Origin: a virus
DNA: 64,000 nucleotides
Virus record (IMG/VR): IMGVR_UViG_3300045999_008996
Coordinates: 1-64,000 of that record
Direction: 5' to 3' (one strand)
A program made the translations under genes and the position numbers. Under the pieces are notes generated by a model. It worked only from the letters and a program-made list of their open reading frames with translations, was not told the origin of the DNA and ran no database searches. Shown in pieces: positions 1 to 64,000 of this stretch (positions within the stretch are counted from its first letter, which is position 1; the number at the start of each line of letters is the position of its first letter).

Positions 1-1023
1 CATGGTTAGAGCGGAAGCAACGTCTGCAGAGCAGAGGATGATGTTGCCCTTTCCACGACGAGTTCTCTGAGCGATTGCGTTAGCATCACGCTCAATCTGG
101 AACAGAAGACCCTTGAACTTCTCAACTGACCAACGACCGTTGGAGTCAACATCAAGGTCGAATACACCAGCGGTAGCAACGTTCTGAGAAGCACCCTTCT
201 CAGCGGTCATGTAGATTGTACGGATAACTTCACGGTTGATTTCAGCAAGAATCTCAGTTGACAGAATGTTTGCCAACTCAGCTTCTGCATTCAGACCGTG
301 AATTGCCTTGAGGTCCTGAGCAAGCTCAAGTGAGTACTCAGCCTTCAGAGCGCGTGACTTTGCAGTAACGGTGACTTTCTCGATTGAGAATGCCATCTGG
401 TTGAAATCATGACCAGATGTACCGAGGTTCTCTGAGTCTCCAGTAAGCATACCCTGACCAACGTTGTAGTCGGTAGGAGCAACTGAAGCAGCATTCAGAA
501 CTGCAGGGTTAGAACCTTGCTGAGTTGTTGTACCAATACCAGCAGCGGTGCTACCAAATCCAGCAAGAGCGAAGGATGAATCCTGACCCGAGAATGCCGA
601 ATCAACTTCGTTGAAGAAGGTCTCGTTGCCGCTCTGGCTATTGTAGCGTGAACGCATTGCGAAGATGAGTCCAGTAGGACCACTCATTGGTTGAACGCCT
701 GCAACGTCATAGGCGATCAGATTAGGCATCGAACGACGGATCAGCGAGATCAGTACGGGATCGAAACCTGCGGTAGGACCAGCAGCAGCTGCGCTACCAC
801 TGAAACCACCTGAACCACCAACAGCATTGCCGCTGTTAGTTGGCGACTCCATGAGCATACCCATGGAACCGTTATCGAAAGCAGATTGCTCACGAAGGAA
901 TTTTTCTTGGTTTTCGAGCAGGACAGCGGTTACAGCTCTACGATGAGAATCTTTGATCGAATCTAGACCTTGATAGTCCAGTAGAGGTGCCCACTTTTCC
1001 TGCAGATGCTCGGAATGGAACAT
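1..1023 (-). CDS. 23: major capsid protein gp23 (3' end cut by window edge)
   Basis: The first 341 codons of the T4-type major capsid protein; the C-terminus lies beyond the left edge (T4 gp23 has 521 residues). It starts MFHSEHLQEKWAPLL and sits directly after gp22, as in T4. An L-M-E triplet ending at residue 59 matches the (L/I)-x-E consensus of the gp21 prohead protease, so the N-terminal peptide is probably removed on maturation, as in T4 where cleavage follows residue 65. The gene looks more GC-rich than the baseplate genes. It has no perfect TATAAATA upstream; an AGTAAATA near 1080 is the closest late-promoter match. Confidence 0.96.
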   Translation of the reverse strand, partial: MFHSEHLQEKWAPLLDYQGLDSIKDSHRRAVTAVLLENQEKFLREQSAFDNGSMGMLMESPTNSGNAVGGSGGFSGSAAAAGPTAGFDPVLISLIRRSMPNLIAYDVAGVQPMSGPTGLIFAMRSRYNSQSGNETFFNEVDSAFSGQDSSFALAGFGSTAAGIGTTTQQGSNPAVLNAASVAPTDYNVGQGMLTGDSENLGTSGHDFNQMAFSIEKVTVTAKSRALKAEYSLELAQDLKAIHGLNAEAELANILSTEILAEINREVIRTIYMTAEKGASQNVATAGVFDLDVDSNGRWSVEKFKGLLFQIERDANAIAQRTRRGKGNIILCSADVASALTM

Positions 1024-1079
1024 TTGCTTTTACCTTTTACTAAGTGTTTGTTTTTGGGTTTGAATTATATTAAATTCAA

Positions 1080-2237
1080 TTATTTACTAAATGCTGAGAG
1101 GCTCTTCAGATAAGCAGCCATTGCTGGTGAGTGTGACTCGTGAGCAACACTTACGCCCTCAGAGAGAGTATCAGATTTAGTCGATGGAGAAACTCCTCTT
1201 GATGGGAAATATGATTCCCTCAATGTCTCCAATTTTTCACGATATTCTTCTTCACTTTCAAACTCAACACTTTCGGCAAGTGAAGCGAGCTTGTCTTTCT
1301 GAGTGTCTGCAAGACCATCAGAGACTTGTTCAAAGATTCCATCAGCAACCGACTCTGCGAGACGCTTGTTAAGGGAAACATTTCTCTCAATTTGCTCGTT
1401 GAGTTTTGTCTCCATTTCATCAAGTTTTTCTACCATGCTCTCTAGCACATCATATTTATCTTCAGGGATTGATACATAATGTTCTTCAAAAAGACCTCTC
1501 ATTCCTTGGAGGAATGATTCGGTCATTTCAGTCTTAAGACCGTGCTCGATAACGAGTGCATTTTCTTCCATCCACTCGCTAGCAACATACTCAAGGTATG
1601 CATCGAGACGCTCTGAAAGTTCTGACTTAATTTCTTCTACTTCTTCTGCAAGAGCAACAGTGTATTGCTCCTCAAGTGCTTCCTTAATATCAGAAACCTT
1701 GGAACGAAGAGCAGCTTCGAAAATGGTTCTTGCCTTTTCTTGAAACTCTTCGGAGAGATCTTCGCCGGCAAGCAGAGCATTAACATCTTCTTCGATGCTA
1801 AACTCTTCTTCCATTTCCTCTTCGTCGTCTTCCTCTTCCTCTTCGTCTTCGTCTTTACCCTTTTTCTTTTCGCCTTCTTCCTCTTCGTGCTTAGCTTCTG
1901 CTACTTCTTCGGTATCTTCTAGGAGTTCTTCGTCTTCGTCATACTCAAACTCTTCATCTTCCTTAACACCCTTCATACTCTCAGCAGCTGCAGCACCCTT
2001 GTTGACAACATCCTTAACTTGCTTAAGTGATCCACCAGGTGTCTTTAGTTTTGCTGAATCGTCAGTTGAACGATAATTGGAAGGATCAGGACCTCCGAGA
2101 TCTTCCCAACCCGCAGTTTGTCCTGGTGTTGCTCCAGATAGACTTGGCATTGAATCCCCTGCCTTAGCACTAGCATTGACAGCGGTTCTGGATTGCTTAG
2201 TGCCTACTTCCATTTCTTGTAAATCTCCACGAGACAT
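1080..2237 (-). CDS. 22: prohead core scaffold protein gp22
   Basis: A 385-residue scaffold protein that forms the inner core of the prohead and is degraded by gp21 before DNA packaging. It has a flexible Gly/Ser-rich N-terminus, an extremely acidic block at about residues 92-152 (long runs of E and D), and a long helical coiled-coil region to about residue 340. It is longer than T4 gp22 (269 residues), mainly because of the acidic block. It lies between gp21 and gp23 as in T4. A late promoter is 39 bp upstream of the ATG. Confidence 0.93.
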   Translation of the reverse strand: MSRGDLQEMEVGTKQSRTAVNASAKAGDSMPSLSGATPGQTAGWEDLGGPDPSNYRSTDDSAKLKTPGGSLKQVKDVVNKGAAAAESMKGVKEDEEFEYDEDEELLEDTEEVAEAKHEEEEGEKKKGKDEDEEEEEDDEEEMEEEFSIEEDVNALLAGEDLSEEFQEKARTIFEAALRSKVSDIKEALEEQYTVALAEEVEEIKSELSERLDAYLEYVASEWMEENALVIEHGLKTEMTESFLQGMRGLFEEHYVSIPEDKYDVLESMVEKLDEMETKLNEQIERNVSLNKRLAESVADGIFEQVSDGLADTQKDKLASLAESVEFESEEEYREKLETLRESYFPSRGVSPSTKSDTLSEGVSVAHESHSPAMAAYLKSLSAFSK

Positions 2238-2275
2238 TTGAACTCTCCGTTTAACCTTTAGTTATAAACTATATT

Positions 2276-2283
2276 TATTTATA
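2276..2283 (-). promoter_or_regulatory. T4-type late promoter (gp22)
   Basis: A perfect TATAAATA on the minus strand, 39 bp upstream of the gp22 start. This is the T4 late promoter -10 box, read by host RNA polymerase carrying the phage late sigma factor gp55. Confidence 0.8.
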
Positions 2284-2293
2284 ATTAAATAAA

Positions 2294-2944
2294 TTACAAT
2301 GAGTTTAAAAACTCATTAAATAAACTCAACTTATACTCTTCAAGAAGTTTTTCATCTACAAGAGTATTAATTCTTCTTTGAGTTTGTTCTGCCATTTTTT
2401 CGCGAAGCATTCCGCCATCCCAAATCCACTCTTTTCCTTCCATAATTCCCTGAACAAAAGCATCGGGTGCAGAAGGATCAGCAACAATATCAGCAGCAGT
2501 TGCAAGCATGAAGTCTTCACCAACTTCAGTGTAACCTTCGTTGTTTGGTTTTACCGAACCAATACCGCGAGAAGAAACGCCGAGAGTTACTCCCTCTTTA
2601 AGAAGTGACTCTGCAATTTTACCCATTGGAGTAGATAGAATCTGTGCCTTACCAATAAAATTATTTCCTTCGCGTTGAAGTGAAACAATCTTGTGAGAAA
2701 CACGGTCAAGATTTACAGTTGGACCATCGGGGTGCCCAAGTTCTCCAAGAGCACGACCTTTATCAACATACTGTTCAGTATAACGCTTTACCTCTCTTTC
2801 CATAACAGGCAAACGATACATTCTACCGTTTCTGTTTACAACTTCAGTTTGTAAGAAAGGTCCTTGAATATAAAGAGTCTTCTTACCGTTGACCGTTTCG
2901 GTAAGGACTTCTACTGATTCGATTTCTTCGGTAATGAGTTTCAT
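2294..2944 (-). CDS. 21: prohead core protease gp21
   Basis: The 216-residue maturation protease of T4-like heads (T4: 212). The serine-protease signatures are GELGHP (His71) and GVSSRG (Ser124/125), spaced as in T4 gp21. It cleaves gp22, gp23, core proteins and internal proteins after (L/I)-x-E. Its start overlaps the stop of the upstream structural gene by one base (shared ATGA-type junction), so the two are probably translationally coupled. Confidence 0.94.
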   Translation of the reverse strand: MKLITEEIESVEVLTETVNGKKTLYIQGPFLQTEVVNRNGRMYRLPVMEREVKRYTEQYVDKGRALGELGHPDGPTVNLDRVSHKIVSLQREGNNFIGKAQILSTPMGKIAESLLKEGVTLGVSSRGIGSVKPNNEGYTEVGEDFMLATAADIVADPSAPDAFVQGIMEGKEWIWDGGMLREKMAEQTQRRINTLVDEKLLEEYKLSLFNEFLNSL

Positions 2945-3495
2945 TATGCTTGACCTGTGATTTGTACTTGTTGGAAATAAAGTGTTCCTGAACTGACACC
3001 GTATGCGGAAATCTTATTAGAAACAACTACTGATGCATCTGCTGCAGAGAATGCCGTTACAATTCCGCTTGAATTGTAATCAACAGTCATTCTTGTTGAA
3101 AAATAACCATCAACACCAGCAGAAGTATCAATTGATACAACTCTTTGGTGAGTAAAATTATAATAAGATTGACCAGTTGCAGTTAAAGTTACATAATCAC
3201 CAACTGCGAATGGAACTTGAGTTCCTTCCGGAACAGTAACAATTGTTGTTGTTCCGGTAGTTACCCCAACAACTCTGTTTGATGCTTTAGTTAAACCTAA
3301 AGTTACAGCATCACCTGCAGGAACATAATAATCGGCACTAGTTGCTGCGGGAGTAACTCCAATCGCAACATGAGCGGCACCACCAACTGCAACCACTCTC
3401 AAAACACTAGATTGAACAGTAAAAGCAGATGATGTTGTTGCAGCACCTGCAGTAAATGTAAATGAGGAACCCACCCCAACTGGTCTATGAGCCAT
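2944..3495 (-). CDS. putative virion structural protein, 183 aa
   Basis: Not present between T4 genes 68 and 21. The protein is rich in Ala, Val, Thr and Gly with short alternating hydrophobic strands, so an all-beta fold is likely; no catalytic motif is visible. Its position inside the head-gene block and its own late promoter (3519-3526) argue for a late virion product, possibly a head decoration protein, which is inference only. Confidence 0.8.
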   Translation of the reverse strand: MAHRPVGVGSSFTFTAGAATTSSAFTVQSSVLRVVAVGGAAHVAIGVTPAATSADYYVPAGDAVTLGLTKASNRVVGVTTGTTTIVTVPEGTQVPFAVGDYVTLTATGQSYYNFTHQRVVSIDTSAGVDGYFSTRMTVDYNSSGIVTAFSAADASVVVSNKISAYGVSSGTLYFQQVQITGQA

Positions 3496-3518
3496 TATTT
3501 TTATAGTACACTTTTAGT

Positions 3519-3526
3519 TATTTATA
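3519..3526 (-). promoter_or_regulatory. T4-type late promoter
   Basis: A perfect TATAAATA on the minus strand, about 24 bp upstream of the ATG at 3495. It would drive the 183-aa structural gene and gp21. Confidence 0.75.
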
Positions 3527-3535
3527 AATTTACGA

Positions 3536-4810
3536 TTACCTCTGTTCAATCCAGTTAAGAACCGCAAGTGCTGATTTATTTGTATTAGGACTTGCACAAG
3601 CAAGTGTATAAGTATCACTGATTGTTCCTATTCCACTTCTTCCCAGTTGAAGTGCTGCTCTATCATCAACCTCGATTAATTGTGATCCACCACCAACAAC
3701 AAATCCATTTAACAAGTTAGTTCCGCCACTTAATGCGGTAGCGGTAATGTTATATTGCATAAAAGAATTTGGGTCTGGATGATTAACCCAAGTTCCACCA
3801 GTAATTGTTGCATTTTCAATCAATCTCCAATAAACATTGGTATTATCATTTGTTGCTGTTTGTAACGATCTCAATAACATTACAGCAGTTAAATTATTTG
3901 GTTTTAAACGAAGACTTATAATTGGATAAAATGTATCTGCCGCCGTCATAGTTGTCCCAGTGATGGGATTTGAAATACTCAAAAGAGTTCCAAGTTTTTC
4001 TGGTTCTCCTTCTTGGATGAGAGAATTTGACCCCTGATAAAGATAATGAGTTCCTGCAACACCAGTTATATTTTCTATCTCACAACGAATTGGTAAGAAT
4101 GGTGTTCCGCACCAAACTGTATTTGCAGTATTTGCATTATCAAATGTATGACTATGAATGGTTTCATTTTTCATTAACCAATTAAACTGAACGATACCTG
4201 CACCATACCACTCATAATTGATTGAAATCATTTGCTGTTTTGTTGGATCTGCAGTTACTCCAGTCCATCCGTTCCCATCAAACTTTTCTCCATTCCAGTT
4301 TTCTCTGGTTACTCTGGTTTCTGTGGTAATTCCAGTCGTAGTACTGCGAATTACATAAGAATATGTTCCACCGTCATCCTCAAAAAATGTTCCATTATAT
4401 TCGTCAAACAATCCAAATCTTCTGCGTATTCCTACTTTTGGTTCTTCAAGACGAATAGCAAATGCCAAAGTTGCACTCCTACCCGGAATGTATCTCATCA
4501 CCTGTTTGGTTTGGCGAATAACTTTACTTCCTGCAGTAGAACCTACCTGCAATATGACGTTGCTAGCATTCACATTATGAGTTGCAGTTCCAACTCCAAC
4601 TATGCTCTCATCCCATACATCAGTTTCTTTTCCATACTGGAAAGTGTTGAAGAAAACTGTTTGATATGGAGCAACTTTGAGTCTATTGCTATTAGAAAAT
4701 TGAGGACGCCAATCAGTTTGATTTCCCCAGTGGTCTGCAATATTGAAAACTTCAAATAAAGTTCTTTCTTGATTTAAGAAATCTTGAGTATTCTTATTCC
4801 ACTGAGCCAT
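3536..4810 (-). CDS. putative virion structural protein, 424 aa
   Basis: A 424-residue protein beginning MAQWNKNTQDFLNQERTLFE. It is rich in aromatic residues, Asn and Thr, with a beta-strand pattern and no enzymatic motif. Similar proteins are familiar as unnamed virion proteins in marine phages. It is inserted between the gp68-like gene (3 bp upstream) and the 183-aa gene. A role on the outside of the capsid is possible but not shown. Confidence 0.8.
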   Translation of the reverse strand: MAQWNKNTQDFLNQERTLFEVFNIADHWGNQTDWRPQFSNSNRLKVAPYQTVFFNTFQYGKETDVWDESIVGVGTATHNVNASNVILQVGSTAGSKVIRQTKQVMRYIPGRSATLAFAIRLEEPKVGIRRRFGLFDEYNGTFFEDDGGTYSYVIRSTTTGITTETRVTRENWNGEKFDGNGWTGVTADPTKQQMISINYEWYGAGIVQFNWLMKNETIHSHTFDNANTANTVWCGTPFLPIRCEIENITGVAGTHYLYQGSNSLIQEGEPEKLGTLLSISNPITGTTMTAADTFYPIISLRLKPNNLTAVMLLRSLQTATNDNTNVYWRLIENATITGGTWVNHPDPNSFMQYNITATALSGGTNLLNGFVVGGGSQLIEVDDRAALQLGRSGIGTISDTYTLACASPNTNKSALAVLNWIEQR

Positions 4811-4813
4811 TTA

Positions 4814-5134
4814 TCAATCAATCCATTCTAATTTTGATGGGTGGTATCTGCTTGCTTTTTTAATATTGCAGTTCTTTTCTGCAATTGGATAAATCTGGTG
4901 AACAATTGCACCTGGATACTCTGCTTGCAATTCTTCACCTAAAGACTGTTTGGATGGAATACCATTTTGACTGGTTAATTCCATCCGATAAAGACTTCCG
5001 TTCCACAGTACATCTGCGACATATTCTTCACCGACCGATTGTGGTTCTGGTTGAGAAGAATTGATGTAAAGATTTCCGTTAAAATCTCCAGAAATATTTA
5101 CAGATTCTGAGATGAACTGTTTAAAGGATTTCAT
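4814..5134 (-). CDS. 68: prohead core protein, gp68-like
   Basis: A 106-residue protein in the position of T4 gene 68 (after 20 and 67, before 21). The first ten residues, MKSFKQFISE, closely resemble the T4 capsid-targeting sequence of internal proteins (MKTYQEFIAE in IPIII) and end in I-S-E, the gp21 cleavage consensus. It overlaps the gp67-like gene through ATGA. Assignment to gp68 rests on position and the targeting peptide; overall similarity to T4 gp68 is not obvious. Confidence 0.75.
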   Translation of the reverse strand: MKSFKQFISESVNISGDFNGNLYINSSQPEPQSVGEEYVADVLWNGSLYRMELTSQNGIPSKQSLGEELQAEYPGAIVHQIYPIAEKNCNIKKASRYHPSKLEWID

Positions 5135-5292
5135 TCTTCCTCTTCTGTTTCGCTATTGAACATTGCGTTTGCTACTGCAGGACGAAAATCATCAACTTTT
5201 TCTGCTGCTTTTGCAAATAAAAGGTCTTTGATTTTGTCACTAATCTGAGAAGGTGATTCGTCAGCAGCAATCATATCCAGTAAATCATCCAT
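5131..5292 (-). CDS. 67: prohead core protein, gp67-like
   Basis: A 53-residue acidic protein (MDDLLDMIAADESPSQ at the start, ending in a run of Glu). Position directly after portal gp20, small size and acidic tail fit T4 gp67, a prohead core component needed for correct head shape. A perfect late promoter lies 29 bp upstream. It overlaps the next gene by four bases. Confidence 0.75.
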   Translation of the reverse strand: MDDLLDMIAADESPSQISDKIKDLLFAKAAEKVDDFRPAVANAMFNSETEEEE

Positions 5293-5320
5293 TGTTTAAA
5301 TTCCAATTAATAATCGTTTT

Positions 5321-5328
5321 TATTTATA
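5321..5328 (-). promoter_or_regulatory. T4-type late promoter (gp67/gp68)
   Basis: A perfect TATAAATA on the minus strand, overlapping the end of the portal gene and 29 bp before the gp67-like ATG. Confidence 0.75.
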
Positions 5329-7012
5329 TCTCACCACCCTTGGGCATTTCTGCTGCCTTAGCATTAACTTCTGTTGCTTTTTCTTGAGTTCTTAAATCTG
5401 GTTCCATTACTGGTTGCCCAAGATCCATTTGTGAAGTCTGATCGAGTGGAAGACCTGTTTGTGGATCAACTGGTTGATTTGGATCTGGAATTATGCCTTC
5501 TTCAATTTCTTTTTTAATGAGAGCGTCTTGCTCAAGAATTTCAATATCAGTTTGACGAAGAACCTTCCTTCTTACATAATCTTGTGAGAAATATCTACCA
5601 ACATATGGTTCCGCAACTTGGACCATATTCAATCTTTCATTGAGTAACTCCGCATCCTTCAGTTCTGCAAAGTGATTATCATATAGGAAGTCATACTGAA
5701 TGTGCTCATCCATCTTATTCCAGTCTTCTGGAGTAATGATATTTTTAAGAATCAGTTGAGTTCTTAGCATATCACTGAACATATATGAGAATCTCTTTCT
5801 CAAACGAGCAACAAACTTACTAAACTTAACTTCATCTCTCAGAATTTCTGATGAACGACCGAGATTAAAACCACCTTCTCCATCCATTCTTGATGGTGGA
5901 ACATTCAGAGAACGATAAAGTTTCTTTTTGAAATATTCAATATCTGTAATTTCTCCAAGATTTTGTCCACCAGGAAGTGTAGAGATTTCAGTTCCTCTAC
6001 CACCTTCCCTTCTAGGAAGCCAGAAGTCCTCAAGCATCGCCATGAATTTCTTGTCATCGCGAATTTCTCCAGTACTTGCATCATAAACTTGCTTATTACG
6101 ATATCTCATCATCACATCTCTGAGATATTGCTCCGCTTTCACCTTAGGAAGATTACCCACATCAATGTAGAAAATTCTTCTTTCAGGAGCACGAGAAAGG
6201 CGATAGATAACCAAAGAGTCCTCAATCATACGAAGTTGATTGAGTGATTTAATTGCTTTGTGAAGATATGAAAGAGTCGATCCCTTATTTCTATCTACAA
6301 GACCGGAAGTGCAATAAGTAATCGAATCCTTTGTCATTCTAACTCCAGAATTTGATCCACCCAATGTTCCAGGAGCTGGAGTTCCTGTTGGATAGGTCAT
6401 TTTTGGTTCATAGATAAAATATTCATCAATCTGCGGAAAATCGTAGTCCATTGGATTATCGATATTCCTATTTGAAACTCTATATTTGTTATCTTCTTTT
6501 TTAATTGCCTGGCGAACATAACGCATTTTCATTGCGTCAATATATCTCAACTCTTGTATTCCTGCCTCAGGATTCTTTAGATCTACGACTTTATGATAAT
6601 ACAGTCTTCCATCAATATACCAGTTTCTATAAATTTCATGTGATTTTTTATCAAAATCTAAAAGTTCAAGAATATATTTAAATTCCTGTCTAATTTTCTT
6701 TTTAATACCGTCACTTGCATTTAGATTATCTAAATCAATCTGAACAGGACTATCATTGGTATCTGATACAATTGCTTCATTTACAATATCTTCAATGGCA
6801 CTATCACACTCTGGGTGTAGTGCCATTTCACGATATCTTTTGATAAGATCAAATTCTGTTCTATATACACCCTCAATATCTACATACGAACCAAAAAAAC
6901 CACTACTCAGGTAATGGTCAACCCCGTCCTCCTTATTTGGGGGAACGGGGGAAACAACACCGGGAGATAATGGTTCATTATCTTCAATCGAAAAACCAAA
7001 AAGTTTCGCCAT
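5324..7012 (-). CDS. 20: portal vertex protein gp20
   Basis: The 562-residue portal protein (T4: 524) that forms the dodecameric ring at the head vertex through which DNA enters and leaves. It is recognisable by its placement after gp19 and conserved stretches such as RAPERRIFYIDVGNLPK (near residue 275) and LPGGQNLGEI (near 345). The C-terminal 60 residues are Pro/Gln/Glu-rich. Gene 20 is the usual marker gene for cyanomyoviruses. Confidence 0.96.
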   Translation of the reverse strand: MAKLFGFSIEDNEPLSPGVVSPVPPNKEDGVDHYLSSGFFGSYVDIEGVYRTEFDLIKRYREMALHPECDSAIEDIVNEAIVSDTNDSPVQIDLDNLNASDGIKKKIRQEFKYILELLDFDKKSHEIYRNWYIDGRLYYHKVVDLKNPEAGIQELRYIDAMKMRYVRQAIKKEDNKYRVSNRNIDNPMDYDFPQIDEYFIYEPKMTYPTGTPAPGTLGGSNSGVRMTKDSITYCTSGLVDRNKGSTLSYLHKAIKSLNQLRMIEDSLVIYRLSRAPERRIFYIDVGNLPKVKAEQYLRDVMMRYRNKQVYDASTGEIRDDKKFMAMLEDFWLPRREGGRGTEISTLPGGQNLGEITDIEYFKKKLYRSLNVPPSRMDGEGGFNLGRSSEILRDEVKFSKFVARLRKRFSYMFSDMLRTQLILKNIITPEDWNKMDEHIQYDFLYDNHFAELKDAELLNERLNMVQVAEPYVGRYFSQDYVRRKVLRQTDIEILEQDALIKKEIEEGIIPDPNQPVDPQTGLPLDQTSQMDLGQPVMEPDLRTQEKATEVNAKAAEMPKGGEI

Positions 7013-7041
7013 AATTTATTTTTTAACTTCGTTCTTTTGTC

Positions 7042-7049
7042 TATTTATT
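7042..7049 (-). promoter_or_regulatory. probable late promoter (gp20)
   Basis: AATAAATA on the minus strand, 30 bp upstream of the portal ATG; one base from the TATAAATA consensus and at the usual distance. Confidence 0.55.
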
Positions 7050-7614
7050 ATGCTTCTTCAGTTGAAGGTGTCCAGTATTGAACTTGGAATTCAACAGTGA
7101 ACTCTTCAATAGTATCTGAACTATCATAAGATAGATCAATTGCGGCAATATTGGTTGGAAAAATATCATAGAACTTATAAGTTGCTGCAACTTCAAGTCC
7201 TGATCCAGTAGGAGTATTCTTCCCTACACTACTCTTTCCTCTCTTAAATTGCTTTACGAAAGCATTGCACATGTAATCCGATGGATTGGTAAAACCACTT
7301 CCATCAGCATATTGACCAATAGACTGCATCCAAGCTTCCATTGCATCTCTAATAAGGAAGTCTTGGTCGTTGATAATTGTAACGGTCCAAGTATCAAAGG
7401 TTCTGTCTCCAGCAACCTTAAAGATTCTTCCTCTAAAAGGAACATCGATTGATGCGATGTTTGATGCAGGCAATGCAGCTGCTTTACATAGAATTGGAAA
7501 ATTCTCAGTAAGATTTACCGCATTTGGTGGTGATGGAATTGTTACCTCAAATAGATTGGGGCGGGCACCGCCCCCAATGAGTGCTGATTTGAAGTCCTGA
7601 ATTGAGTGTGCCAT
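7048..7614 (-). CDS. 19: tail tube protein gp19
   Basis: A 188-residue tail tube subunit (T4: 163). It starts MAHSIQDFKSALIGGGARPN and follows gp18 as in T4. The inner tube polymerises inside the sheath and is the conduit for DNA. A clear Shine-Dalgarno (AAAGGAGGAAC) precedes the ATG, which fixes the start. Confidence 0.94.
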   Translation of the reverse strand: MAHSIQDFKSALIGGGARPNLFEVTIPSPPNAVNLTENFPILCKAAALPASNIASIDVPFRGRIFKVAGDRTFDTWTVTIINDQDFLIRDAMEAWMQSIGQYADGSGFTNPSDYMCNAFVKQFKRGKSSVGKNTPTGSGLEVAATYKFYDIFPTNIAAIDLSYDSSDTIEEFTVEFQVQYWTPSTEEA

Positions 7615-7648
7615 TTTTTAGTTCCTCCTTTGATGGTGTTATTTAAAA

Positions 7649-9853
7649 TCAAACAGTACCAGCAACTTCTTCAAAACTTACTCCCGTTCTGGTAGCAACA
7701 AAAGTAAGAGTTACATAGTTAATGGACTTGGCAGGCTTCAGGTAGATGTCTGCTCTAAATTCATTGTTATCAATAACATCTGGAGTGTTATTTGAAGCAT
7801 CACAGACTACCAAGAATCCATAAAGACCACGCTTTGCCTGAACATCGCGGAGGTATGGTTCAACAATATTTCTAAAGTTTGCTCTTGTAATTTCATCGTT
7901 CAGTTCAAAGAGTTGTGCCTGAGCAGATCTTTGAAGTGCTTGCTCAACCGTGAGGAAGAGACGACGAACGTTAATTCTGTCGAATGCCGAAGCATATCCA
8001 AGAGCAGTTTTATCGCCAAAGAGAAGAATACCAACTCCGGGTTGATTTACAATGGAGTTAATTCTCAATGGATATAGTTGATCTCTTTGTGCCTTATTTG
8101 GATTATATGCAAGCTTGATTGCATTATTTAAAATACCTCTTTGTTGACCAGCAGGAGAGAACCAAGGATATGCAACAATACTTGTTCTAACCATCAATCC
8201 AGCAACGTCTGCGTTACAAGGAATGTAACGGAACTTATTGTTGAATCTATCATAAGTGTACTTATAACCAGAATCAAATACTGCATAAGATGAAGAAGAA
8301 AGTGGTGAGAAGAACTCAACAACATTATCAGTTTGAGTATCTGTATTTGTTATATCAACAACATCGGCTCTATGCGGAGAAATCACAGCAATACAGTCTT
8401 TTCTTCCGTTTGCAATAGAAATTAGGTGATTTGCTTTTGCTTGCGATTCGGACTTGTTACTTAGACCGGGACCCATAATTAAATAATCTACTTCAATCTC
8501 ATCTTTGTTGGAGAAAAGATTATATGCGGCAAATAGGTCACCAAGAGTTGCTGACATTCCACCATTGTTGGAATAGTCTTTACCTCCACTTAAAGTATAA
8601 GTTACATTCCCAAGAGCACTGTAGGTTTTATCTTGTACGTCTTGGTTCCAAAGACCTTGTGATGTAGTAAAACTAACAAAAGAGGTAGAGAATCCAGTTG
8701 CATATACTGGTTCATTAACATTAGCAGAGTCTGATGGATTATCTCCAACATAAACATAGTTTGAGTAAACTGCCAGATAATTTTTCCACCAGATTTTTTG
8801 TGGAGAATTGATTGCAGAAACTGCATCAGTTGCTTTAGAAAGTCCAAGATGCTTTTCAAGAAGATTTCCTTGAATTCCAGTAACTGCTCCAGTATCGTCT
8901 ACAACTACTACATGAATTTCATCATTCTTTCCATTTCTATTTACTGCATACTGGGAAGTTCCTGGCTTTGGTGCAATTGAACTCCAATAAATTGCAGTGT
9001 TAGTTAACTGTAGTGTTTGTTGGTCATACCAGTCACGTATTGGATTAGTGCCTGTATTGATTGTTGAAACTCCAGCAGTTACCGCAACTCCAGAACTGTT
9101 AATTAGATTAACAACTAAGTTTCCGCCACCAGTTGCTGCCCTGAATGATTGTAACTGTGATTTTGGAGCATAATTAACTGGGGTTTCTACTCCCCCTGTA
9201 GAAACTACAGAAGTAACTTTTACATCAACAGTGCTAGCACCAATACCAGTAATGATTCCCTTTAGATATCCGTTGAATATTGAAGTTGTTCCAACACCTG
9301 CAGATGGAACATTGGTTAGAGTAGTTGTAATACCCATACCAACAGTTGCTGCTGAAGTAAATCCAGATCCAACTGTTAAAATCTGGTCCGCTTTATCATC
9401 AATTACACAGACTTTAAGATTATTTGCCCAAGAACCTGGATTTTTTGCAGCAAAAATATAATTTGCAATATCATCTGCATAATTTGCCTCATAATCATCA
9501 AAGTTTTTAATTTTAAGTGAAGGTTCTCCTGCAGTCGAAACTCCAGAGGCATTTCTGATTGCGTTAGCATTTACAAGGTTTGTTCCATCAACTCTAGCAA
9601 CTTTAAGAACACCACCATATGATAAGTATGAGGATGCACTCATCCAGTATTCATACTGTGCATCTGTAGAAATTGGTTTTCCAAAAACGTTGATTAGTTC
9701 GTTTTCTGTGGTGATATCAATCGCTTCATTAACTGGACCAATTGCAAAGGGACCCGCAATTGCTCCAATGTTATCTAAAACATTATCAGCTCTCCCTACA
9801 GTTAAATCAACTTCTCTGACGAGTACGCCTGGAGATAATTGAGGAGTCGCCAT
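7649..9853 (-). CDS. 18: tail sheath protein gp18
   Basis: A 734-residue contractile sheath subunit (T4: 659). It begins MATPQLSPGVLVREVDLT, the usual sheath start, and the conserved C-terminal region (VEPYLRDVQAKRGLYGFLV) is present. The middle holds a variable insertion (about residues 150-290). A Shine-Dalgarno (GGAG) lies before the ATG, and a late-promoter-like AATAAATA is 33 bp upstream. Confidence 0.96.
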   Translation of the reverse strand: MATPQLSPGVLVREVDLTVGRADNVLDNIGAIAGPFAIGPVNEAIDITTENELINVFGKPISTDAQYEYWMSASSYLSYGGVLKVARVDGTNLVNANAIRNASGVSTAGEPSLKIKNFDDYEANYADDIANYIFAAKNPGSWANNLKVCVIDDKADQILTVGSGFTSAATVGMGITTTLTNVPSAGVGTTSIFNGYLKGIITGIGASTVDVKVTSVVSTGGVETPVNYAPKSQLQSFRAATGGGNLVVNLINSSGVAVTAGVSTINTGTNPIRDWYDQQTLQLTNTAIYWSSIAPKPGTSQYAVNRNGKNDEIHVVVVDDTGAVTGIQGNLLEKHLGLSKATDAVSAINSPQKIWWKNYLAVYSNYVYVGDNPSDSANVNEPVYATGFSTSFVSFTTSQGLWNQDVQDKTYSALGNVTYTLSGGKDYSNNGGMSATLGDLFAAYNLFSNKDEIEVDYLIMGPGLSNKSESQAKANHLISIANGRKDCIAVISPHRADVVDITNTDTQTDNVVEFFSPLSSSSYAVFDSGYKYTYDRFNNKFRYIPCNADVAGLMVRTSIVAYPWFSPAGQQRGILNNAIKLAYNPNKAQRDQLYPLRINSIVNQPGVGILLFGDKTALGYASAFDRINVRRLFLTVEQALQRSAQAQLFELNDEITRANFRNIVEPYLRDVQAKRGLYGFLVVCDASNNTPDVIDNNEFRADIYLKPAKSINYVTLTFVATRTGVSFEEVAGTV

Positions 9854-9886
9854 GTTTTTCTCCGTAAATCTCAGTTAACTAAAAAT

Positions 9887-9894
9887 TATTTATT
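9887..9894 (-). promoter_or_regulatory. probable late promoter (gp18)
   Basis: AATAAATA on the minus strand, 33 bp before the sheath ATG; one base from consensus. Confidence 0.55.
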
Positions 9895-9934
9895 AAAAAG
9901 TTACTTTACGTGGAAGGAAACATGACGTGAATAT

Positions 9935-10165
9935 CTACCAATCAGGATATTCTGTATCCATAACGCGAGGATTCATTTTTCTTGTTCCAACTACTCTTTT
10001 TATAGTACACTCTTTACACTCATAGGAATATGAGGATGCTACTGGACCTCTATCTTTACGTGTTCTATAAAATTCCCCAATTAAATTCTTCATTTCTCCA
10101 CAAGTTCTACACTGCCTATCAGTTAATAATAAATGTCCTAGTCTTATTTGTTTGTCGATATCCAT
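9935..10165 (-). CDS. small zinc-ribbon protein
   Basis: A 76-residue protein with two Cys pairs (CRTC and, about 30 residues later, CKEC), a zinc ribbon. The likely start is MDIDKQIRLGHL at 10165, which overlaps the terminase stop; an upstream alternative exists at 10183. A protein like this commonly sits between gp17 and gp18 in cyanophages. Its role is unknown; nucleic-acid binding is a reasonable guess. Confidence 0.8.
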   Translation of the reverse strand: MDIDKQIRLGHLLLTDRQCRTCGEMKNLIGEFYRTRKDRGPVASSYSYECKECTIKRVVGTRKMNPRVMDTEYPDW

Positions 10166-11814
10166 TATGATAGATATTCCCACATGTATGCACGATCTCC
10201 ATATTCATCAGTAAACCACCTATCCCCATCATTATCTACAAAACTAGTATCGTCTAGACCATCCGCAACAAATCCAAAAGGTGCCATATCTTGTTCAATT
10301 TGATTTTTTTGCTCTTCATATAAACGTTTTCTAACGTCTTGATCGGTGAGTTCTTTGAAGTAGTCTTGAGCAACTAACCAAGCATAAATCACAAGACACA
10401 TTGCCAAGTCATCATTACAACCTTCTTCTGCCTCAAAGGAGTTGTGTTTTTGAATAAAAGTTGTAAGTTCGCTCATTATTTCATAATCTTTAAAGAGAAG
10501 TTTACTCTCTTCAATCATGGTTTTCAAATTAAGACATCCTACTTTTTTAACAGTTTTGGACATCTTCACCCCTAGTTGCGTTTTCTTTCCGGAAAATCCT
10601 TGCCCTACAATTTGACCAGCTCTTCCTCTCATTGAGCACATGAGAAGATTATTGTACTCTAGATCATAGTGAATAATTGATGCTACTTGATCTCCAACAT
10701 CGTTCACTTCACATAAGATATATGCATTATTATAACTTTTTGCTACGTCTACAACAATGCTTGGAAAAAGCATCGGTTTGATTTCATTGTTTCTATACTT
10801 TGCGACTACTTGGTGCGGAAATGTTGTAATATCAATTACAGTGAATGCCGAGTAATCGTTTCCTACGCCTCTAGCAACGTCTACAGTCATCAAGTAATCG
10901 TGATTATCTATAGAATCCTCATGAACGTCTAAACCGCCGCTGCTGGTCTTAGGGTGGTCATATACGAGACTTCTTAATTTTGATGGTGCAATAAGAGTAT
11001 CAACTGATCCAAGGAATTCGCATTCAAACTCAACTTTGAATTGCTGTTCACTTGTGTTTGCAATAGTTTGTGATTTCCATGCTTCATCTCTTCCGGGAAC
11101 TTCACTCCAATGAACATCGGTAAAGACATATTCATTTTTACCTTTCTCTGCATCGTGCCACATTCGGTAGAAATGATTCATACCATGAGGCGTAGATACA
11201 ATAATCACCTTAGTTTGTTTACCTGAAGTGATTGTGGGATATACTGATGCAAAGAATGAATCTGCAATATGATTTGGAACAAATGCAAATTCATCTAAGA
11301 ATAGAATGTTGAATGACATTCCTCGAACAGCAGATGCGGAGGTTGATGCTGCTAAAATCTTAGATCCGTTTTCAAGTTCTAAAGAACCTTTGTTCCAAGA
11401 TATGATACCTTGTTGCATCCACTTAGGAAGATTTTCATAAGCGGTTTGCAATCTGTCTAAGAGTTCTCTTGCCGTTGCTGCTTTGTTTGCAAGAATACCG
11501 ATGTTTACATTGTCGTTAAAAACTGCGTAATGTAGCAGAAAAGAAACCACAGTGGTAGACTTACCAGTCTGTCTCGGCATCTTACAGATATTGAATCTAT
11601 GATTATGAAAGTTATTAATTAACTTCTCTTGAAAGTGATATGGTTTAAAAGTTTGTAGACCATGATCAAGAGTAACAATCTTTACATAATTATTTGCAAA
11701 ATAAACTGGATCATCTTTACACTTAACAAACTCTAAGATTTGTTCTTGTGTAAATTCAATTGGAGTATTTGCTTTTTTTAAAAGCGGATTACCAAGATAA
11801 ACATCATTTGACAT
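10165..11814 (-). CDS. 17: terminase large subunit gp17
   Basis: A 549-residue packaging ATPase/nuclease (T4: 610). Walker A is RQTGKST at residues 81-87, Walker B is LFLDE ending at 175, and the coupling motif VSTPHG is near 207. The nuclease domain starts at MTVDVARG with Asp312 and Asp320, and a downstream CNDDLA supplies another acidic residue. It docks on the portal and drives headful packaging with gp16. Confidence 0.96.
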   Translation of the reverse strand: MSNDVYLGNPLLKKANTPIEFTQEQILEFVKCKDDPVYFANNYVKIVTLDHGLQTFKPYHFQEKLINNFHNHRFNICKMPRQTGKSTTVVSFLLHYAVFNDNVNIGILANKAATARELLDRLQTAYENLPKWMQQGIISWNKGSLELENGSKILAASTSASAVRGMSFNILFLDEFAFVPNHIADSFFASVYPTITSGKQTKVIIVSTPHGMNHFYRMWHDAEKGKNEYVFTDVHWSEVPGRDEAWKSQTIANTSEQQFKVEFECEFLGSVDTLIAPSKLRSLVYDHPKTSSGGLDVHEDSIDNHDYLMTVDVARGVGNDYSAFTVIDITTFPHQVVAKYRNNEIKPMLFPSIVVDVAKSYNNAYILCEVNDVGDQVASIIHYDLEYNNLLMCSMRGRAGQIVGQGFSGKKTQLGVKMSKTVKKVGCLNLKTMIEESKLLFKDYEIMSELTTFIQKHNSFEAEEGCNDDLAMCLVIYAWLVAQDYFKELTDQDVRKRLYEEQKNQIEQDMAPFGFVADGLDDTSFVDNDGDRWFTDEYGDRAYMWEYLS

Positions 11815-11832
11815 AATAAAAACCTCTTTATA

Positions 11833-13557
11833 TTAACAATTCCAAGCTCTGAGAGACTTGTTAATCCTAGAATTTGGATCGTTTGCTGTTTTTGCTGATG
11901 TTAGTTTCTTTTTCATTCCGGACATACGGGCACAAAAACTTTTTCTACGAGGGTTTCCAACCTCTTTTGAAGGTGGTTTGAGGTCAGATCCAGGATTTAC
12001 CCTTTCATAAGATTTGCGTCCTTTTTCATTAAGTCCACCTTTTGGGTTCTTACCCTCTTTGTTTTGCCATGCTTCGCCTTCTCCCAACTCAACTTGCTCA
12101 CCGTATGGTTTTACGTATGCTCTACTAGGACCTGGTTTTGCAGAACTTCCGCCTTGAGGACCACATGCTTGGATAATTGGTTCACCTGAAGTGAATTCTG
12201 ATACTGAATGATAAACTACCTTTGAACCCGGATAAACTTTTTGAAGTTCGTCATTAATTTCTTGACGAGAAGGTGTTTTAATTTGTGGGAAGAACATTCT
12301 TAATGAATAATATTTTCCCCTCCACATTAAAGTAACTGCAATTACATTACCAGTCTGTGCCTGAAGTCTTGTTGCTTCATCTACTTGAGACTTGAACCCT
12401 TTGATTGGATCTGGTGTAATTAAATCAACTACTTCAGCAAAAGTATTTCCGTCAGCGTCCTCAATAGTTACATTTTCTGCTTTTACACAACGATTATATT
12501 TTTTACCAAAAAGTTTTTGTGTCCCTTTCTTTTTATATCCAGGCCAACACTTCATTTCATCCATAATTTTATCAACAAGTTTCTGTTCTTCCATCTCGCC
12601 ACTATTAACATAATCCGCCGCAGTATCAATGTAATCCGCTGCTTTGGTGATCTTAGACTGTACCCATGCCTCTAAGTCTCCTTCACCTTTTCCAACTTTC
12701 GCTTGGAGTCTTTTTACTGCACCAACAATTGTTTTTAATTCAGATCTTGCCATTGAATATTCTTCGTCTTTCACAGAAACTTTGTCCCAGGCTTTTTCTC
12801 CATAAGAACATTCTGATCTTGTCTCTCTTTTGTCACATAAAGGGCAATATCTTTGCTCTTCAACTTCCTCTGATTTAGTTCCCCAGTTTGCAGCACCAAC
12901 CCTACGACACTTAACAAGTGCTCCAGATGCATACGCACTTGGCCAAACATCATAGCGAGACTTTACTTTGTGATAACAAGCGTCTTTTTTGCCACTACCT
13001 TTACCTGGTTTGTCTTTTGCTTCTTGTACATCCATTTCTTCTTTCATTTTCTTTTTAGGTAAATCGGTAGAAACATATGTTGGTTCTGCAGCACCTGTTT
13101 TTTCTTGTTGTCCAGGATCTGCTGCTTTTTTTCTTCTTGCTGCTGAACGTCTTTCTGCAGCAGTCATGCTTTTTCTTTTTTCAGACGAAACACATTTTGG
13201 AACTCCTTCTCCAGGTTCATCACTTGCACAAGTTCCTCCAGTTAATACATTAACCCAACCAGGTTTTTTATCTTTTGATTTAGATTTGCCAAACCAATCA
13301 CGAAGACCCTCTTCAGTAACATCTTTGAATTTTTTATGATGCTTTTTAGCATCTGCCTCCATTTTTTTCAGACGAGTATAATAATCTGGAATTTCGTCAA
13401 GGTGTTGAAGAGCAATGTCTCTTGCTAAATCATGATTCTGAGTATGTTCGTGCTCAATAGGTTCCCCCATATCAAGTTGCTTTTGTATGAAAGAAACATC
13501 CATCCAATGCTTCTTTGCAATTTGCTCAACTGTTTTATGTGACTTGATCTTGGACAT
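11833..13557 (-). CDS. modular Cys/Lys-rich protein, probable virion component
   Basis: A 574-residue mosaic. Around residues 90-165 is a GWVNVLTGGTCASDEPGEG module with Lys/Arg-rich tail; around 190-230 a CYHKVKSRYDVWPSAYASG module (DUF5872-like); around 260-320 an alpha-helical DLEAWVQSKITKAADYID module; and at the C-terminus a KGGLNEKGRKSYERVNPGSD...FCARMSGM module (DUF6321-like). These basic modules recur in marine phage and giant-virus proteins. The place between gp16 and gp17 suggests a late, possibly packaged, DNA-associated protein. Function unknown. Confidence 0.75.
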   Translation of the reverse strand: MSKIKSHKTVEQIAKKHWMDVSFIQKQLDMGEPIEHEHTQNHDLARDIALQHLDEIPDYYTRLKKMEADAKKHHKKFKDVTEEGLRDWFGKSKSKDKKPGWVNVLTGGTCASDEPGEGVPKCVSSEKRKSMTAAERRSAARRKKAADPGQQEKTGAAEPTYVSTDLPKKKMKEEMDVQEAKDKPGKGSGKKDACYHKVKSRYDVWPSAYASGALVKCRRVGAANWGTKSEEVEEQRYCPLCDKRETRSECSYGEKAWDKVSVKDEEYSMARSELKTIVGAVKRLQAKVGKGEGDLEAWVQSKITKAADYIDTAADYVNSGEMEEQKLVDKIMDEMKCWPGYKKKGTQKLFGKKYNRCVKAENVTIEDADGNTFAEVVDLITPDPIKGFKSQVDEATRLQAQTGNVIAVTLMWRGKYYSLRMFFPQIKTPSRQEINDELQKVYPGSKVVYHSVSEFTSGEPIIQACGPQGGSSAKPGPSRAYVKPYGEQVELGEGEAWQNKEGKNPKGGLNEKGRKSYERVNPGSDLKPPSKEVGNPRRKSFCARMSGMKKKLTSAKTANDPNSRINKSLRAWNC

Positions 13558-13712
13558 TACTCAACTGGTTTCGATTTAGTCTTCTCACCTTTTGCTCTCT
13601 TTTTTCTCGCCGCGCAGTGAGCACGTTGAGAAAATCCTTTTGGATTTGAGCAATCAATACTCTTTTTATATTTATTACTCCAGTCTTCTTGAAATTGCTT
13701 AAACGTTTTCAT
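13557..13712 (-). CDS. small basic protein with capsid-targeting-like N-terminus
   Basis: A 51-residue protein, MKTFKQFQEDWSNKYKK followed by an IDCSNPKGFSQRAHCA motif and a Lys-rich tail. The N-terminus resembles the T4 capsid-targeting peptide, and the CSNPKGFSQRAHC motif matches the style of the modules in the next gene. The stop overlaps the ATG of that gene (TAATG), and its start overlaps the end of gp16. Confidence 0.75.
   Translation of the reverse strand: MKTFKQFQEDWSNKYKKSIDCSNPKGFSQRAHCAARKKRAKGEKTKSKPVE
13669..13676 (-). promoter_or_regulatory. possible late promoter inside the 51-aa gene
   Basis: AATAAATA on the minus strand, 112 bp before the modular 574-aa gene. It lies within coding sequence and is one base from consensus, so it may be chance. 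Confidence 0.3.
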
Positions 13713-14133
13713 TTTCCGTTTGTTGCTTTAGAAGTTTTGCCAATTCTGCAGTAGATCCAACAAAAAGAGCGTTATTGACTGTTGTGGGCCCTTTGCTCAC
13801 CTTTTCTTCTTCAATATCTTTCAGTTTTTTCTGAAGATCCATCAACTTATCAGTTGCATCCGCTACGTTCTTGATTAATTGTCCAGCAACTTCATAAGCA
13901 CGAGGCATCTCACTTTCCTGAGCAAGTTCAAGAATACCGTTAATTGCTTCTTGACCCTTTTCTATGAGTGAATATAAATTACCTCTAGTGTAATCATAAT
14001 CTTTTTTAATATCATCAACAGTTGTTGATATTTTTTCTATTTTCTCAATAACAGTTTCTGTTTCAACAGGAATTATCTCCCCATCAATATTAAAGGTTTC
14101 ATTGAGTTTATCAAATTTTTTTGTCATTTTCAT
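13699..14133 (-). CDS. 16: terminase small subunit gp16
   Basis: A 144-residue, almost entirely helical protein (T4 gp16: 164), with a central coiled coil at about residues 25-110. It follows gp15 as in T4. The small subunit forms a ring that recognises DNA and stimulates the gp17 ATPase. Confidence 0.88.
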   Translation of the reverse strand: MKMTKKFDKLNETFNIDGEIIPVETETVIEKIEKISTTVDDIKKDYDYTRGNLYSLIEKGQEAINGILELAQESEMPRAYEVAGQLIKNVADATDKLMDLQKKLKDIEEEKVSKGPTTVNNALFVGSTAELAKLLKQQTENENV

Positions 14134-14139
14134 AACTTA

Positions 14140-15141
14140 TCAAAAAACACTTCCACTAAATCCAAAGTCATCACCCTCTTCAATTAATAAATTGTCTGCT
14201 GCTGTTATTGATTTGACTTGAGAACCTGCCAAATGTGGTGTAATCGTTGTATTGTCCCTACCACGATCTACTGTAAGGACATTTCCAGACTTAGCAGTAA
14301 CGTAAACTTCTTCTCCCTCCAAATCAAGATAAGTATTAACTGAAATTGCACTAGCATCATTTACAGTGATTAACTTATCATCAGTTGTAATATCTTTAGA
14401 TAAGTTGGTAATGACTGTGCCCGTATAGTTTTGAATTGCTCTCGGTTCTGCGGAATATACGATTTCTCTTGTTGGAGAAGATGTAAGGTCTCCGGCAATA
14501 TATCCAATAGTTGCTTTTTTGATAATATCTTTGCTTGCAGAAGAAACGGGTCCAAATATATAAGTTTTTGCAGTAAATCTCAATGTATAAATCAATACTC
14601 TTCTTGTAGTAAAATCACCCTCATAATCATCTTGCATTGTAATATTTTCAAGAATTATAGGAATATCCCTTTTTTCATTAATTGTATCAACTAAATCAAC
14701 AGTCATTGTATATGCAGGTTGAAAGTATGGTAGAATTTGCTCTACAATTTGAAGAGCATCATCATTTAATTTGCACATGATGCTCAATTCAAACTGCATA
14801 TTGTATGGAACTGGAAGATATGCCTTTTTTGTTTCCGTTCCGTCTTCTACAGATTTTGTAGTAAAATATTGTGTTGTTGTCGATTTTCTCGATGCATCAT
14901 AAGTCAATCCAGTAAACTCAAACGACATCCTTGGCAATGTCACTTGAACTGGTTTATTCAAATTTGGAGATTGATTCAATCTTGCAAGAAACTTTTGGGT
15001 TGGTCCATATGCAAGAGGAACTTTAATGACACTAACAACATCGTTAGAATTATTTTTATGTTTGATACTAATCTCATTAAATAAAGAACCAAAAGCAATT
15101 ACAGTTCTTCTTAGAATTTCGTGATAAAAATACTCAAACAT
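14140..15141 (-). CDS. 15: proximal tail sheath stabiliser gp15
   Basis: A 333-residue tail completion protein (T4: 272) beginning MFEYFYHEILRRTVIAFGSL. It caps the tail after sheath polymerisation and joins it to the head. About 80 extra C-terminal residues contain a short beta-repeat (ILTVDRGRDNT). It lies between gp14 and gp16, with a perfect late promoter 45 bp upstream. Confidence 0.92.
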   Translation of the reverse strand: MFEYFYHEILRRTVIAFGSLFNEISIKHKNNSNDVVSVIKVPLAYGPTQKFLARLNQSPNLNKPVQVTLPRMSFEFTGLTYDASRKSTTTQYFTTKSVEDGTETKKAYLPVPYNMQFELSIMCKLNDDALQIVEQILPYFQPAYTMTVDLVDTINEKRDIPIILENITMQDDYEGDFTTRRVLIYTLRFTAKTYIFGPVSSASKDIIKKATIGYIAGDLTSSPTREIVYSAEPRAIQNYTGTVITNLSKDITTDDKLITVNDASAISVNTYLDLEGEEVYVTAKSGNVLTVDRGRDNTTITPHLAGSQVKSITAADNLLIEEGDDFGFSGSVF

Positions 15142-15185
15142 ACTTCTAACTTATTGTACTACTATTTAATCAAATTAATAACTAA

Positions 15186-15193
15186 TATTTATA
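15186..15193 (-). promoter_or_regulatory. T4-type late promoter (gp15/gp16)
   Basis: A perfect TATAAATA on the minus strand in the gp14-gp15 gap, 45 bp before the gp15 ATG. Confidence 0.75.
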
Positions 15194-15197
15194 TAAT

Positions 15198-16616
15198 CTA
15201 AGGCATTCCAAATGGATTTGTTTCATTAAAGTCAATTATGTCGTTTGCTTCTCCCTCAATTTCATCATTTGCAGCATAACCATCATCGGATTTTGCTACT
15301 AATATATTAACTGAACGTAGATAATGTGATGCGCTTGAGGCAGAACCTACGATGTTTTCTCCAATTTTAAATTCTCCATTAAGATTTGAAACTTGAAGAA
15401 TTTTAGTAGTAGAGTTCCAAGATTTAACTCTTGCAGTAACTCCACTTTGAGATCCTGTTACAATTTCATTAAATACAAAATTTCCAGAAGAATTAAGTGC
15501 AGGATTTCCGATTACAATTGTTGGAGGAACTGTATATCCAAGACCAGCATTCGTAATTCTAATTGATGTTATTGTTCCCGCAGCAGAAACAACTGCTGTT
15601 GCAGCTGCAGATACTGTAGATATACCCGTAAATGTAATGGATGGTGGATTTGCATACCCAGACCCTGCATTTGTAACGGTAATAATACCAACAACACCAT
15701 CTCCTATTGATGCAATTCCCGATGCACCTTTCCCCCCACCACCAATAAATCTCACTTGAGGGGCAACAGTATAACCATAACCAGAATTAGTAATTAGTAC
15801 TTCTTGAACTGATTGTGATTTTGGATTTATATTTGTATTGCAAGCAACTATACCACTAATCATCTTAGCTATTGCAGTTGCTGTTTTTCCTCCAGAAGGA
15901 GCAGAAGAAATTCCAACAGTTGGAATACTTGTATATCCACCACCACGATTCGTGATTGTTATGTATCTTATTCCACCATTAACTATTGAAGCGGTCGCAG
16001 TTGCAGTAACTCCCACTCCAGACATGGTGAGATTTACAATATTTCCAATAGAAATTTTATCTGGATCTGTCGAATCATCACCACTAATAATTTCGTCTAT
16101 TTCACCAATACTCGTATCTATAAGTTCATCTTCATACCTAAAGAGTTCACATCTTAATTGATATGTGTACAATCCCTGAAGTTGGTAAAATGGTTTTTCA
16201 TGTTCCACATACTTAACTTCAAATAATCTTTTTCCTAAAGGAAAATAAATTAAATCTCCTTCTTTAGGTCTTGATGATACTTTTATATTTGGTTGATTTT
16301 GAATTAGTGGTGAAATATAACTTTTAAATCTTTCTCTTGAGATAGTTAAAGTTATTTCATTTAGTGCTTGAATTCCAAACTTTGATAGAATGGTTGGATT
16401 ATCACTATATCCTTCATAAGTATCAACATATGCTTCAATGGGGTATGCGCTGTTGAATTCTGATTCTATGACTTCTCTGATGACTGTTTTTTCCGTAATG
16501 AACTGTCTTGGAAGATAATGAACCTCAACGCCATACATCCTCAACTGTTCATTAATAAGATCTTGAATTAATCCCTGTTCTGTTTTAGAACCTTGAAGAA
16601 AGAATGGATTGAGCAT
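15198..16616 (-). CDS. 14: neck protein gp14 with inserted GxGYT repeats
   Basis: A neck (head completion) protein that seals the portal after packaging. At 472 residues it is far longer than T4 gp14 (256). The excess is an insertion at about residues 200-375 with four repeats of a GxGYTxxP motif (GGGYTSIP near 225, GYGYTVAP near 279, GSGYANPP near 318, GLGYTVPP near 358), each followed by a beta strand. The flanks (MLNPFFLQGSKTEQGLIQDL and DEIEGEANDIIDFNETNPFG) are the conserved gp14 ends. Confidence 0.93.
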   Translation of the reverse strand: MLNPFFLQGSKTEQGLIQDLINEQLRMYGVEVHYLPRQFITEKTVIREVIESEFNSAYPIEAYVDTYEGYSDNPTILSKFGIQALNEITLTISRERFKSYISPLIQNQPNIKVSSRPKEGDLIYFPLGKRLFEVKYVEHEKPFYQLQGLYTYQLRCELFRYEDELIDTSIGEIDEIISGDDSTDPDKISIGNIVNLTMSGVGVTATATASIVNGGIRYITITNRGGGYTSIPTVGISSAPSGGKTATAIAKMISGIVACNTNINPKSQSVQEVLITNSGYGYTVAPQVRFIGGGGKGASGIASIGDGVVGIITVTNAGSGYANPPSITFTGISTVSAAATAVVSAAGTITSIRITNAGLGYTVPPTIVIGNPALNSSGNFVFNEIVTGSQSGVTARVKSWNSTTKILQVSNLNGEFKIGENIVGSASSASHYLRSVNILVAKSDDGYAANDEIEGEANDIIDFNETNPFGMP

Positions 16617-16620
16617 ATGA

Positions 16621-17475
16621 TTAACCTATCATATCCAGAGGTGGAAGTTCATAAGTACTAGACATTTTTTCCATCAAAATATCTATCTCTCTTTGTGCGT
16701 CATCATACATTTGTCTCCCATTGAGTTCGACACCACCTGGAAGTTTAACGCCTGTAAATTTCATCATATTTTGTCCCCATTGTTTTTTAATCAACGAAGT
16801 CAAATATGGTTTTAGGAAGGAATCATTCCAAACCCTTGAATAATCATTTGGATCAAGGGTTGAGTAACAATCAATGATAAAAAATTGATCTGCTCTCACA
16901 GAACTCCAATCAATATCTAAATATAATCTATCTTGCCTTTTATTGAATCTTATTTGTTTCTGTGTATTCAAGAGAAAGTCTAGATCTTCTAAGTATGTCT
17001 TAACCATAGCATAACTTAAAAGTTCCGTTGTACCCCAATAATAAATGTCATTGAGGAACAATTGATATTTCACACTAAACATATTATGTGTGATTGTGTT
17101 TGCCCCATCAAAAATAAAAATTTTATTTACTCCAATAATGTTTGGAGGCATTTGCAAATAATTACTATTTTCATAATAGTTGAATGTAGTGGCAGTTCCG
17201 ACTATGTTTGCAGTTGCTGAAGTGCTTGCAATACCTACAGAACTAACTGCATTACTTGCAGTGCTTGCTCTTCCCCTATCAATGTCTGCCTGAGTTACTT
17301 TATACTTGTAAAAAGTTGGATATACACCATCAAAGTGCCTCTCTTGAAAAAACTGAACAGCATCATCTACTAGATCCTCAATTTGCTCATCTGCAACATT
17401 AATTTCTAAAACCGGAGCACCTAGTTTCCTCTTACAGTAATCAATAAGTTCTTGCCTAGTAGATGGTTGTGCCAT
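16621..17475 (-). CDS. 13: neck protein gp13
   Basis: A 284-residue head completion protein (T4: 309), MAQPSTRQELIDYCKRKLGA at the start and LPGGVELNGRQMYDDAQREI near the C-terminus, both typical of the family. Together with gp14 it closes the packaged head and receives the tail. Its ATG overlaps the stop of the upstream small gene (TAATG). Confidence 0.94.
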   Translation of the reverse strand: MAQPSTRQELIDYCKRKLGAPVLEINVADEQIEDLVDDAVQFFQERHFDGVYPTFYKYKVTQADIDRGRASTASNAVSSVGIASTSATANIVGTATTFNYYENSNYLQMPPNIIGVNKIFIFDGANTITHNMFSVKYQLFLNDIYYWGTTELLSYAMVKTYLEDLDFLLNTQKQIRFNKRQDRLYLDIDWSSVRADQFFIIDCYSTLDPNDYSRVWNDSFLKPYLTSLIKKQWGQNMMKFTGVKLPGGVELNGRQMYDDAQREIDILMEKMSSTYELPPLDMIG

Positions 17476-17645
17476 TAGATTTTAAAACCTGCAACTACTT
17501 CTTGTTGTTTAAAATATAGTTTGATATAAGATTTTGCTAAATTTTTTAAAGTTTCAATATCTTCTATACTATCTATATCTCTTGAAAGTTTTTCATATTC
17601 AAATAATTTACTCATGTTTTCTAAAGATATTTTATCAGGATCCAT
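17475..17645 (-). CDS. small conserved cyanophage protein, 56 aa
   Basis: A helical, charged protein (MDPDKISLENMSKLFEYEKL). It overlaps the gp13 start by three bases and the upstream 74-aa gene by 11 bases. Small proteins of this kind commonly sit just before gp13 in cyanophages; the function is unknown. Confidence 0.75.
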   Translation of the reverse strand: MDPDKISLENMSKLFEYEKLSRDIDSIEDIETLKNLAKSYIKLYFKQQEVVAGFKI

Positions 17646-17859
17646 TTGCTAAATTCCTCAATAAATTTTTAATTTCGTTCAAATCATTTTTTATTTCACT
17701 TACGTTATCTTCAAGATTCTGAATTCTATCAGATTCATTTTTTTTTATTTGTCTTGTTTTTATATAATTTTCATAGTCATTTGAATTTGTATTCAAAATA
17801 GCTTTAGTTTTTTCATCTCTTATTAAATTGGGGTGACCTTCGACCTTTGAATGTTTCAT
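17635..17859 (-). CDS. small coiled-coil protein, 74 aa
   Basis: MKHSKVEGHPNLIRDEKTKA at the start, then a heptad-patterned coiled coil at about residues 40-72. It sits between a baseplate/neck structural gene and the 56-aa gene, with tight spacing on both sides. Possibly a neck or tail accessory protein; not recognised further. Confidence 0.7.
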   Translation of the reverse strand: MKHSKVEGHPNLIRDEKTKAILNTNSNDYENYIKTRQIKKNESDRIQNLEDNVSEIKNDLNEIKNLLRNLANGS

Positions 17860-17860
17860 A

Positions 17861-20368
17861 TTATGCTAAAGCAATAACTCTAAAATCAGAGAATCTTGGG
17901 GGGAAAGCCTGATTGGTTCCCGATCCAATCATTTTAATACTAAAATATCTAAATGAAGGTAAATTTGAAACAGTAAATTCATAATCTTTATATGTTAAAT
18001 CGGAGGGTTTATATCCAACGTTACTAGTTTTAATCATTTTTTTATCAGAGGTTCCGTCATTTAATGATTCGGAAATAATTCTACTACCGTCCGTTGTGAC
18101 ATTCGAATACCCGGGGAACAAATAATAGATATCCTTTTCATTTGGTTCATTTTTTATAGAATAAAGCATTCTAACATCACTAAAAGTATTCACATAAGCG
18201 GAAACAATTACCTTTAGTGCAGATGCAGGAAGTTCAAGTTCAACGTTATTCGTTGCATATACAAATGAAGAAGGATCATCTTGTAAATTATTAACTCTAT
18301 TATCTGTAATATAATTTTGAATAGGACTATTTATTCTGTTGGTTGTAAACACGACAGAACTTCTATCAAGATCTATGATTGGTGAAATATAAGAATTGCT
18401 GGTTTGTAAGCGTAAATTTAGTGTTAGTGATTTATTTCCAGGAAGTGTAGATAATCTCTCATCTTCATTTACTTTTGAACAAATTAATCTAGGTGAATTG
18501 AAATAATTGTCCTTATTGAGATCTATATCAACAAATCCCTTATCTTCAAATGAAATTTCTGTTCCATCTACACTAGTTCCAGAGACAGTTCTCATAGATG
18601 CATTAATATCAGTACCGTTCAGTATTACGGTTTGTATATTTGGTTTTGCAATTTCATATTGGATGTTTTGAGTAGCCTTAACAAAATTTCCACCGGTTGA
18701 TTTTGTTTCATTGCAATATAACTTTGGAAAGTCTATTCCTAGAGTTCTGTCCACTTGTCCATGAGGGAGAGTACCTGTTTTCCCATCAGAAGATGTATCA
18801 ATTTTAATATTATAATAGTCAAAATCTATAGGATCAAATACGTTTGAATCCTGAAGAGTGTGAGTAGTATTGATTCTTCTTAAAGAAATTCCATTTAACT
18901 CATATTTATAAATTGGAGTTCCTGGCGTATAAGAAAATCCTAAAGTTTGATCAATTTCTCTTGTTATTCCAGTTAATGAAGTAGCAGTGACTCCTTCATA
19001 AGAAATAATTTCATTGCCAATTAGAATATATCCTGGATTTGTACTACTAATGCCTACATTTTCAAATGTGGAAAAATTGGTAGTTGAATCAACTAAGATA
19101 TTTGCGGTTGAATTTTTATCATAATTTTCAGTCAATTTAATAGGTTTTACATCAGTTAAAACATCAGATAATCTTACAATGTTCTCTCCCGCGTGCATTC
19201 CATGATTTAAGTGATTTACTTTAATATTCAATCCATCATTCTCTATTTGAATTCCATCGGCAGGAACTAAAACTCCACCACCAACTGAAGCATTTAAATC
19301 GCTTGAAATACCAAGACTATTGAAATAACTGATAGTGCTTCCAGTTCCTGTTATGAAGTCTCCTTGTACATTATCAAGAATTAATTGATTTACTCCTGAT
19401 AAATTTGAAACTGAAAGTCTTAAATTTCTACCAAGAGTTTGTGATCCTATTTGCGACACTGAAAGTACATCTCCTATAGTGTATCCAGTCCCACCATTGG
19501 ATATGGTTGCTGCAACAGCAACTCCATTGGAAATAGTGATATTTGCTGTTGCATTTTTACCACTACTAGTAATATTTGTTAATGCAATGTTAGAGTAAGT
19601 TAAAGATCCTATAGATGGTGTGTATCCGATGCCTGAATTTATAATTGTTAAACTTTGAGTTGCAATTCCTGCTGCTGCAACATAATTTCCAGTTGCGTTA
19701 CTCCCTTTTTGGTATACCGTATTTCCAAATACTATGTTATTATCAACAACTGTTGTTCCTAAACCGACTCTTATTCTTCTTGATGAAAATTCAAGTGGAT
19801 TTTGTTGTAAATTTGCAACTTGCTTATTACCAACACTTAATTCCGGACTATAGAAATTAAAATTACCATCAGTTGATGTAAAATCTGCTCTATATAATGT
19901 AAACTTCAAGTCTTCAAATGGACTTTCATTCCAGGTAAAACCATTTTGCGATTTAAAAAGTCCACCAGAAACAGGTTGTTTTGTAACAATTACTTGGTTC
20001 GATTCTGCCCCATTAAGTGTGGTAATATCAACCTCTCCAAGTCTCGCAACCCAAACACTATAATTTTGTGAATTTGATAATATTGTGAGCGCATGAAATT
20101 TTTTGCCTGTCAAATAAACAGGTGAAGGAAATCTTATTCTAGTTGGTATTGCCGAATTGTTAAAAGCGTTAATATCTTTTGGATCTACTACAACTTCACC
20201 AAATGGATATACCTTTTTTGTCGGAATTCCGAGTTCCATTGGCCTCAATTGGACAGTCACCGGTAAAATCGGATCTTTAGATATAAAATATAAATCAATA
20301 GAAGTTACAAAAATTCCTTTACTACTCTCAACATAAAATGATTGTGCTAATGGATCTACAACTTTCAT
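17861..20368 (-). CDS. putative baseplate/tail structural protein, 835 aa
   Basis: It starts MKVVDPLAQSFYVESSKGIF, the start seen in cyanophage structural proteins that follow the DUF4815 gene; related DPLAQSF segments occur in large baseplate proteins. It is rich in beta strands, Asn, Ser and Thr, and carries GxGYT repeats near residues 247 and 295. It occupies the place where T4 has gp9-12 and fibritin. A late-promoter-like AATAAATA lies 23 bp upstream. Confidence 0.85.
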   Translation of the reverse strand: MKVVDPLAQSFYVESSKGIFVTSIDLYFISKDPILPVTVQLRPMELGIPTKKVYPFGEVVVDPKDINAFNNSAIPTRIRFPSPVYLTGKKFHALTILSNSQNYSVWVARLGEVDITTLNGAESNQVIVTKQPVSGGLFKSQNGFTWNESPFEDLKFTLYRADFTSTDGNFNFYSPELSVGNKQVANLQQNPLEFSSRRIRVGLGTTVVDNNIVFGNTVYQKGSNATGNYVAAAGIATQSLTIINSGIGYTPSIGSLTYSNIALTNITSSGKNATANITISNGVAVAATISNGGTGYTIGDVLSVSQIGSQTLGRNLRLSVSNLSGVNQLILDNVQGDFITGTGSTISYFNSLGISSDLNASVGGGVLVPADGIQIENDGLNIKVNHLNHGMHAGENIVRLSDVLTDVKPIKLTENYDKNSTANILVDSTTNFSTFENVGISSTNPGYILIGNEIISYEGVTATSLTGITREIDQTLGFSYTPGTPIYKYELNGISLRRINTTHTLQDSNVFDPIDFDYYNIKIDTSSDGKTGTLPHGQVDRTLGIDFPKLYCNETKSTGGNFVKATQNIQYEIAKPNIQTVILNGTDINASMRTVSGTSVDGTEISFEDKGFVDIDLNKDNYFNSPRLICSKVNEDERLSTLPGNKSLTLNLRLQTSNSYISPIIDLDRSSVVFTTNRINSPIQNYITDNRVNNLQDDPSSFVYATNNVELELPASALKVIVSAYVNTFSDVRMLYSIKNEPNEKDIYYLFPGYSNVTTDGSRIISESLNDGTSDKKMIKTSNVGYKPSDLTYKDYEFTVSNLPSFRYFSIKMIGSGTNQAFPPRFSDFRVIALA

Positions 20369-20390
20369 TTTCTTACTTTTATTATCTTTC

Positions 20391-20398
20391 TATTTATT
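20391..20398 (-). promoter_or_regulatory. probable late promoter (835-aa structural gene)
   Basis: AATAAATA on the minus strand, 23 bp before the ATG at 20368; one base from consensus. Confidence 0.5.
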
Positions 20399-20495
20399 CT
20401 ACATTAAATGTGAGAGCATTTTCTTCATCATAATCTAAAGACAGTTTCTCATCTGCATTATTACTCAAACTTTTTGAAATGTAAAATCTAAGCAT
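20394..20495 (-). CDS. possible tiny protein, 33 aa
   Basis: MLRFYISKSLSNNADEKLSL and 13 more residues fill the 156-bp gap between the two large structural genes. The codon use (AT-rich, Asp/Glu-rich product) fits its neighbours. There is no strong Shine-Dalgarno, so it could be untranslated. Confidence 0.4.
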   Translation of the reverse strand: MLRFYISKSLSNNADEKLSLDYDEENALTFNVE

Positions 20496-20524
20496 TTCCG
20501 ATAATTTCTGCTAACATTTTGGCA

Positions 20525-23500
20525 TTACTTCTTCTTACTGCTACTATTTTTATTGCCTTTATCATCATTTTTATTTTTGTTACCATCACCACTATTTTTA
20601 TAACTGCCATCACTATACCCCCAAATGCTAGTGCTGCTGCTAGAATTTGCGGGTTTTGGTTGTGATTTTGCTGCTGATGCTGGTGCGGGAGAAAATATAC
20701 CCGTTGATGGTGAACTACTCTTGGACGTAGATGATGGTTCTTGCTTAGAAGATGAATTATTATTCGAATTAGTACCGGAAATTCCTGGACCTGTTTTTGA
20801 TGTTTGCCCTTGAACACCAATCGGAACCCCAACAGATGGAATATCAACTCTATCCGATTTTTTAATATTAGAAGTTTGAACTTTAATATTAGTGGCATCT
20901 GCGTAAGAGGAATTGTTAATAGCGTTAACAATCTTTTTCTCTTGTTTTGCAGTCATATCAGTAGAAATTAGGTTTCTTAGGTCTTTTGGAATATCAGCAG
21001 CTTTTGCAAGTTCCTTTAATCTCTTTTCTCCATTTTCAGCCAATCTAGGAGTTCCAAAGTTATAATAAATTTTAGTTGGATTTGATACTTGAGAAGGAGA
21101 AGTAGGTTCTTGAGGAGTGGGAAGTTGTTGAGTGGATGTTGTAGTTGTGGGTTGAGCACCTCCACTAGATGAGACTCCTCCACCACCAGATGGAACTCCA
21201 CCCCTTGATGGTGGAATTGGATTTTCTCTCGGTGGTTCTACAGGTGGAGTTCCGGGTCCAGGTACAATAAACTCTCCCTCCGATGTCTCTATTCTTATTG
21301 GTCTTGAGACAAGAACATTTTCTTGAACCGTATTAATTTTTCCTTCAGAAAAATATTTTTCTTCGGCACTAGTCGAATATGTACCATAAATTAAAGAGTT
21401 AGTGGAACTACTAGTCAATCTAAAACTTTTACTGCCACATTCAAATTTTGGATTTACATCCAAATTTGGATTTGGAATAAAGAATGAACCAATAACTACT
21501 CCGGTTTCATCTGTTAATAGTCTAATATTGGTAATTGTAGCCTCTGCTTTACTTGTTTGCCCTCTCAATACTAGTCCTGTCACAATATATCCACTAAAAT
21601 TACCTTGTGGTTGATTTGATAGACTAAAGGTATCGACATTTAAAATTGTTGATGTTGATGAATATAACGCAGGAATAACATTTGAGGGGTTGTATGGATT
21701 CGATAGATAAATATCCGAAGGTGTTCGATAATCACCGTACTTATGATTTTGTGCAGCAACTCTAAATTTTATTATTGGCGAAGGAGAAATTCCGGAAGAT
21801 AATACAAATCCCTCTACAGTTTCTCCAACTTCAAAAACCCCACTAAGCATTTGTATTTCAAGTAGTTTTGGAATAATATATCTACTGATATCGATACCAC
21901 CAAAGAAAGAATATACTCTGGTAAGTGGTTTCATTCTCTTAGATATAAATTCTAAATTTCTAGATCTCATATAAGGTATTACCTTTGTATCTAATATCTT
22001 ATCACCTAGCGATGATCTCTTTTCAGGTATAATCCAATATTTTTCTACCGAATTCCATGTAGCACCGGCAAATCCTTTTTGTTGGTCATACTTCAATAAT
22101 TGTGCAAGTTCAGTTTCTTCTCTCTCGATAAAAATATTATTTGCAGTGTTTCTAACTGGATCGACCCACACATCAGAAGATGGGAACAGTGCGATAGTTC
22201 CACTGTAAAAATCTTCTGCATAAGGATTTACATTTACAGATCTGGAAGAGTATGGTTGTATAATATATGGAACCTCTGTATAGTTTAAAGTAACTAATTG
22301 TCCAGTTCTTGTGACACCAATACCAATAAGGTTATCATCAGTTCTTGCATCTGCAAGAGGATTTGCAGATGCTCCTAAACCCACTAAAGAATTAGTTCCC
22401 AGTAACAAATCGACTGATGTTGAAAAATGCGAAGGTCTTATTTCTCTATTGTCTATGTCGATGGAGTTTTTGTTGGATATTTGACTATTTTGCGTAGTTT
22501 TTGAGGTAAAATTATCAACAAAAAATCCAGATTTAAATCTATTGATCCCGTTCTCATCAGTCACTTGGAAATTAGAGGCATTAACTTCAAGTAAAGAAAG
22601 TGAAGTATAATATTCTAAATTTTCTATTCTATTTTCAAGTAAAGTAATATCAGACATTCTATATCTTTTATGCTCTTTTAGATTGATATCAATGTCATTA
22701 ATATCCTCAAGATAAGCTGGAAGATATGCCGTAGCAATTTCTAAAGCATCTTCCCCAATAATTGGTGGTTGGGGTTCTTCAGAAGGAACTCCGGATTTTA
22801 ATTGGAAAACGCCAGATCTATCTACAGTAATTTTATCAATTCTTGGTAGATAAAAAGAGTACGTTAATGTAATTGATTCATCAGATGCTAGAATATTAGA
22901 TGAAGAATTCCCCGATTGTGTAAAATTTCTTGACAGAAATTCAAATGGAGAATATTTGGAATTGTTCAAAGAACTGATAGAAGTATTAGAAACTCTAGGT
23001 CTAATGTCTAGAATGTCGGAATTTTTTACTGCGTAATCATAAGTATATCCAATGTCAAGATAATCAAACTGCCCATAGGAATTTACTGTAGTTAAATCTC
23101 CGGTATCTGACGTAGAAAAACTTGCAGATCCGAAAACAATTTTTAATTTTTTTGTTGGTTCTTTTGTATTTGGAAGTCTATTTAGTTTAGAGTAATCATA
23201 TATTGTTTCTTTCTGGTTTCTGTCAAGATTAAAAGAAGATGCAATATTTTTATCGCCTACATCTAAAGTTGAAATAAAAGCAGTAATTTTAGAATTACTA
23301 AAAGTTATTTTTTCTCCTTCAATAAAATTATTAGAATTTAAGTATACAAATCCAATTTTTGAATCATTAATTTTTTCGGAATAAATTCCAATAGATTTGC
23401 TTTTTTCTCCAATAAATTCTTCACCAAGTAAAAGATCTGAAGTTTTATTTGTTGGTCCATTTAAAGAAGATAGGACAACAGATGGAAGATCTGGATTATT

Positions 23501-26041
23501 CAAATCATTTGATTCGAATATACCATAAACATTAGTAACATCCGGTTCAAATAAGCAAATTTCTTCATCCTGAACTCTGGTTCCATATGGATATTTACCA
23601 AATTCAAGTCCATCATTTAAAGTAGTTGATCCTATTCCAGATGCAGAATATTTAGATTTATCAATAATTAATGTTTTTACACTGTTGTTGTTTTTAATTT
23701 TTGCCTTTACGTCTGTTTTTCTAAGGGTTGCGATTAATTTTGCATCCCCATCATTTGAAAGACCATTTATTGTTAGTGAACTAGATCCATTTGTAAATAA
23801 AAACTTATCAGAACTCAGTAATTCTGTTGCACCATTTTTTCCAATTAAAACATATCTTTCTTCATCGTATGGTAGAAAAACTTCACCACCACCAGCATTT
23901 ATAACTCCGGTAGAATTCGAAGAGATAGTTACATCAAATTGCTTTCTTATGATTAAATTTGATTTTGATAAATCTACATTTGATATGTATGATTTTGGTA
24001 AAATGGTGTATAAAGAATTATCTTCTGATCTCTGTAATTTTGTTGTTAAGATTGTAAAATTAGATGGATTTATTATTGTGCTCGGCAACGCTCCATCACA
24101 AATTCCCGATACTGTTGTAATTCCGCTAATTGTTAATGATTTTTCGGATACTGATTCAATTTTGGCAAAAGTGTCTACAGAAAGACCTGGATTGGAAAAA
24201 GCAACCAAATTTCCAACAGTTGCAATTCCGGCAAAAAATTTATCAGATGATATAACAGTGCTAATTCCAGATGAATTTGCAGTTATTGTTACCTGCCCAA
24301 AGTTTAATCCTACACTTTGGACCGTATCTCCAGTAAAGGTATATGCAGTTCCAACAATACCATATATAGATTTTATATCACTAGTTCCATAGGATCTAAT
24401 TTGTTTCGTAACTCTATTATTTTCTATACCATCAAAAATAAGTTTTTCCCCCAAAGAGAATTTTCCTTGAGAATTATAAACTGTAATTGCTACTCCTGCT
24501 GAGACATCATATCTAAGAAAACCAACAGCTCCACTTTCCTTTCCTTTAACATGAACTGGTGTTGATAATGTTATTGGTTCGTTTAGAGTTAATGTAGTAT
24601 ATGTTTGTATATCATATAAAGAAATATCCCATTGATTTTCATTTGGATTTGATGCACTGTATGACCCAGATTCTAAAGCAAAATCATAAACTCTAGCAAG
24701 ACCAATTTCTTGACCTGGTGCAGTTGTTGAAGATATTCCTACGCGAGAATCTCTAAGACTTACGTAATAAGTAGTAGCAATACTAACTATTGGAGACCCA
24801 TAAACTCTGTTGAGAGTAAAAGTTGGACCCGTAAAATAATTTATACTTTGATTTTCTAGTGTTTTTGTTTCTCTTGGTTTTGGAAAATCCAAAAATGTTG
24901 GAGATATTGTTTCAATCTCATATCCTCTAATATACGCTTTAAAGGGTGATATATTGTATGCTCCCAACCCTTCGGATGAAGGATTGTTATTATATGTCAA
25001 TTGACCTTCGTTGAAAATGCCATTATTTCCTTTAAAATTGTTTAAAGTTTCTTGTGCTTTAATAATAGGAGCATCAACATAATAATCTCCAGACTCATCG
25101 AAAGTTCTTCTAGCAAACTCTTGAGAAAGAATATTATACTGTGACGTGTTTGAAATATTAATTAAGTTACCTTGATTAATCTCCAACAATTGAATAAAAT
25201 TATTTGTATCAGTTGAGTCTAGTGGTATTTTTTCTAGTTTTGTAAAAATACTAAATCTATCTGCACCTGGAGCAGCATAATTGGAAAACCCTTGTGCGTT
25301 ATCATATAAATCTTCATTATCAAACGCTGTTCTAATTTCTTCAAATATTCTTAGTCCAACTTTAGCACTTGGAATATTAGAATATGGATCTAGATATAAA
25401 ACACATGTAGGAACATCTACAAAATAACCCCTAATGTAATAAACACCCTCTTCCAGATAAACTGCAGATGCTTTGTAAGTACTATTTTGAGAAACTGTCG
25501 CAGCAAATCCTTGTCCACTTTGAAGTAAAATTTCAGCAATATCTTCATTTTCTAAGGTAGTTCTATCAATTACTGTTACATCCTCATCGACTAATAATAT
25601 TTCACCATCAATAAAAGATTTACTGGAATTAGTTTGTGAGTCTGAAGATAAGTACTTTACAATTAATGTAATTCTTTTTATATCCCCAGATATGTCCAAA
25701 TAGTCTTGAATTTCTGCAGTAATCCCACTTTTACTTCCTCTTATTTTTGTTCCAATTAAACTATCAAGATATAAATTAGTCGGAAGTCCTTGATAAGTGT
25801 CTTCTAAAATTACGCTATTTAAATCATTTTTATAAATTATATTGCCAGGAATAACAACAGATCCCTCTTTAAAAACGTGATTTCCAAACTTTTCAATTTG
25901 ACCTTGCAGAATAGACTGTAAGGTAGTTAATTCTCTTGCCTGAACAGGATATCCTGGTTTAAAAAGTACTTTATAATATTCATTTCTTGGATCAAAATCA
26001 TCAAAATATGGAGAGACGTTGAGATTAGTTTCCTGTGGCAT
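20525..26041 (-). CDS. large baseplate structural protein, DUF4815-type
   Basis: An 1838-residue protein. The N-terminal ~570 residues (MPQETNLNVSPYFDDFDPRN; PGYPVQARELTTLQSILQGQ) are a DUF4815 domain, typical of cyanophage baseplates. The centre is beta-rich; a second conserved block (YLEDINDIDINLKEHKRYRM near 1110) follows. The last ~270 residues are low-complexity: Pro-rich near 1590, then Ser/Asn/Lys-rich, ending in a Lys run. It follows gp8, where T4 has gp9/gp10, so it may link baseplate and fibres. Confidence 0.88.
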   Translation of the reverse strand: MPQETNLNVSPYFDDFDPRNEYYKVLFKPGYPVQARELTTLQSILQGQIEKFGNHVFKEGSVVIPGNIIYKNDLNSVILEDTYQGLPTNLYLDSLIGTKIRGSKSGITAEIQDYLDISGDIKRITLIVKYLSSDSQTNSSKSFIDGEILLVDEDVTVIDRTTLENEDIAEILLQSGQGFAATVSQNSTYKASAVYLEEGVYYIRGYFVDVPTCVLYLDPYSNIPSAKVGLRIFEEIRTAFDNEDLYDNAQGFSNYAAPGADRFSIFTKLEKIPLDSTDTNNFIQLLEINQGNLINISNTSQYNILSQEFARRTFDESGDYYVDAPIIKAQETLNNFKGNNGIFNEGQLTYNNNPSSEGLGAYNISPFKAYIRGYEIETISPTFLDFPKPRETKTLENQSINYFTGPTFTLNRVYGSPIVSIATTYYVSLRDSRVGISSTTAPGQEIGLARVYDFALESGSYSASNPNENQWDISLYDIQTYTTLTLNEPITLSTPVHVKGKESGAVGFLRYDVSAGVAITVYNSQGKFSLGEKLIFDGIENNRVTKQIRSYGTSDIKSIYGIVGTAYTFTGDTVQSVGLNFGQVTITANSSGISTVISSDKFFAGIATVGNLVAFSNPGLSVDTFAKIESVSEKSLTISGITTVSGICDGALPSTIINPSNFTILTTKLQRSEDNSLYTILPKSYISNVDLSKSNLIIRKQFDVTISSNSTGVINAGGGEVFLPYDEERYVLIGKNGATELLSSDKFLFTNGSSSLTINGLSNDGDAKLIATLRKTDVKAKIKNNNSVKTLIIDKSKYSASGIGSTTLNDGLEFGKYPYGTRVQDEEICLFEPDVTNVYGIFESNDLNNPDLPSVVLSSLNGPTNKTSDLLLGEEFIGEKSKSIGIYSEKINDSKIGFVYLNSNNFIEGEKITFSNSKITAFISTLDVGDKNIASSFNLDRNQKETIYDYSKLNRLPNTKEPTKKLKIVFGSASFSTSDTGDLTTVNSYGQFDYLDIGYTYDYAVKNSDILDIRPRVSNTSISSLNNSKYSPFEFLSRNFTQSGNSSSNILASDESITLTYSFYLPRIDKITVDRSGVFQLKSGVPSEEPQPPIIGEDALEIATAYLPAYLEDINDIDINLKEHKRYRMSDITLLENRIENLEYYTSLSLLEVNASNFQVTDENGINRFKSGFFVDNFTSKTTQNSQISNKNSIDIDNREIRPSHFSTSVDLLLGTNSLVGLGASANPLADARTDDNLIGIGVTRTGQLVTLNYTEVPYIIQPYSSRSVNVNPYAEDFYSGTIALFPSSDVWVDPVRNTANNIFIEREETELAQLLKYDQQKGFAGATWNSVEKYWIIPEKRSSLGDKILDTKVIPYMRSRNLEFISKRMKPLTRVYSFFGGIDISRYIIPKLLEIQMLSGVFEVGETVEGFVLSSGISPSPIIKFRVAAQNHKYGDYRTPSDIYLSNPYNPSNVIPALYSSTSTILNVDTFSLSNQPQGNFSGYIVTGLVLRGQTSKAEATITNIRLLTDETGVVIGSFFIPNPNLDVNPKFECGSKSFRLTSSSTNSLIYGTYSTSAEEKYFSEGKINTVQENVLVSRPIRIETSEGEFIVPGPGTPPVEPPRENPIPPSRGGVPSGGGGVSSSGGAQPTTTTSTQQLPTPQEPTSPSQVSNPTKIYYNFGTPRLAENGEKRLKELAKAADIPKDLRNLISTDMTAKQEKKIVNAINNSSYADATNIKVQTSNIKKSDRVDIPSVGVPIGVQGQTSKTGPGISGTNSNNNSSSKQEPSSTSKSSSPSTGIFSPAPASAAKSQPKPANSSSSTSIWGYSDGSYKNSGDGNKNKNDDKGNKNSSSKKK

Positions 26042-26047
26042 AATTCT

Positions 26048-27598
26048 TTAGAATTGCAAAATGACTTTAATATCTTCTTTTTGGTTTTGTGATCTAGTAA
26101 TTGATGGTCTATTATCGACGTAAATAATATTTCCTGAGTATTTTTTAACCTCCGGATTTGATATTCCACCAATAAAAGACTGACCAAGATTATATGTTCT
26201 ATTATTTATCGAGGTAGAGACGCCCGTAAAGGTACTGTCAATATAAAGATTAGTTCCGGTTATAAATGTAGTCCCCCCCGTACCTACGGAACTTGTAAAT
26301 CGATTTAAATTAATTCCATAAGTTGGGGAAGCATTTTGAGATCCATCTGTATTAAACCCAACAAGACTTTTATCCTGCCAGTATTTCAAAACGCCCGTGT
26401 TTTGATCATAAGAAATTACTCTACCAACTGCTGTTGTACCGGTGCTTATGGTTTGGGTAAATCTTGAATTTGCACTAAAACTTGCAGTGTCATATCCTGT
26501 TCCGGCAAGTTTTAGTGCATAAACTGCGCTTGCTTTGTCTATACCTAATAATGTAGATGAATTATACGATTGGGGATTTTCCACAATTCCAACTCTAGCA
26601 ATCTTATTTCCCGTTATAAAATCTGGGTTTTCTAAATCGTTTTCTATTCTAGAGTAAATGAGAACATTATGTGCGCCAAGTTCTCTATAAATATCATGTC
26701 CATGTCCACCTTTTGGTGGAATAATAACATCAAAAGTTGGGGTTGTTGTTCCTGTCGGGACGTTTCCGCCGACTAAATCAACAGTTCCGTAAGTATATCC
26801 ATCTCCACCAGAGGAAACAGTAATTGATTCTACTTTAGAGTCGGAATTGATTACGATGGTTGCTTTGCCTCCAGTTCCATCTCCTTTAATTGGAACGTTT
26901 GTATATACCCTATCTGCTGTACCTAGTCCTACGCCACGATTTGTAATTGTAACTATTTTAAGTTGATTATTAGTAGCAGATGCATTTGCTCTTATTGCAG
27001 AATTATCGGAATTAGTTTCCCAATTTTTGGGAACCGATACAAAATTAATTGTATCAAATTTTACAAATTCGCTTGGTTTAATAGTGTAAAGATACTTCCA
27101 AATATATCCATCGTTACTATCACCTGCTGGTTTTGGTTCTAAATCTATGAAAGTCGGTTCATCGAGAGATGGTCTTCCCTCTGGATTTTCCGGATCTGTT
27201 CCATTTTGTAGGCAAATATAAACCCTATAATCACTATTAATTACGTAATAATTTGCGGAATATAAACTTGTTGCTCCGGATGGTTTTGAAGTCCTGGTTC
27301 TACTGATATCATGACGGTACATATCATAAGTAGTTCCAGAAGACCATGTTATTTTTCTAACAACTTGGTTTACATCAGTTGCTTTAATTTTTTTTAAAGC
27401 AACCATAGTATCCCAGTAATCATTTTCTTGCTCAAAACTATCTTTTGGTGACGGTGGATTACTTTCCCATCCAGAAGAATAATCAGTTGCATTAGTTAAA
27501 CCAACAAAAGCATAATAAGAATTTGACGAAGAAGTTGCTGCAGAAACAAAATTCTTCGCATTCAAAATTCTTAATTGGTCAGTTATAATTGCAGACAT
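26048..27598 (-). CDS. 8: baseplate wedge protein gp8
   Basis: A 516-residue wedge subunit (T4: 334). The C-terminus (IIYVDNRPSITRSQNQKEDI) aligns by eye with the T4 gp8 end (MIYMENRPPIIMAMDQTEEI), and the block GDSNDGYIWKYLYTIKPSEF matches the T4 GDGYVWEYLFEIPP region. An insertion at about 230-300 contains GVG/GGDGYT beta repeats. It follows gp7 as in T4. Confidence 0.92.
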   Translation of the reverse strand: MSAIITDQLRILNAKNFVSAATSSSNSYYAFVGLTNATDYSSGWESNPPSPKDSFEQENDYWDTMVALKKIKATDVNQVVRKITWSSGTTYDMYRHDISRTRTSKPSGATSLYSANYYVINSDYRVYICLQNGTDPENPEGRPSLDEPTFIDLEPKPAGDSNDGYIWKYLYTIKPSEFVKFDTINFVSVPKNWETNSDNSAIRANASATNNQLKIVTITNRGVGLGTADRVYTNVPIKGDGTGGKATIVINSDSKVESITVSSGGDGYTYGTVDLVGGNVPTGTTTPTFDVIIPPKGGHGHDIYRELGAHNVLIYSRIENDLENPDFITGNKIARVGIVENPQSYNSSTLLGIDKASAVYALKLAGTGYDTASFSANSRFTQTISTGTTAVGRVISYDQNTGVLKYWQDKSLVGFNTDGSQNASPTYGINLNRFTSSVGTGGTTFITGTNLYIDSTFTGVSTSINNRTYNLGQSFIGGISNPEVKKYSGNIIYVDNRPSITRSQNQKEDIKVILQF

Positions 27599-27614
27599 TT
27601 TACGGTTTTTTATC

Positions 27615-27622
27615 TATTTATG
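27615..27622 (-). promoter_or_regulatory. probable late promoter (gp8)
   Basis: CATAAATA on the minus strand, 17 bp upstream of the gp8 ATG and overlapping the end of gp7; one base from consensus. Confidence 0.4.
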
Positions 27623-30600
27623 AGGTTGAATAACCAACATACTTTAATTTATTATATCTTTGGACTATGGGCGAAGTTGAAATACCTCCAACATTTGCAT
27701 AAGTAATAAATTCTTCTGGATTTTTTCGAATTGGCGTTAAGATTCTTCCCCAACTATATTCTCCATAAAAACTACTAAACCCAAGACCACTTAATCCATT
27801 ATAATCCGATACACTCACTGTAACTTTAGCAACATTAGTAATACCAACTCCGGGCACTGCAGTCTGTGCGATAGAAACTGCAGCAACTTGATAGATATTA
27901 TCTATAAATGTTGTTCCTACGCCCACAATATTGCCAGATGAATTGAGTGAAGTTAATCCTTTACCAACATTTGACGTGGATACTACAAAGTAATAACCAG
28001 TTTGAATACCACTGATTCCTGTTGTTGCAATGCCAACCTTGACGGTTTTGCCGTCTCTTAAAATGGAATTACTTGGAATAAAGAAATCAAATACTATTCC
28101 GGTTGACGCAACACCCACGGAAGTGGTTTTAATACCAGTAATCACTCCAAAGTCTCCTTCATAAGAAACTTTATCAATAATTTCATATTTGAAGGATGGG
28201 GGATCAATTAAAACAGCAGGTGGTTCTGTGATAGAGTATCCAAGTCCAGCAACAGTTATTGCAATCCCTGTTACAACTCCTCCCGATATAGTTGCAAGTG
28301 CTCTTGCAGTATTTTGAGATGTAGTTGTTCCAAATCCAATTGGACCCGCAATTGTTACTAATGGTGCAGAGGAGTATCCCACACCACCATTAGTAATTGC
28401 AATAGAAGAAATAGTACCAGAAGTTGAAACTATTGCAGTAGATATTGCAGAAGTTATAGTATCTTGAGATACAATGAGTATTTTATTTTGTGGTTTTTCG
28501 TTAGTTCCGTCATGAACATATTCTTTTTCACTGTCAAAAAATGCTTTGACACTTTCAACAAAAATTGCGGTAGATGCAATACCAATATTTTGAATTATGT
28601 TTGTAGTGGGTTGAATATAGGGTTCATAGATAGATCTATCTTTCCCAACATAAAAACCATTTACAGTGCGATCTTCAGTTTGTCGGCACCAAGTCAACGG
28701 TCTAATTAAGTTTTCATTTGACGAAACTCCAGGTCCTGAATATAAATTAGTATTAATTATATCAGAAGAAACAATATCAGTTACTACCCTATCTTCTTGA
28801 GTAAGATTGATGCTATCATCTGTCAGTAAAACATCATCTCCAATCTTGATTGTTTCTAAAATATCAACATCTTGGGTGTCCAAATCACCAGTCCCTCTAT
28901 AGAACAATATTCTTGAAGTGTCACCTTCCTTTGGAGCTTCTGTAAACCTTATAATACTCCCTCCATTAAAGGTGTATCCCTTTCCTGGAACTTGAAGAAC
29001 ATCATTAATAAAGACTAGTAAAGTTGCTTGAACTTCTTCTTTTGTTAATTTTTTGGACCTAATTGTTGTCTGATTGCCATTGATAAGGATTGGGAATGAT
29101 TTTCTATTTCCGTCAAATAAAGTATCTAAAGGATCAATTACTTGAAGTCTACCGACTGACCAAGAAGCAAACTTATCAGACTGAACTTTATCTACTGTAA
29201 TTTCAAACTTAGAAAAACTTAATGAAGTATCTGTTGGGATACCTGCAGTTCCTCCAATGGAAACCGTTAAAATATCATTTGGTTTATATCCATAACCTAA
29301 GTTTTTCAACTCAAATGAAATTACACTAGATCCCTGCCCAACAACAACATCCACAAAAGCACCGGTTCCGACACCAGATGGTGATTGAGAACTATAAATC
29401 AAAGGAATATTTGAATATGATAGTGGAGAATCAAAAATAACAATTGGTGGATTTGATGAAGTATATCCGATACCTGGATTGGTAATAGAAACACCAACTA
29501 TACGACCATTACTTACTGACGCAGTTCCAATGAATTCTATATTTGGAATTCCTGTGCTTTCTGTTTTAACACCAACATTTACAACAGTTTGAACTCCCAC
29601 TCTATAACCGGATCCACTATTTCCAATGCTAATAGATTGAATTGTTCCTGCAACTGATACTATCGCAGTTCCGCCTGCTGCTACAAGTGGTTGATATCCA
29701 AATCCTTCAGTAGACCCTACTGACAAAATAATTCCACCCCTGGGAATATTTGCAGTATTTACATCATATATTGTTGATGCAGAAGTTCCAACAAAAGTAA
29801 TAGTCGTAATTCCTGCACTTTCTGTTAAATCATAACTATCAACTATGTTTATAGTGCTTGGACCTTGGAATATATCATTAATCAAAACGATCGCATTATC
29901 CGTTGATATTCCAGTAACATTAGATCCTTCAGACTTTAAAGTAAAGGTTTTGCCTATACCATTAAAGTTACTTGAAATATCATCAAAAATATAATTTTTA
30001 TTATACGGTTCAATAGAAGTGTCTTGTTCTCCAGATCTCAAAAATATTCTTCCACTAAATGTTGATCCTGTCACAATTCCAGTATAATCAATCTCATCTG
30101 CTCTATTTGTAGAATTTAAAATAGGGACTTTTCCATAAGGAGCTTCATCAAAATAAATTGTGTTATCGACAATATTGTAGTTTCCTAAAACTTTTTTAAC
30201 AAGAGAAGATGATGAGTGTGTTGACAATCCAGTTCCTAACCATGGTCTTATAACTGAAACTGAATTTGTGCTTCCAACACCAACAGAGGCGACCCTCATA
30301 ATTTCATTGTCAATTTTAAGTAAATCTCCTCCAGATATTGAGTTAATTCCTGAAATAGATATTTCAGAATCAAAGAAACCTACATTTTTTGATAAAGTGG
30401 TTGTAACTGCAGTTGATGTAATTGGAGACTGAATTATATTATCAATACTGATGAGTGATTTTTTATTTTGATTTTTTGAAGTAAATATATGAGAACTTCC
30501 AATTCCAACTGCGGATATATTTAAAATAGTTGGAATAGACTTTAGTGCATTAGAAGCAGTATCCGCCAGTTGTATATTTAAATTATCAACTTTAACTGCA

Positions 30601-33600
30601 TATAAAGTAGATGGTAGTTTATCAGTTGTTCCTATTCCCGTTATAGTTGTTTCTGCTATTCCTATTGGACCAGACCCTGCGCCCGAATATGAATAATTTA
30701 TTTCTTCACCCGTAACAAAATTATGATATGGAATTTGAATAGTATTTTTTGTAATATTTACTATAGAAGAATTGCTTCCATCAAAATATCTTTGGAAAAT
30801 TGGTATATTTTGATATTTTAAATCAAAACTTTTTTTGATATCATTGTCTGTGCCAATGTAAGTCTCATAATCATAACTTAAACTTCCATTATTTAAAGAT
30901 AGTTGAATTGATTCATCTATTAAGTATAATTGCGTTTGGAAAACCTTTACATCAACATCAATATTTGCAATAGGTGTAAAATATGTATTTGTGATAGATC
31001 CAGAAATTCCAGCAGTTATTATTCCTAGGGACGATGAAGTGTTTAAATTTCCAAATTCTACAATATAACACTGATTATTGAATGTATCCGTAATTGTTAA
31101 AAATTCAGACACTTGATATTGTGAATTAGTTTCATCCTCAATACTAATAATTGAGTATGAACAGTTATTCTTTACATTCGAATAACTTGCGATTGTGTTT
31201 GCAGTCGGTGAAGGACTAGATGAAATTGATACTGAAGAAGAATCTAAAGTAGCACCACCGATGATTTGTGTTCCTACGCCACTCAAACTTGTATTAGCAA
31301 GTGAAACATTGAATGTATTAACAACATAATCAACAGATGTCGTATCATATGGTATTAAATCAATTACCACATTATTTCCTGAAATGTAGGCATCATATGT
31401 TCCTATACCTGATGTAGATCTTTGTACAAAAGTATCAGTTGTTATTTGCCCATAATCAAGTAATAAAACCTCAGAATCATTATGGATGTATGTTAGTTCA
31501 TCATACTCATAATAAGATGAGTTTGTTGCCCCAATTTGAACCAAAACTTTAGAAGATCTATATGTGGATGCGATACTGGCGATTGTTTCTCTATTAGATC
31601 CTGTTGATATTGTTGTTGTGTCTGTATTGACACGGACTGATGTTCCTAAATTAGTTGTTCCTACGCCACTAACTACATCATTAAGTGAAAAAGATAAGTT
31701 TGATATGTAATAATCATTAAATCTAAATTTAATTGGATAAAATAAAAGATTCCCTTTATTTCCTGTGATATTAAAATCAAAAAATCCCAAATCATTTAAA
31801 GAGTTCATTCCATATTGATTTAAAAATCCATTAGTGTCATTATGAATCAATGACACTAAAGAAACTTGGACTTCACTTGATGATCTTCTATCTTTTACTA
31901 AAGTAATGTACTTTTTAGATCTAACATCATCAAGAGTAAAGGAATCTACTATACCAAAGTTTGTTGCTCTGGGATTGCTATTAAATTGTCCAGAAATATC
32001 ATCGATCATTAAAACTTTATTGCCAATAGATTCAATGTAGTCTTGAATAATCCTAGAATTGAATAATATTTCATTTGATTTAATATTACCATCGATTAGA
32101 AGATTATTTTCCGAGGCAAGGTCAAAATCATAAACGCAATTTAAATCAATGACTCTGGATAAATCTGCAATACCAATAAAATCACCTTGATTTTGATTTG
32201 TAGAAATTCCTACATTTTCTTGCAATGAATCTATAATTAAACTACCAAATTTTTTAAATCCTGCAGTATGATTTAAAGCACTTACAGGATTGTCCCATGT
32301 ACTTAAATCTTTTTTTGATCTAAGTGCATATGAAAAATATTGATAATAATCACTATCGTGTATTCTTTGAAGGTCATTATTCAAAAATCCAGTTTCTGTA
32401 TGCCATCCTTTCTTAACTAAAGAAGTTGCATCAACTTTGTAGTCAGTTTCAAATGACAATATTTCTTTAATAATACCAACTGAATTTGTTGTTTCTCCTA
32501 ATATGGACTCTCCTACAGCAAAATCATCAATTGTGGAAACTTTGAGGTATTGGTTAGTTTCATCCCAAGATTCTACTTTTCCGGTTGATGTAGGTGAATA
32601 AACAGTTTCTCCTTTATAAAAATTATTCTTTTTAAGAACAGGGTCAAAAATTGGAAAATGAGATTCTGGAATTATTTTTCCTGCGGAATATATGCTACTA
32701 AATGTACCAGGAACTTCGCCATCTTTTAGATATGAGGATAAATTGTAAGTGACTGTTCCAATAGTTCCTCCAATATTTGGGTCTACTGCAGTGAGAGTGA
32801 AAAGAGCATAATCATAATTTGAAGAATTGTATCCCTTTCCAGTAGTAGCAATTCCTACACTTGTATTTTCAATTAAAACTTTACTTCCAACTGCAAAGGG
32901 GTAATCTTCGGGGTCACTAAAACTTGCACCTAAAGTTACTATTACGTCTTTTGATGTACTATTAAATACAATATTTTTTATTTTGACGCCATTAGAATTA
33001 TTTGTTGGTATTATTTTTGGTTTTGGATTGCTACTGATTGTCTTATTGTTTCTTTTTATGGTTACAGTAGAGTCTCCCAATTTGTAAAATAAATCAATAT
33101 CATTAATAACTCTATTAGTTAACCCATCAATAACTACAAGTGAGGGTGCAGTATTATAATTTCTTCCATTGGAAGAAATTCCAATGTAATCAAATGAAGA
33201 TAGTGGTTCTAATACTAGAAAACTTGGGAATTTTGCTATTGGTCTAACACTGTAATCTGAAGAGTATTCAAATCCAATATCTTCAATTTCAACTTCTTTT
33301 ACTTTTCCAATGGAAGTAGAACTAGGATCTAATACTCCACCAGATCCTTCATCCGATAAAATTGAAATAATATTTGGGAGTGATTTATACTCACCACTTT
33401 TTAAAACTAAGGTTTCTTGGATAGGACCTTTTGCACTTAAAGAATTTGTATAATATTCTACATCGTTTGAATATGATGTAGATTCTGGAATTGATAATAC
33501 ATTATAACTGAAAGTGTTTGAAGAAATAGCGACAATGGAATAATTTCCATCATACCCACTTTGACTTAGAGTTATTTTATTTGAACCAATTACTTCATCA

Positions 33601-36600
33601 TCTTGTATAATATCTTTTTTAATTTGAGAATTTAAATTTAAATCAATAGGAATCAGAGTATAATAAAATTCTGTTGGTACATAATCCTTTAAATTTAATG
33701 CAATTTTTGCTTCGGAGTCAATTCCAACTTTTCCAGATTCTGTTACTTGAAAAATACTTATATCAAATTCTTCATTAAACTTTTTATCTTTATAAAATTT
33801 AAGATCAAATGCAGGATAAGAGATTGAATTATTTTTATAAGACAATGAAGAATCTGATAAGTCAAAAACTACTGTTTGATTTTTTGTTAAATTTAAAGGT
33901 GGGTTGATTGGTAAAATGGACCCCGAAGATGAAGAATTTATATCAATAACTTCTGGATTTGATTTTGTGGCTTGATAAAAACTATTTGCTAGTTTAATTC
34001 TATTTGAATCTATGACAACGACATAATAAATTTCTTGGTCAGTTAAACCAGTTGCTGGGGAAGGTGAGGTGTATATTACTTTTTGCCCATCATAAAAACC
34101 ATGATTATTAATTGTAATAATATTATTATCAGTGTCTATTGAGGCAAAAGTTTTTGGATTTAATACTAATCTTCTATTGTAATCATTATACCTTACAGTA
34201 ACCGTTGTTGATATTCCGGATTTTACATTAATTGTTACATTATCAAATAGGGATAATCCATGAGTCTCTGCAGTAGAAACTGTTACAACATTTTTACTAA
34301 CTTTTCCTATTAAAGTATTGGAATAATTTGTTTTAAAACTATGTGTATTACCAGTTCCAACCGAGGTAAAATACAAAATACTGTTTTGTAATGTGGAAGA
34401 TCCAATAGCAACAAAAGTACCTGTTGATCCCAATCCAACTTGAACTGTAGAAATTCCAATTAAGTCATTCGTAATTTTTGCTGCATAAACCACTGAATTA
34501 TTTGTTAATTGGAATGTCGAAACACCATCAGTGGAGACAGAAATTTGATTTCCGCCATTTGAAGAATAAATTAACAAATCTCCAGTTTTTATGTTGTGAT
34601 TTTTAATATAAACTGATTGTGTTGGAATTGTTAACTGAGTAACTCCAGCACCTGGATTTGAAAAATAAATTGTACTAACAATTCCTACACCAGAAGTTGT
34701 TCCAATACCAATGGATTCTGTGGGATCGAAGTAAAATTCACGATCGATGGCAAAATTATATGTTGTTGAAATGCCAAAATTTAATCCAAATTTCTTTGAT
34801 TTTTCGGAGACAGGAGTTCCAATTTTATATGATGTTATTCCAGTAGTTGCATTTTGATTACGAATAACTCTAACCCTAGATGATTCTTCATCTACGTTTA
34901 AAATTTTAATTTGTTCATCATTAATTTGGTAAATATCATTTTCTTTGATATTAGGATACTGCAAATTGCCAGTAACGTTAAAATAAGTAACTAGTCCAGT
35001 ATGTTGAACAGATCCAATACCAGATGATAAAATGAGATTATTTTCCCTGACATTTATATTAGTAAATTTTTTATAATCATTTTTACCGGTGAAGACAACT
35101 AAGTCATTATTTAAATAATTATGAGGTACTGTAGTAAAACCTATAAATTGTTGTCTATCTGGATAAAGTTGAACATTTTCAAAAGATGAAGTTGCAACAC
35201 TAATTTGATTCACCAATTTTCCCTTGATCGAGGAAACTTTTGCTCTAGATTCTTGAAACTTATATAATAATTCATTATTTAAAGTTATTTGATCACCTAC
35301 TTTATAATTTTGTCCACCTGATACATTAGTTAATGATTTTAGATAACCTTTAGAAATATTTTTAATTACAGAATTTTGATTTTTAATTTTATTTGGATTG
35401 AAGAGATAATCATAAAGTGGTGGATTATAAGGACCAATGTTTCTTTTCCAGTTTGTTTGATTTATATCAATGTTGTCTTGGTTTGATAGACTTTCAAAGT
35501 TGAAATTAATTGGTTTAGATTTATAAGTAGGTCCAATTGCATAAGGAAACGTTGGTTTTTTATAATTGGCAAATACTCCAGATTCTTCTACTTCCCCACT
35601 ACCAATTGTCGTAAAATATGCATAAACTCCATTTGGATATTCTGGAGTAATTCCAAATCTTCCATTATGCTCATCCAAATCTCCGTTGGCATTGTACGAA
35701 TAATCTTCGACAAAAAATCCTTGAGGATAAATGGAAGTGCTAGGTCTATTTTCTTTTAATTGTAATTCATAACTTGAAGTCAGTAATTTAGCAGATCCTC
35801 CTTTTTCTGAAGCAAATCCATAAGGACCATAAATTGGATTTCCATCATAAGCCCAACCAATAATGGGAGAGTGAGATTCTGATGTTAATTCTTTATTACT
35901 GAAAATCTGCAAATCTGGAACAAAGATTTTTTTACCATCTTTGAAAGTAATTGATTGAACAGATCTTCTTAGGTTTCTTGGGGCATATGCATGAGCGTAT
36001 TGAAGTCCATAATTACTATTTAATCCCTCGACTAATATTCCATCATCATCATTTACTTTAGAATCCAATATTAATCTTTCAACTAAATTAACCTTCCAAG
36101 ACTTAATCTGTGCTTCAAATTTTGCTCCAGTCCCAGATGAATTTACTGTTATAAATGTATTTTCTTTTTTATATCCAATTCCCCCATTAATTACTTTGAC
36201 TTCAATCAAATGTCCATTAGATATAATTGGAGTTAGTAAAGCACCTATTCCTACCCCATCAATTTGAAGATCAGGTGGGGAATTGTATCCACTTCCGGAA
36301 TTTTTTACTAATACTTTGGCAATTCTTCCATTTGAAATGATTGGAGTAAGTTCTGCTCCAGACCCAGAATTTAATTCAAATAAAGGTTGTCTATTGTGAT
36401 TAATAATCTCTTCCGATCCATACTTTGTTCCTTTAGAAGAAACAAACACAGACTGCACTTCTCCTCTAAAAATTGGTTGAATAATTGCATTAAAATCTTG
36501 GACAGAAAAAGTTGAAACTCCTATTCGCCCTTTAACAGAAACTTTAATTTCTGGATAATTAAACCTATGGTTACCACTACCAGTTGACGTTAAATTGACA

Positions 36601-39600
36601 TATTGATTTGTGCTAAAATATAAAGAAACACTATTTCCTATACCGATTTTGGATAATTTAAACTCATCTTCATTAATTTTAGTCACATAATAAGATGTTG
36701 ATGAAGTTAATCCCCCAATAGGAGTTTCTGTTGGATCATATACAATTATTTCTCCACTTTCATATCCATGATTTGGAATCAAAATGCTATTTGATGCCGT
36801 GCTAATACCACTAGTGTCAGTAATAGTTAATTTATTTTGATAGTTTGACCCTGAATTTACAACAGTAATTGATCCTATTTTTCTTTTTAAATTTTTTGAC
36901 TTAATAAAATGATTTCCTGTTCCATAGGAGGTCAATTGTATGGTATTAATACCGACAACTGCATCCAAATAAGATTTGTGTAGTTTTATATTATGCAGAT
37001 CTTGTGTTGATACAAAATAAGTTGAATTTGTTGATAGTCCCCCGACAGAGTTTTGTCCATCTGTTACATATATTACTTCTTCAGCATTCCTAAATTTGTG
37101 ATAACTGGAAAATCCTACTTTATTGGTTGGACTTAATTGAACTAAATTCGCACTAGATTGTGAATTAAATTCAACACTATGCTCTAAAGTTACTAAATTT
37201 GCTTTTGCAATTGCACCAGAACCGTTACCTCCCGTAATTTCAATTACAGGTTCATCAATGTAATCAAATCCAGAATCTATAACGTTAATTTTTTCTAGTT
37301 TGCCAATTACGGAACAATGACCACTAGCTCCAGATCCAACAGGATCAGTAATAGATAAAATTGGAGGATTTATAATGTCATATCCAGACCCAGGTGCAGA
37401 TGGGACTATACTTTGAATTGGTCCATAGTAAACATTATCTTTTGTTTTATAATTTAAAAGTTCAACACCATTGATAAAAATACCTGTTAATCCTGGATTA
37501 GTTTCATATACAGTCTCGCCAATTTCTGGATTGGAAATTTTTCTAATTAGTTTTTGTGATTCAAGTAATTGAGTGCTCAAATCGGCATATGTAAAATCAG
37601 TAAGTTCAAACTTTGCATCTGTAACAGAACCATTTACGGATACAAAATTTTCCGTAAAAATATTATTTCTGCTTCTTGCTAGTTTTACTTCGGTTCCACT
37701 TACCTTTTTAATAAAATAAATTCCACCAGAAATTCCTAAAGTATTGTCTATAGTTGGTTTATATACAATTGAGTCTCCTGTATAAAAACCATGATCACCA
37801 ATATTAAGAGTTGTTCCTGAAAAAGATCCACTAAAAACTACCGATCGATCATTTATTAGTAAAGTTTGATCTAAATACGTTGGAAGTGACGGTGATGATA
37901 CGTACAAAGATCCACTATCGTCCGAATAAACATTTTGTACATTGGAAGTATAATTATTAACAGATGGATAACTTTCCTTTCTAAGTTTTGTAATTACTCT
38001 TTCCGCAGATACTTTCGATACGTTTCTTTTTACTGTATAAGTTAAATCTGAGTTTAATTCACTTTGGTTTGATCCAAATTGGACAGTAAAAGATTTTTCG
38101 TTATTAAAAGAAATTACATTAGCAGTTTGCTCATCTCCCGAAGATGATACAAAAGTTACCAAATCTCCAACTCTAAAAGAATGATCATCTGACAATGTGA
38201 TATTATACAGTTTGCCTTTTGAAGGTTCATCTGATTTATCTACAATTGATATTTCAGAAACCTCATATTTTACTGGAACATTAAAGAACCAATTATTAAA
38301 CTTAGAATCTTTTGTGTTTAAACCTAAAGACTTTATTCTAATGGTATCTCCCTCAGAATAAAAAGCACTGTTATCTGGGAGATTTAATTCGGATAAAACA
38401 CCAGTGATTCTAACTTTTACTATACTTGTGTTTCCAGAATCAGCGTATCCATATGCAAATTCGTTTGTTTTTATCTCAGTGGATTCCGGTATATCTTGAG
38501 ATATACCTTGACAATCTAAAAACTGATTTAATGTTTTTGATCCATATGTAATATTCAATGAAGTTCCATTTTCAAGATCGACAACAAGAGTTCCATTTGA
38601 AGTTGGAAATGATACCGTAGAATCTACTTCTAAAGTCGTTGATTCTGAAGGTATTCTAGATACAACTCTCGTTTTTGGGTGGATTTTAAATTTTCCATAA
38701 ATTGATCCAATAGATAGAATATCTCTATCATATCCAGAATCTAAACTTATAATATAATAATCTTTAGATCCTCTTCTAATTTTTTCTACCTGCGTAATAG
38801 TCCCTTGTGAAGTTACATTTCCCTCAGAATCTTCTTGATAAAGAGTATTATTTACGAGAGATTCTGGATTTCCTTCAATTTTTTCTGCAACTAAATCGGA
38901 AGTAATACGATATTGAGCGTCTGATGGTTTAATTAAATAGTCTCTTGGTCTTATAACTTCAACATTCTCCCCATATAGGGCACCAAAAAGAATTTTAAAA
39001 GAATTATCTGTTCCTTTTGAAGAATAAAAATCTATAGATTGCTTTACAAAAAGTCTTTCATTTAAATTAGAATATAACTCCCTATCTTCAAATCCAGGCG
39101 TAATTTGTTTTTTAACTTTTTTAAAAAATTCTTTAAGAAAAAGAATACTTAAGTTGGTTACAGTAGTTAAATTTCCACCAACTTCAATGAAATGTTCCTC
39201 TGCTTGAGATTCTGAAAAAGTTAATTCATCTTTCACTGCATAAGAAGTGACACCACTAAATCCCCGAATACATCCATCAAAAGTAGTGGAAGTTTTTGAA
39301 GTATATGTAATAATTTCAGAATCGATCAATAAAAGACCATAAGAATCGGGAAATCCTGCAGTGGAAGTTACATTAATTGTGGAATCAAAAAAAGTTACAT
39401 CTGAAGTTAAAGTTGTTGAATCTATTAAATTTGTTAATTGATCAACTTTAATGTATTGATCAATATTCTGAAGTATATCGCTTACATTTCCTTGACTTTC
39501 CAATGAAATGTAATATTGTGATAAGAATTCCGAAACAAGAGGAAACTCTTCCGAAACAAATTGTGGTAGTTGATTTTCAACAATGGAACTGATTTTGATT

Positions 39601-39614
39601 CTGGTTTCTTTCAT
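27618..39614 (-). CDS. 7: giant baseplate wedge protein, gp7-like, with YHYH domain
   Basis: A 3998-residue protein, nearly four times T4 gp7 (1032). Position between gp6 and gp8 identifies it. The start (MKETRIKISSIVENQLPQFV) and the N-terminal ~250 residues are the conserved cyanophage form. Around residues 1250-1345 is a YHYH domain (GWAYDGNPIYGPYG, later EYPNGVYAYFTT). Dozens of short beta repeats follow, including many GxGY motifs and LIDSEIITY/IDNEIMRV repeats. It probably extends the baseplate periphery and may contact the host. The frame is open throughout. Confidence 0.9.
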   Translation of the reverse strand: MKETRIKISSIVENQLPQFVSEEFPLVSEFLSQYYISLESQGNVSDILQNIDQYIKVDQLTNLIDSTTLTSDVTFFDSTINVTSTAGFPDSYGLLLIDSEIITYTSKTSTTFDGCIRGFSGVTSYAVKDELTFSESQAEEHFIEVGGNLTTVTNLSILFLKEFFKKVKKQITPGFEDRELYSNLNERLFVKQSIDFYSSKGTDNSFKILFGALYGENVEVIRPRDYLIKPSDAQYRITSDLVAEKIEGNPESLVNNTLYQEDSEGNVTSQGTITQVEKIRRGSKDYYIISLDSGYDRDILSIGSIYGKFKIHPKTRVVSRIPSESTTLEVDSTVSFPTSNGTLVVDLENGTSLNITYGSKTLNQFLDCQGISQDIPESTEIKTNEFAYGYADSGNTSIVKVRITGVLSELNLPDNSAFYSEGDTIRIKSLGLNTKDSKFNNWFFNVPVKYEVSEISIVDKSDEPSKGKLYNITLSDDHSFRVGDLVTFVSSSGDEQTANVISFNNEKSFTVQFGSNQSELNSDLTYTVKRNVSKVSAERVITKLRKESYPSVNNYTSNVQNVYSDDSGSLYVSSPSLPTYLDQTLLINDRSVVFSGSFSGTTLNIGDHGFYTGDSIVYKPTIDNTLGISGGIYFIKKVSGTEVKLARSRNNIFTENFVSVNGSVTDAKFELTDFTYADLSTQLLESQKLIRKISNPEIGETVYETNPGLTGIFINGVELLNYKTKDNVYYGPIQSIVPSAPGSGYDIINPPILSITDPVGSGASGHCSVIGKLEKINVIDSGFDYIDEPVIEITGGNGSGAIAKANLVTLEHSVEFNSQSSANLVQLSPTNKVGFSSYHKFRNAEEVIYVTDGQNSVGGLSTNSTYFVSTQDLHNIKLHKSYLDAVVGINTIQLTSYGTGNHFIKSKNLKRKIGSITVVNSGSNYQNKLTITDTSGISTASNSILIPNHGYESGEIIVYDPTETPIGGLTSSTSYYVTKINEDEFKLSKIGIGNSVSLYFSTNQYVNLTSTGSGNHRFNYPEIKVSVKGRIGVSTFSVQDFNAIIQPIFRGEVQSVFVSSKGTKYGSEEIINHNRQPLFELNSGSGAELTPIISNGRIAKVLVKNSGSGYNSPPDLQIDGVGIGALLTPIISNGHLIEVKVINGGIGYKKENTFITVNSSGTGAKFEAQIKSWKVNLVERLILDSKVNDDDGILVEGLNSNYGLQYAHAYAPRNLRRSVQSITFKDGKKIFVPDLQIFSNKELTSESHSPIIGWAYDGNPIYGPYGFASEKGGSAKLLTSSYELQLKENRPSTSIYPQGFFVEDYSYNANGDLDEHNGRFGITPEYPNGVYAYFTTIGSGEVEESGVFANYKKPTFPYAIGPTYKSKPINFNFESLSNQDNIDINQTNWKRNIGPYNPPLYDYLFNPNKIKNQNSVIKNISKGYLKSLTNVSGGQNYKVGDQITLNNELLYKFQESRAKVSSIKGKLVNQISVATSSFENVQLYPDRQQFIGFTTVPHNYLNNDLVVFTGKNDYKKFTNINVRENNLILSSGIGSVQHTGLVTYFNVTGNLQYPNIKENDIYQINDEQIKILNVDEESSRVRVIRNQNATTGITSYKIGTPVSEKSKKFGLNFGISTTYNFAIDREFYFDPTESIGIGTTSGVGIVSTIYFSNPGAGVTQLTIPTQSVYIKNHNIKTGDLLIYSSNGGNQISVSTDGVSTFQLTNNSVVYAAKITNDLIGISTVQVGLGSTGTFVAIGSSTLQNSILYFTSVGTGNTHSFKTNYSNTLIGKVSKNVVTVSTAETHGLSLFDNVTINVKSGISTTVTVRYNDYNRRLVLNPKTFASIDTDNNIITINNHGFYDGQKVIYTSPSPATGLTDQEIYYVVVIDSNRIKLANSFYQATKSNPEVIDINSSSSGSILPINPPLNLTKNQTVVFDLSDSSLSYKNNSISYPAFDLKFYKDKKFNEEFDISIFQVTESGKVGIDSEAKIALNLKDYVPTEFYYTLIPIDLNLNSQIKKDIIQDDEVIGSNKITLSQSGYDGNYSIVAISSNTFSYNVLSIPESTSYSNDVEYYTNSLSAKGPIQETLVLKSGEYKSLPNIISILSDEGSGGVLDPSSTSIGKVKEVEIEDIGFEYSSDYSVRPIAKFPSFLVLEPLSSFDYIGISSNGRNYNTAPSLVVIDGLTNRVINDIDLFYKLGDSTVTIKRNNKTISSNPKPKIIPTNNSNGVKIKNIVFNSTSKDVIVTLGASFSDPEDYPFAVGSKVLIENTSVGIATTGKGYNSSNYDYALFTLTAVDPNIGGTIGTVTYNLSSYLKDGEVPGTFSSIYSAGKIIPESHFPIFDPVLKKNNFYKGETVYSPTSTGKVESWDETNQYLKVSTIDDFAVGESILGETTNSVGIIKEILSFETDYKVDATSLVKKGWHTETGFLNNDLQRIHDSDYYQYFSYALRSKKDLSTWDNPVSALNHTAGFKKFGSLIIDSLQENVGISTNQNQGDFIGIADLSRVIDLNCVYDFDLASENNLLIDGNIKSNEILFNSRIIQDYIESIGNKVLMIDDISGQFNSNPRATNFGIVDSFTLDDVRSKKYITLVKDRRSSSEVQVSLVSLIHNDTNGFLNQYGMNSLNDLGFFDFNITGNKGNLLFYPIKFRFNDYYISNLSFSLNDVVSGVGTTNLGTSVRVNTDTTTISTGSNRETIASIASTYRSSKVLVQIGATNSSYYEYDELTYIHNDSEVLLLDYGQITTDTFVQRSTSGIGTYDAYISGNNVVIDLIPYDTTSVDYVVNTFNVSLANTSLSGVGTQIIGGATLDSSSVSISSSPSPTANTIASYSNVKNNCSYSIISIEDETNSQYQVSEFLTITDTFNNQCYIVEFGNLNTSSSLGIITAGISGSITNTYFTPIANIDVDVKVFQTQLYLIDESIQLSLNNGSLSYDYETYIGTDNDIKKSFDLKYQNIPIFQRYFDGSNSSIVNITKNTIQIPYHNFVTGEEINYSYSGAGSGPIGIAETTITGIGTTDKLPSTLYAVKVDNLNIQLADTASNALKSIPTILNISAVGIGSSHIFTSKNQNKKSLISIDNIIQSPITSTAVTTTLSKNVGFFDSEISISGINSISGGDLLKIDNEIMRVASVGVGSTNSVSVIRPWLGTGLSTHSSSSLVKKVLGNYNIVDNTIYFDEAPYGKVPILNSTNRADEIDYTGIVTGSTFSGRIFLRSGEQDTSIEPYNKNYIFDDISSNFNGIGKTFTLKSEGSNVTGISTDNAIVLINDIFQGPSTINIVDSYDLTESAGITTITFVGTSASTIYDVNTANIPRGGIILSVGSTEGFGYQPLVAAGGTAIVSVAGTIQSISIGNSGSGYRVGVQTVVNVGVKTESTGIPNIEFIGTASVSNGRIVGVSITNPGIGYTSSNPPIVIFDSPLSYSNIPLIYSSQSPSGVGTGAFVDVVVGQGSSVISFELKNLGYGYKPNDILTVSIGGTAGIPTDTSLSFSKFEITVDKVQSDKFASWSVGRLQVIDPLDTLFDGNRKSFPILINGNQTTIRSKKLTKEEVQATLLVFINDVLQVPGKGYTFNGGSIIRFTEAPKEGDTSRILFYRGTGDLDTQDVDILETIKIGDDVLLTDDSINLTQEDRVVTDIVSSDIINTNLYSGPGVSSNENLIRPLTWCRQTEDRTVNGFYVGKDRSIYEPYIQPTTNIIQNIGIASTAIFVESVKAFFDSEKEYVHDGTNEKPQNKILIVSQDTITSAISTAIVSTSGTISSIAITNGGVGYSSAPLVTIAGPIGFGTTTSQNTARALATISGGVVTGIAITVAGLGYSITEPPAVLIDPPSFKYEIIDKVSYEGDFGVITGIKTTSVGVASTGIVFDFFIPSNSILRDGKTVKVGIATTGISGIQTGYYFVVSTSNVGKGLTSLNSSGNIVGVGTTFIDNIYQVAAVSIAQTAVPGVGITNVAKVTVSVSDYNGLSGLGFSSFYGEYSWGRILTPIRKNPEEFITYANVGGISTSPIVQRYNKLKYVGYSTS

Positions 39615-39618
39615 TTTA

Positions 39619-41529
39619 TTATATTCTTACGAGGTCTCCGTTAGTGTAACTTGATGTAACCTTATATGTTGATCCAGATATATCTGAACCAGAAGAAATA
39701 TCATCAGATAGCATATTTAATACACTGTTATTAATATCTAGTTGCAAATATAAATCCTGCAATCCAATCACATCATTGGATTTTGGAACCACTGAAATTT
39801 GAATAACAGGTTGTAAAAATGAGGTTTTTGAAGTCGCTACAATTTTAACTGGATTTAATTTTATTTCTCCTTTTACATAATCAATTTTACCAACATTAGA
39901 TTTTACAATGATTGGTTCATTTTCTGATTGTAGTCTGAAGAAAAATATACTTCCAGTTGATCCATTAGTATTAGGAGAATCCCCCATATACAAAGTATCA
40001 TTTATTCCTGCAATTTTGAATCCAGAAGATTTAATATTATATCCATTCATACTTTTAATATGAAACTGATTCCCATAACAAATTTCATAATCAGCAAATA
40101 CGTTAAGTTCTGCTCTTAAATCACGTCTCATTATAATTTTAGTGATATTAGATGTGATAGCACTATTTGAATCATCAATAATCTTTAAATATTTACTATA
40201 CTTAAATCTTGCTCCATACTTATTAAGTTCTTTTGAATTTGCATAATTTTTAATGTTATCAAAAATAATATCTCTCAAATAATTTGAATCATTAGTTGCA
40301 TTTGAATTATAATATGCAGTAGTGTCTGTTTCTAGATACAAATATTTGAGGTCAATAATTTCTGGCACAATACCAGCAACTGAGTATCTCCTTAGATCTC
40401 GTTCGATATTGTCCTTAACTTGAGATGAAACAAATGGTCCATTGATTGGTTTGATACTGATAAAAACTTTTCCGTACTGTGGAGGTGTTAAATCCTCTCC
40501 GCCAAAAACAGAAATTGATTCTGCTTCTGAATATATCGTAGGAATGATTGTCTCATAATCGGATGCAGTTACTGCACGATTTTGTGTAGAATATTTTCTT
40601 GGTGCGTACTTTTTAATCGATTCAACGGATTCAATTTCTCTTCCACTTTGAGATGGAGAATTTGTTGTAATTAAAGAAATCCCTGATGCAACAACTCTAT
40701 TGTTATTATCTACAATACGTCCATTAAAATTAAATGAGGAAACTCCATTTCCACTTTCCCCATTAGTAATATTATAAGAAACTTCGATATAATTTAAGTT
40801 TGAAAGTTTTTTTCCGAATATACCATCACCAAAAATTAACTCATATCTTTGATCTTCTATTTCTTGTATGAAGAAAACTCTTGATTCTGAGTTAATATTA
40901 AAAAGATTTTTTGATAATTTATAAGCACTTTTAACTGTACTTAACTGTGTCTCTCTAACAAAAACACTGATTGAATCTATATCAATATTTGCATTATCCA
41001 AAATAAATTTTTGACTTTGATTATTAGCATCAACTTCAAAACTATTGATGATATATGTTCCCTCATAAATGTCAATGTTTTCAAATAAAGCAATTCCATT
41101 GACTACTGGAACAGTGATGTCTTGTGGAATAATAAAAGAAAAACTCTGATTTCCAAAAGCAGTATTTGATGTACATACAATTCCATTCTTTAAAGTTAAT
41201 GTAATTGGATTTGTTGTGAATCCTGTTGTATCGACAAAAAATGAAACGTTTGCTTTTGATGCTGAACGAGAATGTGGAACATATCCAATATTTCTTGCTA
41301 GAGAAACTACATTTTCTCTAAGTGTTGCGCTATCAATAAAAACCTCATTGCTAATCATATTAGCGTTATATGAGGAAATGTAAGTATTATATGCTAAAAC
41401 ATCGATCAAAGATGAGATATTTGATCCTTCAAAATCGTAGTCAGTAAAATTTGAATTCGCTCTTAGATACTCACGAATTGAAACTTTTATTTGATCGAAG
41501 TCTAGGTTAGTAAAATTAACTAATGCCAT
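39619..41529 (-). CDS. 6: baseplate wedge protein gp6
   Basis: A 636-residue baseplate J-type wedge protein (T4: 660), MALVNFTNLDFDQIKVSIRE at the start. The block NRAVTASDYETIIPTIYSEA (near 315) is the characteristic gp6/baseplate_J region. gp6 dimers form the ring that holds the wedges together. It abuts gp25 upstream and gp7 downstream with almost no spacing. Confidence 0.95.
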   Translation of the reverse strand: MALVNFTNLDFDQIKVSIREYLRANSNFTDYDFEGSNISSLIDVLAYNTYISSYNANMISNEVFIDSATLRENVVSLARNIGYVPHSRSASKANVSFFVDTTGFTTNPITLTLKNGIVCTSNTAFGNQSFSFIIPQDITVPVVNGIALFENIDIYEGTYIINSFEVDANNQSQKFILDNANIDIDSISVFVRETQLSTVKSAYKLSKNLFNINSESRVFFIQEIEDQRYELIFGDGIFGKKLSNLNYIEVSYNITNGESGNGVSSFNFNGRIVDNNNRVVASGISLITTNSPSQSGREIESVESIKKYAPRKYSTQNRAVTASDYETIIPTIYSEAESISVFGGEDLTPPQYGKVFISIKPINGPFVSSQVKDNIERDLRRYSVAGIVPEIIDLKYLYLETDTTAYYNSNATNDSNYLRDIIFDNIKNYANSKELNKYGARFKYSKYLKIIDDSNSAITSNITKIIMRRDLRAELNVFADYEICYGNQFHIKSMNGYNIKSSGFKIAGINDTLYMGDSPNTNGSTGSIFFFRLQSENEPIIVKSNVGKIDYVKGEIKLNPVKIVATSKTSFLQPVIQISVVPKSNDVIGLQDLYLQLDINNSVLNMLSDDISSGSDISGSTYKVTSSYTNGDLVRI

Positions 41530-41931
41530 TTATCTTGTTGGCTGAAGTGCAAATGATAATTGTTGAGGTAATACGTCAATACCTACAATTCTATAGTTTA
41601 TTGTAACGTCAAATTCATTATTATCATAATTTGGAGTTACACTTACTGAAATTAAATTCACTCTTGGTTCGTAATTTTGAATAGTATTTTCAATTTCATC
41701 CTTAATTACTGATGCCGAGATATCATCAATATTTTCAAAAAGAGAACGACTTACTTTTGACCCCAAATTTTCATTAAAAAAGCGTTCTCCTGGATATGTT
41801 AATACTAAATTTCTAACAGAGCGAGCAATAGCAGTCTCATTTTTCAGAGGAATTAAGTCATAATTAAGTGGGTTGACCTGAAAGGTCATGCTCAGGTCTT
41901 TAAATCCTTTACTGACCCGCTCTAATGGCAT
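41530..41931 (-). CDS. 25: baseplate wedge protein gp25
   Basis: A 133-residue wedge protein (T4: 132) of the GPW/gp25 family shared with contractile injection systems. It has the conserved EPR motif (YEPRVNL at about residue 91) and TYPGERFFNENLGSKV. It nucleates sheath assembly in contact with gp6. A late-promoter-like box is 21 bp upstream. Confidence 0.96.
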   Translation of the reverse strand: MPLERVSKGFKDLSMTFQVNPLNYDLIPLKNETAIARSVRNLVLTYPGERFFNENLGSKVSRSLFENIDDISASVIKDEIENTIQNYEPRVNLISVSVTPNYDNNEFDVTINYRIVGIDVLPQQLSFALQPTR

Positions 41932-41951
41932 AAAAAGTACAAAATCTGTAT

Positions 41952-41959
41952 TATTTATT
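41952..41959 (-). promoter_or_regulatory. probable late promoter (gp25-gp6-gp7)
   Basis: AATAAATA on the minus strand, 21 bp upstream of the gp25 ATG; it heads the 14-kb gp25-gp6-gp7 block. Confidence 0.55.
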
Positions 41960-42212
41960 CGGGTTTTTTAAATTCATAGAGAGGTTCTGTTCCATAGTTC
42001 CAGTCATCATAGTCCTCATCATTGCGAATTTTCTCATGAATTTCATTTTGGTGGTAAAAATCGTGTTTTTTGGGAGTTAGATCATCATTTGCAATCTCAC
42101 GAAGCATTTTTTGCTTCTCAATTTTATTTTCCCAACCATATTCACTACTCAAATACTGAGTTCCCCACTCATTTTTCATGAAATTTTGGTCTTTATCGAC
42201 TTTTTTGGTCAT
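41955..42212 (-). CDS. conserved small protein, 85 aa
   Basis: A highly charged, Tyr/Trp-containing protein (MTKKVDKDQNFMKNEWGTQY). The AGGAG before the ATG and the 20-bp overlap with the upstream gene support the start. No domain recognised; it joins the 231-aa gene to gp25. Confidence 0.75.
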   Translation of the reverse strand: MTKKVDKDQNFMKNEWGTQYLSSEYGWENKIEKQKMLREIANDDLTPKKHDFYHQNEIHEKIRNDEDYDDWNYGTEPLYEFKKPE

Positions 42213-42888
42213 TGTGTGCTCCTGATTCGTTAAAATCAGAACTTTTTACGGGGTTGCTATCCCGAATTTTTGTAATTTCATACATGAAATCGTCAGATGT
42301 TTCAATTTTGCGACGATTTTCGACTGAATATTCGGTTAAGTCAATCTCATATCCTGGATTTTTGGTAATTCTATTCTTAGTCCATGCATCATCATACCAC
42401 AATATTTTATTATTGGGGTATGCATAAAAATTTCCGTTATCCATTTTGAAAAAATGAGCGCATTTATGCTCAGGTGTCTCACTAAAATTAGTATTCAGGG
42501 TAGATTTCGACTCCCATGACCAATCAAGAGTGAATAAGTAGGTCCCTTCATTCTTTTCTCCCCGATAATTGATTAATTCAGCACGTAAGTTAGCAAGTCT
42601 TGAACGAACTTGAACATCAATATAAGGAGAAAAACAATCCCACCACATACACTCTTCTAGTTCAGGCGTTGGTGCATCGGGTTTCCAACAAAATGCATGA
42701 ATTGGTCTACGAGTCCAGTTAACACCATTCTCAAGAAATGCCTCAAAGAGCGGTACGTGCTTCTCTAAGGACGCTACGGAGTGTACATCGCATAAAGTTA
42801 CCTCACCATGACCTTTTTTATGATTATAAAGGAATTCATTGCGAATATAACAAGTAATTGTTGGAAGATTATGATTTAAGTATGCCAT
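42193..42888 (-). CDS. conserved phage protein of unknown function, 231 aa
   Basis: It begins MAYLNHNLPTITCYIRNEFL, a type I recognise from marine T4-like phages, usually as an unnamed protein. It has many aromatic residues and several Cys and His (for example HAFCWKP, ECMWWDCFSP) but no clear catalytic set. It directly follows a strong terminator, yet no TATAAATA is evident in the 16-bp gap, so its promoter is unclear. Confidence 0.8.
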   Translation of the reverse strand: MAYLNHNLPTITCYIRNEFLYNHKKGHGEVTLCDVHSVASLEKHVPLFEAFLENGVNWTRRPIHAFCWKPDAPTPELEECMWWDCFSPYIDVQVRSRLANLRAELINYRGEKNEGTYLFTLDWSWESKSTLNTNFSETPEHKCAHFFKMDNGNFYAYPNNKILWYDDAWTKNRITKNPGYEIDLTEYSVENRRKIETSDDFMYEITKIRDSNPVKSSDFNESGAHNDQKSR

Positions 42889-42894
42889 AAGTTG

Positions 42895-42924
42895 ATAATA
42901 AAAAAGCAGGAATTTCTTCCTGCT
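42895..42924 (-). terminator. rho-independent terminator
   Basis: On the minus strand an 8-bp perfect stem AGCAGGAA/TTCCTGCT with a 4-base loop (42905-42924) is followed by TTTTTATTA. It ends the early-type unit 42934-43995 before the virion module. Confidence 0.85.
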
Positions 42925-42933
42925 CTATCTATA

Positions 42934-43074
42934 TTATTTTCCTTGACCGCGATACTTTTTCTTACGTCCATTGCGAGAGGTTGCACTCAATAGTGTTCGA
43001 GGAGAACGTCCCTGACGTGTCTTTTTGGGTGCTCCGGGTTCAAAAATAGTCTTATTCGATCCACCTTTAGCCAT
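42934..43074 (-). CDS. small basic conserved cyanophage protein, 46 aa
   Basis: MAKGGSNKTIFEPGAPKKTR, then RQGRSPRT and a Lys/Gly-rich end. It is a very conserved tiny protein in cyanomyoviruses. Strongly basic, possibly nucleic-acid binding. It overlaps the preceding gene and is followed by a terminator. Confidence 0.8.
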   Translation of the reverse strand: MAKGGSNKTIFEPGAPKKTRQGRSPRTLLSATSRNGRKKKYRGQGK

Positions 43075-43228
43075 TTGTAATTTCCTCCATTTCTAATTCA
43101 TTAGGATCAATATCTTCTCCCGAGTAAAAACGCTCTGAGAAGTCTTGTATGATCTCACTACAGTCTTCTATAGTGAGATCTGTATAAATTTTACGCCCTT
43201 TGTATAAAAGATTGTAAAGTGTACTCAT
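43067..43228 (-). CDS. small conserved cyanophage protein, 53 aa
   Basis: MSTLYNLLYKGRKIYTDLTI, acidic C-terminus. It overlaps the glycosyltransferase-like gene by one base (shared T) and the 46-aa gene by 8 bases, so all three are likely one operon. Function unknown. Confidence 0.8.
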   Translation of the reverse strand: MSTLYNLLYKGRKIYTDLTIEDCSEIIQDFSERFYSGEDIDPNELEMEEITNG

Positions 43229-43995
43229 TAGATTACGCGAGTTTTTTCATGTCCAACTCTAATGCGAGGATCGCACCAGATTTCAAATCCTGCCTCTTTT
43301 GCATCAAGACAGAATGAAACGTCTTCGCCACACATATCTTGAACTGCACCAGATTCAAAGACTTGCATCTTAGGAGCAAACCAAGGATATTCGAGATTCT
43401 CAAAAACACCCTTCTTAATCAGAACCCAACCAAAACCAGTGTAATCAACAGTAAATGGTTTACGACGCTTTGAGATAGACTCAACGGTTTCATGATTCAT
43501 GACTCCACCATTTTTGCGGAAATCATCCTCTTCCAACCAGTGTGCTACTGAGGTTGTGTGACCATCTTCTGTGGCATACCAACCAGCAACGACTTCTTTC
43601 TCTTCACCTTCTTCATTCAGTGCAACATCACAGAGTTGCCAGAATTTTTCTGTGTTGAAGACAATATCCGAGTCAATCCAAAGTTGATAATCATATTCTA
43701 GTTTACCATCCCAAGGAATTTGCTTCGGACCACGAAGTACATTTGCTCCAAGAACCTTACAACGTGCAAAGTTCACCATTGATGAGTAGTCTTGAGAAAT
43801 TTGAATACTCATTCCATTCTGTACAAGATCAAAACAAAGTTGTACAAATGCTTTTAGAAAGATAAAAGAACATCCTCTGCCAGGAAGACAGAAGACAATC
43901 GATTTACCTTTCATTCGTTCTTTAATTGCATCATAATCCCATTCTTGTTCTTTGGGTTTAGGTGCGGTTGCTTTTACTGTAAATCCTTTTGCCAT
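43228..43995 (-). CDS. glycosyltransferase-like protein
   Basis: A 255-residue protein with a GT-A-like pattern: a WIDSDIVF DxD-type motif at residues 106-113 for nucleotide-sugar/metal binding, a variable acceptor region (GWYATEDGH), and a C-terminal GEDVSFCLDAKEAGFEIWCD block that resembles the ED motif of family 2 enzymes. Such genes are frequent in cyanophages and may modify DNA, tail or host glycans. The substrate cannot be told. A good early promoter lies upstream (44019-44047). Confidence 0.7.
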   Translation of the reverse strand: MAKGFTVKATAPKPKEQEWDYDAIKERMKGKSIVFCLPGRGCSFIFLKAFVQLCFDLVQNGMSIQISQDYSSMVNFARCKVLGANVLRGPKQIPWDGKLEYDYQLWIDSDIVFNTEKFWQLCDVALNEEGEEKEVVAGWYATEDGHTTSVAHWLEEDDFRKNGGVMNHETVESISKRRKPFTVDYTGFGWVLIKKGVFENLEYPWFAPKMQVFESGAVQDMCGEDVSFCLDAKEAGFEIWCDPRIRVGHEKTRVI

Positions 43996-44018
43996 AAGTT
44001 AAATTAACCTTCAGATCA

Positions 44019-44047
44019 ATTTTATCGTCCTATTTAGTATTTGTCAA
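44019..44047 (-). promoter_or_regulatory. sigma70-like early promoter
   Basis: Minus strand: TTGACA (44042-44047), 17-bp spacer, TAAAAT (44019-44024). It lies 24 bp before the glycosyltransferase-like gene, overlapping nothing coding. Confidence 0.75.
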
Positions 44048-44053
44048 ATTGCC

Positions 44054-44248
44054 TCAATGAGAAGAATTCAACAGCACTTCCTTACTAACATAAAGTTCTT
44101 CATAACTTAAATCTTCTTTTGAAAGGTCCAAATCAAGAAGATCAATCATTCTGTGCATCATCTCCCAGGTCTCAGAAAATTTACTCTCTGATAAACTGTG
44201 ATATATGCACCGATCCTTTGCGTAAATGTGATAAACTTTTTCAGTCAT
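44054..44248 (-). CDS. small conserved cyanophage protein, 64 aa
   Basis: MTEKVYHIYAKDRCIYHSLS; a common cyanophage small protein with VYHIYAKD at its start. Helical and acidic in the C-terminal half. No function known. CGGAAAA lies upstream of the ATG as a weak ribosome binding site. Confidence 0.8.
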   Translation of the reverse strand: MTEKVYHIYAKDRCIYHSLSESKFSETWEMMHRMIDLLDLDLSKEDLSYEELYVSKEVLLNSSH

Positions 44249-44280
44249 AAAAATATTTTCCGGAATTTTTTCAGTGCTTT

Positions 44281-44439
44281 TTATTTTGTAACCGCATTAT
44301 ATATCAGAACTAATAAAAAACCAACAGTGCCTCCGAATATCGTAAAGCACTGTCGTGGATATCGTATTAACCATCCCGCAAAGACAACCTTCCAGAAATT
44401 CCAATAAGGTCTACTTCTTTTTCCTCTTACGCGCACCAT
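44281..44439 (-). CDS. small membrane protein, 52 aa
   Basis: MVRVRGKRSRPYWNFWKVVF, then a transmembrane helix at about residues 31-48. The basic N-terminus should stay in the cytoplasm. It overlaps the 3' end of the upstream 36-aa gene by 29 bp in another frame, so coupling is likely. Function unknown. Confidence 0.65.
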   Translation of the reverse strand: MVRVRGKRSRPYWNFWKVVFAGWLIRYPRQCFTIFGGTVGFLLVLIYNAVTK

Positions 44440-44521
44440 TTGCTTTTGCTTGACTCTTGCAACTCTTACAACGTTTATCAGGACGGGACTTACCGTTCTT
44501 GTGAATCCAACGTGTAAACAT
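44411..44521 (-). CDS. tiny basic protein with CxxC, 36 aa
   Basis: MFTRWIHKNGKSRPDKRCKS, with CKSC and a C-terminal Lys/Arg run. A GGAG ribosome site lies at the right distance. The Cys pair and charge suggest nucleic-acid contact; that is inference. Confidence 0.65.
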   Translation of the reverse strand: MFTRWIHKNGKSRPDKRCKSCKSQAKANGARKRKKK

Positions 44522-44545
44522 TTTTATCTCCGGAAAATTTTTATG

Positions 44546-44578
44546 AGTTTAATATTTAGAGGTCGAATTGTCACCTCT
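44546..44578 (-). promoter_or_regulatory. possible promoter with -35 in a stem-loop
   Basis: Minus strand: stem AGAGGT/ACCTCT (44558-44578) whose loop carries GTGACA (44569-44574); 17 bp later is TAAACT (44546-44551). The arrangement equals the stronger elements at 44673-44711 and 62755-62787. The boxes are imperfect. Confidence 0.4.
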
Positions 44579-44596
44579 GTAGGTTAGGGACTTATC

Positions 44597-44637
44597 GATT
44601 TTTATAACCGCAACGCCGCGCGGCGCTTATAAGAATC
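44597..44637. repeat. large inverted repeat with GC-rich core
   Basis: Arms GATTTTTATAA (44597-44607) and TTATAAGAATC (44627-44637) pair with one G-T, and between them is the 12-bp perfect palindrome CGCCGCGCGGCG (44614-44625). It stands out in an AT-rich non-coding gap. It could be a structured leader, a terminator relic or a protein-binding site. Confidence 0.6.
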
Positions 44638-44672
44638 GGCGGCAAAACACTGCCGAATCACTATCATCACCA

Positions 44673-44711
44673 AGCATAACATAAAGCGGCACCAGCGTCA
44701 ACCAGTGCCGC
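44673..44711 (-). promoter_or_regulatory. terminator hairpin carrying an early promoter
   Basis: Minus strand: a 7-bp stem GCGGCAC/GTGCCGC (44686-44711) followed by TTTATG acts as a terminator for the 46-aa gene. Its loop contains TTGACG (44696-44701), and 17 bp downstream is TATGCT (44673-44678). The -10 surround TTATGTTATGCT also occurs at the plus-strand promoter near 46338. Confidence 0.6.
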
Positions 44712-44720
44712 ACCACGTTA

Positions 44721-44861
44721 TCAGAAATCAATCACATTCAGAGTCCCCATAGTATCACCTTCCTCTGCAACATTATCACTGACGATTGCATCCAGAATCG
44801 AAAGAATCTCATCACCAGTGTTACCTTGTGCCAGCATCGAAAGCATCACGGTCTTGGACAT
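44721..44861 (-). CDS. small protein, 46 aa (paralog of 44956-45093)
   Basis: MSKTVMLSMLAQGNTGDEIL at the start. 27 of the first 29 residues equal those of the neighbouring 45-aa protein, while the C-termini are unrelated. The leader before the ATG is also duplicated (CACTTTTCTTCG versus CACTTTTCTTCT). Small helical proteins with this start are common in cyanophages; function unknown. Confidence 0.75.
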   Translation of the reverse strand: MSKTVMLSMLAQGNTGDEILSILDAIVSDNVAEEGDTMGTLNVIDF

Positions 44862-44911
44862 AATAACGAAGAAAAGTGTTAGTTAGTGTGTGGTGAGTTG
44901 GGTATATTTTA

Positions 44912-44934
44912 TGACCCCCCAATTCGTAGGGTCA
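44912..44934. other. stem-loop between the two paralogs
   Basis: A 6-bp stem TGACCC/GGGTCA with an 11-base loop. On the minus strand it is followed by TAAAATATA, not a real U-tract, so it is a weak terminator or attenuator at best. Confidence 0.4.
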
Positions 44935-44955
44935 CTGATACTAACCGTGGTGTGG

Positions 44956-45093
44956 TCAGTTAGTTGCAAAGACCTCAGCGCAACTATCAATACCCTCCTG
45001 CTCAATGTCGGAGACGATAACATCGAGGATGGACAGAATCTCATCACCAGTGTTACCTTGTGCCAGCATGGAGAGGATAACGGTCTTGGACAT
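44956..45093 (-). CDS. small protein, 45 aa (paralog of 44721-44861)
   Basis: MSKTVILSMLAQGNTGDEIL at the start, then a different tail (IEQEGIDSCAEVFATN). It is the first of a tandem duplicated pair. It belongs to the cluster headed by the 36-bp repeat at 45463. Confidence 0.75.
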   Translation of the reverse strand: MSKTVILSMLAQGNTGDEILSILDVIVSDIEQEGIDSCAEVFATN

Positions 45094-45162
45094 AATGAAG
45101 AAGAAAAGTGTTGTGAACTGTGAGTGCCTAGTTTATACTCATTCGACAGGAGTTGGTGTTAC

Positions 45163-45414
45163 TTAGAAGTCGAACACATTGATGTTGATTTCCTGGATAT
45201 TGACCATGGGGTCAGCATACTTAACACCATCAGGAGTTGCCACAATACCCTCATCATTCAGTGCGTCGATAGTGTCAACATAGTTGCCCATATCGCGGCA
45301 GAGGTAATAGAGATTGACGTCATTCTGCAACCACAGTGCAACATTCCAGGTCTCATAATTTGCCCAACCGTTATAGGTGGTGTCGGTCAGATTTGCTTGA
45401 AAAGTAGCAGTCAT
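45163..45414 (-). CDS. YETWN-motif conserved phage protein, 83 aa
   Basis: The core NGWANYETWNVALWLQND is a well-known signature of a small phage and cyanobacterial protein family with unknown function. I chose MTATFQANLTD at 45414 as start; the frame stays open to an ATG at 45462 next to the 36-bp repeat, which would add 16 unlikely residues (RGTQVHRPANTQDLP). Confidence 0.8.
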   Translation of the reverse strand: MTATFQANLTDTTYNGWANYETWNVALWLQNDVNLYYLCRDMGNYVDTIDALNDEGIVATPDGVKYADPMVNIQEININVFDF

Positions 45415-45462
45415 TGGTAAGTCTTGAGTGTTAGCGGGGCGGTGAACTTGTGTGCCCCTCAT

Positions 45463-45498
45463 ACTACTAAGACACTTTCAAGGTGAGTAACTTTAATG
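45463..45498 (-). repeat. 36-bp repeat, copy 1
   Basis: Variable loop CTTG. It fills the gap between the HNH endonuclease stop (TAA lies inside the repeat) and the YETWN gene; the nearest ATG touches the repeat, the likely true start is 48 bp further. Confidence 0.9.
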
Positions 45499-45915
45499 GA
45501 TGCGGTCCTGAATATCATTGAGGACCGTAGATAAGACTTCCACACTATCCTCACCGTTCTCTTCTAACTGTTGCATAACGTCTTGCAGTTGGGGTAGAAT
45601 AGCAGTGGTAATCTGTGGCACTCTGATAATACTCATTTCGCCCAGATGCTTATACTTTAGAGGTCTTCCTCCAGCAATAGTTTTGGGACGAAACTTACTG
45701 TCTTTTTTAGACTTTTCAATGTGGCATTTGTTACATAAAAGTTGGCACTTTGATAACTCTTCTAACAGAACTTCCTTAGGTTTACTATAACCTGCAGCAA
45801 TATTGAATGACTTTGTAGAAGGGTCAATATGGTCAAACTCTAATGCTTCTGTGCAACCACATTCTACACACTTTCCACCCAACTTTTCAATTAGAATTTC
45901 CCTTAATAAGTTCAT
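45493..45915 (-). CDS. HNH homing endonuclease
   Basis: A 140-residue free-standing HNH nuclease: zinc pairs Cys16/Cys19 and Cys61/Cys64, HNH core EFDHIDPSTK (His29) and LLCNKCHIEKS (His65). The C-terminal half (RPLKYKHLGEMS onwards) probably binds DNA. Such genes are selfish elements in T4-like genomes. A late promoter nested inside a long inverted repeat stands just before the ATG (see 45918-45979). Confidence 0.88.
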   Translation of the reverse strand: MNLLREILIEKLGGKCVECGCTEALEFDHIDPSTKSFNIAAGYSKPKEVLLEELSKCQLLCNKCHIEKSKKDSKFRPKTIAGGRPLKYKHLGEMSIIRVPQITTAILPQLQDVMQQLEENGEDSVEVLSTVLNDIQDRIH

Positions 45916-45917
45916 AG

Positions 45918-45979
45918 GTATTTTGATAACTTAATACGTCGTTATTTATAGGTTTTTTGAGGTATTACGTTATCAAAAC
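45918..45979 (-). promoter_or_regulatory. late promoter nested in a hairpin (HNH gene)
   Basis: Minus strand: upstream arm GTTTTGATAACGTAATACC (45979-45961), loop with TATAAATA (45950-45943), downstream arm ending 3 bp before the ATG region. The arms pair 10 bp, one mismatch, 6 bp. Read-through RNA would hide the translation start; RNA begun at the late promoter lacks the first arm. This is the T4 I-TevI/soc arrangement. Confidence 0.75.
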
Positions 45980-46013
45980 TTAAACGCCTTATTTGGTATA
46001 AATTGCTACCAAA

Positions 46014-46187
46014 TTACCATCTATCGGGTGTACTTAGGTCTTCTACGTAAGCATCACACTTCTCTGCAGGTTCCAACTTGAAGAGTTTCTCCCAGTCAAT
46101 TTGATGTGGGTCGAAGTCAGGAAACGCAGAGATATCTAGAGTGATGCGATAACGAACCTTCTGTGCCTGAGTGTATGCTACTGACAT
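46014..46187 (-). CDS. small conserved cyanophage protein, 57 aa
   Basis: MSVAYTQAQKVRYRITLDIS; ends LSTPDRW. A clear AGGAG lies 9 bp before the ATG, and a near-perfect early promoter is 28 bp upstream of the start. Function unknown; an immediate-early role is suggested by the promoter. Confidence 0.8.
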   Translation of the reverse strand: MSVAYTQAQKVRYRITLDISAFPDFDPHQIDWEKLFKLEPAEKCDAYVEDLSTPDRW

Positions 46188-46214
46188 AAGTGCGCTCCTG
46201 TGTGTTATGAAGGT

Positions 46215-46243
46215 ACTATAAGATGCCTGGGCGAAAATGTCAA
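46215..46243 (-). promoter_or_regulatory. sigma70-type early promoter
   Basis: Minus strand: TTGACA (46238-46243), 17-bp spacer, TATAGT (46215-46220), followed by a leader with AGGAG for the 57-aa gene. One of the best host-type promoters in the window. Confidence 0.85.
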
Positions 46244-46314
46244 TGGTCTGGGGGTATTTAGGCGGTCCTGGTGGATTTAAGCAGGGGAATTGTGAGGATT
46301 TTGTGACCCTGTGG

Positions 46315-46344
46315 TTGACAAAAGTGCTGTTCTTATGTTATGCT
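46315..46344 (+). promoter_or_regulatory. plus-strand early-type promoter
   Basis: Plus strand: TTGACA (46315-46320), 17-18 bp, TTATGCT (46338-46344). The -10 surround TTATGTTATGCTCGG nearly equals that of the minus-strand promoter at 44673. It points against all genes of the window. Confidence 0.6.
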
Positions 46345-46570
46345 CGGTAAGAAGACAAGACCTCGACACGTTTATAATGTATCAGCACACATTCTCTGGC
46401 ACATTATAAGATAATAGAGACGATTAAAGGCACTTAATTGATACGAATTCATATCATTATCACACATTAATAACAATAATTATCAGGCATTTAATTCGAA
46501 CGTTTATATTTAAATTGATATTTTTAATTGATTTTATTGTTTTTTTAACGTTATTTTGGCATAAAAGCAT
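46345..46570. other. AT-rich non-coding stretch, candidate RNA or origin
   Basis: The 419 bp from 46188 to 46606 is the longest gap without a gene. The left part holds two divergent promoters. The rest is very AT-rich, has no frame longer than about 10 codons after the plus promoter, contains TATAAT-like strings and ends at a strong hairpin. It may encode a plus-strand RNA of about 230-250 nt or be a replication/regulatory site. No known RNA family recognised. Confidence 0.4.
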
Positions 46571-46595
46571 AAAAAAAGAGGGTAGAAGTACCCTC
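46571..46595 (-). terminator. rho-independent terminator
   Basis: Minus strand: stem GAGGGTA/TACCCTC with a 4-base loop (46578-46595) and then seven T. It ends the cluster 46607-47725. On the plus strand the stem is followed only by a weak U-rich run. Confidence 0.9.
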
Positions 46596-46606
46596 TCTAT
46601 CTTATA

Positions 46607-46843
46607 TCAATCAATCGCTAATCTGTACCTTGCATAATCCTCTGCATCAGATCTTTTACGGAATCGTGCTTCTTCTCCTTCAAATCTAAGAGGCAAATAC
46701 CTATACTTCTTGCCTTCCTTAGTCATTACAATTCGGGAGAATAGATGCAGTGAGTAACTACCATCCTCCGTTCTTTGTGCTTCTTTCTTTACAATGAAAG
46801 GCAGAACTTGTTGGTCGTTGAATGAGGACTTAGAGAGTAACAT
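46607..46843 (-). CDS. small protein, 78 aa
   Basis: MLLSKSSFNDQQVLPFIVKK; basic, predicted alpha/beta. The C-terminus FRKRSDAEDYARYRLAID is a helix like that in small phage proteins that compare two strands. Last gene before a terminator. Function unknown. Confidence 0.7.
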   Translation of the reverse strand: MLLSKSSFNDQQVLPFIVKKEAQRTEDGSYSLHLFSRIVMTKEGKKYRYLPLRFEGEEARFRKRSDAEDYARYRLAID

Positions 46844-46866
46844 TTCGATTTAAGAGTGTAGGATTA

Positions 46867-47058
46867 TCAGGAGAATCGTGATGCAAACTTAAGTGCATCT
46901 TTTTCTTTTGTATAAGTCTTGAACTCTTTAGTCACCCAGTAAGCATCACCTCGCAGAGTGTTTTCTTTGAACACATCAACCTGAACTGAGAACTTGTTAT
47001 TATACTCTCTGATGTAAACTCTGGTATCACCAATCTTTGGACGTTCCATGGTTTGCAT
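46867..47058 (-). CDS. small protein, 63 aa
   Basis: MQTMERPKIGDTRVYIREYN; beta strands then a helix (KEKDALKFASRFS), a plan shared with its neighbours at 46607 and 47075. A start at the second Met (47049) is possible. Function unknown. Confidence 0.7.
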   Translation of the reverse strand: MQTMERPKIGDTRVYIREYNNKFSVQVDVFKENTLRGDAYWVTKEFKTYTKEKDALKFASRFS

Positions 47059-47074
47059 ATTCTTTTGCTTGGTT

Positions 47075-47209
47075 TTAATTGGTGATCAATTCAGCAGGAC
47101 TACCACACGATTTGTAGAACTCAATCATACGATTTGCTTCCTCTAGTGTAGAGAACGTTTGCGTCCTCCATTGTTGTTGATAAGGTGTAAAGTAACGGAT
47201 TTTGAACAT
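47075..47209 (-). CDS. small conserved cyanophage protein, 44 aa
   Basis: MFKIRYFTPYQQQWRTQTFS, a type common in cyanophages, ending CGSPAELITN. The frame is open to 47263 but homologous proteins I know start at MFKIRYF, so that start was used. Function unknown. Confidence 0.75.
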   Translation of the reverse strand: MFKIRYFTPYQQQWRTQTFSTLEEANRMIEFYKSCGSPAELITN

Positions 47210-47219
47210 TTTGTTTGAT

Positions 47220-47387
47220 TCAGTTAGAGTGAAGAATGGTGAGCATCTTCTGGTAATACTCATCTGCTTCTACTTCACATTGATGAGACTGTGTTGCATC
47301 TTCAATCTCGTATTGTTTCATACTCAGAGAGTGAATTACGCTGTCTAGAAGATTAGTCAGTGCTTCAATCTTTTGTTCGTTAGTCAT
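47220..47387 (-). CDS. small helical protein, 55 aa
   Basis: MTNEQKIEALTNLLDSVIHS; a single long amphipathic helix pattern. Its ATG shares a base with the stop of the upstream 112-aa gene. Function unknown. Confidence 0.7.
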   Translation of the reverse strand: MTNEQKIEALTNLLDSVIHSLSMKQYEIEDATQSHQCEVEADEYYQKMLTILHSN

Positions 47388-47725
47388 CAGTTAAGCACCA
47401 TACCTTCAGTGAAAGGAATTGTGTTACCGTTATCAATCACAAACCATTCAAAATCACGTTGAAAGATACGGGCATCATTTCCGTGCTCTTTCAGAATAGC
47501 ATTGAGACGTGATTTGGTTGTTGGAGTTTTATACCCACAGGTGTAAAGTTCAAGGAAGGTATCACCAATCGTTGCGATATGATTGCCATGCAGATAAACA
47601 TATGAAGCATCACGTTCGGGCGAATAGAGAACTTCAGTGTTGTCAGACTTCCAGTCTTTGCAGTTGGTAATAGCATTGTTCATTTTGGATTCAATAACTC
47701 GCATGGTTGGAGATTCAGTGGTCAT
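47387..47725 (-). CDS. conserved phage protein, 112 aa
   Basis: A family frequent in marine phages: VYLHGNHIATIGD, TTKSRLNAIL and a C-terminal FVIDNGNTIPFTEGMVL. The ATG used adjoins the 36-bp repeat; MNNAITN (residue 15) is an alternative start. Function unknown. Confidence 0.8.
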   Translation of the reverse strand: MTTESPTMRVIESKMNNAITNCKDWKSDNTEVLYSPERDASYVYLHGNHIATIGDTFLELYTCGYKTPTTKSRLNAILKEHGNDARIFQRDFEWFVIDNGNTIPFTEGMVLN

Positions 47726-47761
47726 ACTACTAGGACACTTTCAAGGTGAGTAACTTTAATT
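47726..47761 (-). repeat. 36-bp repeat, copy 2
   Basis: Loop CTTG, followed directly by ATGACCAC. It heads the five-gene cluster 46607-47725. Confidence 0.93.
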
Positions 47762-47766
47762 GCGAC

Positions 47767-47949
47767 TTACAGAGAAAATACTTTAGATGTCACAAGTTGG
47801 GAATCTTGATCATACTTTTCATAAGACCAAGTACCTTCGGTTTGTTCAACATAAGAGTGAACATTGTCGTTACAATCTTCCTTCCAAAAGGCACCAGTTT
47901 CGGGTTGGAAGAAATAACCAGATGCGATAAGTGCGTCAGTGAATGTCAT
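47767..47949 (-). CDS. small protein, 60 aa
   Basis: MTFTDALIASGYFFQPETGA, acidic, aromatic. Start chosen at the only ATG in frame; a TTG at 47973 would be longer. It is the second gene behind repeat copy 3. Function unknown. Confidence 0.65.
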   Translation of the reverse strand: MTFTDALIASGYFFQPETGAFWKEDCNDNVHSYVEQTEGTWSYEKYDQDSQLVTSKVFSL

Positions 47950-47976
47950 TGTGATTTCAGCGTTAAGTAACAATAA

Positions 47977-48186
47977 TCAGGCAGCGATTGCAGACTCTAG
48001 ACATACCTCACGGGTTTCGAGTAGAACATAATCACACTCAGATTCCAGTTCCTTCAGGTAGGCATTGGCAGCAGAGAAACAATCAAACAAGCGGAGAGAT
48101 CTGAAGTTCTCACCTTCATAATCAAATCCACCGATAACAGCGTAGACAGACATTTTGGACATTTGAGACATTTGGGAAGTGGTCAT
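47977..48186 (-). CDS. small protein, 69 aa
   Basis: MTTSQMSQMSKMSVYAVIGG; the Met/Ser-rich first 11 residues look like translated leader, and MSVYAVIGGFDY (48153) is a good alternative start. The core resembles small alpha/beta cyanophage proteins. Function unknown. Confidence 0.7.
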   Translation of the reverse strand: MTTSQMSQMSKMSVYAVIGGFDYEGENFRSLRLFDCFSAANAYLKELESECDYVLLETREVCLESAIAA

Positions 48187-48222
48187 ACTACTAGGACACT
48201 TTCAAGGTGAGTAACTTTAATT
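48187..48222 (-). repeat. 36-bp repeat, copy 3
   Basis: Loop CTTG, followed by ATGACCAC. The upstream 46-aa gene uses the TAA inside the repeat as its stop. Confidence 0.93.
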
Positions 48223-48357
48223 GGTCGTCACATATGGTCCTTGAACATCACAAAACTCTAGAAGAAAGTAATCAATAGTGACGCCAAGTTCATTTGCAAA
48301 CTGTAGATTTTCTTGATATTGTTCCTGAGAAAGAATGTAGAAATCAGTCTCAATCAT
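48217..48357 (-). CDS. small acidic protein, 46 aa
   Basis: MIETDFYILSQEQYQENLQF; its stop is the TAA within repeat copy 3, and its start overlaps the end of the next upstream gene by 8 bp. Function unknown. Confidence 0.6.
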   Translation of the reverse strand: MIETDFYILSQEQYQENLQFANELGVTIDYFLLEFCDVQGPYVTTN

Positions 48358-48499
48358 GGTCGATTTGTCCTCCTTGAAGTTCAACATTGTCTAGTACAGT
48401 AACAATCTGCTGGTTTGGAGTAAGGTAGTCGATTTGCAGAACATTCGGCGCGATTTCAGTTGCTCCGATAATCGTAGATGCTAACAGGATTTCAATCAT
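48350..48499 (-). CDS. small protein, 49 aa
   Basis: MIEILLASTIIGATEIAPNV; the hydrophobic N-terminus could be a signal peptide or membrane segment (residues 3-15). ATGA-coupled to the upstream gene. Function unknown. Confidence 0.6.
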   Translation of the reverse strand: MIEILLASTIIGATEIAPNVLQIDYLTPNQQIVTVLDNVELQGGQIDHD

Positions 48500-48645
48500 T
48501 GTTGCGGTGAGATAATGTCTGCTACAGTGTGCAATGTATTGGAAGTGATGTTGCGAACTCCAGGTGAGAGTATCATCGCAACAATGAAGATTAGTGTAAA
48601 TGTCTTCACTTTACAAGGAGACTTAAATGTAAGACTTTTTGCCAT
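48496..48645 (-). CDS. small membrane protein, 49 aa
   Basis: MAKSLTFKSPCKVKTFTLIF, with one transmembrane helix at about residues 15-30 after a basic N-terminus. Similar proteins occur in many cyanophages. Overlaps both neighbours by four and one bases. Function unknown. Confidence 0.7.
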   Translation of the reverse strand: MAKSLTFKSPCKVKTFTLIFIVAMILSPGVRNITSNTLHTVADIISPQQ

Positions 48646-48878
48646 CAGTTAATGACATCATACTTCAGGGATTTGACACACCAACCCGTGTTGTCAGAGA
48701 TACAATCGACAAGATCTTCCTCACTCGGAGGTGCCCAAAGGCAAGATTTTGCATCATCTACGATCTCTTTCTTCTCATACTCAGTGAGATCTTCATAGTC
48801 GAAATCGAACTCAATTTCAGTGATTTTGTAGTAGTTCATACTTTTAGTGTTAGTCAGGGTTTCAGTGGAAGTGGTCAT
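48645..48878 (-). CDS. small acidic protein, 77 aa
   Basis: The first 13 residues (MTTSTETLTNTKS) are low-complexity; MNYYKITEIEFDF at 48839 is a likely true start. The rest is acidic with two Cys. First gene behind repeat copy 4. Function unknown. Confidence 0.65.
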   Translation of the reverse strand: MTTSTETLTNTKSMNYYKITEIEFDFDYEDLTEYEKKEIVDDAKSCLWAPPSEEDLVDCISDNTGWCVKSLKYDVIN

Positions 48879-48914
48879 ACTACTAGGACACTTTGGAGGT
48901 GAGTAACTTTAATT
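48879..48914 (-). repeat. 36-bp repeat, copy 4
   Basis: Loop CTCC, followed by ATGACCAC. The upstream gene ends with the TAA inside the repeat. Confidence 0.93.
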
Positions 48915-49118
48915 GAACTCGATGTTCCAGTCAACATCTGCAGTAAGATTGACCCAAAAGTGATTCTTACCGTTTGCAGAGGTTAGAAACACTTTGTTTC
49001 CGTGATGTTGCTCCACAATACATTCATTATTGCGGTTCATTAAGTTACAGAAACGATTCTGTGCTTTCTTACTCTTGGGTGTCACAAATGCAGTCATCAT
49101 ATTCAGGTTGTTGTCCAT
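48909..49118 (-). CDS. small protein, 69 aa
   Basis: MDNNLNMMTAFVTPKSKKAQ; beta-rich with NECIVEQHHGNKVFLTS. A start at Met7/Met8 is possible. Flanked by repeats on both sides. Function unknown. Confidence 0.65.
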   Translation of the reverse strand: MDNNLNMMTAFVTPKSKKAQNRFCNLMNRNNECIVEQHHGNKVFLTSANGKNHFWVNLTADVDWNIEFN

Positions 49119-49154
49119 ACTACTAGGACACTTTAGAGGTGAGTAACTTTAATT
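49119..49154 (-). repeat. 36-bp repeat, copy 5
   Basis: Loop CTCT, followed directly by the ATG of the 69-aa gene. Confidence 0.93.
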
Positions 49155-49165
49155 GACGTAGAGTT

Positions 49166-49522
49166 TCAGTTACGCATCAGGGCAAGTGCATCATTCTCAC
49201 TGATGCTATCCTCAGGCAGTTGGATATTGCGAGCACAGGCAACTGCATCAGCAAAATTATCAAAAGTGCCAAAGGATTTCTGATTACCACACCAGCAACC
49301 TTTGTACTCATAAAACATTGCTTCGACTGAGAATACATCACCTTTTGTTTTAGAATCTACACTGTGCTTGATGTACACTTTACCGTCATATCGGGTGTAC
49401 TTATCAAACATATTGCTCTTGAAAGTACGAATGAAATCAGCGATAGACTCAGCAGTCAGATTGATATTCTGAGAGAACAGATTTGCGTAATGAACTGTCA
49501 TTTTAGTGGTTTCAGTGGTCAT
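49166..49522 (-). CDS. small protein, 118 aa
   Basis: MTTETTKMTVHYANLFSQNI; alternative start MTVHYANL at Met8. Central KGCWCGNQKSFGTF and a helical tail. Not recognised. It stands alone between repeats 5 and 6. Confidence 0.65.
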   Translation of the reverse strand: MTTETTKMTVHYANLFSQNINLTAESIADFIRTFKSNMFDKYTRYDGKVYIKHSVDSKTKGDVFSVEAMFYEYKGCWCGNQKSFGTFDNFADAVACARNIQLPEDSISENDALALMRN

Positions 49523-49558
49523 ACTACTAGGACACTTTGGAGGTGAGTAACTTTAATT
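49523..49558 (-). repeat. 36-bp repeat, copy 6
   Basis: Loop CTCC, followed by ATGACCAC. The MutH-like gene stop (TGA) abuts it. Confidence 0.93.
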
Positions 49559-50148
49559 CAGAACAGATTGCGACCGAATTGACCACACAAATAGAATGCC
49601 ATTCCTTTATCCTTAAGGGTCACATCTGCAAAGGTCAGAGGTACATAGCGACCGTTGGTTTTAGATGCTTTGGTGCGAATCTGCAGAAGTCCGTTAGGAC
49701 CAGTGATGGTAGAAAGTTCTTTGCCTGCATCGAAAAGTGTGCGGATGCTGTTACAAATGAACTCATAATCCTCACGCAATTCTTGATAGTGTGCAGCATG
49801 AGTTTCTTCATTCAGAATAACACTGCCCACATAATCGTTGTTGCGAGTGAATCCAACATATACAGTTTGCTTCAGTTTCTGTCCAACCTTGCTATCATCA
49901 AATGACACTGCATCTTCGATGATTTCAGATAGACAATGCTTCAACTGTGTGGCAGCAATAGATTCACCAACTGTAAAAGTCTTAATTTCTCCATCCTCCA
50001 AATCTTTCAGGTCGGAGGAGTTAGGAACTCCGAGGGCAGTTTCTAACAGTTGCCCGCGAGCACCTTTGTTCTTGCCAGGTTTCTCAAATGCACTGAAGTC
50101 AGTTACATTCAGTTTGGCAAATACTTCAAGGGTGGTTAGTTTAGTCAT
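49558..50148 (-). CDS. MutH/Sau3AI-type GATC endonuclease
   Basis: A 196-residue protein (E. coli MutH: 229). The fold markers follow MutH in order: KGARGQLLE with Glu36, then Asp46 and GEIKTF with Glu54/Lys56 (E-x-K), QKLK with Lys91, and a C-terminal LLQIRTKAS block that aligns with MutH EYLQIRPKAA. This family nicks or cuts GATC depending on adenine methylation. A Dam-type methylase lies at 60920. The ATG at 50148 is preferred over a TTG at 50175. Substrate specificity is inferred. Confidence 0.82.
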   Translation of the reverse strand: MTKLTTLEVFAKLNVTDFSAFEKPGKNKGARGQLLETALGVPNSSDLKDLEDGEIKTFTVGESIAATQLKHCLSEIIEDAVSFDDSKVGQKLKQTVYVGFTRNNDYVGSVILNEETHAAHYQELREDYEFICNSIRTLFDAGKELSTITGPNGLLQIRTKASKTNGRYVPLTFADVTLKDKGMAFYLCGQFGRNLF

Positions 50149-50175
50149 GGTAAAATTAGGAAGTGAAATCACCAA

Positions 50176-50346
50176 TCAGTCAACAACAGAGTAACAAGCA
50201 ACCCAGGAAGGAATCCCAGAGAGTGATAACGAACCATTGCGAGCATCGCAATAGTCTTCTGCCTCTTTTTCAGAGTAGAAAGGTCCAATGTACTCTGGAG
50301 AATCGAGTGCTTCAGACCAAAATCGAACGGTAAAAGTGTTTCTCAT
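50176..50346 (-). CDS. small protein, 56 aa
   Basis: MRNTFTVRFWSEALDSPEYI; short alpha/beta protein ending CYSVVD. It is the only repeat-headed gene with no second Met downstream, so it must start at the repeat-proximal ATG. First gene of the MutH pair. Function unknown. Confidence 0.7.
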   Translation of the reverse strand: MRNTFTVRFWSEALDSPEYIGPFYSEKEAEDYCDARNGSLSLSGIPSWVACYSVVD

Positions 50347-50382
50347 ACTACTAGGACACTTTAGAGGTGAGTAACTTTAATT
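50347..50382 (-). repeat. 36-bp repeat, copy 7
   Basis: Loop CTCT; followed directly by the ATG of the 56-aa gene, which with the MutH-like gene forms its unit. Confidence 0.93.
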
Positions 50383-50524
50383 ACTTGAAAGTTCCATTGA
50401 CACCAACAACCTTTGCAGTAGGATTGCGTGCTTGTGCAGTTTCGCGGGCATCTTTTGGAGAGTTAGCATACACTTCCTCCTTGAAGACTTTACCGCCAAC
50501 GTATAACTCAACAATGTACTTCAT
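50381..50524 (-). CDS. small conserved phage protein, 47 aa
   Basis: MKYIVELYVGGKVFKEEVYA, ending AKVVGVNGTFK; a compact alpha/beta plan (strand, strand, helix ARETAQAR, strand) common in small phage proteins. ATGA-coupled to the upstream gene. Function unknown. Confidence 0.72.
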   Translation of the reverse strand: MKYIVELYVGGKVFKEEVYANSPKDARETAQARNPTAKVVGVNGTFK

Positions 50525-50715
50525 AGTGTTTGAAACTCCTGTGCTTCTTTGATGTTAGAATTGTAGTATTTGGTGATTAGATCATTACACAATGGTTTCC
50601 ATTCTTCATCAATACCAGAGTGCTCACAATCTCGTGCTTGATATAACAAACGCAGTATGCAAGTTTCCTCATCTTTTGTGAACTTAACGCGATTGAAAGT
50701 GTAACCGTCAGTCAT
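50521..50715 (-). CDS. small protein, 64 aa
   Basis: MTDGYTFNRVKFTKDEETCI; helical. An ATG at 50715 is used rather than the TTG six bases upstream. ATGA overlap with the 47-aa gene. Function unknown. Confidence 0.68.
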   Translation of the reverse strand: MTDGYTFNRVKFTKDEETCILRLLYQARDCEHSGIDEEWKPLCNDLITKYYNSNIKEAQEFQTL

Positions 50716-50717
50716 AA

Positions 50718-50885
50718 TCAAACAGGGGTAACTTCAACGGAACGGATAAGATTTGTGCGGTCTTGTGCTAGGTAATCATCAGCGATTTTACCACAAGATG
50801 AACGCGATTGAATGAACTTTTCTTCGTATAGGTTCTCATCTTCATCAGGAACCCAATACTCAATCAGCATACGATAAGTGTTCAT
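50718..50885 (-). CDS. small protein, 55 aa
   Basis: MNTYRMLIEYWVPDEDENLY; acidic, alpha/beta. ATGA overlap with the upstream 82-aa gene. Function unknown. Confidence 0.68.
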   Translation of the reverse strand: MNTYRMLIEYWVPDEDENLYEEKFIQSRSSCGKIADDYLAQDRTNLIRSVEVTPV

Positions 50886-51133
50886 CAATAGTGTGCTTCA
50901 GAAGTGTCAAGAACTTCGCTGTACTTAGCGATACCATCATAGCAACGCTTTGCCATTTCAGAATCACCCTCAGCGACATAACCTTTCAGAAACTCGAAGC
51001 AGTATTTGATACGCAGTTCGGGTGCAACTGCAGCGAGTTGTTGTTGACGACGCTCGTAAGCGGCGTTGTATGCAAACATTTCACGATCTTCGAGAGAGAT
51101 GTTGTGAAACTTGCGGTCGGTAGTGTTGTTCAT
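50885..51133 (-). CDS. small protein, 82 aa
   Basis: MNNTTDRKFHNISLEDREMF; helical, with repeated Tyr and Arg, ending SEAHY. First gene of a four-gene overlapping cluster behind repeat copy 8. Function unknown. Confidence 0.7.
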   Translation of the reverse strand: MNNTTDRKFHNISLEDREMFAYNAAYERRQQQLAAVAPELRIKYCFEFLKGYVAEGDSEMAKRCYDGIAKYSEVLDTSEAHY

Positions 51134-51169
51134 ACTACTAGGACACTTTGGAGGTGAGTAACTTTAATT
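51134..51169 (-). repeat. 36-bp repeat, copy 8
   Basis: Loop CTCC; followed directly by an ATG. Heads the cluster 50381-51133. Confidence 0.93.
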
Positions 51170-51174
51170 ACCCG

Positions 51175-51429
51175 TTACCACGTTCCTCTTTGGACGTGGA
51201 TTTTGCGAATCTCCTGATAAATGAACTGACGAAGTTTAGGTTCGGTAGTGTTATCAAAAGCATAATAAAGACGATTTAGATACTCATTCTGTGTGGCACC
51301 TATGTTACCATTACCACCGATGTCATTGAGTGATGAACCTGCCTTCACCTTTGAAACACCGAAATTGCCAGTGATGTTACCTTTGGTGCGAAACTGTGGT
51401 TTAATCTTTGAGAGATTAGAGTAAGTCAT
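51175..51429 (-). CDS. small protein, 84 aa
   Basis: MTYSNLSKIKPQFRTKGNIT, Gly/Asn-rich first half (GGNGNIGATQNEYLN) and a helical C-terminus. ATGA overlap with the upstream gene. Function unknown. Confidence 0.68.
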   Translation of the reverse strand: MTYSNLSKIKPQFRTKGNITGNFGVSKVKAGSSLNDIGGNGNIGATQNEYLNRLYYAFDNTTEPKLRQFIYQEIRKIHVQRGTW

Positions 51430-51599
51430 TCATCCTCTTCATAAGGGAACATTTCGTCATACTCTTCGTCAGTTAGAGTAAGATACTGAACATTAGCGTT
51501 CTTGTGCTCTTCAGTATACATTAACTGATAGTGTGCGAAAGAAGATGAGTCGCTGCTAGCATACTCCAGCAGACCATCAACGAAACAAAGGTAGTTCAT
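51426..51599 (-). CDS. small acidic protein, 57 aa
   Basis: MNYLCFVDGLLEYASSDSSS with a very acidic tail (YEEDE). Overlaps both neighbours by four bases. Function unknown. Confidence 0.66.
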   Translation of the reverse strand: MNYLCFVDGLLEYASSDSSSFAHYQLMYTEEHKNANVQYLTLTDEEYDEMFPYEEDE

Positions 51600-52027
51600 T
51601 TTGCGTACAGATAACCACCCGACCAGTCTGCATTTTCCAGCAGATATTCACGATCTTTGATCAATCGAAGGTCATAACGAACACCTTTCGCAGGAGATTT
51701 CCAAGTGGCAGACTTATACACTTCACCAGTGTTCTTGTCAATGAAGCAATGAACACTGCGCGAACCACCACCATTCACCAGAATGACTTTGTGATACTTT
51801 TTACCAGTCTCAATGGTATAGTCAATATCACACTTGCCAGACTTGAGTTCATCAACCTTGCGAAGGTGATACTCTACACCTTCACCACGTTCTGCGGAAC
51901 GCTGATGACCACGAATAGAATACTGACGATAGTTGTCTTTCAGTGCTTCAATCAGCAGCAGAGTGTTCTTATACACATTCTCTGCGATGGTTTGTTGTGC
52001 TTGTGCTTGCATTGTAGGAGTGCTCAT
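51596..52027 (-). CDS. conserved phage protein, 143 aa
   Basis: MSTPTMQAQAQQTIAENVYK; N-terminal helices, then a beta-rich half with SVHCFIDKNTGEVYKSATWK and a conserved KGVRYDL. I have seen this as an unnamed protein in many marine phages. The second Met (residue 6) is an alternative start. Confidence 0.75.
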   Translation of the reverse strand: MSTPTMQAQAQQTIAENVYKNTLLLIEALKDNYRQYSIRGHQRSAERGEGVEYHLRKVDELKSGKCDIDYTIETGKKYHKVILVNGGGSRSVHCFIDKNTGEVYKSATWKSPAKGVRYDLRLIKDREYLLENADWSGGYLYAK

Positions 52028-52063
52028 ACTACTAGGACACTTTGGGGGTGAGTAACTTTAATT
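52028..52063 (-). repeat. 36-bp repeat, copy 9
   Basis: Loop CCCC, the only copy with this version. Followed directly by an ATG; heads the three-gene cluster 51175-52027. Confidence 0.93.
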
Positions 52064-52980
52064 CAACCCCAATTCTTCACCATTGTAAAGTTGGCATGAG
52101 AGAATGTTTCGCGGTCCACTACTTTGTAAGATCCAAACTTGTTATGAATGACATAACCTTCGTGGAAACTTGACACTCCCCAGAGATAACATTCAATCTC
52201 ATCTTCTTCATGAATGAACAGGAACAAATCGTCTTTGATAGACTTCACCAGTTTCCACAATCTGATGAGGTTCTTGTCACAATCACATTTTTCTGCAATT
52301 TCATCTTCATCCACGTCTCTTTCCTCACGGATGCAGGCATTGATCTCTTTTTTGATTTGTGATGCTTTACGGTCGCTCACAAACTCACATAGAGTGCTCA
52401 TTTGTTTAGCAAACTTACACACATCCTCCAAATCTTCACGATAAGGATTCAGGGACACCGCAGGTTGCACAAACAAGCATTGTTTGGTGCTTGCAAACTT
52501 GCTGGTGATAGGGTGTGCTACCATCTCAGGCAGTCGGTCCCCAGTGTAGTAAGTGTGAGGACAAATAACAATCTCCTGACGCACAATCTCAGGGAACTTA
52601 TAGGTAATAGTATTGGGTTTGAAAGTATCCAACCCACTACCAAAACCAATAAAATCACCCTGATACACTTTCTTAGTGCGAGGCAGGAAATCCAGACAGA
52701 AGATGAGGATTTGTGTTACGTTTGGTTGATGCCCAAAGTGCAGAAAGATGTCATCTTCGGTGTAACACAGGCGAATCTTTTGCTTGTTAAATGCTGCTTT
52801 GGTGCAGACAAAAAACTTACCATTCTCAGGATTAGTGCCCCACACAATAGCAGGAGCACCATCCATCTTTACGCTGATAGTAGAATCAGCGGAGAACCAA
52901 TCAAGAACCGAAAGATCACCATTAAGGATGCTATCTTCGGGGTGTTCAATGTGTTTGTTCTGCATTGGTTGCTTGCTCAT
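52063..52980 (-). CDS. ligase-like nucleotidyltransferase
   Basis: A 305-residue protein with the order of motifs of the polynucleotide ligase/capping superfamily: motif I SVKMDGAP (Lys38 nucleotidyl-lysine candidate), a GDFIGFG segment, motif IV EGYVI (Glu274) and motif V-like GSYKVV (Lys286). There is no OB-fold domain, so it would be a minimal ligase. Cyanophages carry related unnamed proteins. RNA or DNA end joining is inferred. Confidence 0.65.
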   Translation of the reverse strand: MSKQPMQNKHIEHPEDSILNGDLSVLDWFSADSTISVKMDGAPAIVWGTNPENGKFFVCTKAAFNKQKIRLCYTEDDIFLHFGHQPNVTQILIFCLDFLPRTKKVYQGDFIGFGSGLDTFKPNTITYKFPEIVRQEIVICPHTYYTGDRLPEMVAHPITSKFASTKQCLFVQPAVSLNPYREDLEDVCKFAKQMSTLCEFVSDRKASQIKKEINACIREERDVDEDEIAEKCDCDKNLIRLWKLVKSIKDDLFLFIHEEDEIECYLWGVSSFHEGYVIHNKFGSYKVVDRETFSHANFTMVKNWG

Positions 52981-53016
52981 ACTACTGGGACACTTTGGAG
53001 GTGAGTAACTTTAATT
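52981..53016 (-). repeat. 36-bp repeat, copy 10
   Basis: Loop CTCC, with one substitution (CCCAGTAGT). Followed directly by the ATG of the ligase-like gene. Confidence 0.92.
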
Positions 53017-53019
53017 AAG

Positions 53020-53223
53020 TCAAACTTGAACCAGTTTTTGTAGGCGATTGCGAATGTCAAAGATCTCCATATCATCCATATCTACAGAGTCAAGATCTAC
53101 AGGAGCAAACTCCTCAAGATTTACACTTCCATCGGCATAGATAGGTGCATAATACAACTCATCGCCATCTTCTTGCGAGAGAGTGTAAACGCAACCGTGA
53201 CCAGGAACAGTGAGAAAAATCAT
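53020..53223 (-). CDS. small acidic protein, 67 aa
   Basis: MIFLTVPGHGCVYTLSQEDG; acidic centre, helical end. The frame extends to 53241 but MIFLTVPGHG is the more natural start. Function unknown. Confidence 0.68.
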   Translation of the reverse strand: MIFLTVPGHGCVYTLSQEDGDELYYAPIYADGSVNLEEFAPVDLDSVDMDDMEIFDIRNRLQKLVQV

Positions 53224-53253
53224 TGGAGTTTTTAAGAACAAAGGTACAATGAG

Positions 53254-53279
53254 GGAGCACTCATAGAAAGTAGTGCTCC
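53254..53279. other. stem-loop
   Basis: An 8-bp perfect stem GGAGCACT/AGTGCTCC with a 10-base loop between two minus-strand genes. No U-tract follows on either strand, so it may be an attenuator, processing site or RNA-stabilising hairpin. Confidence 0.5.
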
Positions 53280-53291
53280 TGTGCCAATTTA

Positions 53292-53549
53292 TCAGGCAGT
53301 GACTCGCTTACGAGTTTTAGTAACAGCAGCAGGTTGCTCCACTACATCAACAGGAGAAAGTTGTGCTTTACCAAACTCAATCAGCGTATCAACAAATTTC
53401 AGAAACTGAAGAGTTGCAACACGAACTTTCTCACGCCCATCATTCTCATTGAATGAACGAATGAAGAACTGAACCACACCAACAACAATGGCAGCGATGG
53501 TAGCGATGTTCTTCACGAGGGTGTCAACAAACGTCCAGTAAAAAGTCAT
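53292..53549 (-). CDS. small membrane protein, 85 aa
   Basis: MTFYWTFVDTLVKNIATIAA, with one transmembrane helix at about residues 12-32, then a basic amphipathic part and a KTRKRVTA tail. It begins 38 bp after repeat copy 11. Function unknown. Confidence 0.75.
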   Translation of the reverse strand: MTFYWTFVDTLVKNIATIAAIVVGVVQFFIRSFNENDGREKVRVATLQFLKFVDTLIEFGKAQLSPVDVVEQPAAVTKTRKRVTA

Positions 53550-53587
53550 AATTTGGGTTAGAAACTTCAGTGAGGAACGACCCTCAC

Positions 53588-53623
53588 ACTACTAGGACAC
53601 TTTAGAGGTGAGTAACTTTAATT
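53588..53623 (-). repeat. 36-bp repeat, copy 11 (no adjoining ATG)
   Basis: Loop CTCT. The usual ATG is GTG and opens no gene; the next ATG is 38 bp downstream, after a small hairpin GTGAGG/CCTCAC (53570-53587). Shows that the repeat does not need a touching start codon. Confidence 0.92.
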
Positions 53624-53797
53624 CACGGGAAGTTTTGCCATTGACACACCTTTTTTATGGTCAGTGATATACTTTCTGGCAGAACTTTCAGTCCTACAAA
53701 GTTTCTCAAGTTGCTGACCATTGTGAATGATAAGATACTGGTTGCCGTAGGGAATGGCAGCGTATTCATCACGAAACATTGTAAATCCTTCTTTCAT
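53618..53797 (-). CDS. small protein, 59 aa
   Basis: MKEGFTMFRDEYAAIPYGNQ; basic C-terminal half. Its TAA stop lies inside repeat copy 11 and its start overlaps the 176-aa gene by four bases. Function unknown. Confidence 0.66.
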   Translation of the reverse strand: MKEGFTMFRDEYAAIPYGNQYLIIHNGQQLEKLCRTESSARKYITDHKKGVSMAKLPVN

Positions 53798-54324
53798 ACT
53801 AGAAACCTCTTCTCATATTCCAACAAATCTGATGGTGCAGGAATAATGTTGTCATCGTATTCTACAGCATCATTCCACCTTGCACCATTCTTCTGATACA
53901 ATTTGATGCCAAGATGCTTGTATTTGAGATTAGTTGGCACATGAACTTTGTAGTCGATACCATTATTTTCTGTGAGCATACTCAGATTCTTGTTCTCATC
54001 CTTTGTGACTGTAATTGTAGAGCAAGATAACCAAAACAGGTTCTCAAATACATCATAATCTTCCAGGTATTTGTCTGGATTGTCCATAATCATTCGACCG
54101 ATGAATTGTGGCGACAAACAGTGATCGTATGTTCGTTCTTTTGGATTATCTTTTGCTGCTTCACTTATCAGACCAAGATGATTGACCTGAGCACAATCAA
54201 ACACACCAATATAGTACAATCGTGTGATGGGTCGGAAGAAATCAGGGTCGCCCCAGTTTTCTACATTTGCCCGTAGCGAGTTGAATGTAGTTTGACAATA
54301 GGATTTCCAGTTCTTCAAGTTCAT
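53794..54324 (-). CDS. conserved phage protein, 176 aa
   Basis: MNLKNWKSYCQTTFNSLRAN; conserved blocks include WGDPDFFRPITRLYYIGVFD and YDHCLSPQFIGRMIMDNP. The DH...SP block followed by a strand and DENKNL faintly recalls His-Me (HNH) nuclease cores, but the match is too weak to call. It follows the helicase after a terminator and precedes the 59-aa gene. Confidence 0.7.
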   Translation of the reverse strand: MNLKNWKSYCQTTFNSLRANVENWGDPDFFRPITRLYYIGVFDCAQVNHLGLISEAAKDNPKERTYDHCLSPQFIGRMIMDNPDKYLEDYDVFENLFWLSCSTITVTKDENKNLSMLTENNGIDYKVHVPTNLKYKHLGIKLYQKNGARWNDAVEYDDNIIPAPSDLLEYEKRFLV

Positions 54325-54388
54325 TTTGAAAAAAATCGGTGATTTAGTTGCAGTGGATGGGTTCTAGGTCGTTTGCAGTAAAATTGCA

Positions 54389-54413
54389 GAAAAATCAGGG
54401 TTTTGACCCTGAT
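54389..54413 (-). terminator. rho-independent terminator after the helicase
   Basis: Minus strand: an 8-bp perfect stem ATCAGGGT/ACCCTGAT with a 4-base loop, then TTTTTCTG. It ends the helicase transcript. Confidence 0.88.
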
Positions 54414-54437
54414 GAATACATGAGTCTAGAGTGAGAC

Positions 54438-55682
54438 TCACCGCCGCACCACACTGATAGCAGGTTCTCCCTTCTGGAAGATAGTATCAACAACCGACTG
54501 CACAGCGCGAGCGGTGCTGATACCAACCTTGCTGTAGACAGGAATGCAAACAAGACCGAACGATTTGCTATATTGTGCCAGGTTGCCAGGTTCGATACGT
54601 CCATCACGCAAACCTTTGGCATCATCGTGATGCAAACGGATGCAACGTCCGATGGTCTGACTGATACCAATGAAGTCCATATTACGCAGGAACAACACTG
54701 CTTCCAAACCACTCACATTGATACCCTCAGCGAGGATGCTGTGGTGTAGAACAACGAACTTCTTATCGTTATCCTTACCCCAGGCAGATAGGGTATCAAA
54801 GAATACCTCGCGGTTGACCTTGCGTCCATCAATAACTGCACCAGTCTTAGCAGTAATATACATCCAAGAGAAACCACGTTCCTCTAGTTCAGCACAGAAA
54901 TCAGTTTCCGACACCAGCGAAACGATTTGCTTGGTTGCCTTAGAACAAATTAGAATCTTACCGACTTTGTTCTCATCAATCGTTTCCAGCAGATTCTCTG
55001 CATCTCGGTCAAAGTTAGTCTGCTTGCCAGTTACCATAGGGAGTTGCTTGACGATAACTTTAGGAGGCACAATATAACCACCCTCAACCAACTCAGGAGC
55101 AGGAACTTTGCAGATTACCTGACCATAAACAGCAGCATCATTCATCCCAGGTTTGCCAGTGGCAAGGGAATGTTTAGGAGTTGCAGTAAAGAAGTAGCAG
55201 CGACGTGCGTTAGCAGCAAAGTGCTCAGTTGCAGGGAAAAAGTGACGCTGAACACTGTTATGTGCTTCATCAAAGTAAATTGTATCCACATCAACTTCTG
55301 CCACTTGAAGACGCGACAGAGAGTTGTAGGTGGTTACAATCAGGCGATGATTGTCAGCATTTGCATTAACCCAGTTGCGAATCTCACGCGGGCGAGTAGA
55401 AGATTCGTGATGAGTTTCACCACTGTGAATATGAAAAACTTTTGCGTTGGTGATAAACTCCATAAACTCAGCGGAGAGTTGCTCTGCCAGGAGAATACGA
55501 GGGGCAACAACAACAATCGTCTGTGGAGTTTCAGACTGCAACTCACGCAGACAATCATAGATCATCTTGAGAGTCTTACCACCACCAGTAGGAACAATAA
55601 TTTGACCCTTATTATGCTTCGCCATAGCAGCAACACCACGTTCTTGGTGCGGACGGAGTTGGATTTGCATTGGTATCATCAT
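54438..55682 (-). CDS. UvsW-like SF2 DNA helicase
   Basis: A 414-residue superfamily 2 helicase: Walker A PTGGGKT (31-37), Walker B FDEAH (137-141), motif III FTATP (165-169), motif VI QTIGRCIRL (342-350). T4 UvsW (about 500 residues) unwinds branched intermediates and helps switch replication modes; a cyanophage UvsW-type role is likely but type I restriction-like SF2 helicases look similar. MQIQLRPHQERG at residue 5 may be the real start. Confidence 0.85.
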   Translation of the reverse strand: MMIPMQIQLRPHQERGVAAMAKHNKGQIIVPTGGGKTLKMIYDCLRELQSETPQTIVVVAPRILLAEQLSAEFMEFITNAKVFHIHSGETHHESSTRPREIRNWVNANADNHRLIVTTYNSLSRLQVAEVDVDTIYFDEAHNSVQRHFFPATEHFAANARRCYFFTATPKHSLATGKPGMNDAAVYGQVICKVPAPELVEGGYIVPPKVIVKQLPMVTGKQTNFDRDAENLLETIDENKVGKILICSKATKQIVSLVSETDFCAELEERGFSWMYITAKTGAVIDGRKVNREVFFDTLSAWGKDNDKKFVVLHHSILAEGINVSGLEAVLFLRNMDFIGISQTIGRCIRLHHDDAKGLRDGRIEPGNLAQYSKSFGLVCIPVYSKVGISTARAVQSVVDTIFQKGEPAISVVRR

Positions 55683-55720
55683 CTAGTATTAGAGCACTTT
55701 GGAGGTGAGTAACTTTAATT
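55683..55720 (-). repeat. 36-bp repeat, copy 12 (diverged 3' end)
   Basis: The first 25 bases match (loop CTCC), but the end reads CTCTAATACTAGATG instead of TCCTAGTAGTATG. It heads the helicase gene. Confidence 0.85.
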
Positions 55721-55915
55721 CGCGGTCTGTTTATATACCTTCAGTTTATCAATCACACCTTGCATTGTAGCACGATTGTATCCATTCGCAAAGGATGGAC
55801 TTCTCTCAGTTTCGGGATTAGAACTGAAATCAACATTCTTAGCGACATTAACACCCTCTTGAAGAAGGCGAATGACATCATCAAAGACAAAATCAGGGAT
55901 TTGGATGTAATTCAT
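55715..55915 (-). CDS. small protein, 66 aa
   Basis: MNYIQIPDFVFDDVIRLLQE; helical, with a NGYNRATMQGVIDKL end. Frame open to 55954, but MNYIQIPDF is the better start. The upstream terminator implies separate transcription or read-through. Function unknown. Confidence 0.68.
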   Translation of the reverse strand: MNYIQIPDFVFDDVIRLLQEGVNVAKNVDFSSNPETERSPSFANGYNRATMQGVIDKLKVYKQTAN

Positions 55916-55942
55916 TGTTCTCAGTGGTTTGATAAGTAAAGA

Positions 55943-55979
55943 CAAAAATAGCACGCTTAGAGGTCAATCTGAGCGTGCT
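55943..55979 (-). terminator. rho-independent terminator
   Basis: Minus strand: stem AGCACGCT/AGCGTGCT extended by AGA/TCT around a short loop (55950-55979), followed by ATTTTTG. It ends the 51-aa gene. Confidence 0.8.
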
Positions 55980-55991
55980 GGTAGGGTTTAA

Positions 55992-56147
55992 TCAACCACC
56001 AAACATTTCATCAAACAACCAATCACCAGAACGCTCTTTTTCTTCCCAGACTTTGTTAGCGTTCTCAGCAATTATTGCTTGCTCAATCTTCATATCAAGG
56101 GCAGATTTGGTCATGAACCAGTTACCGTTGCGGTCTTGCCAGAGCAT
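55992..56147 (-). CDS. small protein, 51 aa
   Basis: MLWQDRNGNWFMTKSALDMK; helical, acidic end (GDWLFDEMFGG). It begins 20 bp after repeat copy 13 and is followed by a terminator, a one-gene unit. Function unknown. Confidence 0.68.
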   Translation of the reverse strand: MLWQDRNGNWFMTKSALDMKIEQAIIAENANKVWEEKERSGDWLFDEMFGG

Positions 56148-56167
56148 TGCGTGAGTGTTGTGCTTAC

Positions 56168-56203
56168 ACTACTAGGACACTTTGGAGGTGAGTAACTTTA
56201 ATT
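56168..56203 (-). repeat. 36-bp repeat, copy 13 (no adjoining ATG)
   Basis: Loop CTCC. The ATG position is GTG, followed by TAAGCACAACACTCA, a leader shared with copy 15, and the ATG of the 51-aa gene. Confidence 0.92.
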
Positions 56204-56207
56204 GGAG

Positions 56208-56885
56208 TCAACTTCCAGATGCTTGTGCTGCTGCTTTTGCTTTTGCTCTCATTTGAACGGCAACTTTACTGTTCCACTTTCCACCTTTTTCTTCGTATTC
56301 TCTACGCATTTGTGCAAGAATCTCAGTAGCAGACTTCTTAGTCTTTTGTGCTGCTGCTGTTTTCTCTCTGTTTCTTGCAGCATCTCTCTCCTGGCGTGTC
56401 ATAGGAGCACCACTATCAGTTCTCCATTGTCTGCGTGGTGCTGCTGGTTTCTTCTCTTGCTGTGGTTTTGCTTGAGCGATTGCTTGTGATGCAGTCTTTG
56501 GTTGCTCTTTACCACTTTCTTTTGCTTTACGCTCAAGATATGCTTTACGCTGTCTTTCTTTAGCAGTCATTGCAGCACTTCCTTGAGTTCCTGCAGTTCC
56601 TGGTTTCAGTTCTGTTGCACCTTGACCTCTTCCAGGTGCAGGTGCAGAAGAACCTCTTTGCTGACCAACATCTTTGCGTGTTTTGTATGGTCCAACAGGT
56701 TCGGTTCTTCCACCACCAACTGCTCTTACTCTGCGAATTTCAACAGGAGACTTTTTGCGCTCTTTACCTATTCTACCACCAGCACCAGTTTTGATGATGG
56801 AAGCACCACCACCCCAACCAAGTTGACTAGCAGCATCGGCATCAGATGCTTCACAAAGAGACATAAACTGTTGAAATGTACGCAT
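56208..56885 (-). CDS. basic internal head protein candidate, 225 aa
   Basis: The N-terminus MRTFQQFMSLCE has the shape of the T4 capsid-targeting peptide and ends in L-C-E, the gp21 cleavage consensus. The rest is Ala/Gly/Lys/Arg/Gln-rich, mostly disordered with a basic helix near residues 100-130 and 150-210, as expected for a protein packaged with DNA and injected. A TCTAAATA box at 56912-56919 may be a late promoter. T4 internal proteins are short, basic and also non-homologous. Confidence 0.72.
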   Translation of the reverse strand: MRTFQQFMSLCEASDADAASQLGWGGGASIIKTGAGGRIGKERKKSPVEIRRVRAVGGGRTEPVGPYKTRKDVGQQRGSSAPAPGRGQGATELKPGTAGTQGSAAMTAKERQRKAYLERKAKESGKEQPKTASQAIAQAKPQQEKKPAAPRRQWRTDSGAPMTRQERDAARNREKTAAAQKTKKSATEILAQMRREYEEKGGKWNSKVAVQMRAKAKAAAQASGS

Positions 56886-56914
56886 TGGTCTATCTAAACA
56901 CTACTTTTTAGTAT

Positions 56915-57583
56915 TTAGATGTCATCATTGTTCAATTCTTCTACCAATATAATATCTTTATGTTTTTTTCTTTTACCTTTTGCAACCTGATAGATTAGTG
57001 AATCATTATAATTATTTTGTTTACACCAATTATGTAAACCAGTCATCTCTAGTGTTCTACCATCTTCAAATGTAATGATCCAGGTTTTCCATAATCTATT
57101 TGTTTTATGCGTTTCTGTTGGTTTTCTTTGTTTTAATCTGTGTTTTTTCATTTCCTCTGGATTATCCTTTAGTTTTTTCCATCTTTCCGCGTAATATTTT
57201 GAAATCCTTTCTTTGTTTTTTTTGTAGTAATCAGATGCTTTCTTTTTCAATTCATCTTCACTATATTTTTTCGTCACTTTAGATAAATGTCTCTTCTGCT
57301 CTTCAGTCATAACTCTACCTGAAGATCCATCACCACCATCAGTTTTATTATGGAGAATACCAGTTCCTAAATCTTTTCTTCCAAAGACAGCAATCATATA
57401 GATTTCGTGCTTAAATGCTTCTTCTTCAGTAAGATTTTGCTTAAGAAATATTATTTTAGATTTATCTTTAGGAGATTTGGTGTCATTTTTTCTCCTTCTA
57501 TATGCTCGGTTTCCTTTACCTTTACCAATGTAGTAAGGAGTTCTATCCTCACGCAGATAAGCGTAGGTATAATAGTTATTCAT
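56915..57583 (-). CDS. GIY-YIG homing endonuclease
   Basis: A 222-residue Seg-like nuclease: YTYAYLRED (GIY position), YYIGKGKGNRAY (YIG with the catalytic Arg region), HEIYMIAVFG with the metal-binding Glu, then Lys-rich DNA-binding helices and a C-terminal motif that recalls NUMOD-type DNA binding. The Met at 57583 is preferred to 57604 because the late promoter would start RNA at about 57601. More AT-rich than its neighbours, as for a mobile gene. Confidence 0.88.
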   Translation of the reverse strand: MNNYYTYAYLREDRTPYYIGKGKGNRAYRRRKNDTKSPKDKSKIIFLKQNLTEEEAFKHEIYMIAVFGRKDLGTGILHNKTDGGDGSSGRVMTEEQKRHLSKVTKKYSEDELKKKASDYYKKNKERISKYYAERWKKLKDNPEEMKKHRLKQRKPTETHKTNRLWKTWIITFEDGRTLEMTGLHNWCKQNNYNDSLIYQVAKGKRKKHKDIILVEELNNDDI

Positions 57584-57589
57584 TCTTGT

Positions 57590-57670
57590 CTTAAAGAGTC
57601 GCATTTATATTTATATAATAAGAGGGACATTTCTGCCCCTTTTCATTTGCTTTTAGATGCGACTCTTAAG
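57590..57670 (-). promoter_or_regulatory. late promoter nested in a hairpin (GIY-YIG gene)
   Basis: Minus strand: arm CTTAAGAGTCGCAT (57670-57657), then a small hairpin (AGGGGCA/TGTCCCT), TATAAATA (57615-57608), then the pairing arm ATGCGACTCTTTAAG (57604-57590) just before the start. Fourteen pairs with one bulged base. Same plan as at the HNH gene. Confidence 0.75.
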
Positions 57671-57679
57671 CACTAATAT

Positions 57680-57889
57680 TTAGTCTTCATCTTTAAGTTT
57701 ATCTTGGGCGGATTTGCTTACTTTACAAACTCTGTCGGTTGCATAAAATTGTTTCACACGTTCGCGACGAGTAGCAAGAAGCAAATCATACTCTTCTTGC
57801 TGTTGCTTACTAAAAGTGAAATCCTGTCGCCTCCAAGTCTCTTTCAGTTCTTTGATGTAAGGAAGCACGTTAGGGATGTGTTCAGTCAT
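57680..57889 (-). CDS. small conserved cyanophage protein, 69 aa
   Basis: MTEHIPNVLPYIKELKETWR; helical, with QQQEEYDLLLATRRERVKQF and a KVSKSAQDKL end. The GIY-YIG gene has been inserted between it and the 225-aa gene. A GACAGTT/AACTGTC hairpin precedes it (57935-57950). Function unknown. Confidence 0.72.
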   Translation of the reverse strand: MTEHIPNVLPYIKELKETWRRQDFTFSKQQQEEYDLLLATRRERVKQFYATDRVCKVSKSAQDKLKDED

Positions 57890-57948
57890 TGAGTATATTA
57901 AAGGATGAGGGGTCAGTGTGGAGAGTTTAGTGGACAGTTTAGAAACTG

Positions 57949-58083
57949 TCAGTAGTCAATGTTAGACTTAAGATATTCATTCATATTAAAATCATCTTGT
58001 TCTTCAATCAATTCAACAAGATCTTTTTCATTAAAGTCAAATCCAGCGATTTCTTCAATTTGAATGTCGTCGAAGCAGTCCAT
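57949..58083 (-). CDS. small acidic protein, 44 aa
   Basis: MDCFDDIQIEEIAGFDFNEK; strongly acidic and helical (pI very low), resembling a DNA mimic in charge only. It begins 18 bp after repeat copy 14. Function unknown. Confidence 0.66.
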   Translation of the reverse strand: MDCFDDIQIEEIAGFDFNEKDLVELIEEQDDFNMNEYLKSNIDY

Positions 58084-58101
58084 AACTTGTTTGTTGCTTA
58101 C

Positions 58102-58137
58102 ATTACTAGGACACTTTAGAGGTGAGTAACTTTAATT
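58102..58137 (-). repeat. 36-bp repeat, copy 14 (no gene at the adjoining ATG)
   Basis: Loop CTCT, 3' end CTAGTAAT. The ATG formed there is followed at once by TAA; the real gene starts 18 bp on. Confidence 0.9.
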
Positions 58138-58713
58138 GCGACTCATAATTGCTCTCATTTCTCTTCTTTTTTGTGCCTGCTGAGCACTTGCTTCGTGCTC
58201 CATTTCTCTCTGAGCATGTGCTTCTCTTGCTCTTTTTCTTGATAACTGACTTTTTGCAATCAATTTATTATAATAATTGGGTTCCATTGTAGGAGTTTGC
58301 TCAGTCTGCAATTCTCTCTTAATTTCCGATTTTAATGCTTCTCTTTCTCTTTGTGCAGATAATCTTTCTTTCTGTCTTGATTGATAATCGGAAACCTTTT
58401 GTTTTTGTGCTACCATTTGTTTCTTTTGTCTCTGACGAAGTTCTTGTCTTCGCTGTTGCAAATCTTCTGTGATTTTATTAACTGATTTTGCTAACTTTTT
58501 CAATCTCTTTGTTACTGCTTTTCCACCACTACGCTTTACAACTAACTTATCAATTTCTTTCTTTTTTGGTTTACCCAGTGGACCATCATAACTCTGGAGA
58601 GTATAAGAAATATTACCTTCACTATCTTTCTTATAAGTTCCAGGAACTGCATGTGGGGGAGTATCAGGTTTCTTACCTTCGCAGATTTGATAGAACTCTC
58701 TAAATGTCAGCAT
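58132..58713 (-). CDS. basic internal head protein candidate, 193 aa
   Basis: MLTFREFYQICE at the start has the capsid-targeting shape and ends in I-C-E (gp21 consensus). Then a conserved GKPKKKEIDKLVVKRSGG block, and residues 75-193 are a very long Arg/Lys/Gln/Glu coiled coil. A late promoter (AATAAATA) is 20 bp upstream, in keeping with a virion protein among early genes. Likely packaged and injected with DNA; inferred. Confidence 0.75.
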   Translation of the reverse strand: MLTFREFYQICEGKKPDTPPHAVPGTYKKDSEGNISYTLQSYDGPLGKPKKKEIDKLVVKRSGGKAVTKRLKKLAKSVNKITEDLQQRRQELRQRQKKQMVAQKQKVSDYQSRQKERLSAQREREALKSEIKRELQTEQTPTMEPNYYNKLIAKSQLSRKRAREAHAQREMEHEASAQQAQKRREMRAIMSRN

Positions 58714-58732
58714 TTTAATTATACTTTTTGAT

Positions 58733-58740
58733 TATTTATT
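58733..58740 (-). promoter_or_regulatory. probable late promoter (193-aa internal protein)
   Basis: AATAAATA on the minus strand, 20 bp before the ATG; one base from consensus. Confidence 0.55.
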
Positions 58741-58741
58741 T

Positions 58742-59008
58742 CTACTCAAATTCAAGTGCTCTATTTGATACTTTCATAGGTGGAGTTTGATATTCAGGAA
58801 GTGTAGAAGTTTCAACATATACTTCAATCTTAGTCTCTTTGTCCCAATGCCGAATTGCATTGGCGATGATGAAACAGTTAGTAATAAAAATACTCAAAAA
58901 CATCAAAAGGCGGATAAGTGCTACCTTATCCGCTTCTTTATCACATTTACTTGCTTTTTCTCCAAGTGCCTTAGCAAGCAACCGCCAGACAGTTTTGTTC
59001 TTCCTCAT
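58742..59008 (-). CDS. small membrane protein, 88 aa
   Basis: MRKNKTVWRLLAKALGEKAS, a basic amphipathic stretch, then one transmembrane helix at about residues 33-52 and a soluble tail. The cyanophage relatives I know begin at KTVWRLL, so 59008 is used rather than the ATG at 59032. Function unknown. Confidence 0.72.
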   Translation of the reverse strand: MRKNKTVWRLLAKALGEKASKCDKEADKVALIRLLMFLSIFITNCFIIANAIRHWDKETKIEVYVETSTLPEYQTPPMKVSNRALEFE

Positions 59009-59234
59009 AGATTGATTCTCTTGATTTAACATACTTTAAGTGTTTCCAATCTTCTTTGTAACAAACTACAAGCAATCTTTCATTCTTATGAATAGGACAA
59101 CATTCATAGTTTTCTTCATCTTTAGGGCGGACAATGTACTCAATGGTTATGTACTCATCTCCCTTAAAATAAACCCAACCTTCAACACCTTTTGTCCATT
59201 CAACATAATCATTGACTTGTGGTTTGTATGTCAT
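58971..59234 (-). CDS. small conserved cyanophage protein, 87 aa
   Basis: MTYKPQVNDYVEWTKGVEGW, with CCPIHKNERLLVVCY; a beta-barrel-like pattern and three conserved Cys. Frequent in cyanophages next to the YYYECEEF protein upstream. ATGA overlap with that gene. Function unknown. Confidence 0.78.
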   Translation of the reverse strand: MTYKPQVNDYVEWTKGVEGWVYFKGDEYITIEYIVRPKDEENYECCPIHKNERLLVVCYKEDWKHLKYVKSRESIYEEEQNCLAVAC

Positions 59235-59521
59235 ACAAAGAACGCATCTAATGGAGACTGCTTGATAGGCATTGTAGTATAGTTTCGCGTGTCGTTGATA
59301 TTTACACGAGCACCGATGGACTTACTATTGATGGGGAAGAAATACTCTCTGGTTTTGGTATTGTAGAAGGAGTGTATAGTTCTGGTCGGAGCACCATTAT
59401 TATAGACAAACTTGCGAGTGTTGCATAACCAAATACTGACAACATTTCGCTTGAACTCTTCACACTCATAATAGTATCCTTCGGGAGCAGAATAAGGAAG
59501 TGGGGGAACTTCAACAGTCAT
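59231..59521 (-). CDS. small conserved protein, 96 aa
   Basis: MTVEVPPLPYSAPEGYYYEC; beta-rich, with YNTKTREYFFPINSKSIGAR. The ATG overlaps the stop region of the coiled-coil gene (ATGACTGTTGA), which fixes the start although the frame is open further upstream. Function unknown. Confidence 0.75.
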   Translation of the reverse strand: MTVEVPPLPYSAPEGYYYECEEFKRNVVSIWLCNTRKFVYNNGAPTRTIHSFYNTKTREYFFPINSKSIGARVNINDTRNYTTMPIKQSPLDAFFV

Positions 59522-59678
59522 AGAATTTGTCACGCGACATATACTCAATTTGCTTCTGCAGTTGTGAGATTTCGTGTTCTTGTTCTGCAATTTTACTTTG
59601 CAGTTGTTCAATACGTTCTTGATACTGTGTCTTCAAATCAAAAACCATTTTATTGGTGTGAGCAACGTGGTGAGTCAT
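59511..59678 (-). CDS. small coiled-coil protein, 55 aa
   Basis: MTHHVAHTNKMVFDLKTQYQ, then heptads (RIEQLQSKIAEQEHEISQLQ) forming a coiled coil to residue 47. Overlaps the next gene by 11 bases. Function unknown. Confidence 0.7.
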   Translation of the reverse strand: MTHHVAHTNKMVFDLKTQYQERIEQLQSKIAEQEHEISQLQKQIEYMSRDKFYDC

Positions 59679-59680
59679 AA

Positions 59681-59923
59681 TCAGGTTGTAAAAGATTCAA
59701 CTACTGCAGATTCTACATCCTCAGCAAGAGCATAAGTCCTTGCGCTTAACACATTTTCACGAAGAGTGGTGTAATACTGTTCATAGAAGTTGTCATCATC
59801 TTCTGCAGCAATCAAATCAAAACATTCATTGTCGTTTTCCGCAATCACATTCCAAAGTCCACCATATTCACTGGAAGGAAAAGGAATGTAGTGGTCAACC
59901 AGATAAAGAAACTTTTGTGCCAT
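59681..59923 (-). CDS. small acidic protein, 80 aa
   Basis: MAQKFLYLVDHYIPFPSSEY; acidic alpha/beta protein ending VESAVVESFTT. It has its own early promoter (59947-59975) and heads a set of overlapping genes down to 58742. Function unknown. Confidence 0.75.
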   Translation of the reverse strand: MAQKFLYLVDHYIPFPSSEYGGLWNVIAENDNECFDLIAAEDDDNFYEQYYTTLRENVLSARTYALAEDVESAVVESFTT

Positions 59924-59946
59924 TTGTGTTTGAAAATTACTCCTTT

Positions 59947-59975
59947 AGTATAGGTTTAAGATTGCAGTTTGTCAA
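59947..59975 (-). promoter_or_regulatory. sigma70-type early promoter
   Basis: Minus strand: TTGACA (59970-59975), 17-bp spacer, TATACT (59947-59952), then AAAGGAG. The -35 box overlaps the stop codon of the 45-aa gene. Confidence 0.8.
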
Positions 59976-60109
59976 TAAAACTCTGCAAGATAATAGTCTA
60001 CAGTAACCTCCATTTTTGCCGCTTCGCGTTCAACTTCTTTCCAGAACTCTTCTGCTACTTTGTCCATTTCTGCTTGTTTGATAAGGTCGCGGAGTCGTTT
60101 CGGAATCAT
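59972..60109 (-). CDS. small helical protein, 45 aa
   Basis: MIPKRLRDLIKQAEMDKVAE; one or two charged helices. ATGA overlap upstream. Function unknown. Confidence 0.66.
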   Translation of the reverse strand: MIPKRLRDLIKQAEMDKVAEEFWKEVEREAAKMEVTVDYYLAEFY

Positions 60110-60240
60110 TTTAGTTGTTGAGTTGCTTGTTGACGATAGTATGATTTATAAAGAGCATCATCACGCTGGATTAGAAAGACATTCCAACCAAGAATGACTG
60201 CAAGACTAATCAATCCAGCGACAATGTGCTTTTTGTTCAT
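60106..60240 (-). CDS. small single-span membrane protein, 44 aa
   Basis: MNKKHIVAGLISLAVILGWN; transmembrane helix at residues 6-23 followed by a basic soluble tail ending QQATQQLK. Overlaps both neighbours by four bases. Function unknown. Confidence 0.68.
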   Translation of the reverse strand: MNKKHIVAGLISLAVILGWNVFLIQRDDALYKSYYRQQATQQLK

Positions 60241-60428
60241 TTAGAAGAAACTCCTGTGGGTTTGAAGATAAGATTAGCAAGAGCAATGATGGCAAAGTTC
60301 TGCCAGAAGGTCAAAGATACATTGAACCAAGACAGAATAAGTCCAAGCAACCACGCCTCAAAGAATAGACTTGCTGTTACAAGAACAACAGCAATAAAAA
60401 GAACGCCAAAAGCGGTAGTAGTTTTCAT
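60237..60428 (-). CDS. small two-span membrane protein, 63 aa
   Basis: MKTTTAFGVLFIAVVLVTAS; hydrophobic helices at about residues 6-34 and 39-56. Overlaps the 44-aa membrane gene by four bases. Function unknown; no holin evidence beyond topology. Confidence 0.72.
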   Translation of the reverse strand: MKTTTAFGVLFIAVVLVTASLFFEAWLLGLILSWFNVSLTFWQNFAIIALANLIFKPTGVSSK

Positions 60429-60431
60429 AGG

Positions 60432-60872
60432 TCAAACAGCAAGGGCAGCAGAGGGGATTTCAACGATTTCGGGAAGTTTGTTATCATCAAACTGGTGCAT
60501 ATTATAGCACACCCATTCACCATTGCGGAAGACATAGTGGAACTCTTCTGCTCCATCAGGCAGCAGATACTCACATAGTTCAGCATCAAGACGAGGAGGG
60601 CAATCTTCACCGCGCTGAGAGTAGTATTGAGGACCGTATTTTTGAGGTCCAACTCCTTTCACGCCAGGAATAATTTCTTCATTAGTCCAACATTCTTCGG
60701 ACCAGCAGGAACTCATATCTCCACCATCAATCAGTTCAGAAACTTTCTCTTTGGTATTGTAGTGCGTTTTCAGAATACGACCCAACCATTCAGGATAACC
60801 ATCCCAGTGGTGATAGGCAGAGAGAACAGAACCGTCAGAGAGTTCAATACCGATGCGAGAGCGGGTTGACAT
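60432..60872 (-). CDS. conserved phage protein, 146 aa (STRS/HWDGYP type)
   Basis: MSTRSRIGIELSDGSVLSAY with YHHWDGYPEWLGRIL, the signature of a very widespread phage protein family without a known function. Its C-terminal half is acidic and holds YVFRNGEWVCYN. First gene of the cluster behind repeat copy 15. Confidence 0.82.
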   Translation of the reverse strand: MSTRSRIGIELSDGSVLSAYHHWDGYPEWLGRILKTHYNTKEKVSELIDGGDMSSCWSEECWTNEEIIPGVKGVGPQKYGPQYYSQRGEDCPPRLDAELCEYLLPDGAEEFHYVFRNGEWVCYNMHQFDDNKLPEIVEIPSAALAV

Positions 60873-60889
60873 TTGAGTGTTGTGCTTAC

Positions 60890-60925
60890 ATTACTAGGAC
60901 ACTTTGGAGGTGAGTAACTTTAATA
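60890..60925 (-). repeat. 36-bp repeat, copy 15 (no gene at the adjoining ATG)
   Basis: Loop CTCC, 3' end CTAGTAAT, then GTAAGCACAACACTCA (as in copy 13) and the ATG of the 146-aa gene. The Dam gene ends with the TAA inside the repeat. Confidence 0.9.
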
Positions 60926-61738
60926 GACTGCAATCAGTTCACTTGCTTTCTTCCTACTGCCACCTTTTGCAGCAATCGTTCTTGTTACTTGAATCGGATA
61001 GATTGTAGCATTTTTATAGAGTTCTCTTGTGATAGGAACATCATGATTTGATACAATCACTTTAATATCTTTTGCAGCAAGAGATTCTGCAAGTTGTGCT
61101 AATTGTTCTTGTTGAACATCAGTGAATCCATCGGTTGCATAATTTGTGAAGTTTGCAGTATCTGATGCAGGAACATACGGTGGGTCAAAGTAGACAACAT
61201 CACCTGCTTCCAAATCTTCATAAAGAGATAAATCTTCAAAAGAAAGTGATGTGAACCTCACCAGTTGTTTGGATAGGAAATACATCCTGAAGTTCATCAT
61301 CTCTTCGGAAGGGCAAGATGGTTTGTCATACTTACCAAAGGGAACATTAAATCCACCTTTGCTATTATATCGCGACAAACCATTGAAACAATGACGATTC
61401 AAGTAAATGAACAGTCGTGCCCTCTCTGTAGTGTCTATTGCTTGATTAAAGTGCTCTCGCAACTCTAAATATGCTTCTTTGGTATTATTCTCTGGAGTGA
61501 ATAGTTCTTCGCAATATTGAATGAAACTATCATCATTTGGATTTACCAAATTCTGATAGATTGATACCAAATCTTTATTCACATCATTGAGAATATATTG
61601 CTGTGCTGGTGTATTCAATGCAACAGCAAGACTACCACCAAAGGGTTCACAATAACGCTTTGGATAACCAATATGGGGAATAAGATGGGGCAGGACCCGA
61701 TATTTGTTTCCCGCCCACTTTAACGGTGGTTTGTTCAT
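60920..61738 (-). CDS. dam: DNA adenine methylase, Dam family
   Basis: A 272-residue D12-class N6-adenine methyltransferase (E. coli Dam: 278; T4 Dam: 259). AdoMet-binding motif KWAGNKYR (7-14), EPFGGSLAVA (31-40), the DNA-contact region NRHCFNGLSRYN (114-125), and the catalytic DPPY (185-188). The expected target is GATC, which agrees with a MutH-like gene in the same genome; the site is inferred. Only 3 bp separate it from the DGQHR gene. Confidence 0.93.
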   Translation of the reverse strand: MNKPPLKWAGNKYRVLPHLIPHIGYPKRYCEPFGGSLAVALNTPAQQYILNDVNKDLVSIYQNLVNPNDDSFIQYCEELFTPENNTKEAYLELREHFNQAIDTTERARLFIYLNRHCFNGLSRYNSKGGFNVPFGKYDKPSCPSEEMMNFRMYFLSKQLVRFTSLSFEDLSLYEDLEAGDVVYFDPPYVPASDTANFTNYATDGFTDVQQEQLAQLAESLAAKDIKVIVSNHDVPITRELYKNATIYPIQVTRTIAAKGGSRKKASELIAVY

Positions 61739-61741
61739 TTA

Positions 61742-62686
61742 TTATGAAACTTCGTCTAATTTACCAAGTTTGTTGTTGGATAGCATATCTTCACCAATTA
61801 CGGCACCTTCAATAAGGTTCTGCTCAACAAGATCATTATACTTCTTGACAATCTTTCTAGCAATCAGAACATCTGAGTTTCCTCTGGTATTTTCTGTCCA
61901 TTTTGCCTTTGATACATTAGCAAAGTTGTTCTTCAAATAGAACTGAAGTCCATCTGCTTTTTTACCATTACCAAGTGCATCAATCAAGTTAAAGACTGCA
62001 GCAAGACCGCCAATCATACTACCATCAATATAATCGCACCCCCATTGATTGTTGTAAATTGGATAAAGAAAGTCTACTGCTTGTTTTGAGTTACTAATCT
62101 TCCATTTGTTGATAGACTCAACTGCTTTGGCAAATCCATTTATCTCAGGACCATTCTTGTACCCAATACCTTCTGCTTTGACACCGATAGCGATGAAGTT
62201 GTTTTCAAACTGAACAGAATCTTCATCCCCGTAAGACAGTCCAGCGCGAACTTTATCAAGTGTGCTTGTGTTTTTACGGGTAGTGTTTAGGTCTTCAAAG
62301 AGTTTTGCTTCCTTTGCAATACAATCAGACAGACTTGCATCTTCATCGTGAATATAAACGAAACAAGGAATTTCAAAGTCTTCAGGCAGTTCTGCCAGAT
62401 GTGCCATAATTGCTTTGTGTTGCCCGTCCACGATTACATAAATCCCATCTGGACGCAGAGCAACAAACAAAGGTTGACATAGTTCGTTATTAAACTGCTT
62501 TGCTTTCTTCAGAGTAGCAGTTTGAATAAATCTTTGGTAATCTGAACTAACACAGAGTTGGGAAACTTTCAGATAAACCAGTTTTAATTGTTTTCCTATT
62601 GCACCTTTAGCAAATTTAATTTTACCTAAAGTTGCAGCGATTTCTCCCAAAGTTTTTAACTTTGGATCTTGAATATATGATGTCAT
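61742..62686 (-). CDS. DGQHR/ParB-like domain protein
   Basis: A 314-residue protein with VDGQHKAIMAHL at residues 86-97, the hallmark of the DGQHR/ParB-like fold (DndB of DNA phosphorothioation, and phage proteins of unknown role). An SSDYQRF...AKQFN helix precedes it. The C-terminal half is helical. Co-transcribed with Dam, so a role in DNA modification or its control is plausible but unproven. GGAG lies before the ATG. Confidence 0.75.
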   Translation of the reverse strand: MTSYIQDPKLKTLGEIAATLGKIKFAKGAIGKQLKLVYLKVSQLCVSSDYQRFIQTATLKKAKQFNNELCQPLFVALRPDGIYVIVDGQHKAIMAHLAELPEDFEIPCFVYIHDEDASLSDCIAKEAKLFEDLNTTRKNTSTLDKVRAGLSYGDEDSVQFENNFIAIGVKAEGIGYKNGPEINGFAKAVESINKWKISNSKQAVDFLYPIYNNQWGCDYIDGSMIGGLAAVFNLIDALGNGKKADGLQFYLKNNFANVSKAKWTENTRGNSDVLIARKIVKKYNDLVEQNLIEGAVIGEDMLSNNKLGKLDEVS

Positions 62687-62754
62687 TTTGTCTCCTCTGG
62701 AGTTTAGAAAATAGGACTTGAGTTTATAGTCATCGTCTGATTTGGACTATAATA

Positions 62755-62787
62755 ATTATAGCATAAAAAAGAGGGTTGTCAACCCTC
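62755..62787 (-). promoter_or_regulatory. terminator hairpin carrying an early promoter
   Basis: Minus strand: stem GAGGGTT/AACCCTC with a 3-base loop, then six T (62765-62787), a strong terminator for the 54-aa gene. TTGACA (62777-62782) spans the loop; 16 bp later is TATAAT (62755-62760), which drives the DGQHR-dam operon. Same logic as the PeSL cassettes of T4-type phages. Confidence 0.82.
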
Positions 62788-62794
62788 CAGAAAC

Positions 62795-62959
62795 TTAACC
62801 ACCTTTTTCTCGCAAACTTCGCACAAGATACTCAGTAAACTCTTCCATTTTTTCAGGAATGACAGCAGCAGGTCTTTCATTGATAGCATTTTTAAGTGCT
62901 GTCATTTCTTTCCACTCATCATCTGTAAGTTTTTGATGTTTGCCTGACGAAAGAGTCAT
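62795..62959 (-). CDS. small protein, 54 aa
   Basis: MTLSSGKHQKLTDDEWKEMT; helical, charged. GGGAGC lies before the ATG and a terminator follows. Function unknown. Confidence 0.7.
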   Translation of the reverse strand: MTLSSGKHQKLTDDEWKEMTALKNAINERPAAVIPEKMEEFTEYLVRSLREKGG

Positions 62960-63048
62960 AATTTTGCTCCCGAATACTATGATATGTTAGCATATCCATA
63001 TAAATTATCTAGACACTTAACAATCTCTTCGGGATTGCTTTACATATG

Positions 63049-63276
63049 TTAATCTTCATCATTAAAGAATGAACTAAAAGAACCTCTACTTCCTGGATTG
63101 CGAGTGTCCAGCATATCCATCAGTTCTTCAAACTTTTTGCATTGTTCAATACTCAATAGAATCTTAGAGAGTTGTTGAACTACTGTTGCCTTCTCATTGA
63201 TTGCTGCAGATTTAATTGCGGCACGAAGATGTGATTCTGCCTCCAAAAGATGATCAAGAGTTTGTTTACTCAGCAT
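63049..63276 (-). CDS. small conserved cyanophage protein, 75 aa
   Basis: MLSKQTLDHLLEAESHLRAA; a helical bundle pattern, ending GSFSSFFNDED. Overlaps the stop of the 183-aa gene. Function unknown. Confidence 0.76.
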   Translation of the reverse strand: MLSKQTLDHLLEAESHLRAAIKSAAINEKATVVQQLSKILLSIEQCKKFEELMDMLDTRNPGSRGSFSSFFNDED

Positions 63277-63817
63277 TTACTTTCCTCATTTCAAAACTAC
63301 CATCATTGCGATCAATCCATTCTACAACATCACCTTCTTTAAGTCCAGCAACCTCAAGCAAATCATCAGGAAACTGAACATAACATTCGCCAGTCAGTCC
63401 ATCCATTTCAACAGGAAGTTGCCACTTTACAATTTTATCTTTCACTGGATATATGTCTCCGTCTTCACTTACAAATACCTCTTTATTATAATACTCTGCC
63501 TCTCTCAATTCATATTCAGTATCACTACCACTTTTCCAAAAATCATTCCAGGCACCTTTACATTCTGGTGAAGAATCATCTTTATCACAACTCAAGATTT
63601 CATTTAGATAATCTTGATATTTGTTATTATCAACGCCACTATGCAACAGTCCAAGAAGTTCATATGCTTCAGATGTTTTCTGTTTATATGTGTAGTAGTT
63701 TTCTTTTACCACACCCAAAATAGTGTCATAAATCTCCTTGGGTGTTGCTTCACCTGCAGACATCGCATCGTGAATCCAATTCTCAAGATTCTCAAGAGAA
63801 TACTTTTTATAATCCAT
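63266..63817 (-). CDS. conserved phage protein with AbrB-like C-terminus, 183 aa
   Basis: MDYKKYSLENLENWIHDAMS; an N-terminal helical domain common in cyanophage proteins and a C-terminal segment (YVQFPDDLLEVAGLKEGDVV) with the swapped-hairpin pattern of AbrB/MazE DNA-binding domains. ATG at 63817 used rather than a TTG at 63823. A regulator role is inferred from the AbrB-like part only. Confidence 0.7.
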   Translation of the reverse strand: MDYKKYSLENLENWIHDAMSAGEATPKEIYDTILGVVKENYYTYKQKTSEAYELLGLLHSGVDNNKYQDYLNEILSCDKDDSSPECKGAWNDFWKSGSDTEYELREAEYYNKEVFVSEDGDIYPVKDKIVKWQLPVEMDGLTGECYVQFPDDLLEVAGLKEGDVVEWIDRNDGSFEMRKVNAE

Positions 63818-63819
63818 AA

Positions 63820-64000
63820 TCAATCTTTAGGTTTGGGTTTAGAGCAGTCGTGGCAGTAATAAGAAAAACCATCACGAAAATACTTTACCACCTGATAGTG
63901 GTCTTTGTCAAGTGGTTTTTCGACTCCACATTTATCACAAATCCTTGTCTTTCTTGATGGATTTTCGGATTCGTTTGAGTTCCTTGAGTTCCATTTTAAT
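63820..64000 (-). CDS. zinc-ribbon protein (start beyond window)
   Basis: The frame is open to the right edge and ends RICDKCGVEKPLDKDHYQVV...YYCHDCSKPKPKD. The two CxxC pairs make a zinc ribbon. No ATG lies in frame inside the window, so the N-terminus is missing. It overlaps the 183-aa gene region by its stop. Confidence 0.6.
   Translation of the reverse strand, partial: LKWNSRNSNESENPSRKTRICDKCGVEKPLDKDHYQVVKYFRDGFSYYCHDCSKPKPKD

Follow-up and report, generated by a model that had tools for sequence, protein, structure and literature searches.

The 64,000-nucleotide stretch of viral DNA analysed here (the window) belongs to a 222,563-bp record from a T4-like cyanophage, as recognized by its portal, sheath, terminase, scaffold and protease matches. 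Part of it carries 15 copies of a 36-base element at the heads of gene clusters, and these copies probably form a class of early-gene promoters in which a phage-specific factor recognizes a 9-nt box. A promoter with such an activator box would explain the strand, the position, the modular structure and the behaviour of the box, as judged from comparative sequence analysis. The first-pass annotation of this DNA had proposed either a phage-specific promoter class, perhaps for middle genes, or a shared leader RNA. The promoter class is the part best supported, by a –10-like TATAGT in relatives, the lack of a –35, the confinement to one region and the modular box; early genes are likelier than middle genes, given the synteny with hypothetical genes adjoining gp25/gp6 and what is reportedly known of the cyanophage Syn9.

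Placement and anatomy of the element

Fourteen copies match the 36-mer with at most three mismatches, compared with none in 100 dinucleotide shuffles, and the fifteenth is degenerate in its right half and has two extra bases, so that all 15 lie where the first-pass annotation had located them (Table 1). All lie on the minus strand, in the direction of the genes, at cluster heads. The reported absence of the element from the 44-kb virion part extends to the whole record, which holds no further copy outside 45463-60925. The description of cluster-internal genes overlapping by ATGA was likewise borne out, with ATGA-type junctions found inside the clusters. ATG directly follows 11 of the 15 copies, in keeping with the 'usually ATG' of that annotation; the other four are followed by GTG, GTA, GTA and GTA, with the ORF start further down. 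The sequence 5' of AATT is unconserved and usually forms the last part of the gene before it; that gene often stops at the TAA within the AATTAA of the element.

Table 1. Coordinates of the element copies and associated features in the window
Feature	Position	Strand	Remarks
Copy 1	45463..45498	-	2 mismatches; ATG adjacent at 45462
Copy 2	47726..47761	-	ATG adjacent; conserved protein (Kyano_Gp96, phrog_554) begins at second in-frame ATG
Copy 3	48187..48222	-	ATG adjacent
Copy 4	48879..48914	-	ATG adjacent
Copy 5	49119..49154	-	ATG adjacent
Copy 6	49523..49558	-	ATG adjacent
Copy 6, box TTACTCACC	49550-49542	-	
Copy 6, core AAAGTGTCC	49538-49530	-	
Copy 6, –10-like stretch TAGTAGTAT	49529-49521	-	
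Copy 7	50347..50382	-	ATG adjacent, no other ATG nearby (MRNTFTVRFW...)
Copy 8	51134..51169	-	ATG adjacent
Copy 9	52028..52063	-	ATG adjacent
Copy 10	52981..53016	-	1 mismatch; heads DUF6267/phrog_455 gene
Copy 11	53588..53623	-	adjacent GTG opens 6 codons only (dead end); ORF start 53549
Copy 12	55683..55720	-	right half degenerate (AAAGTGCTCTAATACTAG); heads helicase gene
Copy 13	56168..56203	-	GTA adjacent; ORF start 56147
Copy 14	58102..58137	-	then GTAAGC; ORF start 58083
Copy 15	60890..60925	-	then GTAAGC; ORF start 60872
Similar 100-nt stretches	44781-45112		two, 88% identical, 232 bp apart
118-aa protein	49166-49522		best candidate in box-factor search
First gene behind sigma70 promoter	61742..62686	-	phrog_2558; weak ParB-like and DUF6551 matches
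Region with terminator-like hairpin and sigma70 promoter	62750-62790	-	hairpin GGAGGGTTGACAACCCTCT-TTTTT
Sigma70 promoter	62755..62782	-	perfect host-like TTGACA-16-TATAAT with TG; upstream end of element region

Cross-phage alignment resolved the element into, in order, a 9-nt box (TTACTCACC in this phage), three free bases, AAAGYGTCC, one base, a TATAGT-like stretch, RTRAGCAC and CA-rich sequence, the shared core, three bases downstream of the box, being AAAGYGTCC-N-TATAGT-RTRAGCA. Positions are numbered from d0, the base after AAAGYGTCC, which places the TATAGT-like stretch at d1-d6. The 'variable 4-mer' of the first-pass annotation proved variable in three bases only, its C being the same in every copy. 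Conservation goes on past the core with or without an ATG: copies that lack an adjacent one have T at d3 (100%), A at d4 (97%), a purine at d7 (100%) and T at d8 (95%), and the constraint on these bases is therefore not solely coding.

TATAGT is clean in relatives, whereas the same register in this phage reads AGTAGT, a poor version that counts against the promoter reading. TAGTAT, two bases further on, is the better candidate –10 in this phage (TAGTAT/TAGTGT, versus TATAGT in relatives). A TTGACA-like –35 at 16-18 bp is absent, the position reading GTTACT here and AGGGGG in S-SM2, and no element is among the strong sigma70 promoter matches of our scan.

Host-like TTGACA-17-TATAAT promoters lie mostly at 128-220 kb, with nearly none at cluster heads in 45-61 kb. 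Three classes would fit the genome: the elements at 45-61 kb, the host-like promoters mostly at 128-220 kb, and virion genes with TATAAATA, as given in the first reading. The perfect sigma70 promoter at the upstream end of the element region could possibly drive an immediate-early regulator. Its –35 TTGACA is included in a terminator-like hairpin, and its –10 TATAAT comes directly after that hairpin. Elsewhere in the window, the two similar 100-nt stretches lie over adjacent small ORFs and look like a recent tandem gene duplication.

A box that follows the phage

A 22-base exact core of the element was found on at least 117 IMG/VR stretches (at least 291 copies) and is also represented in cultured phages. 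In SynMITS9220M01 the 12 copies all fall within 36-50 kb of 190 kb, with other early-type genes on one side and gp25/gp6 on the other; S-B05 carries a cluster of 12 and 2 more; S-SM2 and AG-345-O18 share the core with a different box. When repeats were searched for without any pattern, the element came up in the syntenic region of this phage and of these four, and the element block is syntenic with the hypothetical-gene region adjoining gp25/gp6 in other cyanophages. The core is absent from 84,980 prokaryote genomes, one per species, and the element was not found in Syn9 and Bellamy. The pattern-free search returned other repeats in the syntenic region of Syn9 and S-CAM7, and Bellamy has a Syn9-like one. 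Because cultured phages carry versions of it and Syn9 reportedly has a novel early element, the earlier statement that no cyanophage element of this form had been described was too strong.

To compare boxes, loci were chosen by the core alone, giving 314 copies on 98 loci, with the locus as a proxy for the phage. Boxes before unrelated genes at one locus differ on average at 0.71 of 9 positions (67% identical), whereas those before the same gene family at different loci differ at 4.42 of 9 (5% identical), as random box pairs do (4.41 of 9; the lowest value among 1000 permutations was 4.10); in these figures the pairs are non-independent, and the constancy of the core is partly due to its being the search pattern. 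Since boxes are near-constant within a locus and random-like between loci before the same gene, the box tracks the phage and not the gene. We counted 28 box types in 76 loci, among them TTACTCACC, GGGGGGACG, TCTGGGGCC, ACTGGGCCC, TAGCTCACC, ACTGAGCCA and TTAGGATCG. Position 8 is C in 98/98 loci and position 4 is G in 93/98. The phage-specific box appears to be the new part of the element, and was beyond what the first-pass annotation could see. Against the promoter reading, two box types are mixed on a few contigs (L187, L203, L237, L263 and L266), where one or two copies carry a foreign box, such as GGGGGGACG among TCTGGGGCC; these copies are possibly recent imports.

Gene order is broken more often at elements than elsewhere. 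Adjacency on both sides is kept in 40% of pairs across elements versus 65% at ordinary junctions at 80-90% identity, and in 25% versus 55% at 70-80% identity, and pairs similar only upstream or only downstream of an element are abundant. This breakage makes the uniformity of the box within each phage more striking. It would also be expected if the element were mainly a recombination or cassette boundary whose repeats provide homology for cluster swaps and have no regulatory role. We regard that explanation as improbable, because swaps among phages with different boxes should mix the boxes, which are nearly homogeneous per phage, and because the fixed orientation, the fixed distance to the start, the TATAGT-like core and the restriction to cluster heads point to expression.

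A search for the box factor, in which protein identity was compared with box difference, identified no cognate factor. The best candidate, a 118-aa protein, gave a partial rank correlation of –0.52 over 12 loci, a value that is not convincing given the many families compared and the non-independence of pairs. No DNA-binding (HTH) family was found among the early proteins scanned with Pfam.

Translation starts and the RNA 5' end

Of 42 scorable non-redundant gene families, 38 have the adjacent ATG in frame, and among the multi-member families without any ATG at d10-d40 this ATG is always kept in 9 of 12. The possibility that it is a mere piece of the –10 was therefore rejected for many genes. 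Many in-frame copies have a second ATG at d22-d31, and the homologues of several genes align only from this second ATG, as do most homologues of the DUF6267/phrog_455 gene. The S-SM2 gene coding MNTTEKLIF starts at d7 and its SynMITS9220M01 homologue, MSTFEKLIF, at d28, with equal N-termini. Genes without an adjacent ATG start mostly at d21-d33, with no frame preference. On this comparative evidence, the d7 ATG and the downstream ATG are both real start sites.

These starts suggest an RNA whose 5' end lies at d7 or earlier. A sigma70 –10 at TATAGT would put the RNA start near d13, ~6 nt downstream of where the adjacent ATG begins, and thus conflicts with the use of the d7 ATG as a start. The RNA would either be leaderless at the ATG or begin ~6 nt later, with read-through RNA supplying the ATG. 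Copies in S-B05 read CACTATAG, like T7-family promoters, and have a start near the TATA. If the element were the promoter of a single-subunit (T7-type) phage RNA polymerase, transcription beginning at the ATG would be accounted for, but this is very hard to credit, since no PF00940 polymerase was detected in this record, SynMITS9220M01, S-SM2 or S-B05 by a search whose T7 positive control scored 1e-109.

A Shine-Dalgarno sequence precedes none of the 15 element-headed genes, versus 11/25 virion genes and 7/30 inner early genes. This lack, the genuine use of the adjacent ATG, the few terminators between early clusters, and the ATG positions, d7 exactly or else mostly d21-33, as if d7 were the RNA 5' end, would all suit an element that acts in RNA. 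Such an element, in the 5' part of long polycistronic early transcripts, would be a processing or translation signal and create a 5' end at the ATG or immediately before it. We nevertheless consider this unlikely. In the sole predicted hairpin two pairs are broken (70% and 77% paired) with no compensating change, and shuffled sequence folds as well; this hairpin was rejected. A DNA-binding factor accounts more readily for a 9-nt box that changes freely, and a trans RNA complementary to the box was also rejected, the box occurring outside elements only twice in the record, near chance. The broken hairpin weakens the shared leader RNA of the first-pass annotation too, although the use of the adjacent ATG as a start leaves it some probability. 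A Shine-Dalgarno or anti-Shine-Dalgarno role, considered for the CACCTCC of some copies, which resembles the 16S 3' end, was discarded because it varies at three bases and other phages have a different box in its place. Pairing of GTTACTCACC (10 nt) with the 16S sequence was dropped because other phages carry unrelated boxes.

Under the favoured promoter reading, each copy would be an early-gene transcription start module composed of the box, three free bases, a AAAGTGTCC-(N)-TATAGT-like stretch and a CA-rich start. A phage-specific DNA-binding factor would read the box and, together with the shared core, recruit RNA polymerase, with transcription starting just downstream; a single factor could turn on the whole set of early clusters. 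The element boundary may double as a site of gene-cassette exchange between phages, and a box mismatched to the phage's own factor would get lost or rewritten. More tentatively, we hypothesize that T4-like cyanophages possess orthogonal early control, in which a shared core is combined with a private 9-bp address box, a rapidly diversifying factor and boxes rewritten in concert at every early promoter of a genome; such an address might limit cross-activation when phages co-infect and decide which exchanged cassettes can be expressed.

Relation to known systems and implications

The Syn9 transcriptome study of Doron and colleagues (2016, ISME J) reportedly assigned early genes to a novel element, common in T4-like cyanophages, and middle genes to promoters of the host type. 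The biological role and genome region of that early element are probably the same as here. However, the early regions of Syn9 and Bellamy lack the element of this phage. They carry CGTGTATTCTATAAGAGTCAAAGG, a repeat that ends much like a Shine-Dalgarno and follows a GTGCCAGT/ACTGGCAC dyad. CGTGTATTCTATAAGAGTCAAAGG occurs 0 times in this record, 4 times in Syn9 (L135 46339 and 48608; L136 1050 and 3046) and 3 times in Bellamy (L138 10489-20743). Its end is AAAGGA, shortly before ATG, and it is preceded by hairpins and the GTGCCAGT...ACTGGCAC dyad, which is present in P-SSM2 and S-CAM7 too. In S-CAM7 (L158), small genes are preceded by two more families of repeats, ATGCCCTATACTAT(T/C)..ACATCAACACA and GCTACAATTCATTCATACCAAAGAAGA, at 5421-27188 and 28013-33396.

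Should TATAGT be the –10, the centre of the 9-nt box would fall near –30, with no –35, much as in the T4 middle promoters (MotA box plus –10), whose 9-bp MotA box lies near –30. The box here differs from the MotA box and varies between phages, and the conserved AAAGTGTCC is additional; a MotA-like consensus was found neither in TTACTCACC nor in the 28 types across 76 other loci. Marine T4-like cyanophages are described, with reference to the Syn9 study, as being without T4-like middle promoters and motA and/or asiA (PMC5780444).

Other phage repeats share some features with the element. The PeSLs (promoter early stem loops) of T4-type phages, which combine a host-like early promoter with a stem-loop (PMC4503421), are likewise a regulatory cassette repeated at module-shuffling sites in T4-like phages, but the element here has neither a stem-loop nor an early sigma70 promoter. 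The start-associated sequences (SAS) of cluster K mycobacteriophages, which contain AGGAG 3-7 bp from the start (PMC3203893), are also repeats in the non-structural half, in a single orientation and adjoining ATG starts; in contrast, the present element is without a Shine-Dalgarno (AGGAG by the start in 0/15) and has a promoter-like core. The intergenic repeats of halovirus HF2 are short, stand at cluster heads and had promoter activity in all nine tested, which makes them an analogue proven by experiment (PMC8707807). Their placement at cluster heads is alike, but they belong to an archaeal virus with archaeal promoters and are unrelated in sequence.

T4-like cyanophages are abundant ocean viruses, and the question addressed here is how their early genes are activated without host-like promoters or MotA/AsiA. 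A box that identifies the phage offers a direct handle on the missing factor. It also allows early genes to be told from other classes by their sequence alone, gene starts to be corrected, and metagenome fragments to be assigned to phage lineages. If the proposed control is true, it would be an unusually clear case of many regulatory sites of one genome changing in concert, and each virus would have its own early-gene control code.

Follow-up and report, generated by a model that had tools for sequence, protein, structure and literature searches.

The free-standing HNH endonuclease gene of a cyanophage genome was found to be preceded by a hairpin that adjoins its start codon and carries a late promoter motif in the loop, and the best-supported explanation, which is probably correct, is a T4-type translational timing switch: RNA read through from upstream would be locked, RNA begun at the late promoter would be open, and a resident hairpin would have been captured by the HNH cassette. 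This early-locked, late-open behaviour had been proposed in a sequence-only reading of the locus, and it is now best supported because of covariation between the arms, an upstream sigma-70 promoter without an intervening terminator, the presence of gp55 and a class-wide tendency among endonuclease genes. Moreover, as judged from the relatives compared, the hairpin is not an invention of the HNH gene but a regulatory element that came with a resident short gene, whose product persists as the C-terminal tail in the HNH protein.

Structure of the hairpin and access to the start codon

The window, that is, the whole stretch of DNA analysed, comprised the first 64 kb of a virus record of 222,563 bp. 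T4-type core genes near those of Synechococcus phage S-SM2 (gp23, gp43, gp45, regA and gp55) were found in the record, as was a psbD-like frame running from 155972 (by eye). In particular, the late sigma factor gp55 is encoded in this genome at 217947-218426, with 80% identity to the gp55 of S-SM2. The features considered in the window were the following:

45493..45915, minus strand: HNH endonuclease gene, 140 aa, without a Shine-Dalgarno sequence (phrog_4234, PF01844)
45496..45666, minus strand: C-terminal tail of the HNH protein (residues 84-140), homologue of the resident short gene in HNH-less phages
45921..45940, minus strand: hairpin arm 2, directly 5′ of the start codon
45943..45950, minus strand: late (gp55-type) promoter motif TATAAATA in the hairpin loop, predicted RNA start near 45936
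45959..45978, minus strand: hairpin arm 1 (5′ arm, coding strand), only in RNA begun upstream
45991..46014, minus strand: small 8-bp hairpin right after the stop codon of the 57-aa gene, without a T run, in a subset of relatives
46014..46187, minus strand: 57-aa gene (phrog_12516) with Shine-Dalgarno AGGAG, first in the read-through RNA
46215..46243, minus strand: sigma-70-type promoter TTGACA-17-TATAGT, 11/12 consensus, likely source of the read-through RNA
46255..46261, minus strand: CTAAATA (context CCTAAATACCCCC), a motif resembling a late promoter, 5′ of the 57-aa gene
57594..57667, minus strand: second example, perfect 11-bp outer arms AAGAGTCGCAT / ATGCGACTCTT around a terminator-like hairpin and TATAAATA (57608-57615)

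The 140-aa HNH frame, whose ATG lies at 45915, matched phrog_4234 (E 6e-22) and, above the cut-off, PF01844. Elsewhere in the window, two tandem near-duplicate small genes (MSKTVxLSMLAQGNTGDEILSILD...) were observed at 44721-44861 and 44956-45093 (minus strand).

The HNH leader reads AGTTTTGATAACGTAATACCTCAAAAAACCTATAAATAACGACGTATTAAGTTATCAAAATACCTATG on the minus strand. In their extended form the hairpin arms are 20 nt each, with 18 complementary positions and a loop of 18 nt, while the continuous stem comprises 17 bp with one mismatch (TTTTGATAAC-G-TAATAC / GTATTA-A-GTTATCAAAA). The inverted repeat of 10+6 bp that the sequence-only reading had described around TATAAATA, with the second arm beside the ATG, was recovered exactly, the gap to the ATG being 5 nt. 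Only 12 inverted repeats of the whole genome were at or above the threshold, and this one ranked third among them; its stem was also joint best among the 113 late-motif sites. The folded leader had a z of -2.75 (2 of 200 shuffles equally stable), and no match for it was found in Rfam. Furthermore, a stable stem over the translation start region in RNA started upstream was indicated by both fold and covariation: opening this region was computed to cost 16.5 kcal/mol in the read-through RNA vs. 6.3 ± 1.6 kcal/mol when the upstream sequence was shuffled, with none of 60 shuffles as high. In the predicted late RNA, which lacks arm 1, the stem is impossible, the fold was ordinary (z -0.14) and the cost was 5.0 kcal/mol, in agreement with the earlier claim that RNA from the late promoter cannot fold over the start. 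The companion claim, that the read-through fold hides the start, stood with regard to this cost and to the covariation, but the stem covers no Shine-Dalgarno sequence, unlike in I-TevI, and occludes instead the region just 5′ of the AUG. The hairpin was therefore classed as a variant that would work like a T4-type lock. No Shine-Dalgarno at normal spacing was found in the focal leaders, and its absence from the late leader counts against the timing switch, as the late RNA may be translated poorly.

As regards transcription, the late motif published for cyanophages is NATAAATA (PMC2984593), and a late promoter predicted from its motif lies between the arms; RNA begun there would lack arm 1. The sigma-70-type promoter before the 57-aa gene was one of the two best within 6 kb, and most of the approximately 25 relatives retained both of its hexamers, with a variable spacer. 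No terminator-like sites were found between this promoter and the HNH gene, so that, from the sequence, a read-through RNA would proceed uninterrupted. In addition, nearly all relatives had a late-like motif, [AC]TAAATAC, immediately before the sigma-70 promoter, and CTAAATA, which many of them use in the loop, is found in front of other genes of this genome as well. Since the motif at 46261 lies upstream of the hairpin, some late RNA would keep the whole hairpin, which weakens a strict early-late reading, while the inner promoter would still give lock-free RNA. Beyond these promoters, the stretch 46240-46600 of the window is AT-rich, with few frames, a plus-strand promoter-like site (TTGACA-18-TATGCT, 46315) and, at 46575-46598, a hairpin that resembles a terminator on both strands, and is a candidate for a small RNA.

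Under the proposed timing switch, transcription from the sigma-70 promoter (46243-46215) would produce a read-through RNA with both arms, in which the stem beside the start codon would bar ribosomes from the HNH frame. Once gp55-dependent late transcription is on, RNA begun at about 45936 would lack arm 1, the stem would not form and the HNH protein would be translated. The HNH cassette, being joined to the resident short gene behind the hairpin, would thus fall under the resident lock.

Relatives with and without the HNH cassette

In a scan of viral contigs, the HNH protein was matched over its full length at 15 loci (63-84% identity) and by its C-terminal part only (residues 76-140 at most) at 36 loci, where the matching residues formed a separate short gene (MRPLKYKNLG...) that had no match among named phage records. 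The stem was present in 10/10 distinct HNH-carrying leaders, with compensatory changes, and a homologous hairpin was found directly 5′ of the short gene's start codon in each of the 35 HNH-less loci whose leader could be read, where the stem was 14-17 bp long, usually perfect, and touched or entered the AUG. Nearly all leaders of both groups had the late motif in the loop, although in some relatives it differed from NATAAATA, being CTAAATA, or TATATAA or TATAATT in L004, L007 and L012. Among the 10 distinct HNH-carrying leaders, 88% of the cells were paired, and both sides had changed in 11 cells, which belong to 6 pairs. For the 16 distinct HNH-less leaders, pairing reached 99.6%, with 14 doubly changed complementary cells vs. 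one unpaired cell, and 13 of 17 pairs were invariant. The covariation exceeded 500 of 500 shuffles in each set, and also all register slides. The computed lock was modest in the HNH-carrying relatives L004, L005, L010 and L012 (4 to 12 of 60 shuffles equally strong), and this, like the deviating loop motifs, counts against the timing switch.

The 15 HNH-carrying and 35 HNH-less loci, which share the same hairpin and gene, differed by a block that starts after the arm (CAAAA, followed by TACCTATGAAC...) and extends to the RPLKYK codons of the resident gene, whose start codon it replaces, so that the two frames are fused. We infer that an HNH cassette was placed between the resident hairpin and the resident gene and fused in frame to the latter, gain being the direction assumed. 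In the phylogeny of the tail, HNH-carrying loci had a scattered distribution, with seven changes by parsimony and at least two forced by well-supported branches, in a tree built on a 57-residue tail that is too weak to separate gain from loss. Such a scattered presence at a fixed site would be expected of a mobile cassette, and repeated loss could also produce it. The hairpin belongs to the gene 3′ of it, because L041 and L046 keep hairpin and short gene together despite a different upstream gene. Moreover, no late motif at any tested start and no similar hairpin were seen in distant HNH relatives that lack the tail domain (L053-L073), and therefore the hairpin goes with the short gene. In one contig (L013, 3001-3402), the HNH part was joined to a different tail (GGRPKNYTFLGTTERMRVPYV...), with the same kind of hairpin 5′ of it.

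A more tentative, and rather doubtful, extension is that the HNH endonuclease targets the resident late-promoter hairpin, with an insertion point precisely between this hairpin and the start codon. Each successful homing event would then yield a ready-made early lock, and arms and promoter together would act as a homing region and an RNA switch, and possibly also as an operator for self-repression. If this were true, cyanophage homing endonucleases in general would depend on locked late leaders.

Late-motif genes across the genome

For the read-through and late RNAs of every late-motif gene, we calculated how much energy is needed to open the start region. In this genome, the median extra cost in the read-through RNA was 7.0 kcal/mol for 10 endonuclease-like genes compared to 1.8 kcal/mol for 49 other late-motif genes (p = 7e-4). 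In this and the other class tests, the endonuclease labels were given from protein matches, tblastn and record annotation, partly from our own reading of HNH or GIY-YIG motifs and after the ranking had been seen, and hence not blind. Start access in the late RNAs was alike in the two groups. Shuffled upstream sequence was beaten by 6/10 endonuclease genes and 7/49 others (Fisher p 0.005), the lock effect thus not being significant in four of the ten; these four, and the seven high-scoring others, count against the timing switch. Similar differences were obtained for the isolate S-SRM01, with medians of 6.6 for 14 clear endonuclease genes and 1.1 for 50 others (p = 0.0016), the former falling to 4.6 when all 18 nuclease genes were taken (p 0.005). 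Overall, the homing-endonuclease genes of this genome and of S-SRM01, together with 61 GIY-YIG leaders (see below), tend as a class to show a much greater loss of access to the start in read-through RNA than the remaining late genes do.

Among GIY-YIG relatives, the late motif was found in 61 of 63 distinct leaders, and 55 of these 61 beat shuffled upstream sequence. Pairing of at least 8 bp across the late promoter occurred in 84% of these leaders vs. 6.5% with arms swapped between leaders, and the arms comprised 45 different sequences. A terminator-like hairpin was often nested within the outer arms among these relatives (L106-L185, by eye), and the window element at 57594..57667 precedes a GIY-YIG gene starting at 57583 (minus strand).

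Some other late-motif sites were also observed. Late-motif hairpins lie at the starts of homing-endonuclease-like genes at 158375-158412 (minus strand), where a T run follows and the structure could also be a terminator, and at 179091-179131 (minus strand), where the ATG is inside arm 2. The uvsW helicase gene, which is not an endonuclease, has a late motif and a stem reaching into its start codon both here (220407, minus strand) and in S-SRM01 (139790, plus strand), and late-only locking of uvsW may be conserved.

Alternative explanations and known systems

The arms could also work at the DNA level, as a dyad operator that surrounds the late promoter. Either the HNH protein, in autorepression like that of I-TevI, or the product of the resident short gene would bind it, so that transcription and not translation would be controlled. 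The mostly invariant arms of the HNH-less leaders would suit such an operator, the HNH-less leader is a likely homing region, and I-TevI represses its own late promoter via an operator resembling its homing site (PMC2988022). However, the arm positions that do vary among HNH-less leaders change on both sides and stay complementary, with the single exception noted above, further doubly changed cells occur in the HNH-carrying set, where a binding site would not need pairing, and the other endonuclease leaders keep pairing across their many arm sequences, which makes an operator unlikely. Control of the late RNA by a second, local hairpin (AGGUAUU with AAUACCU just 5′ of the AUG), or by a very short upstream frame with a stop codon that overlaps the start as AUGA, appears highly improbable. 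Pairing of the local hairpin is possible in 91% of the cells, but it was rejected for showing zero covariation despite this good pairing; overlapping frames are visible in many leaders, but the AUG of the mini-frame is absent from the window leader. In the L018-L052 leaders, arm 2 often contains a frame of four to six codons (AUG CUA UCA AAA CUA UGA), and its stop overlaps the start codon as AUGA, a possible coupled start.

Hairpins at gene ends are used by T4-like phages, and the present one lies about 35 nt past the stop codon of the 57-aa gene, so it might end or protect that mRNA, as a terminator, processing site or 3′ stabiliser, without a role at the HNH start. This is quite improbable, given that the hairpin abuts the start codon at a fixed distance, contains the late motif and precedes the short gene in L041 and L046 behind another upstream gene. 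An intrinsic terminator was rejected in particular, as a T run is found on neither strand and the hairpin is absent from the list of terminators. Finally, a functionless palindrome arising from low complexity or shared descent could be suspected from the AT-richness of the region and from some leaders being near-copies, but the covariation above all shuffles and register slides, the third rank in the genome and the class-wide association make it extremely improbable, and it is already disfavoured.

The mechanism favoured here, the translational timing switch, is already known. A read-through fold over the start with a late promoter between the arms was described for T4 I-TevI of the td intron (PMC2988022, PMC3014915), and the same promoter-hairpin layout for I-TevI, I-TevII, I-TevIII, segB and the HNH gene mobE of Aeh1 (PMC2988022), while a hairpin lock early, opened by a late promoter, occurs in T4 e, soc and other T4 genes (PMC3014915). 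The comparison with I-TevI, soc and e made from the sequence was therefore right, although the same trick was also known from free-standing endonucleases (segB and the HNH gene mobE). As in I-TevI, the read-through RNA would fold over the start and an inner late promoter would free it; unlike I-TevI, which is intron-encoded and whose hairpin hides a consensus Shine-Dalgarno, the present gene is free-standing and without a Shine-Dalgarno, and its hairpin is also present in endonuclease-less alleles. Aeh1 mobE and T4 segB are likewise free-standing, but they belong to another phage group, and PMC2988022 gives no sign that their hairpins were acquired from resident genes. T4 e and soc, as non-endonuclease genes with an early lock, have their analogue in the HNH-less short gene, although the proteins are unrelated and the locked gene here is an endonuclease landing site. 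The seg43 leader of Aeromonas phage 25 has a stable hairpin just upstream of the ribosome site without covering it (PMC2988022), which the GIY-YIG leaders resemble, whereas the HNH stem is nearer the start codon and has the late promoter in its loop. F-CphI of cyanophage S-PM2 is also a free-standing homing endonuclease of a cyanomyovirus, but it is of the EndoVII type, and the regulation discussed for it is an antisense RNA, with no start hairpin (PMC5931967). No report of such a lock in cyanophages was found in the literature searched, mostly outside subscription journals, which agrees with the earlier statement that none was known for a cyanophage free-standing HNH gene. What is new is the cyanophage class, the captured resident hairpin, the missing Shine-Dalgarno and the class-wide occurrence.

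A regulatory trick of T4 and Aeromonas phages is thus extended to phages of cyanobacteria, on the basis of compensatory changes in dozens of sequences and a class-wide test. A selfish nuclease would be held to late expression by joining an already locked resident gene, and why endonucleases are delayed becomes testable in cyanophage isolates, such as S-SRM01 with its many genes of this kind.
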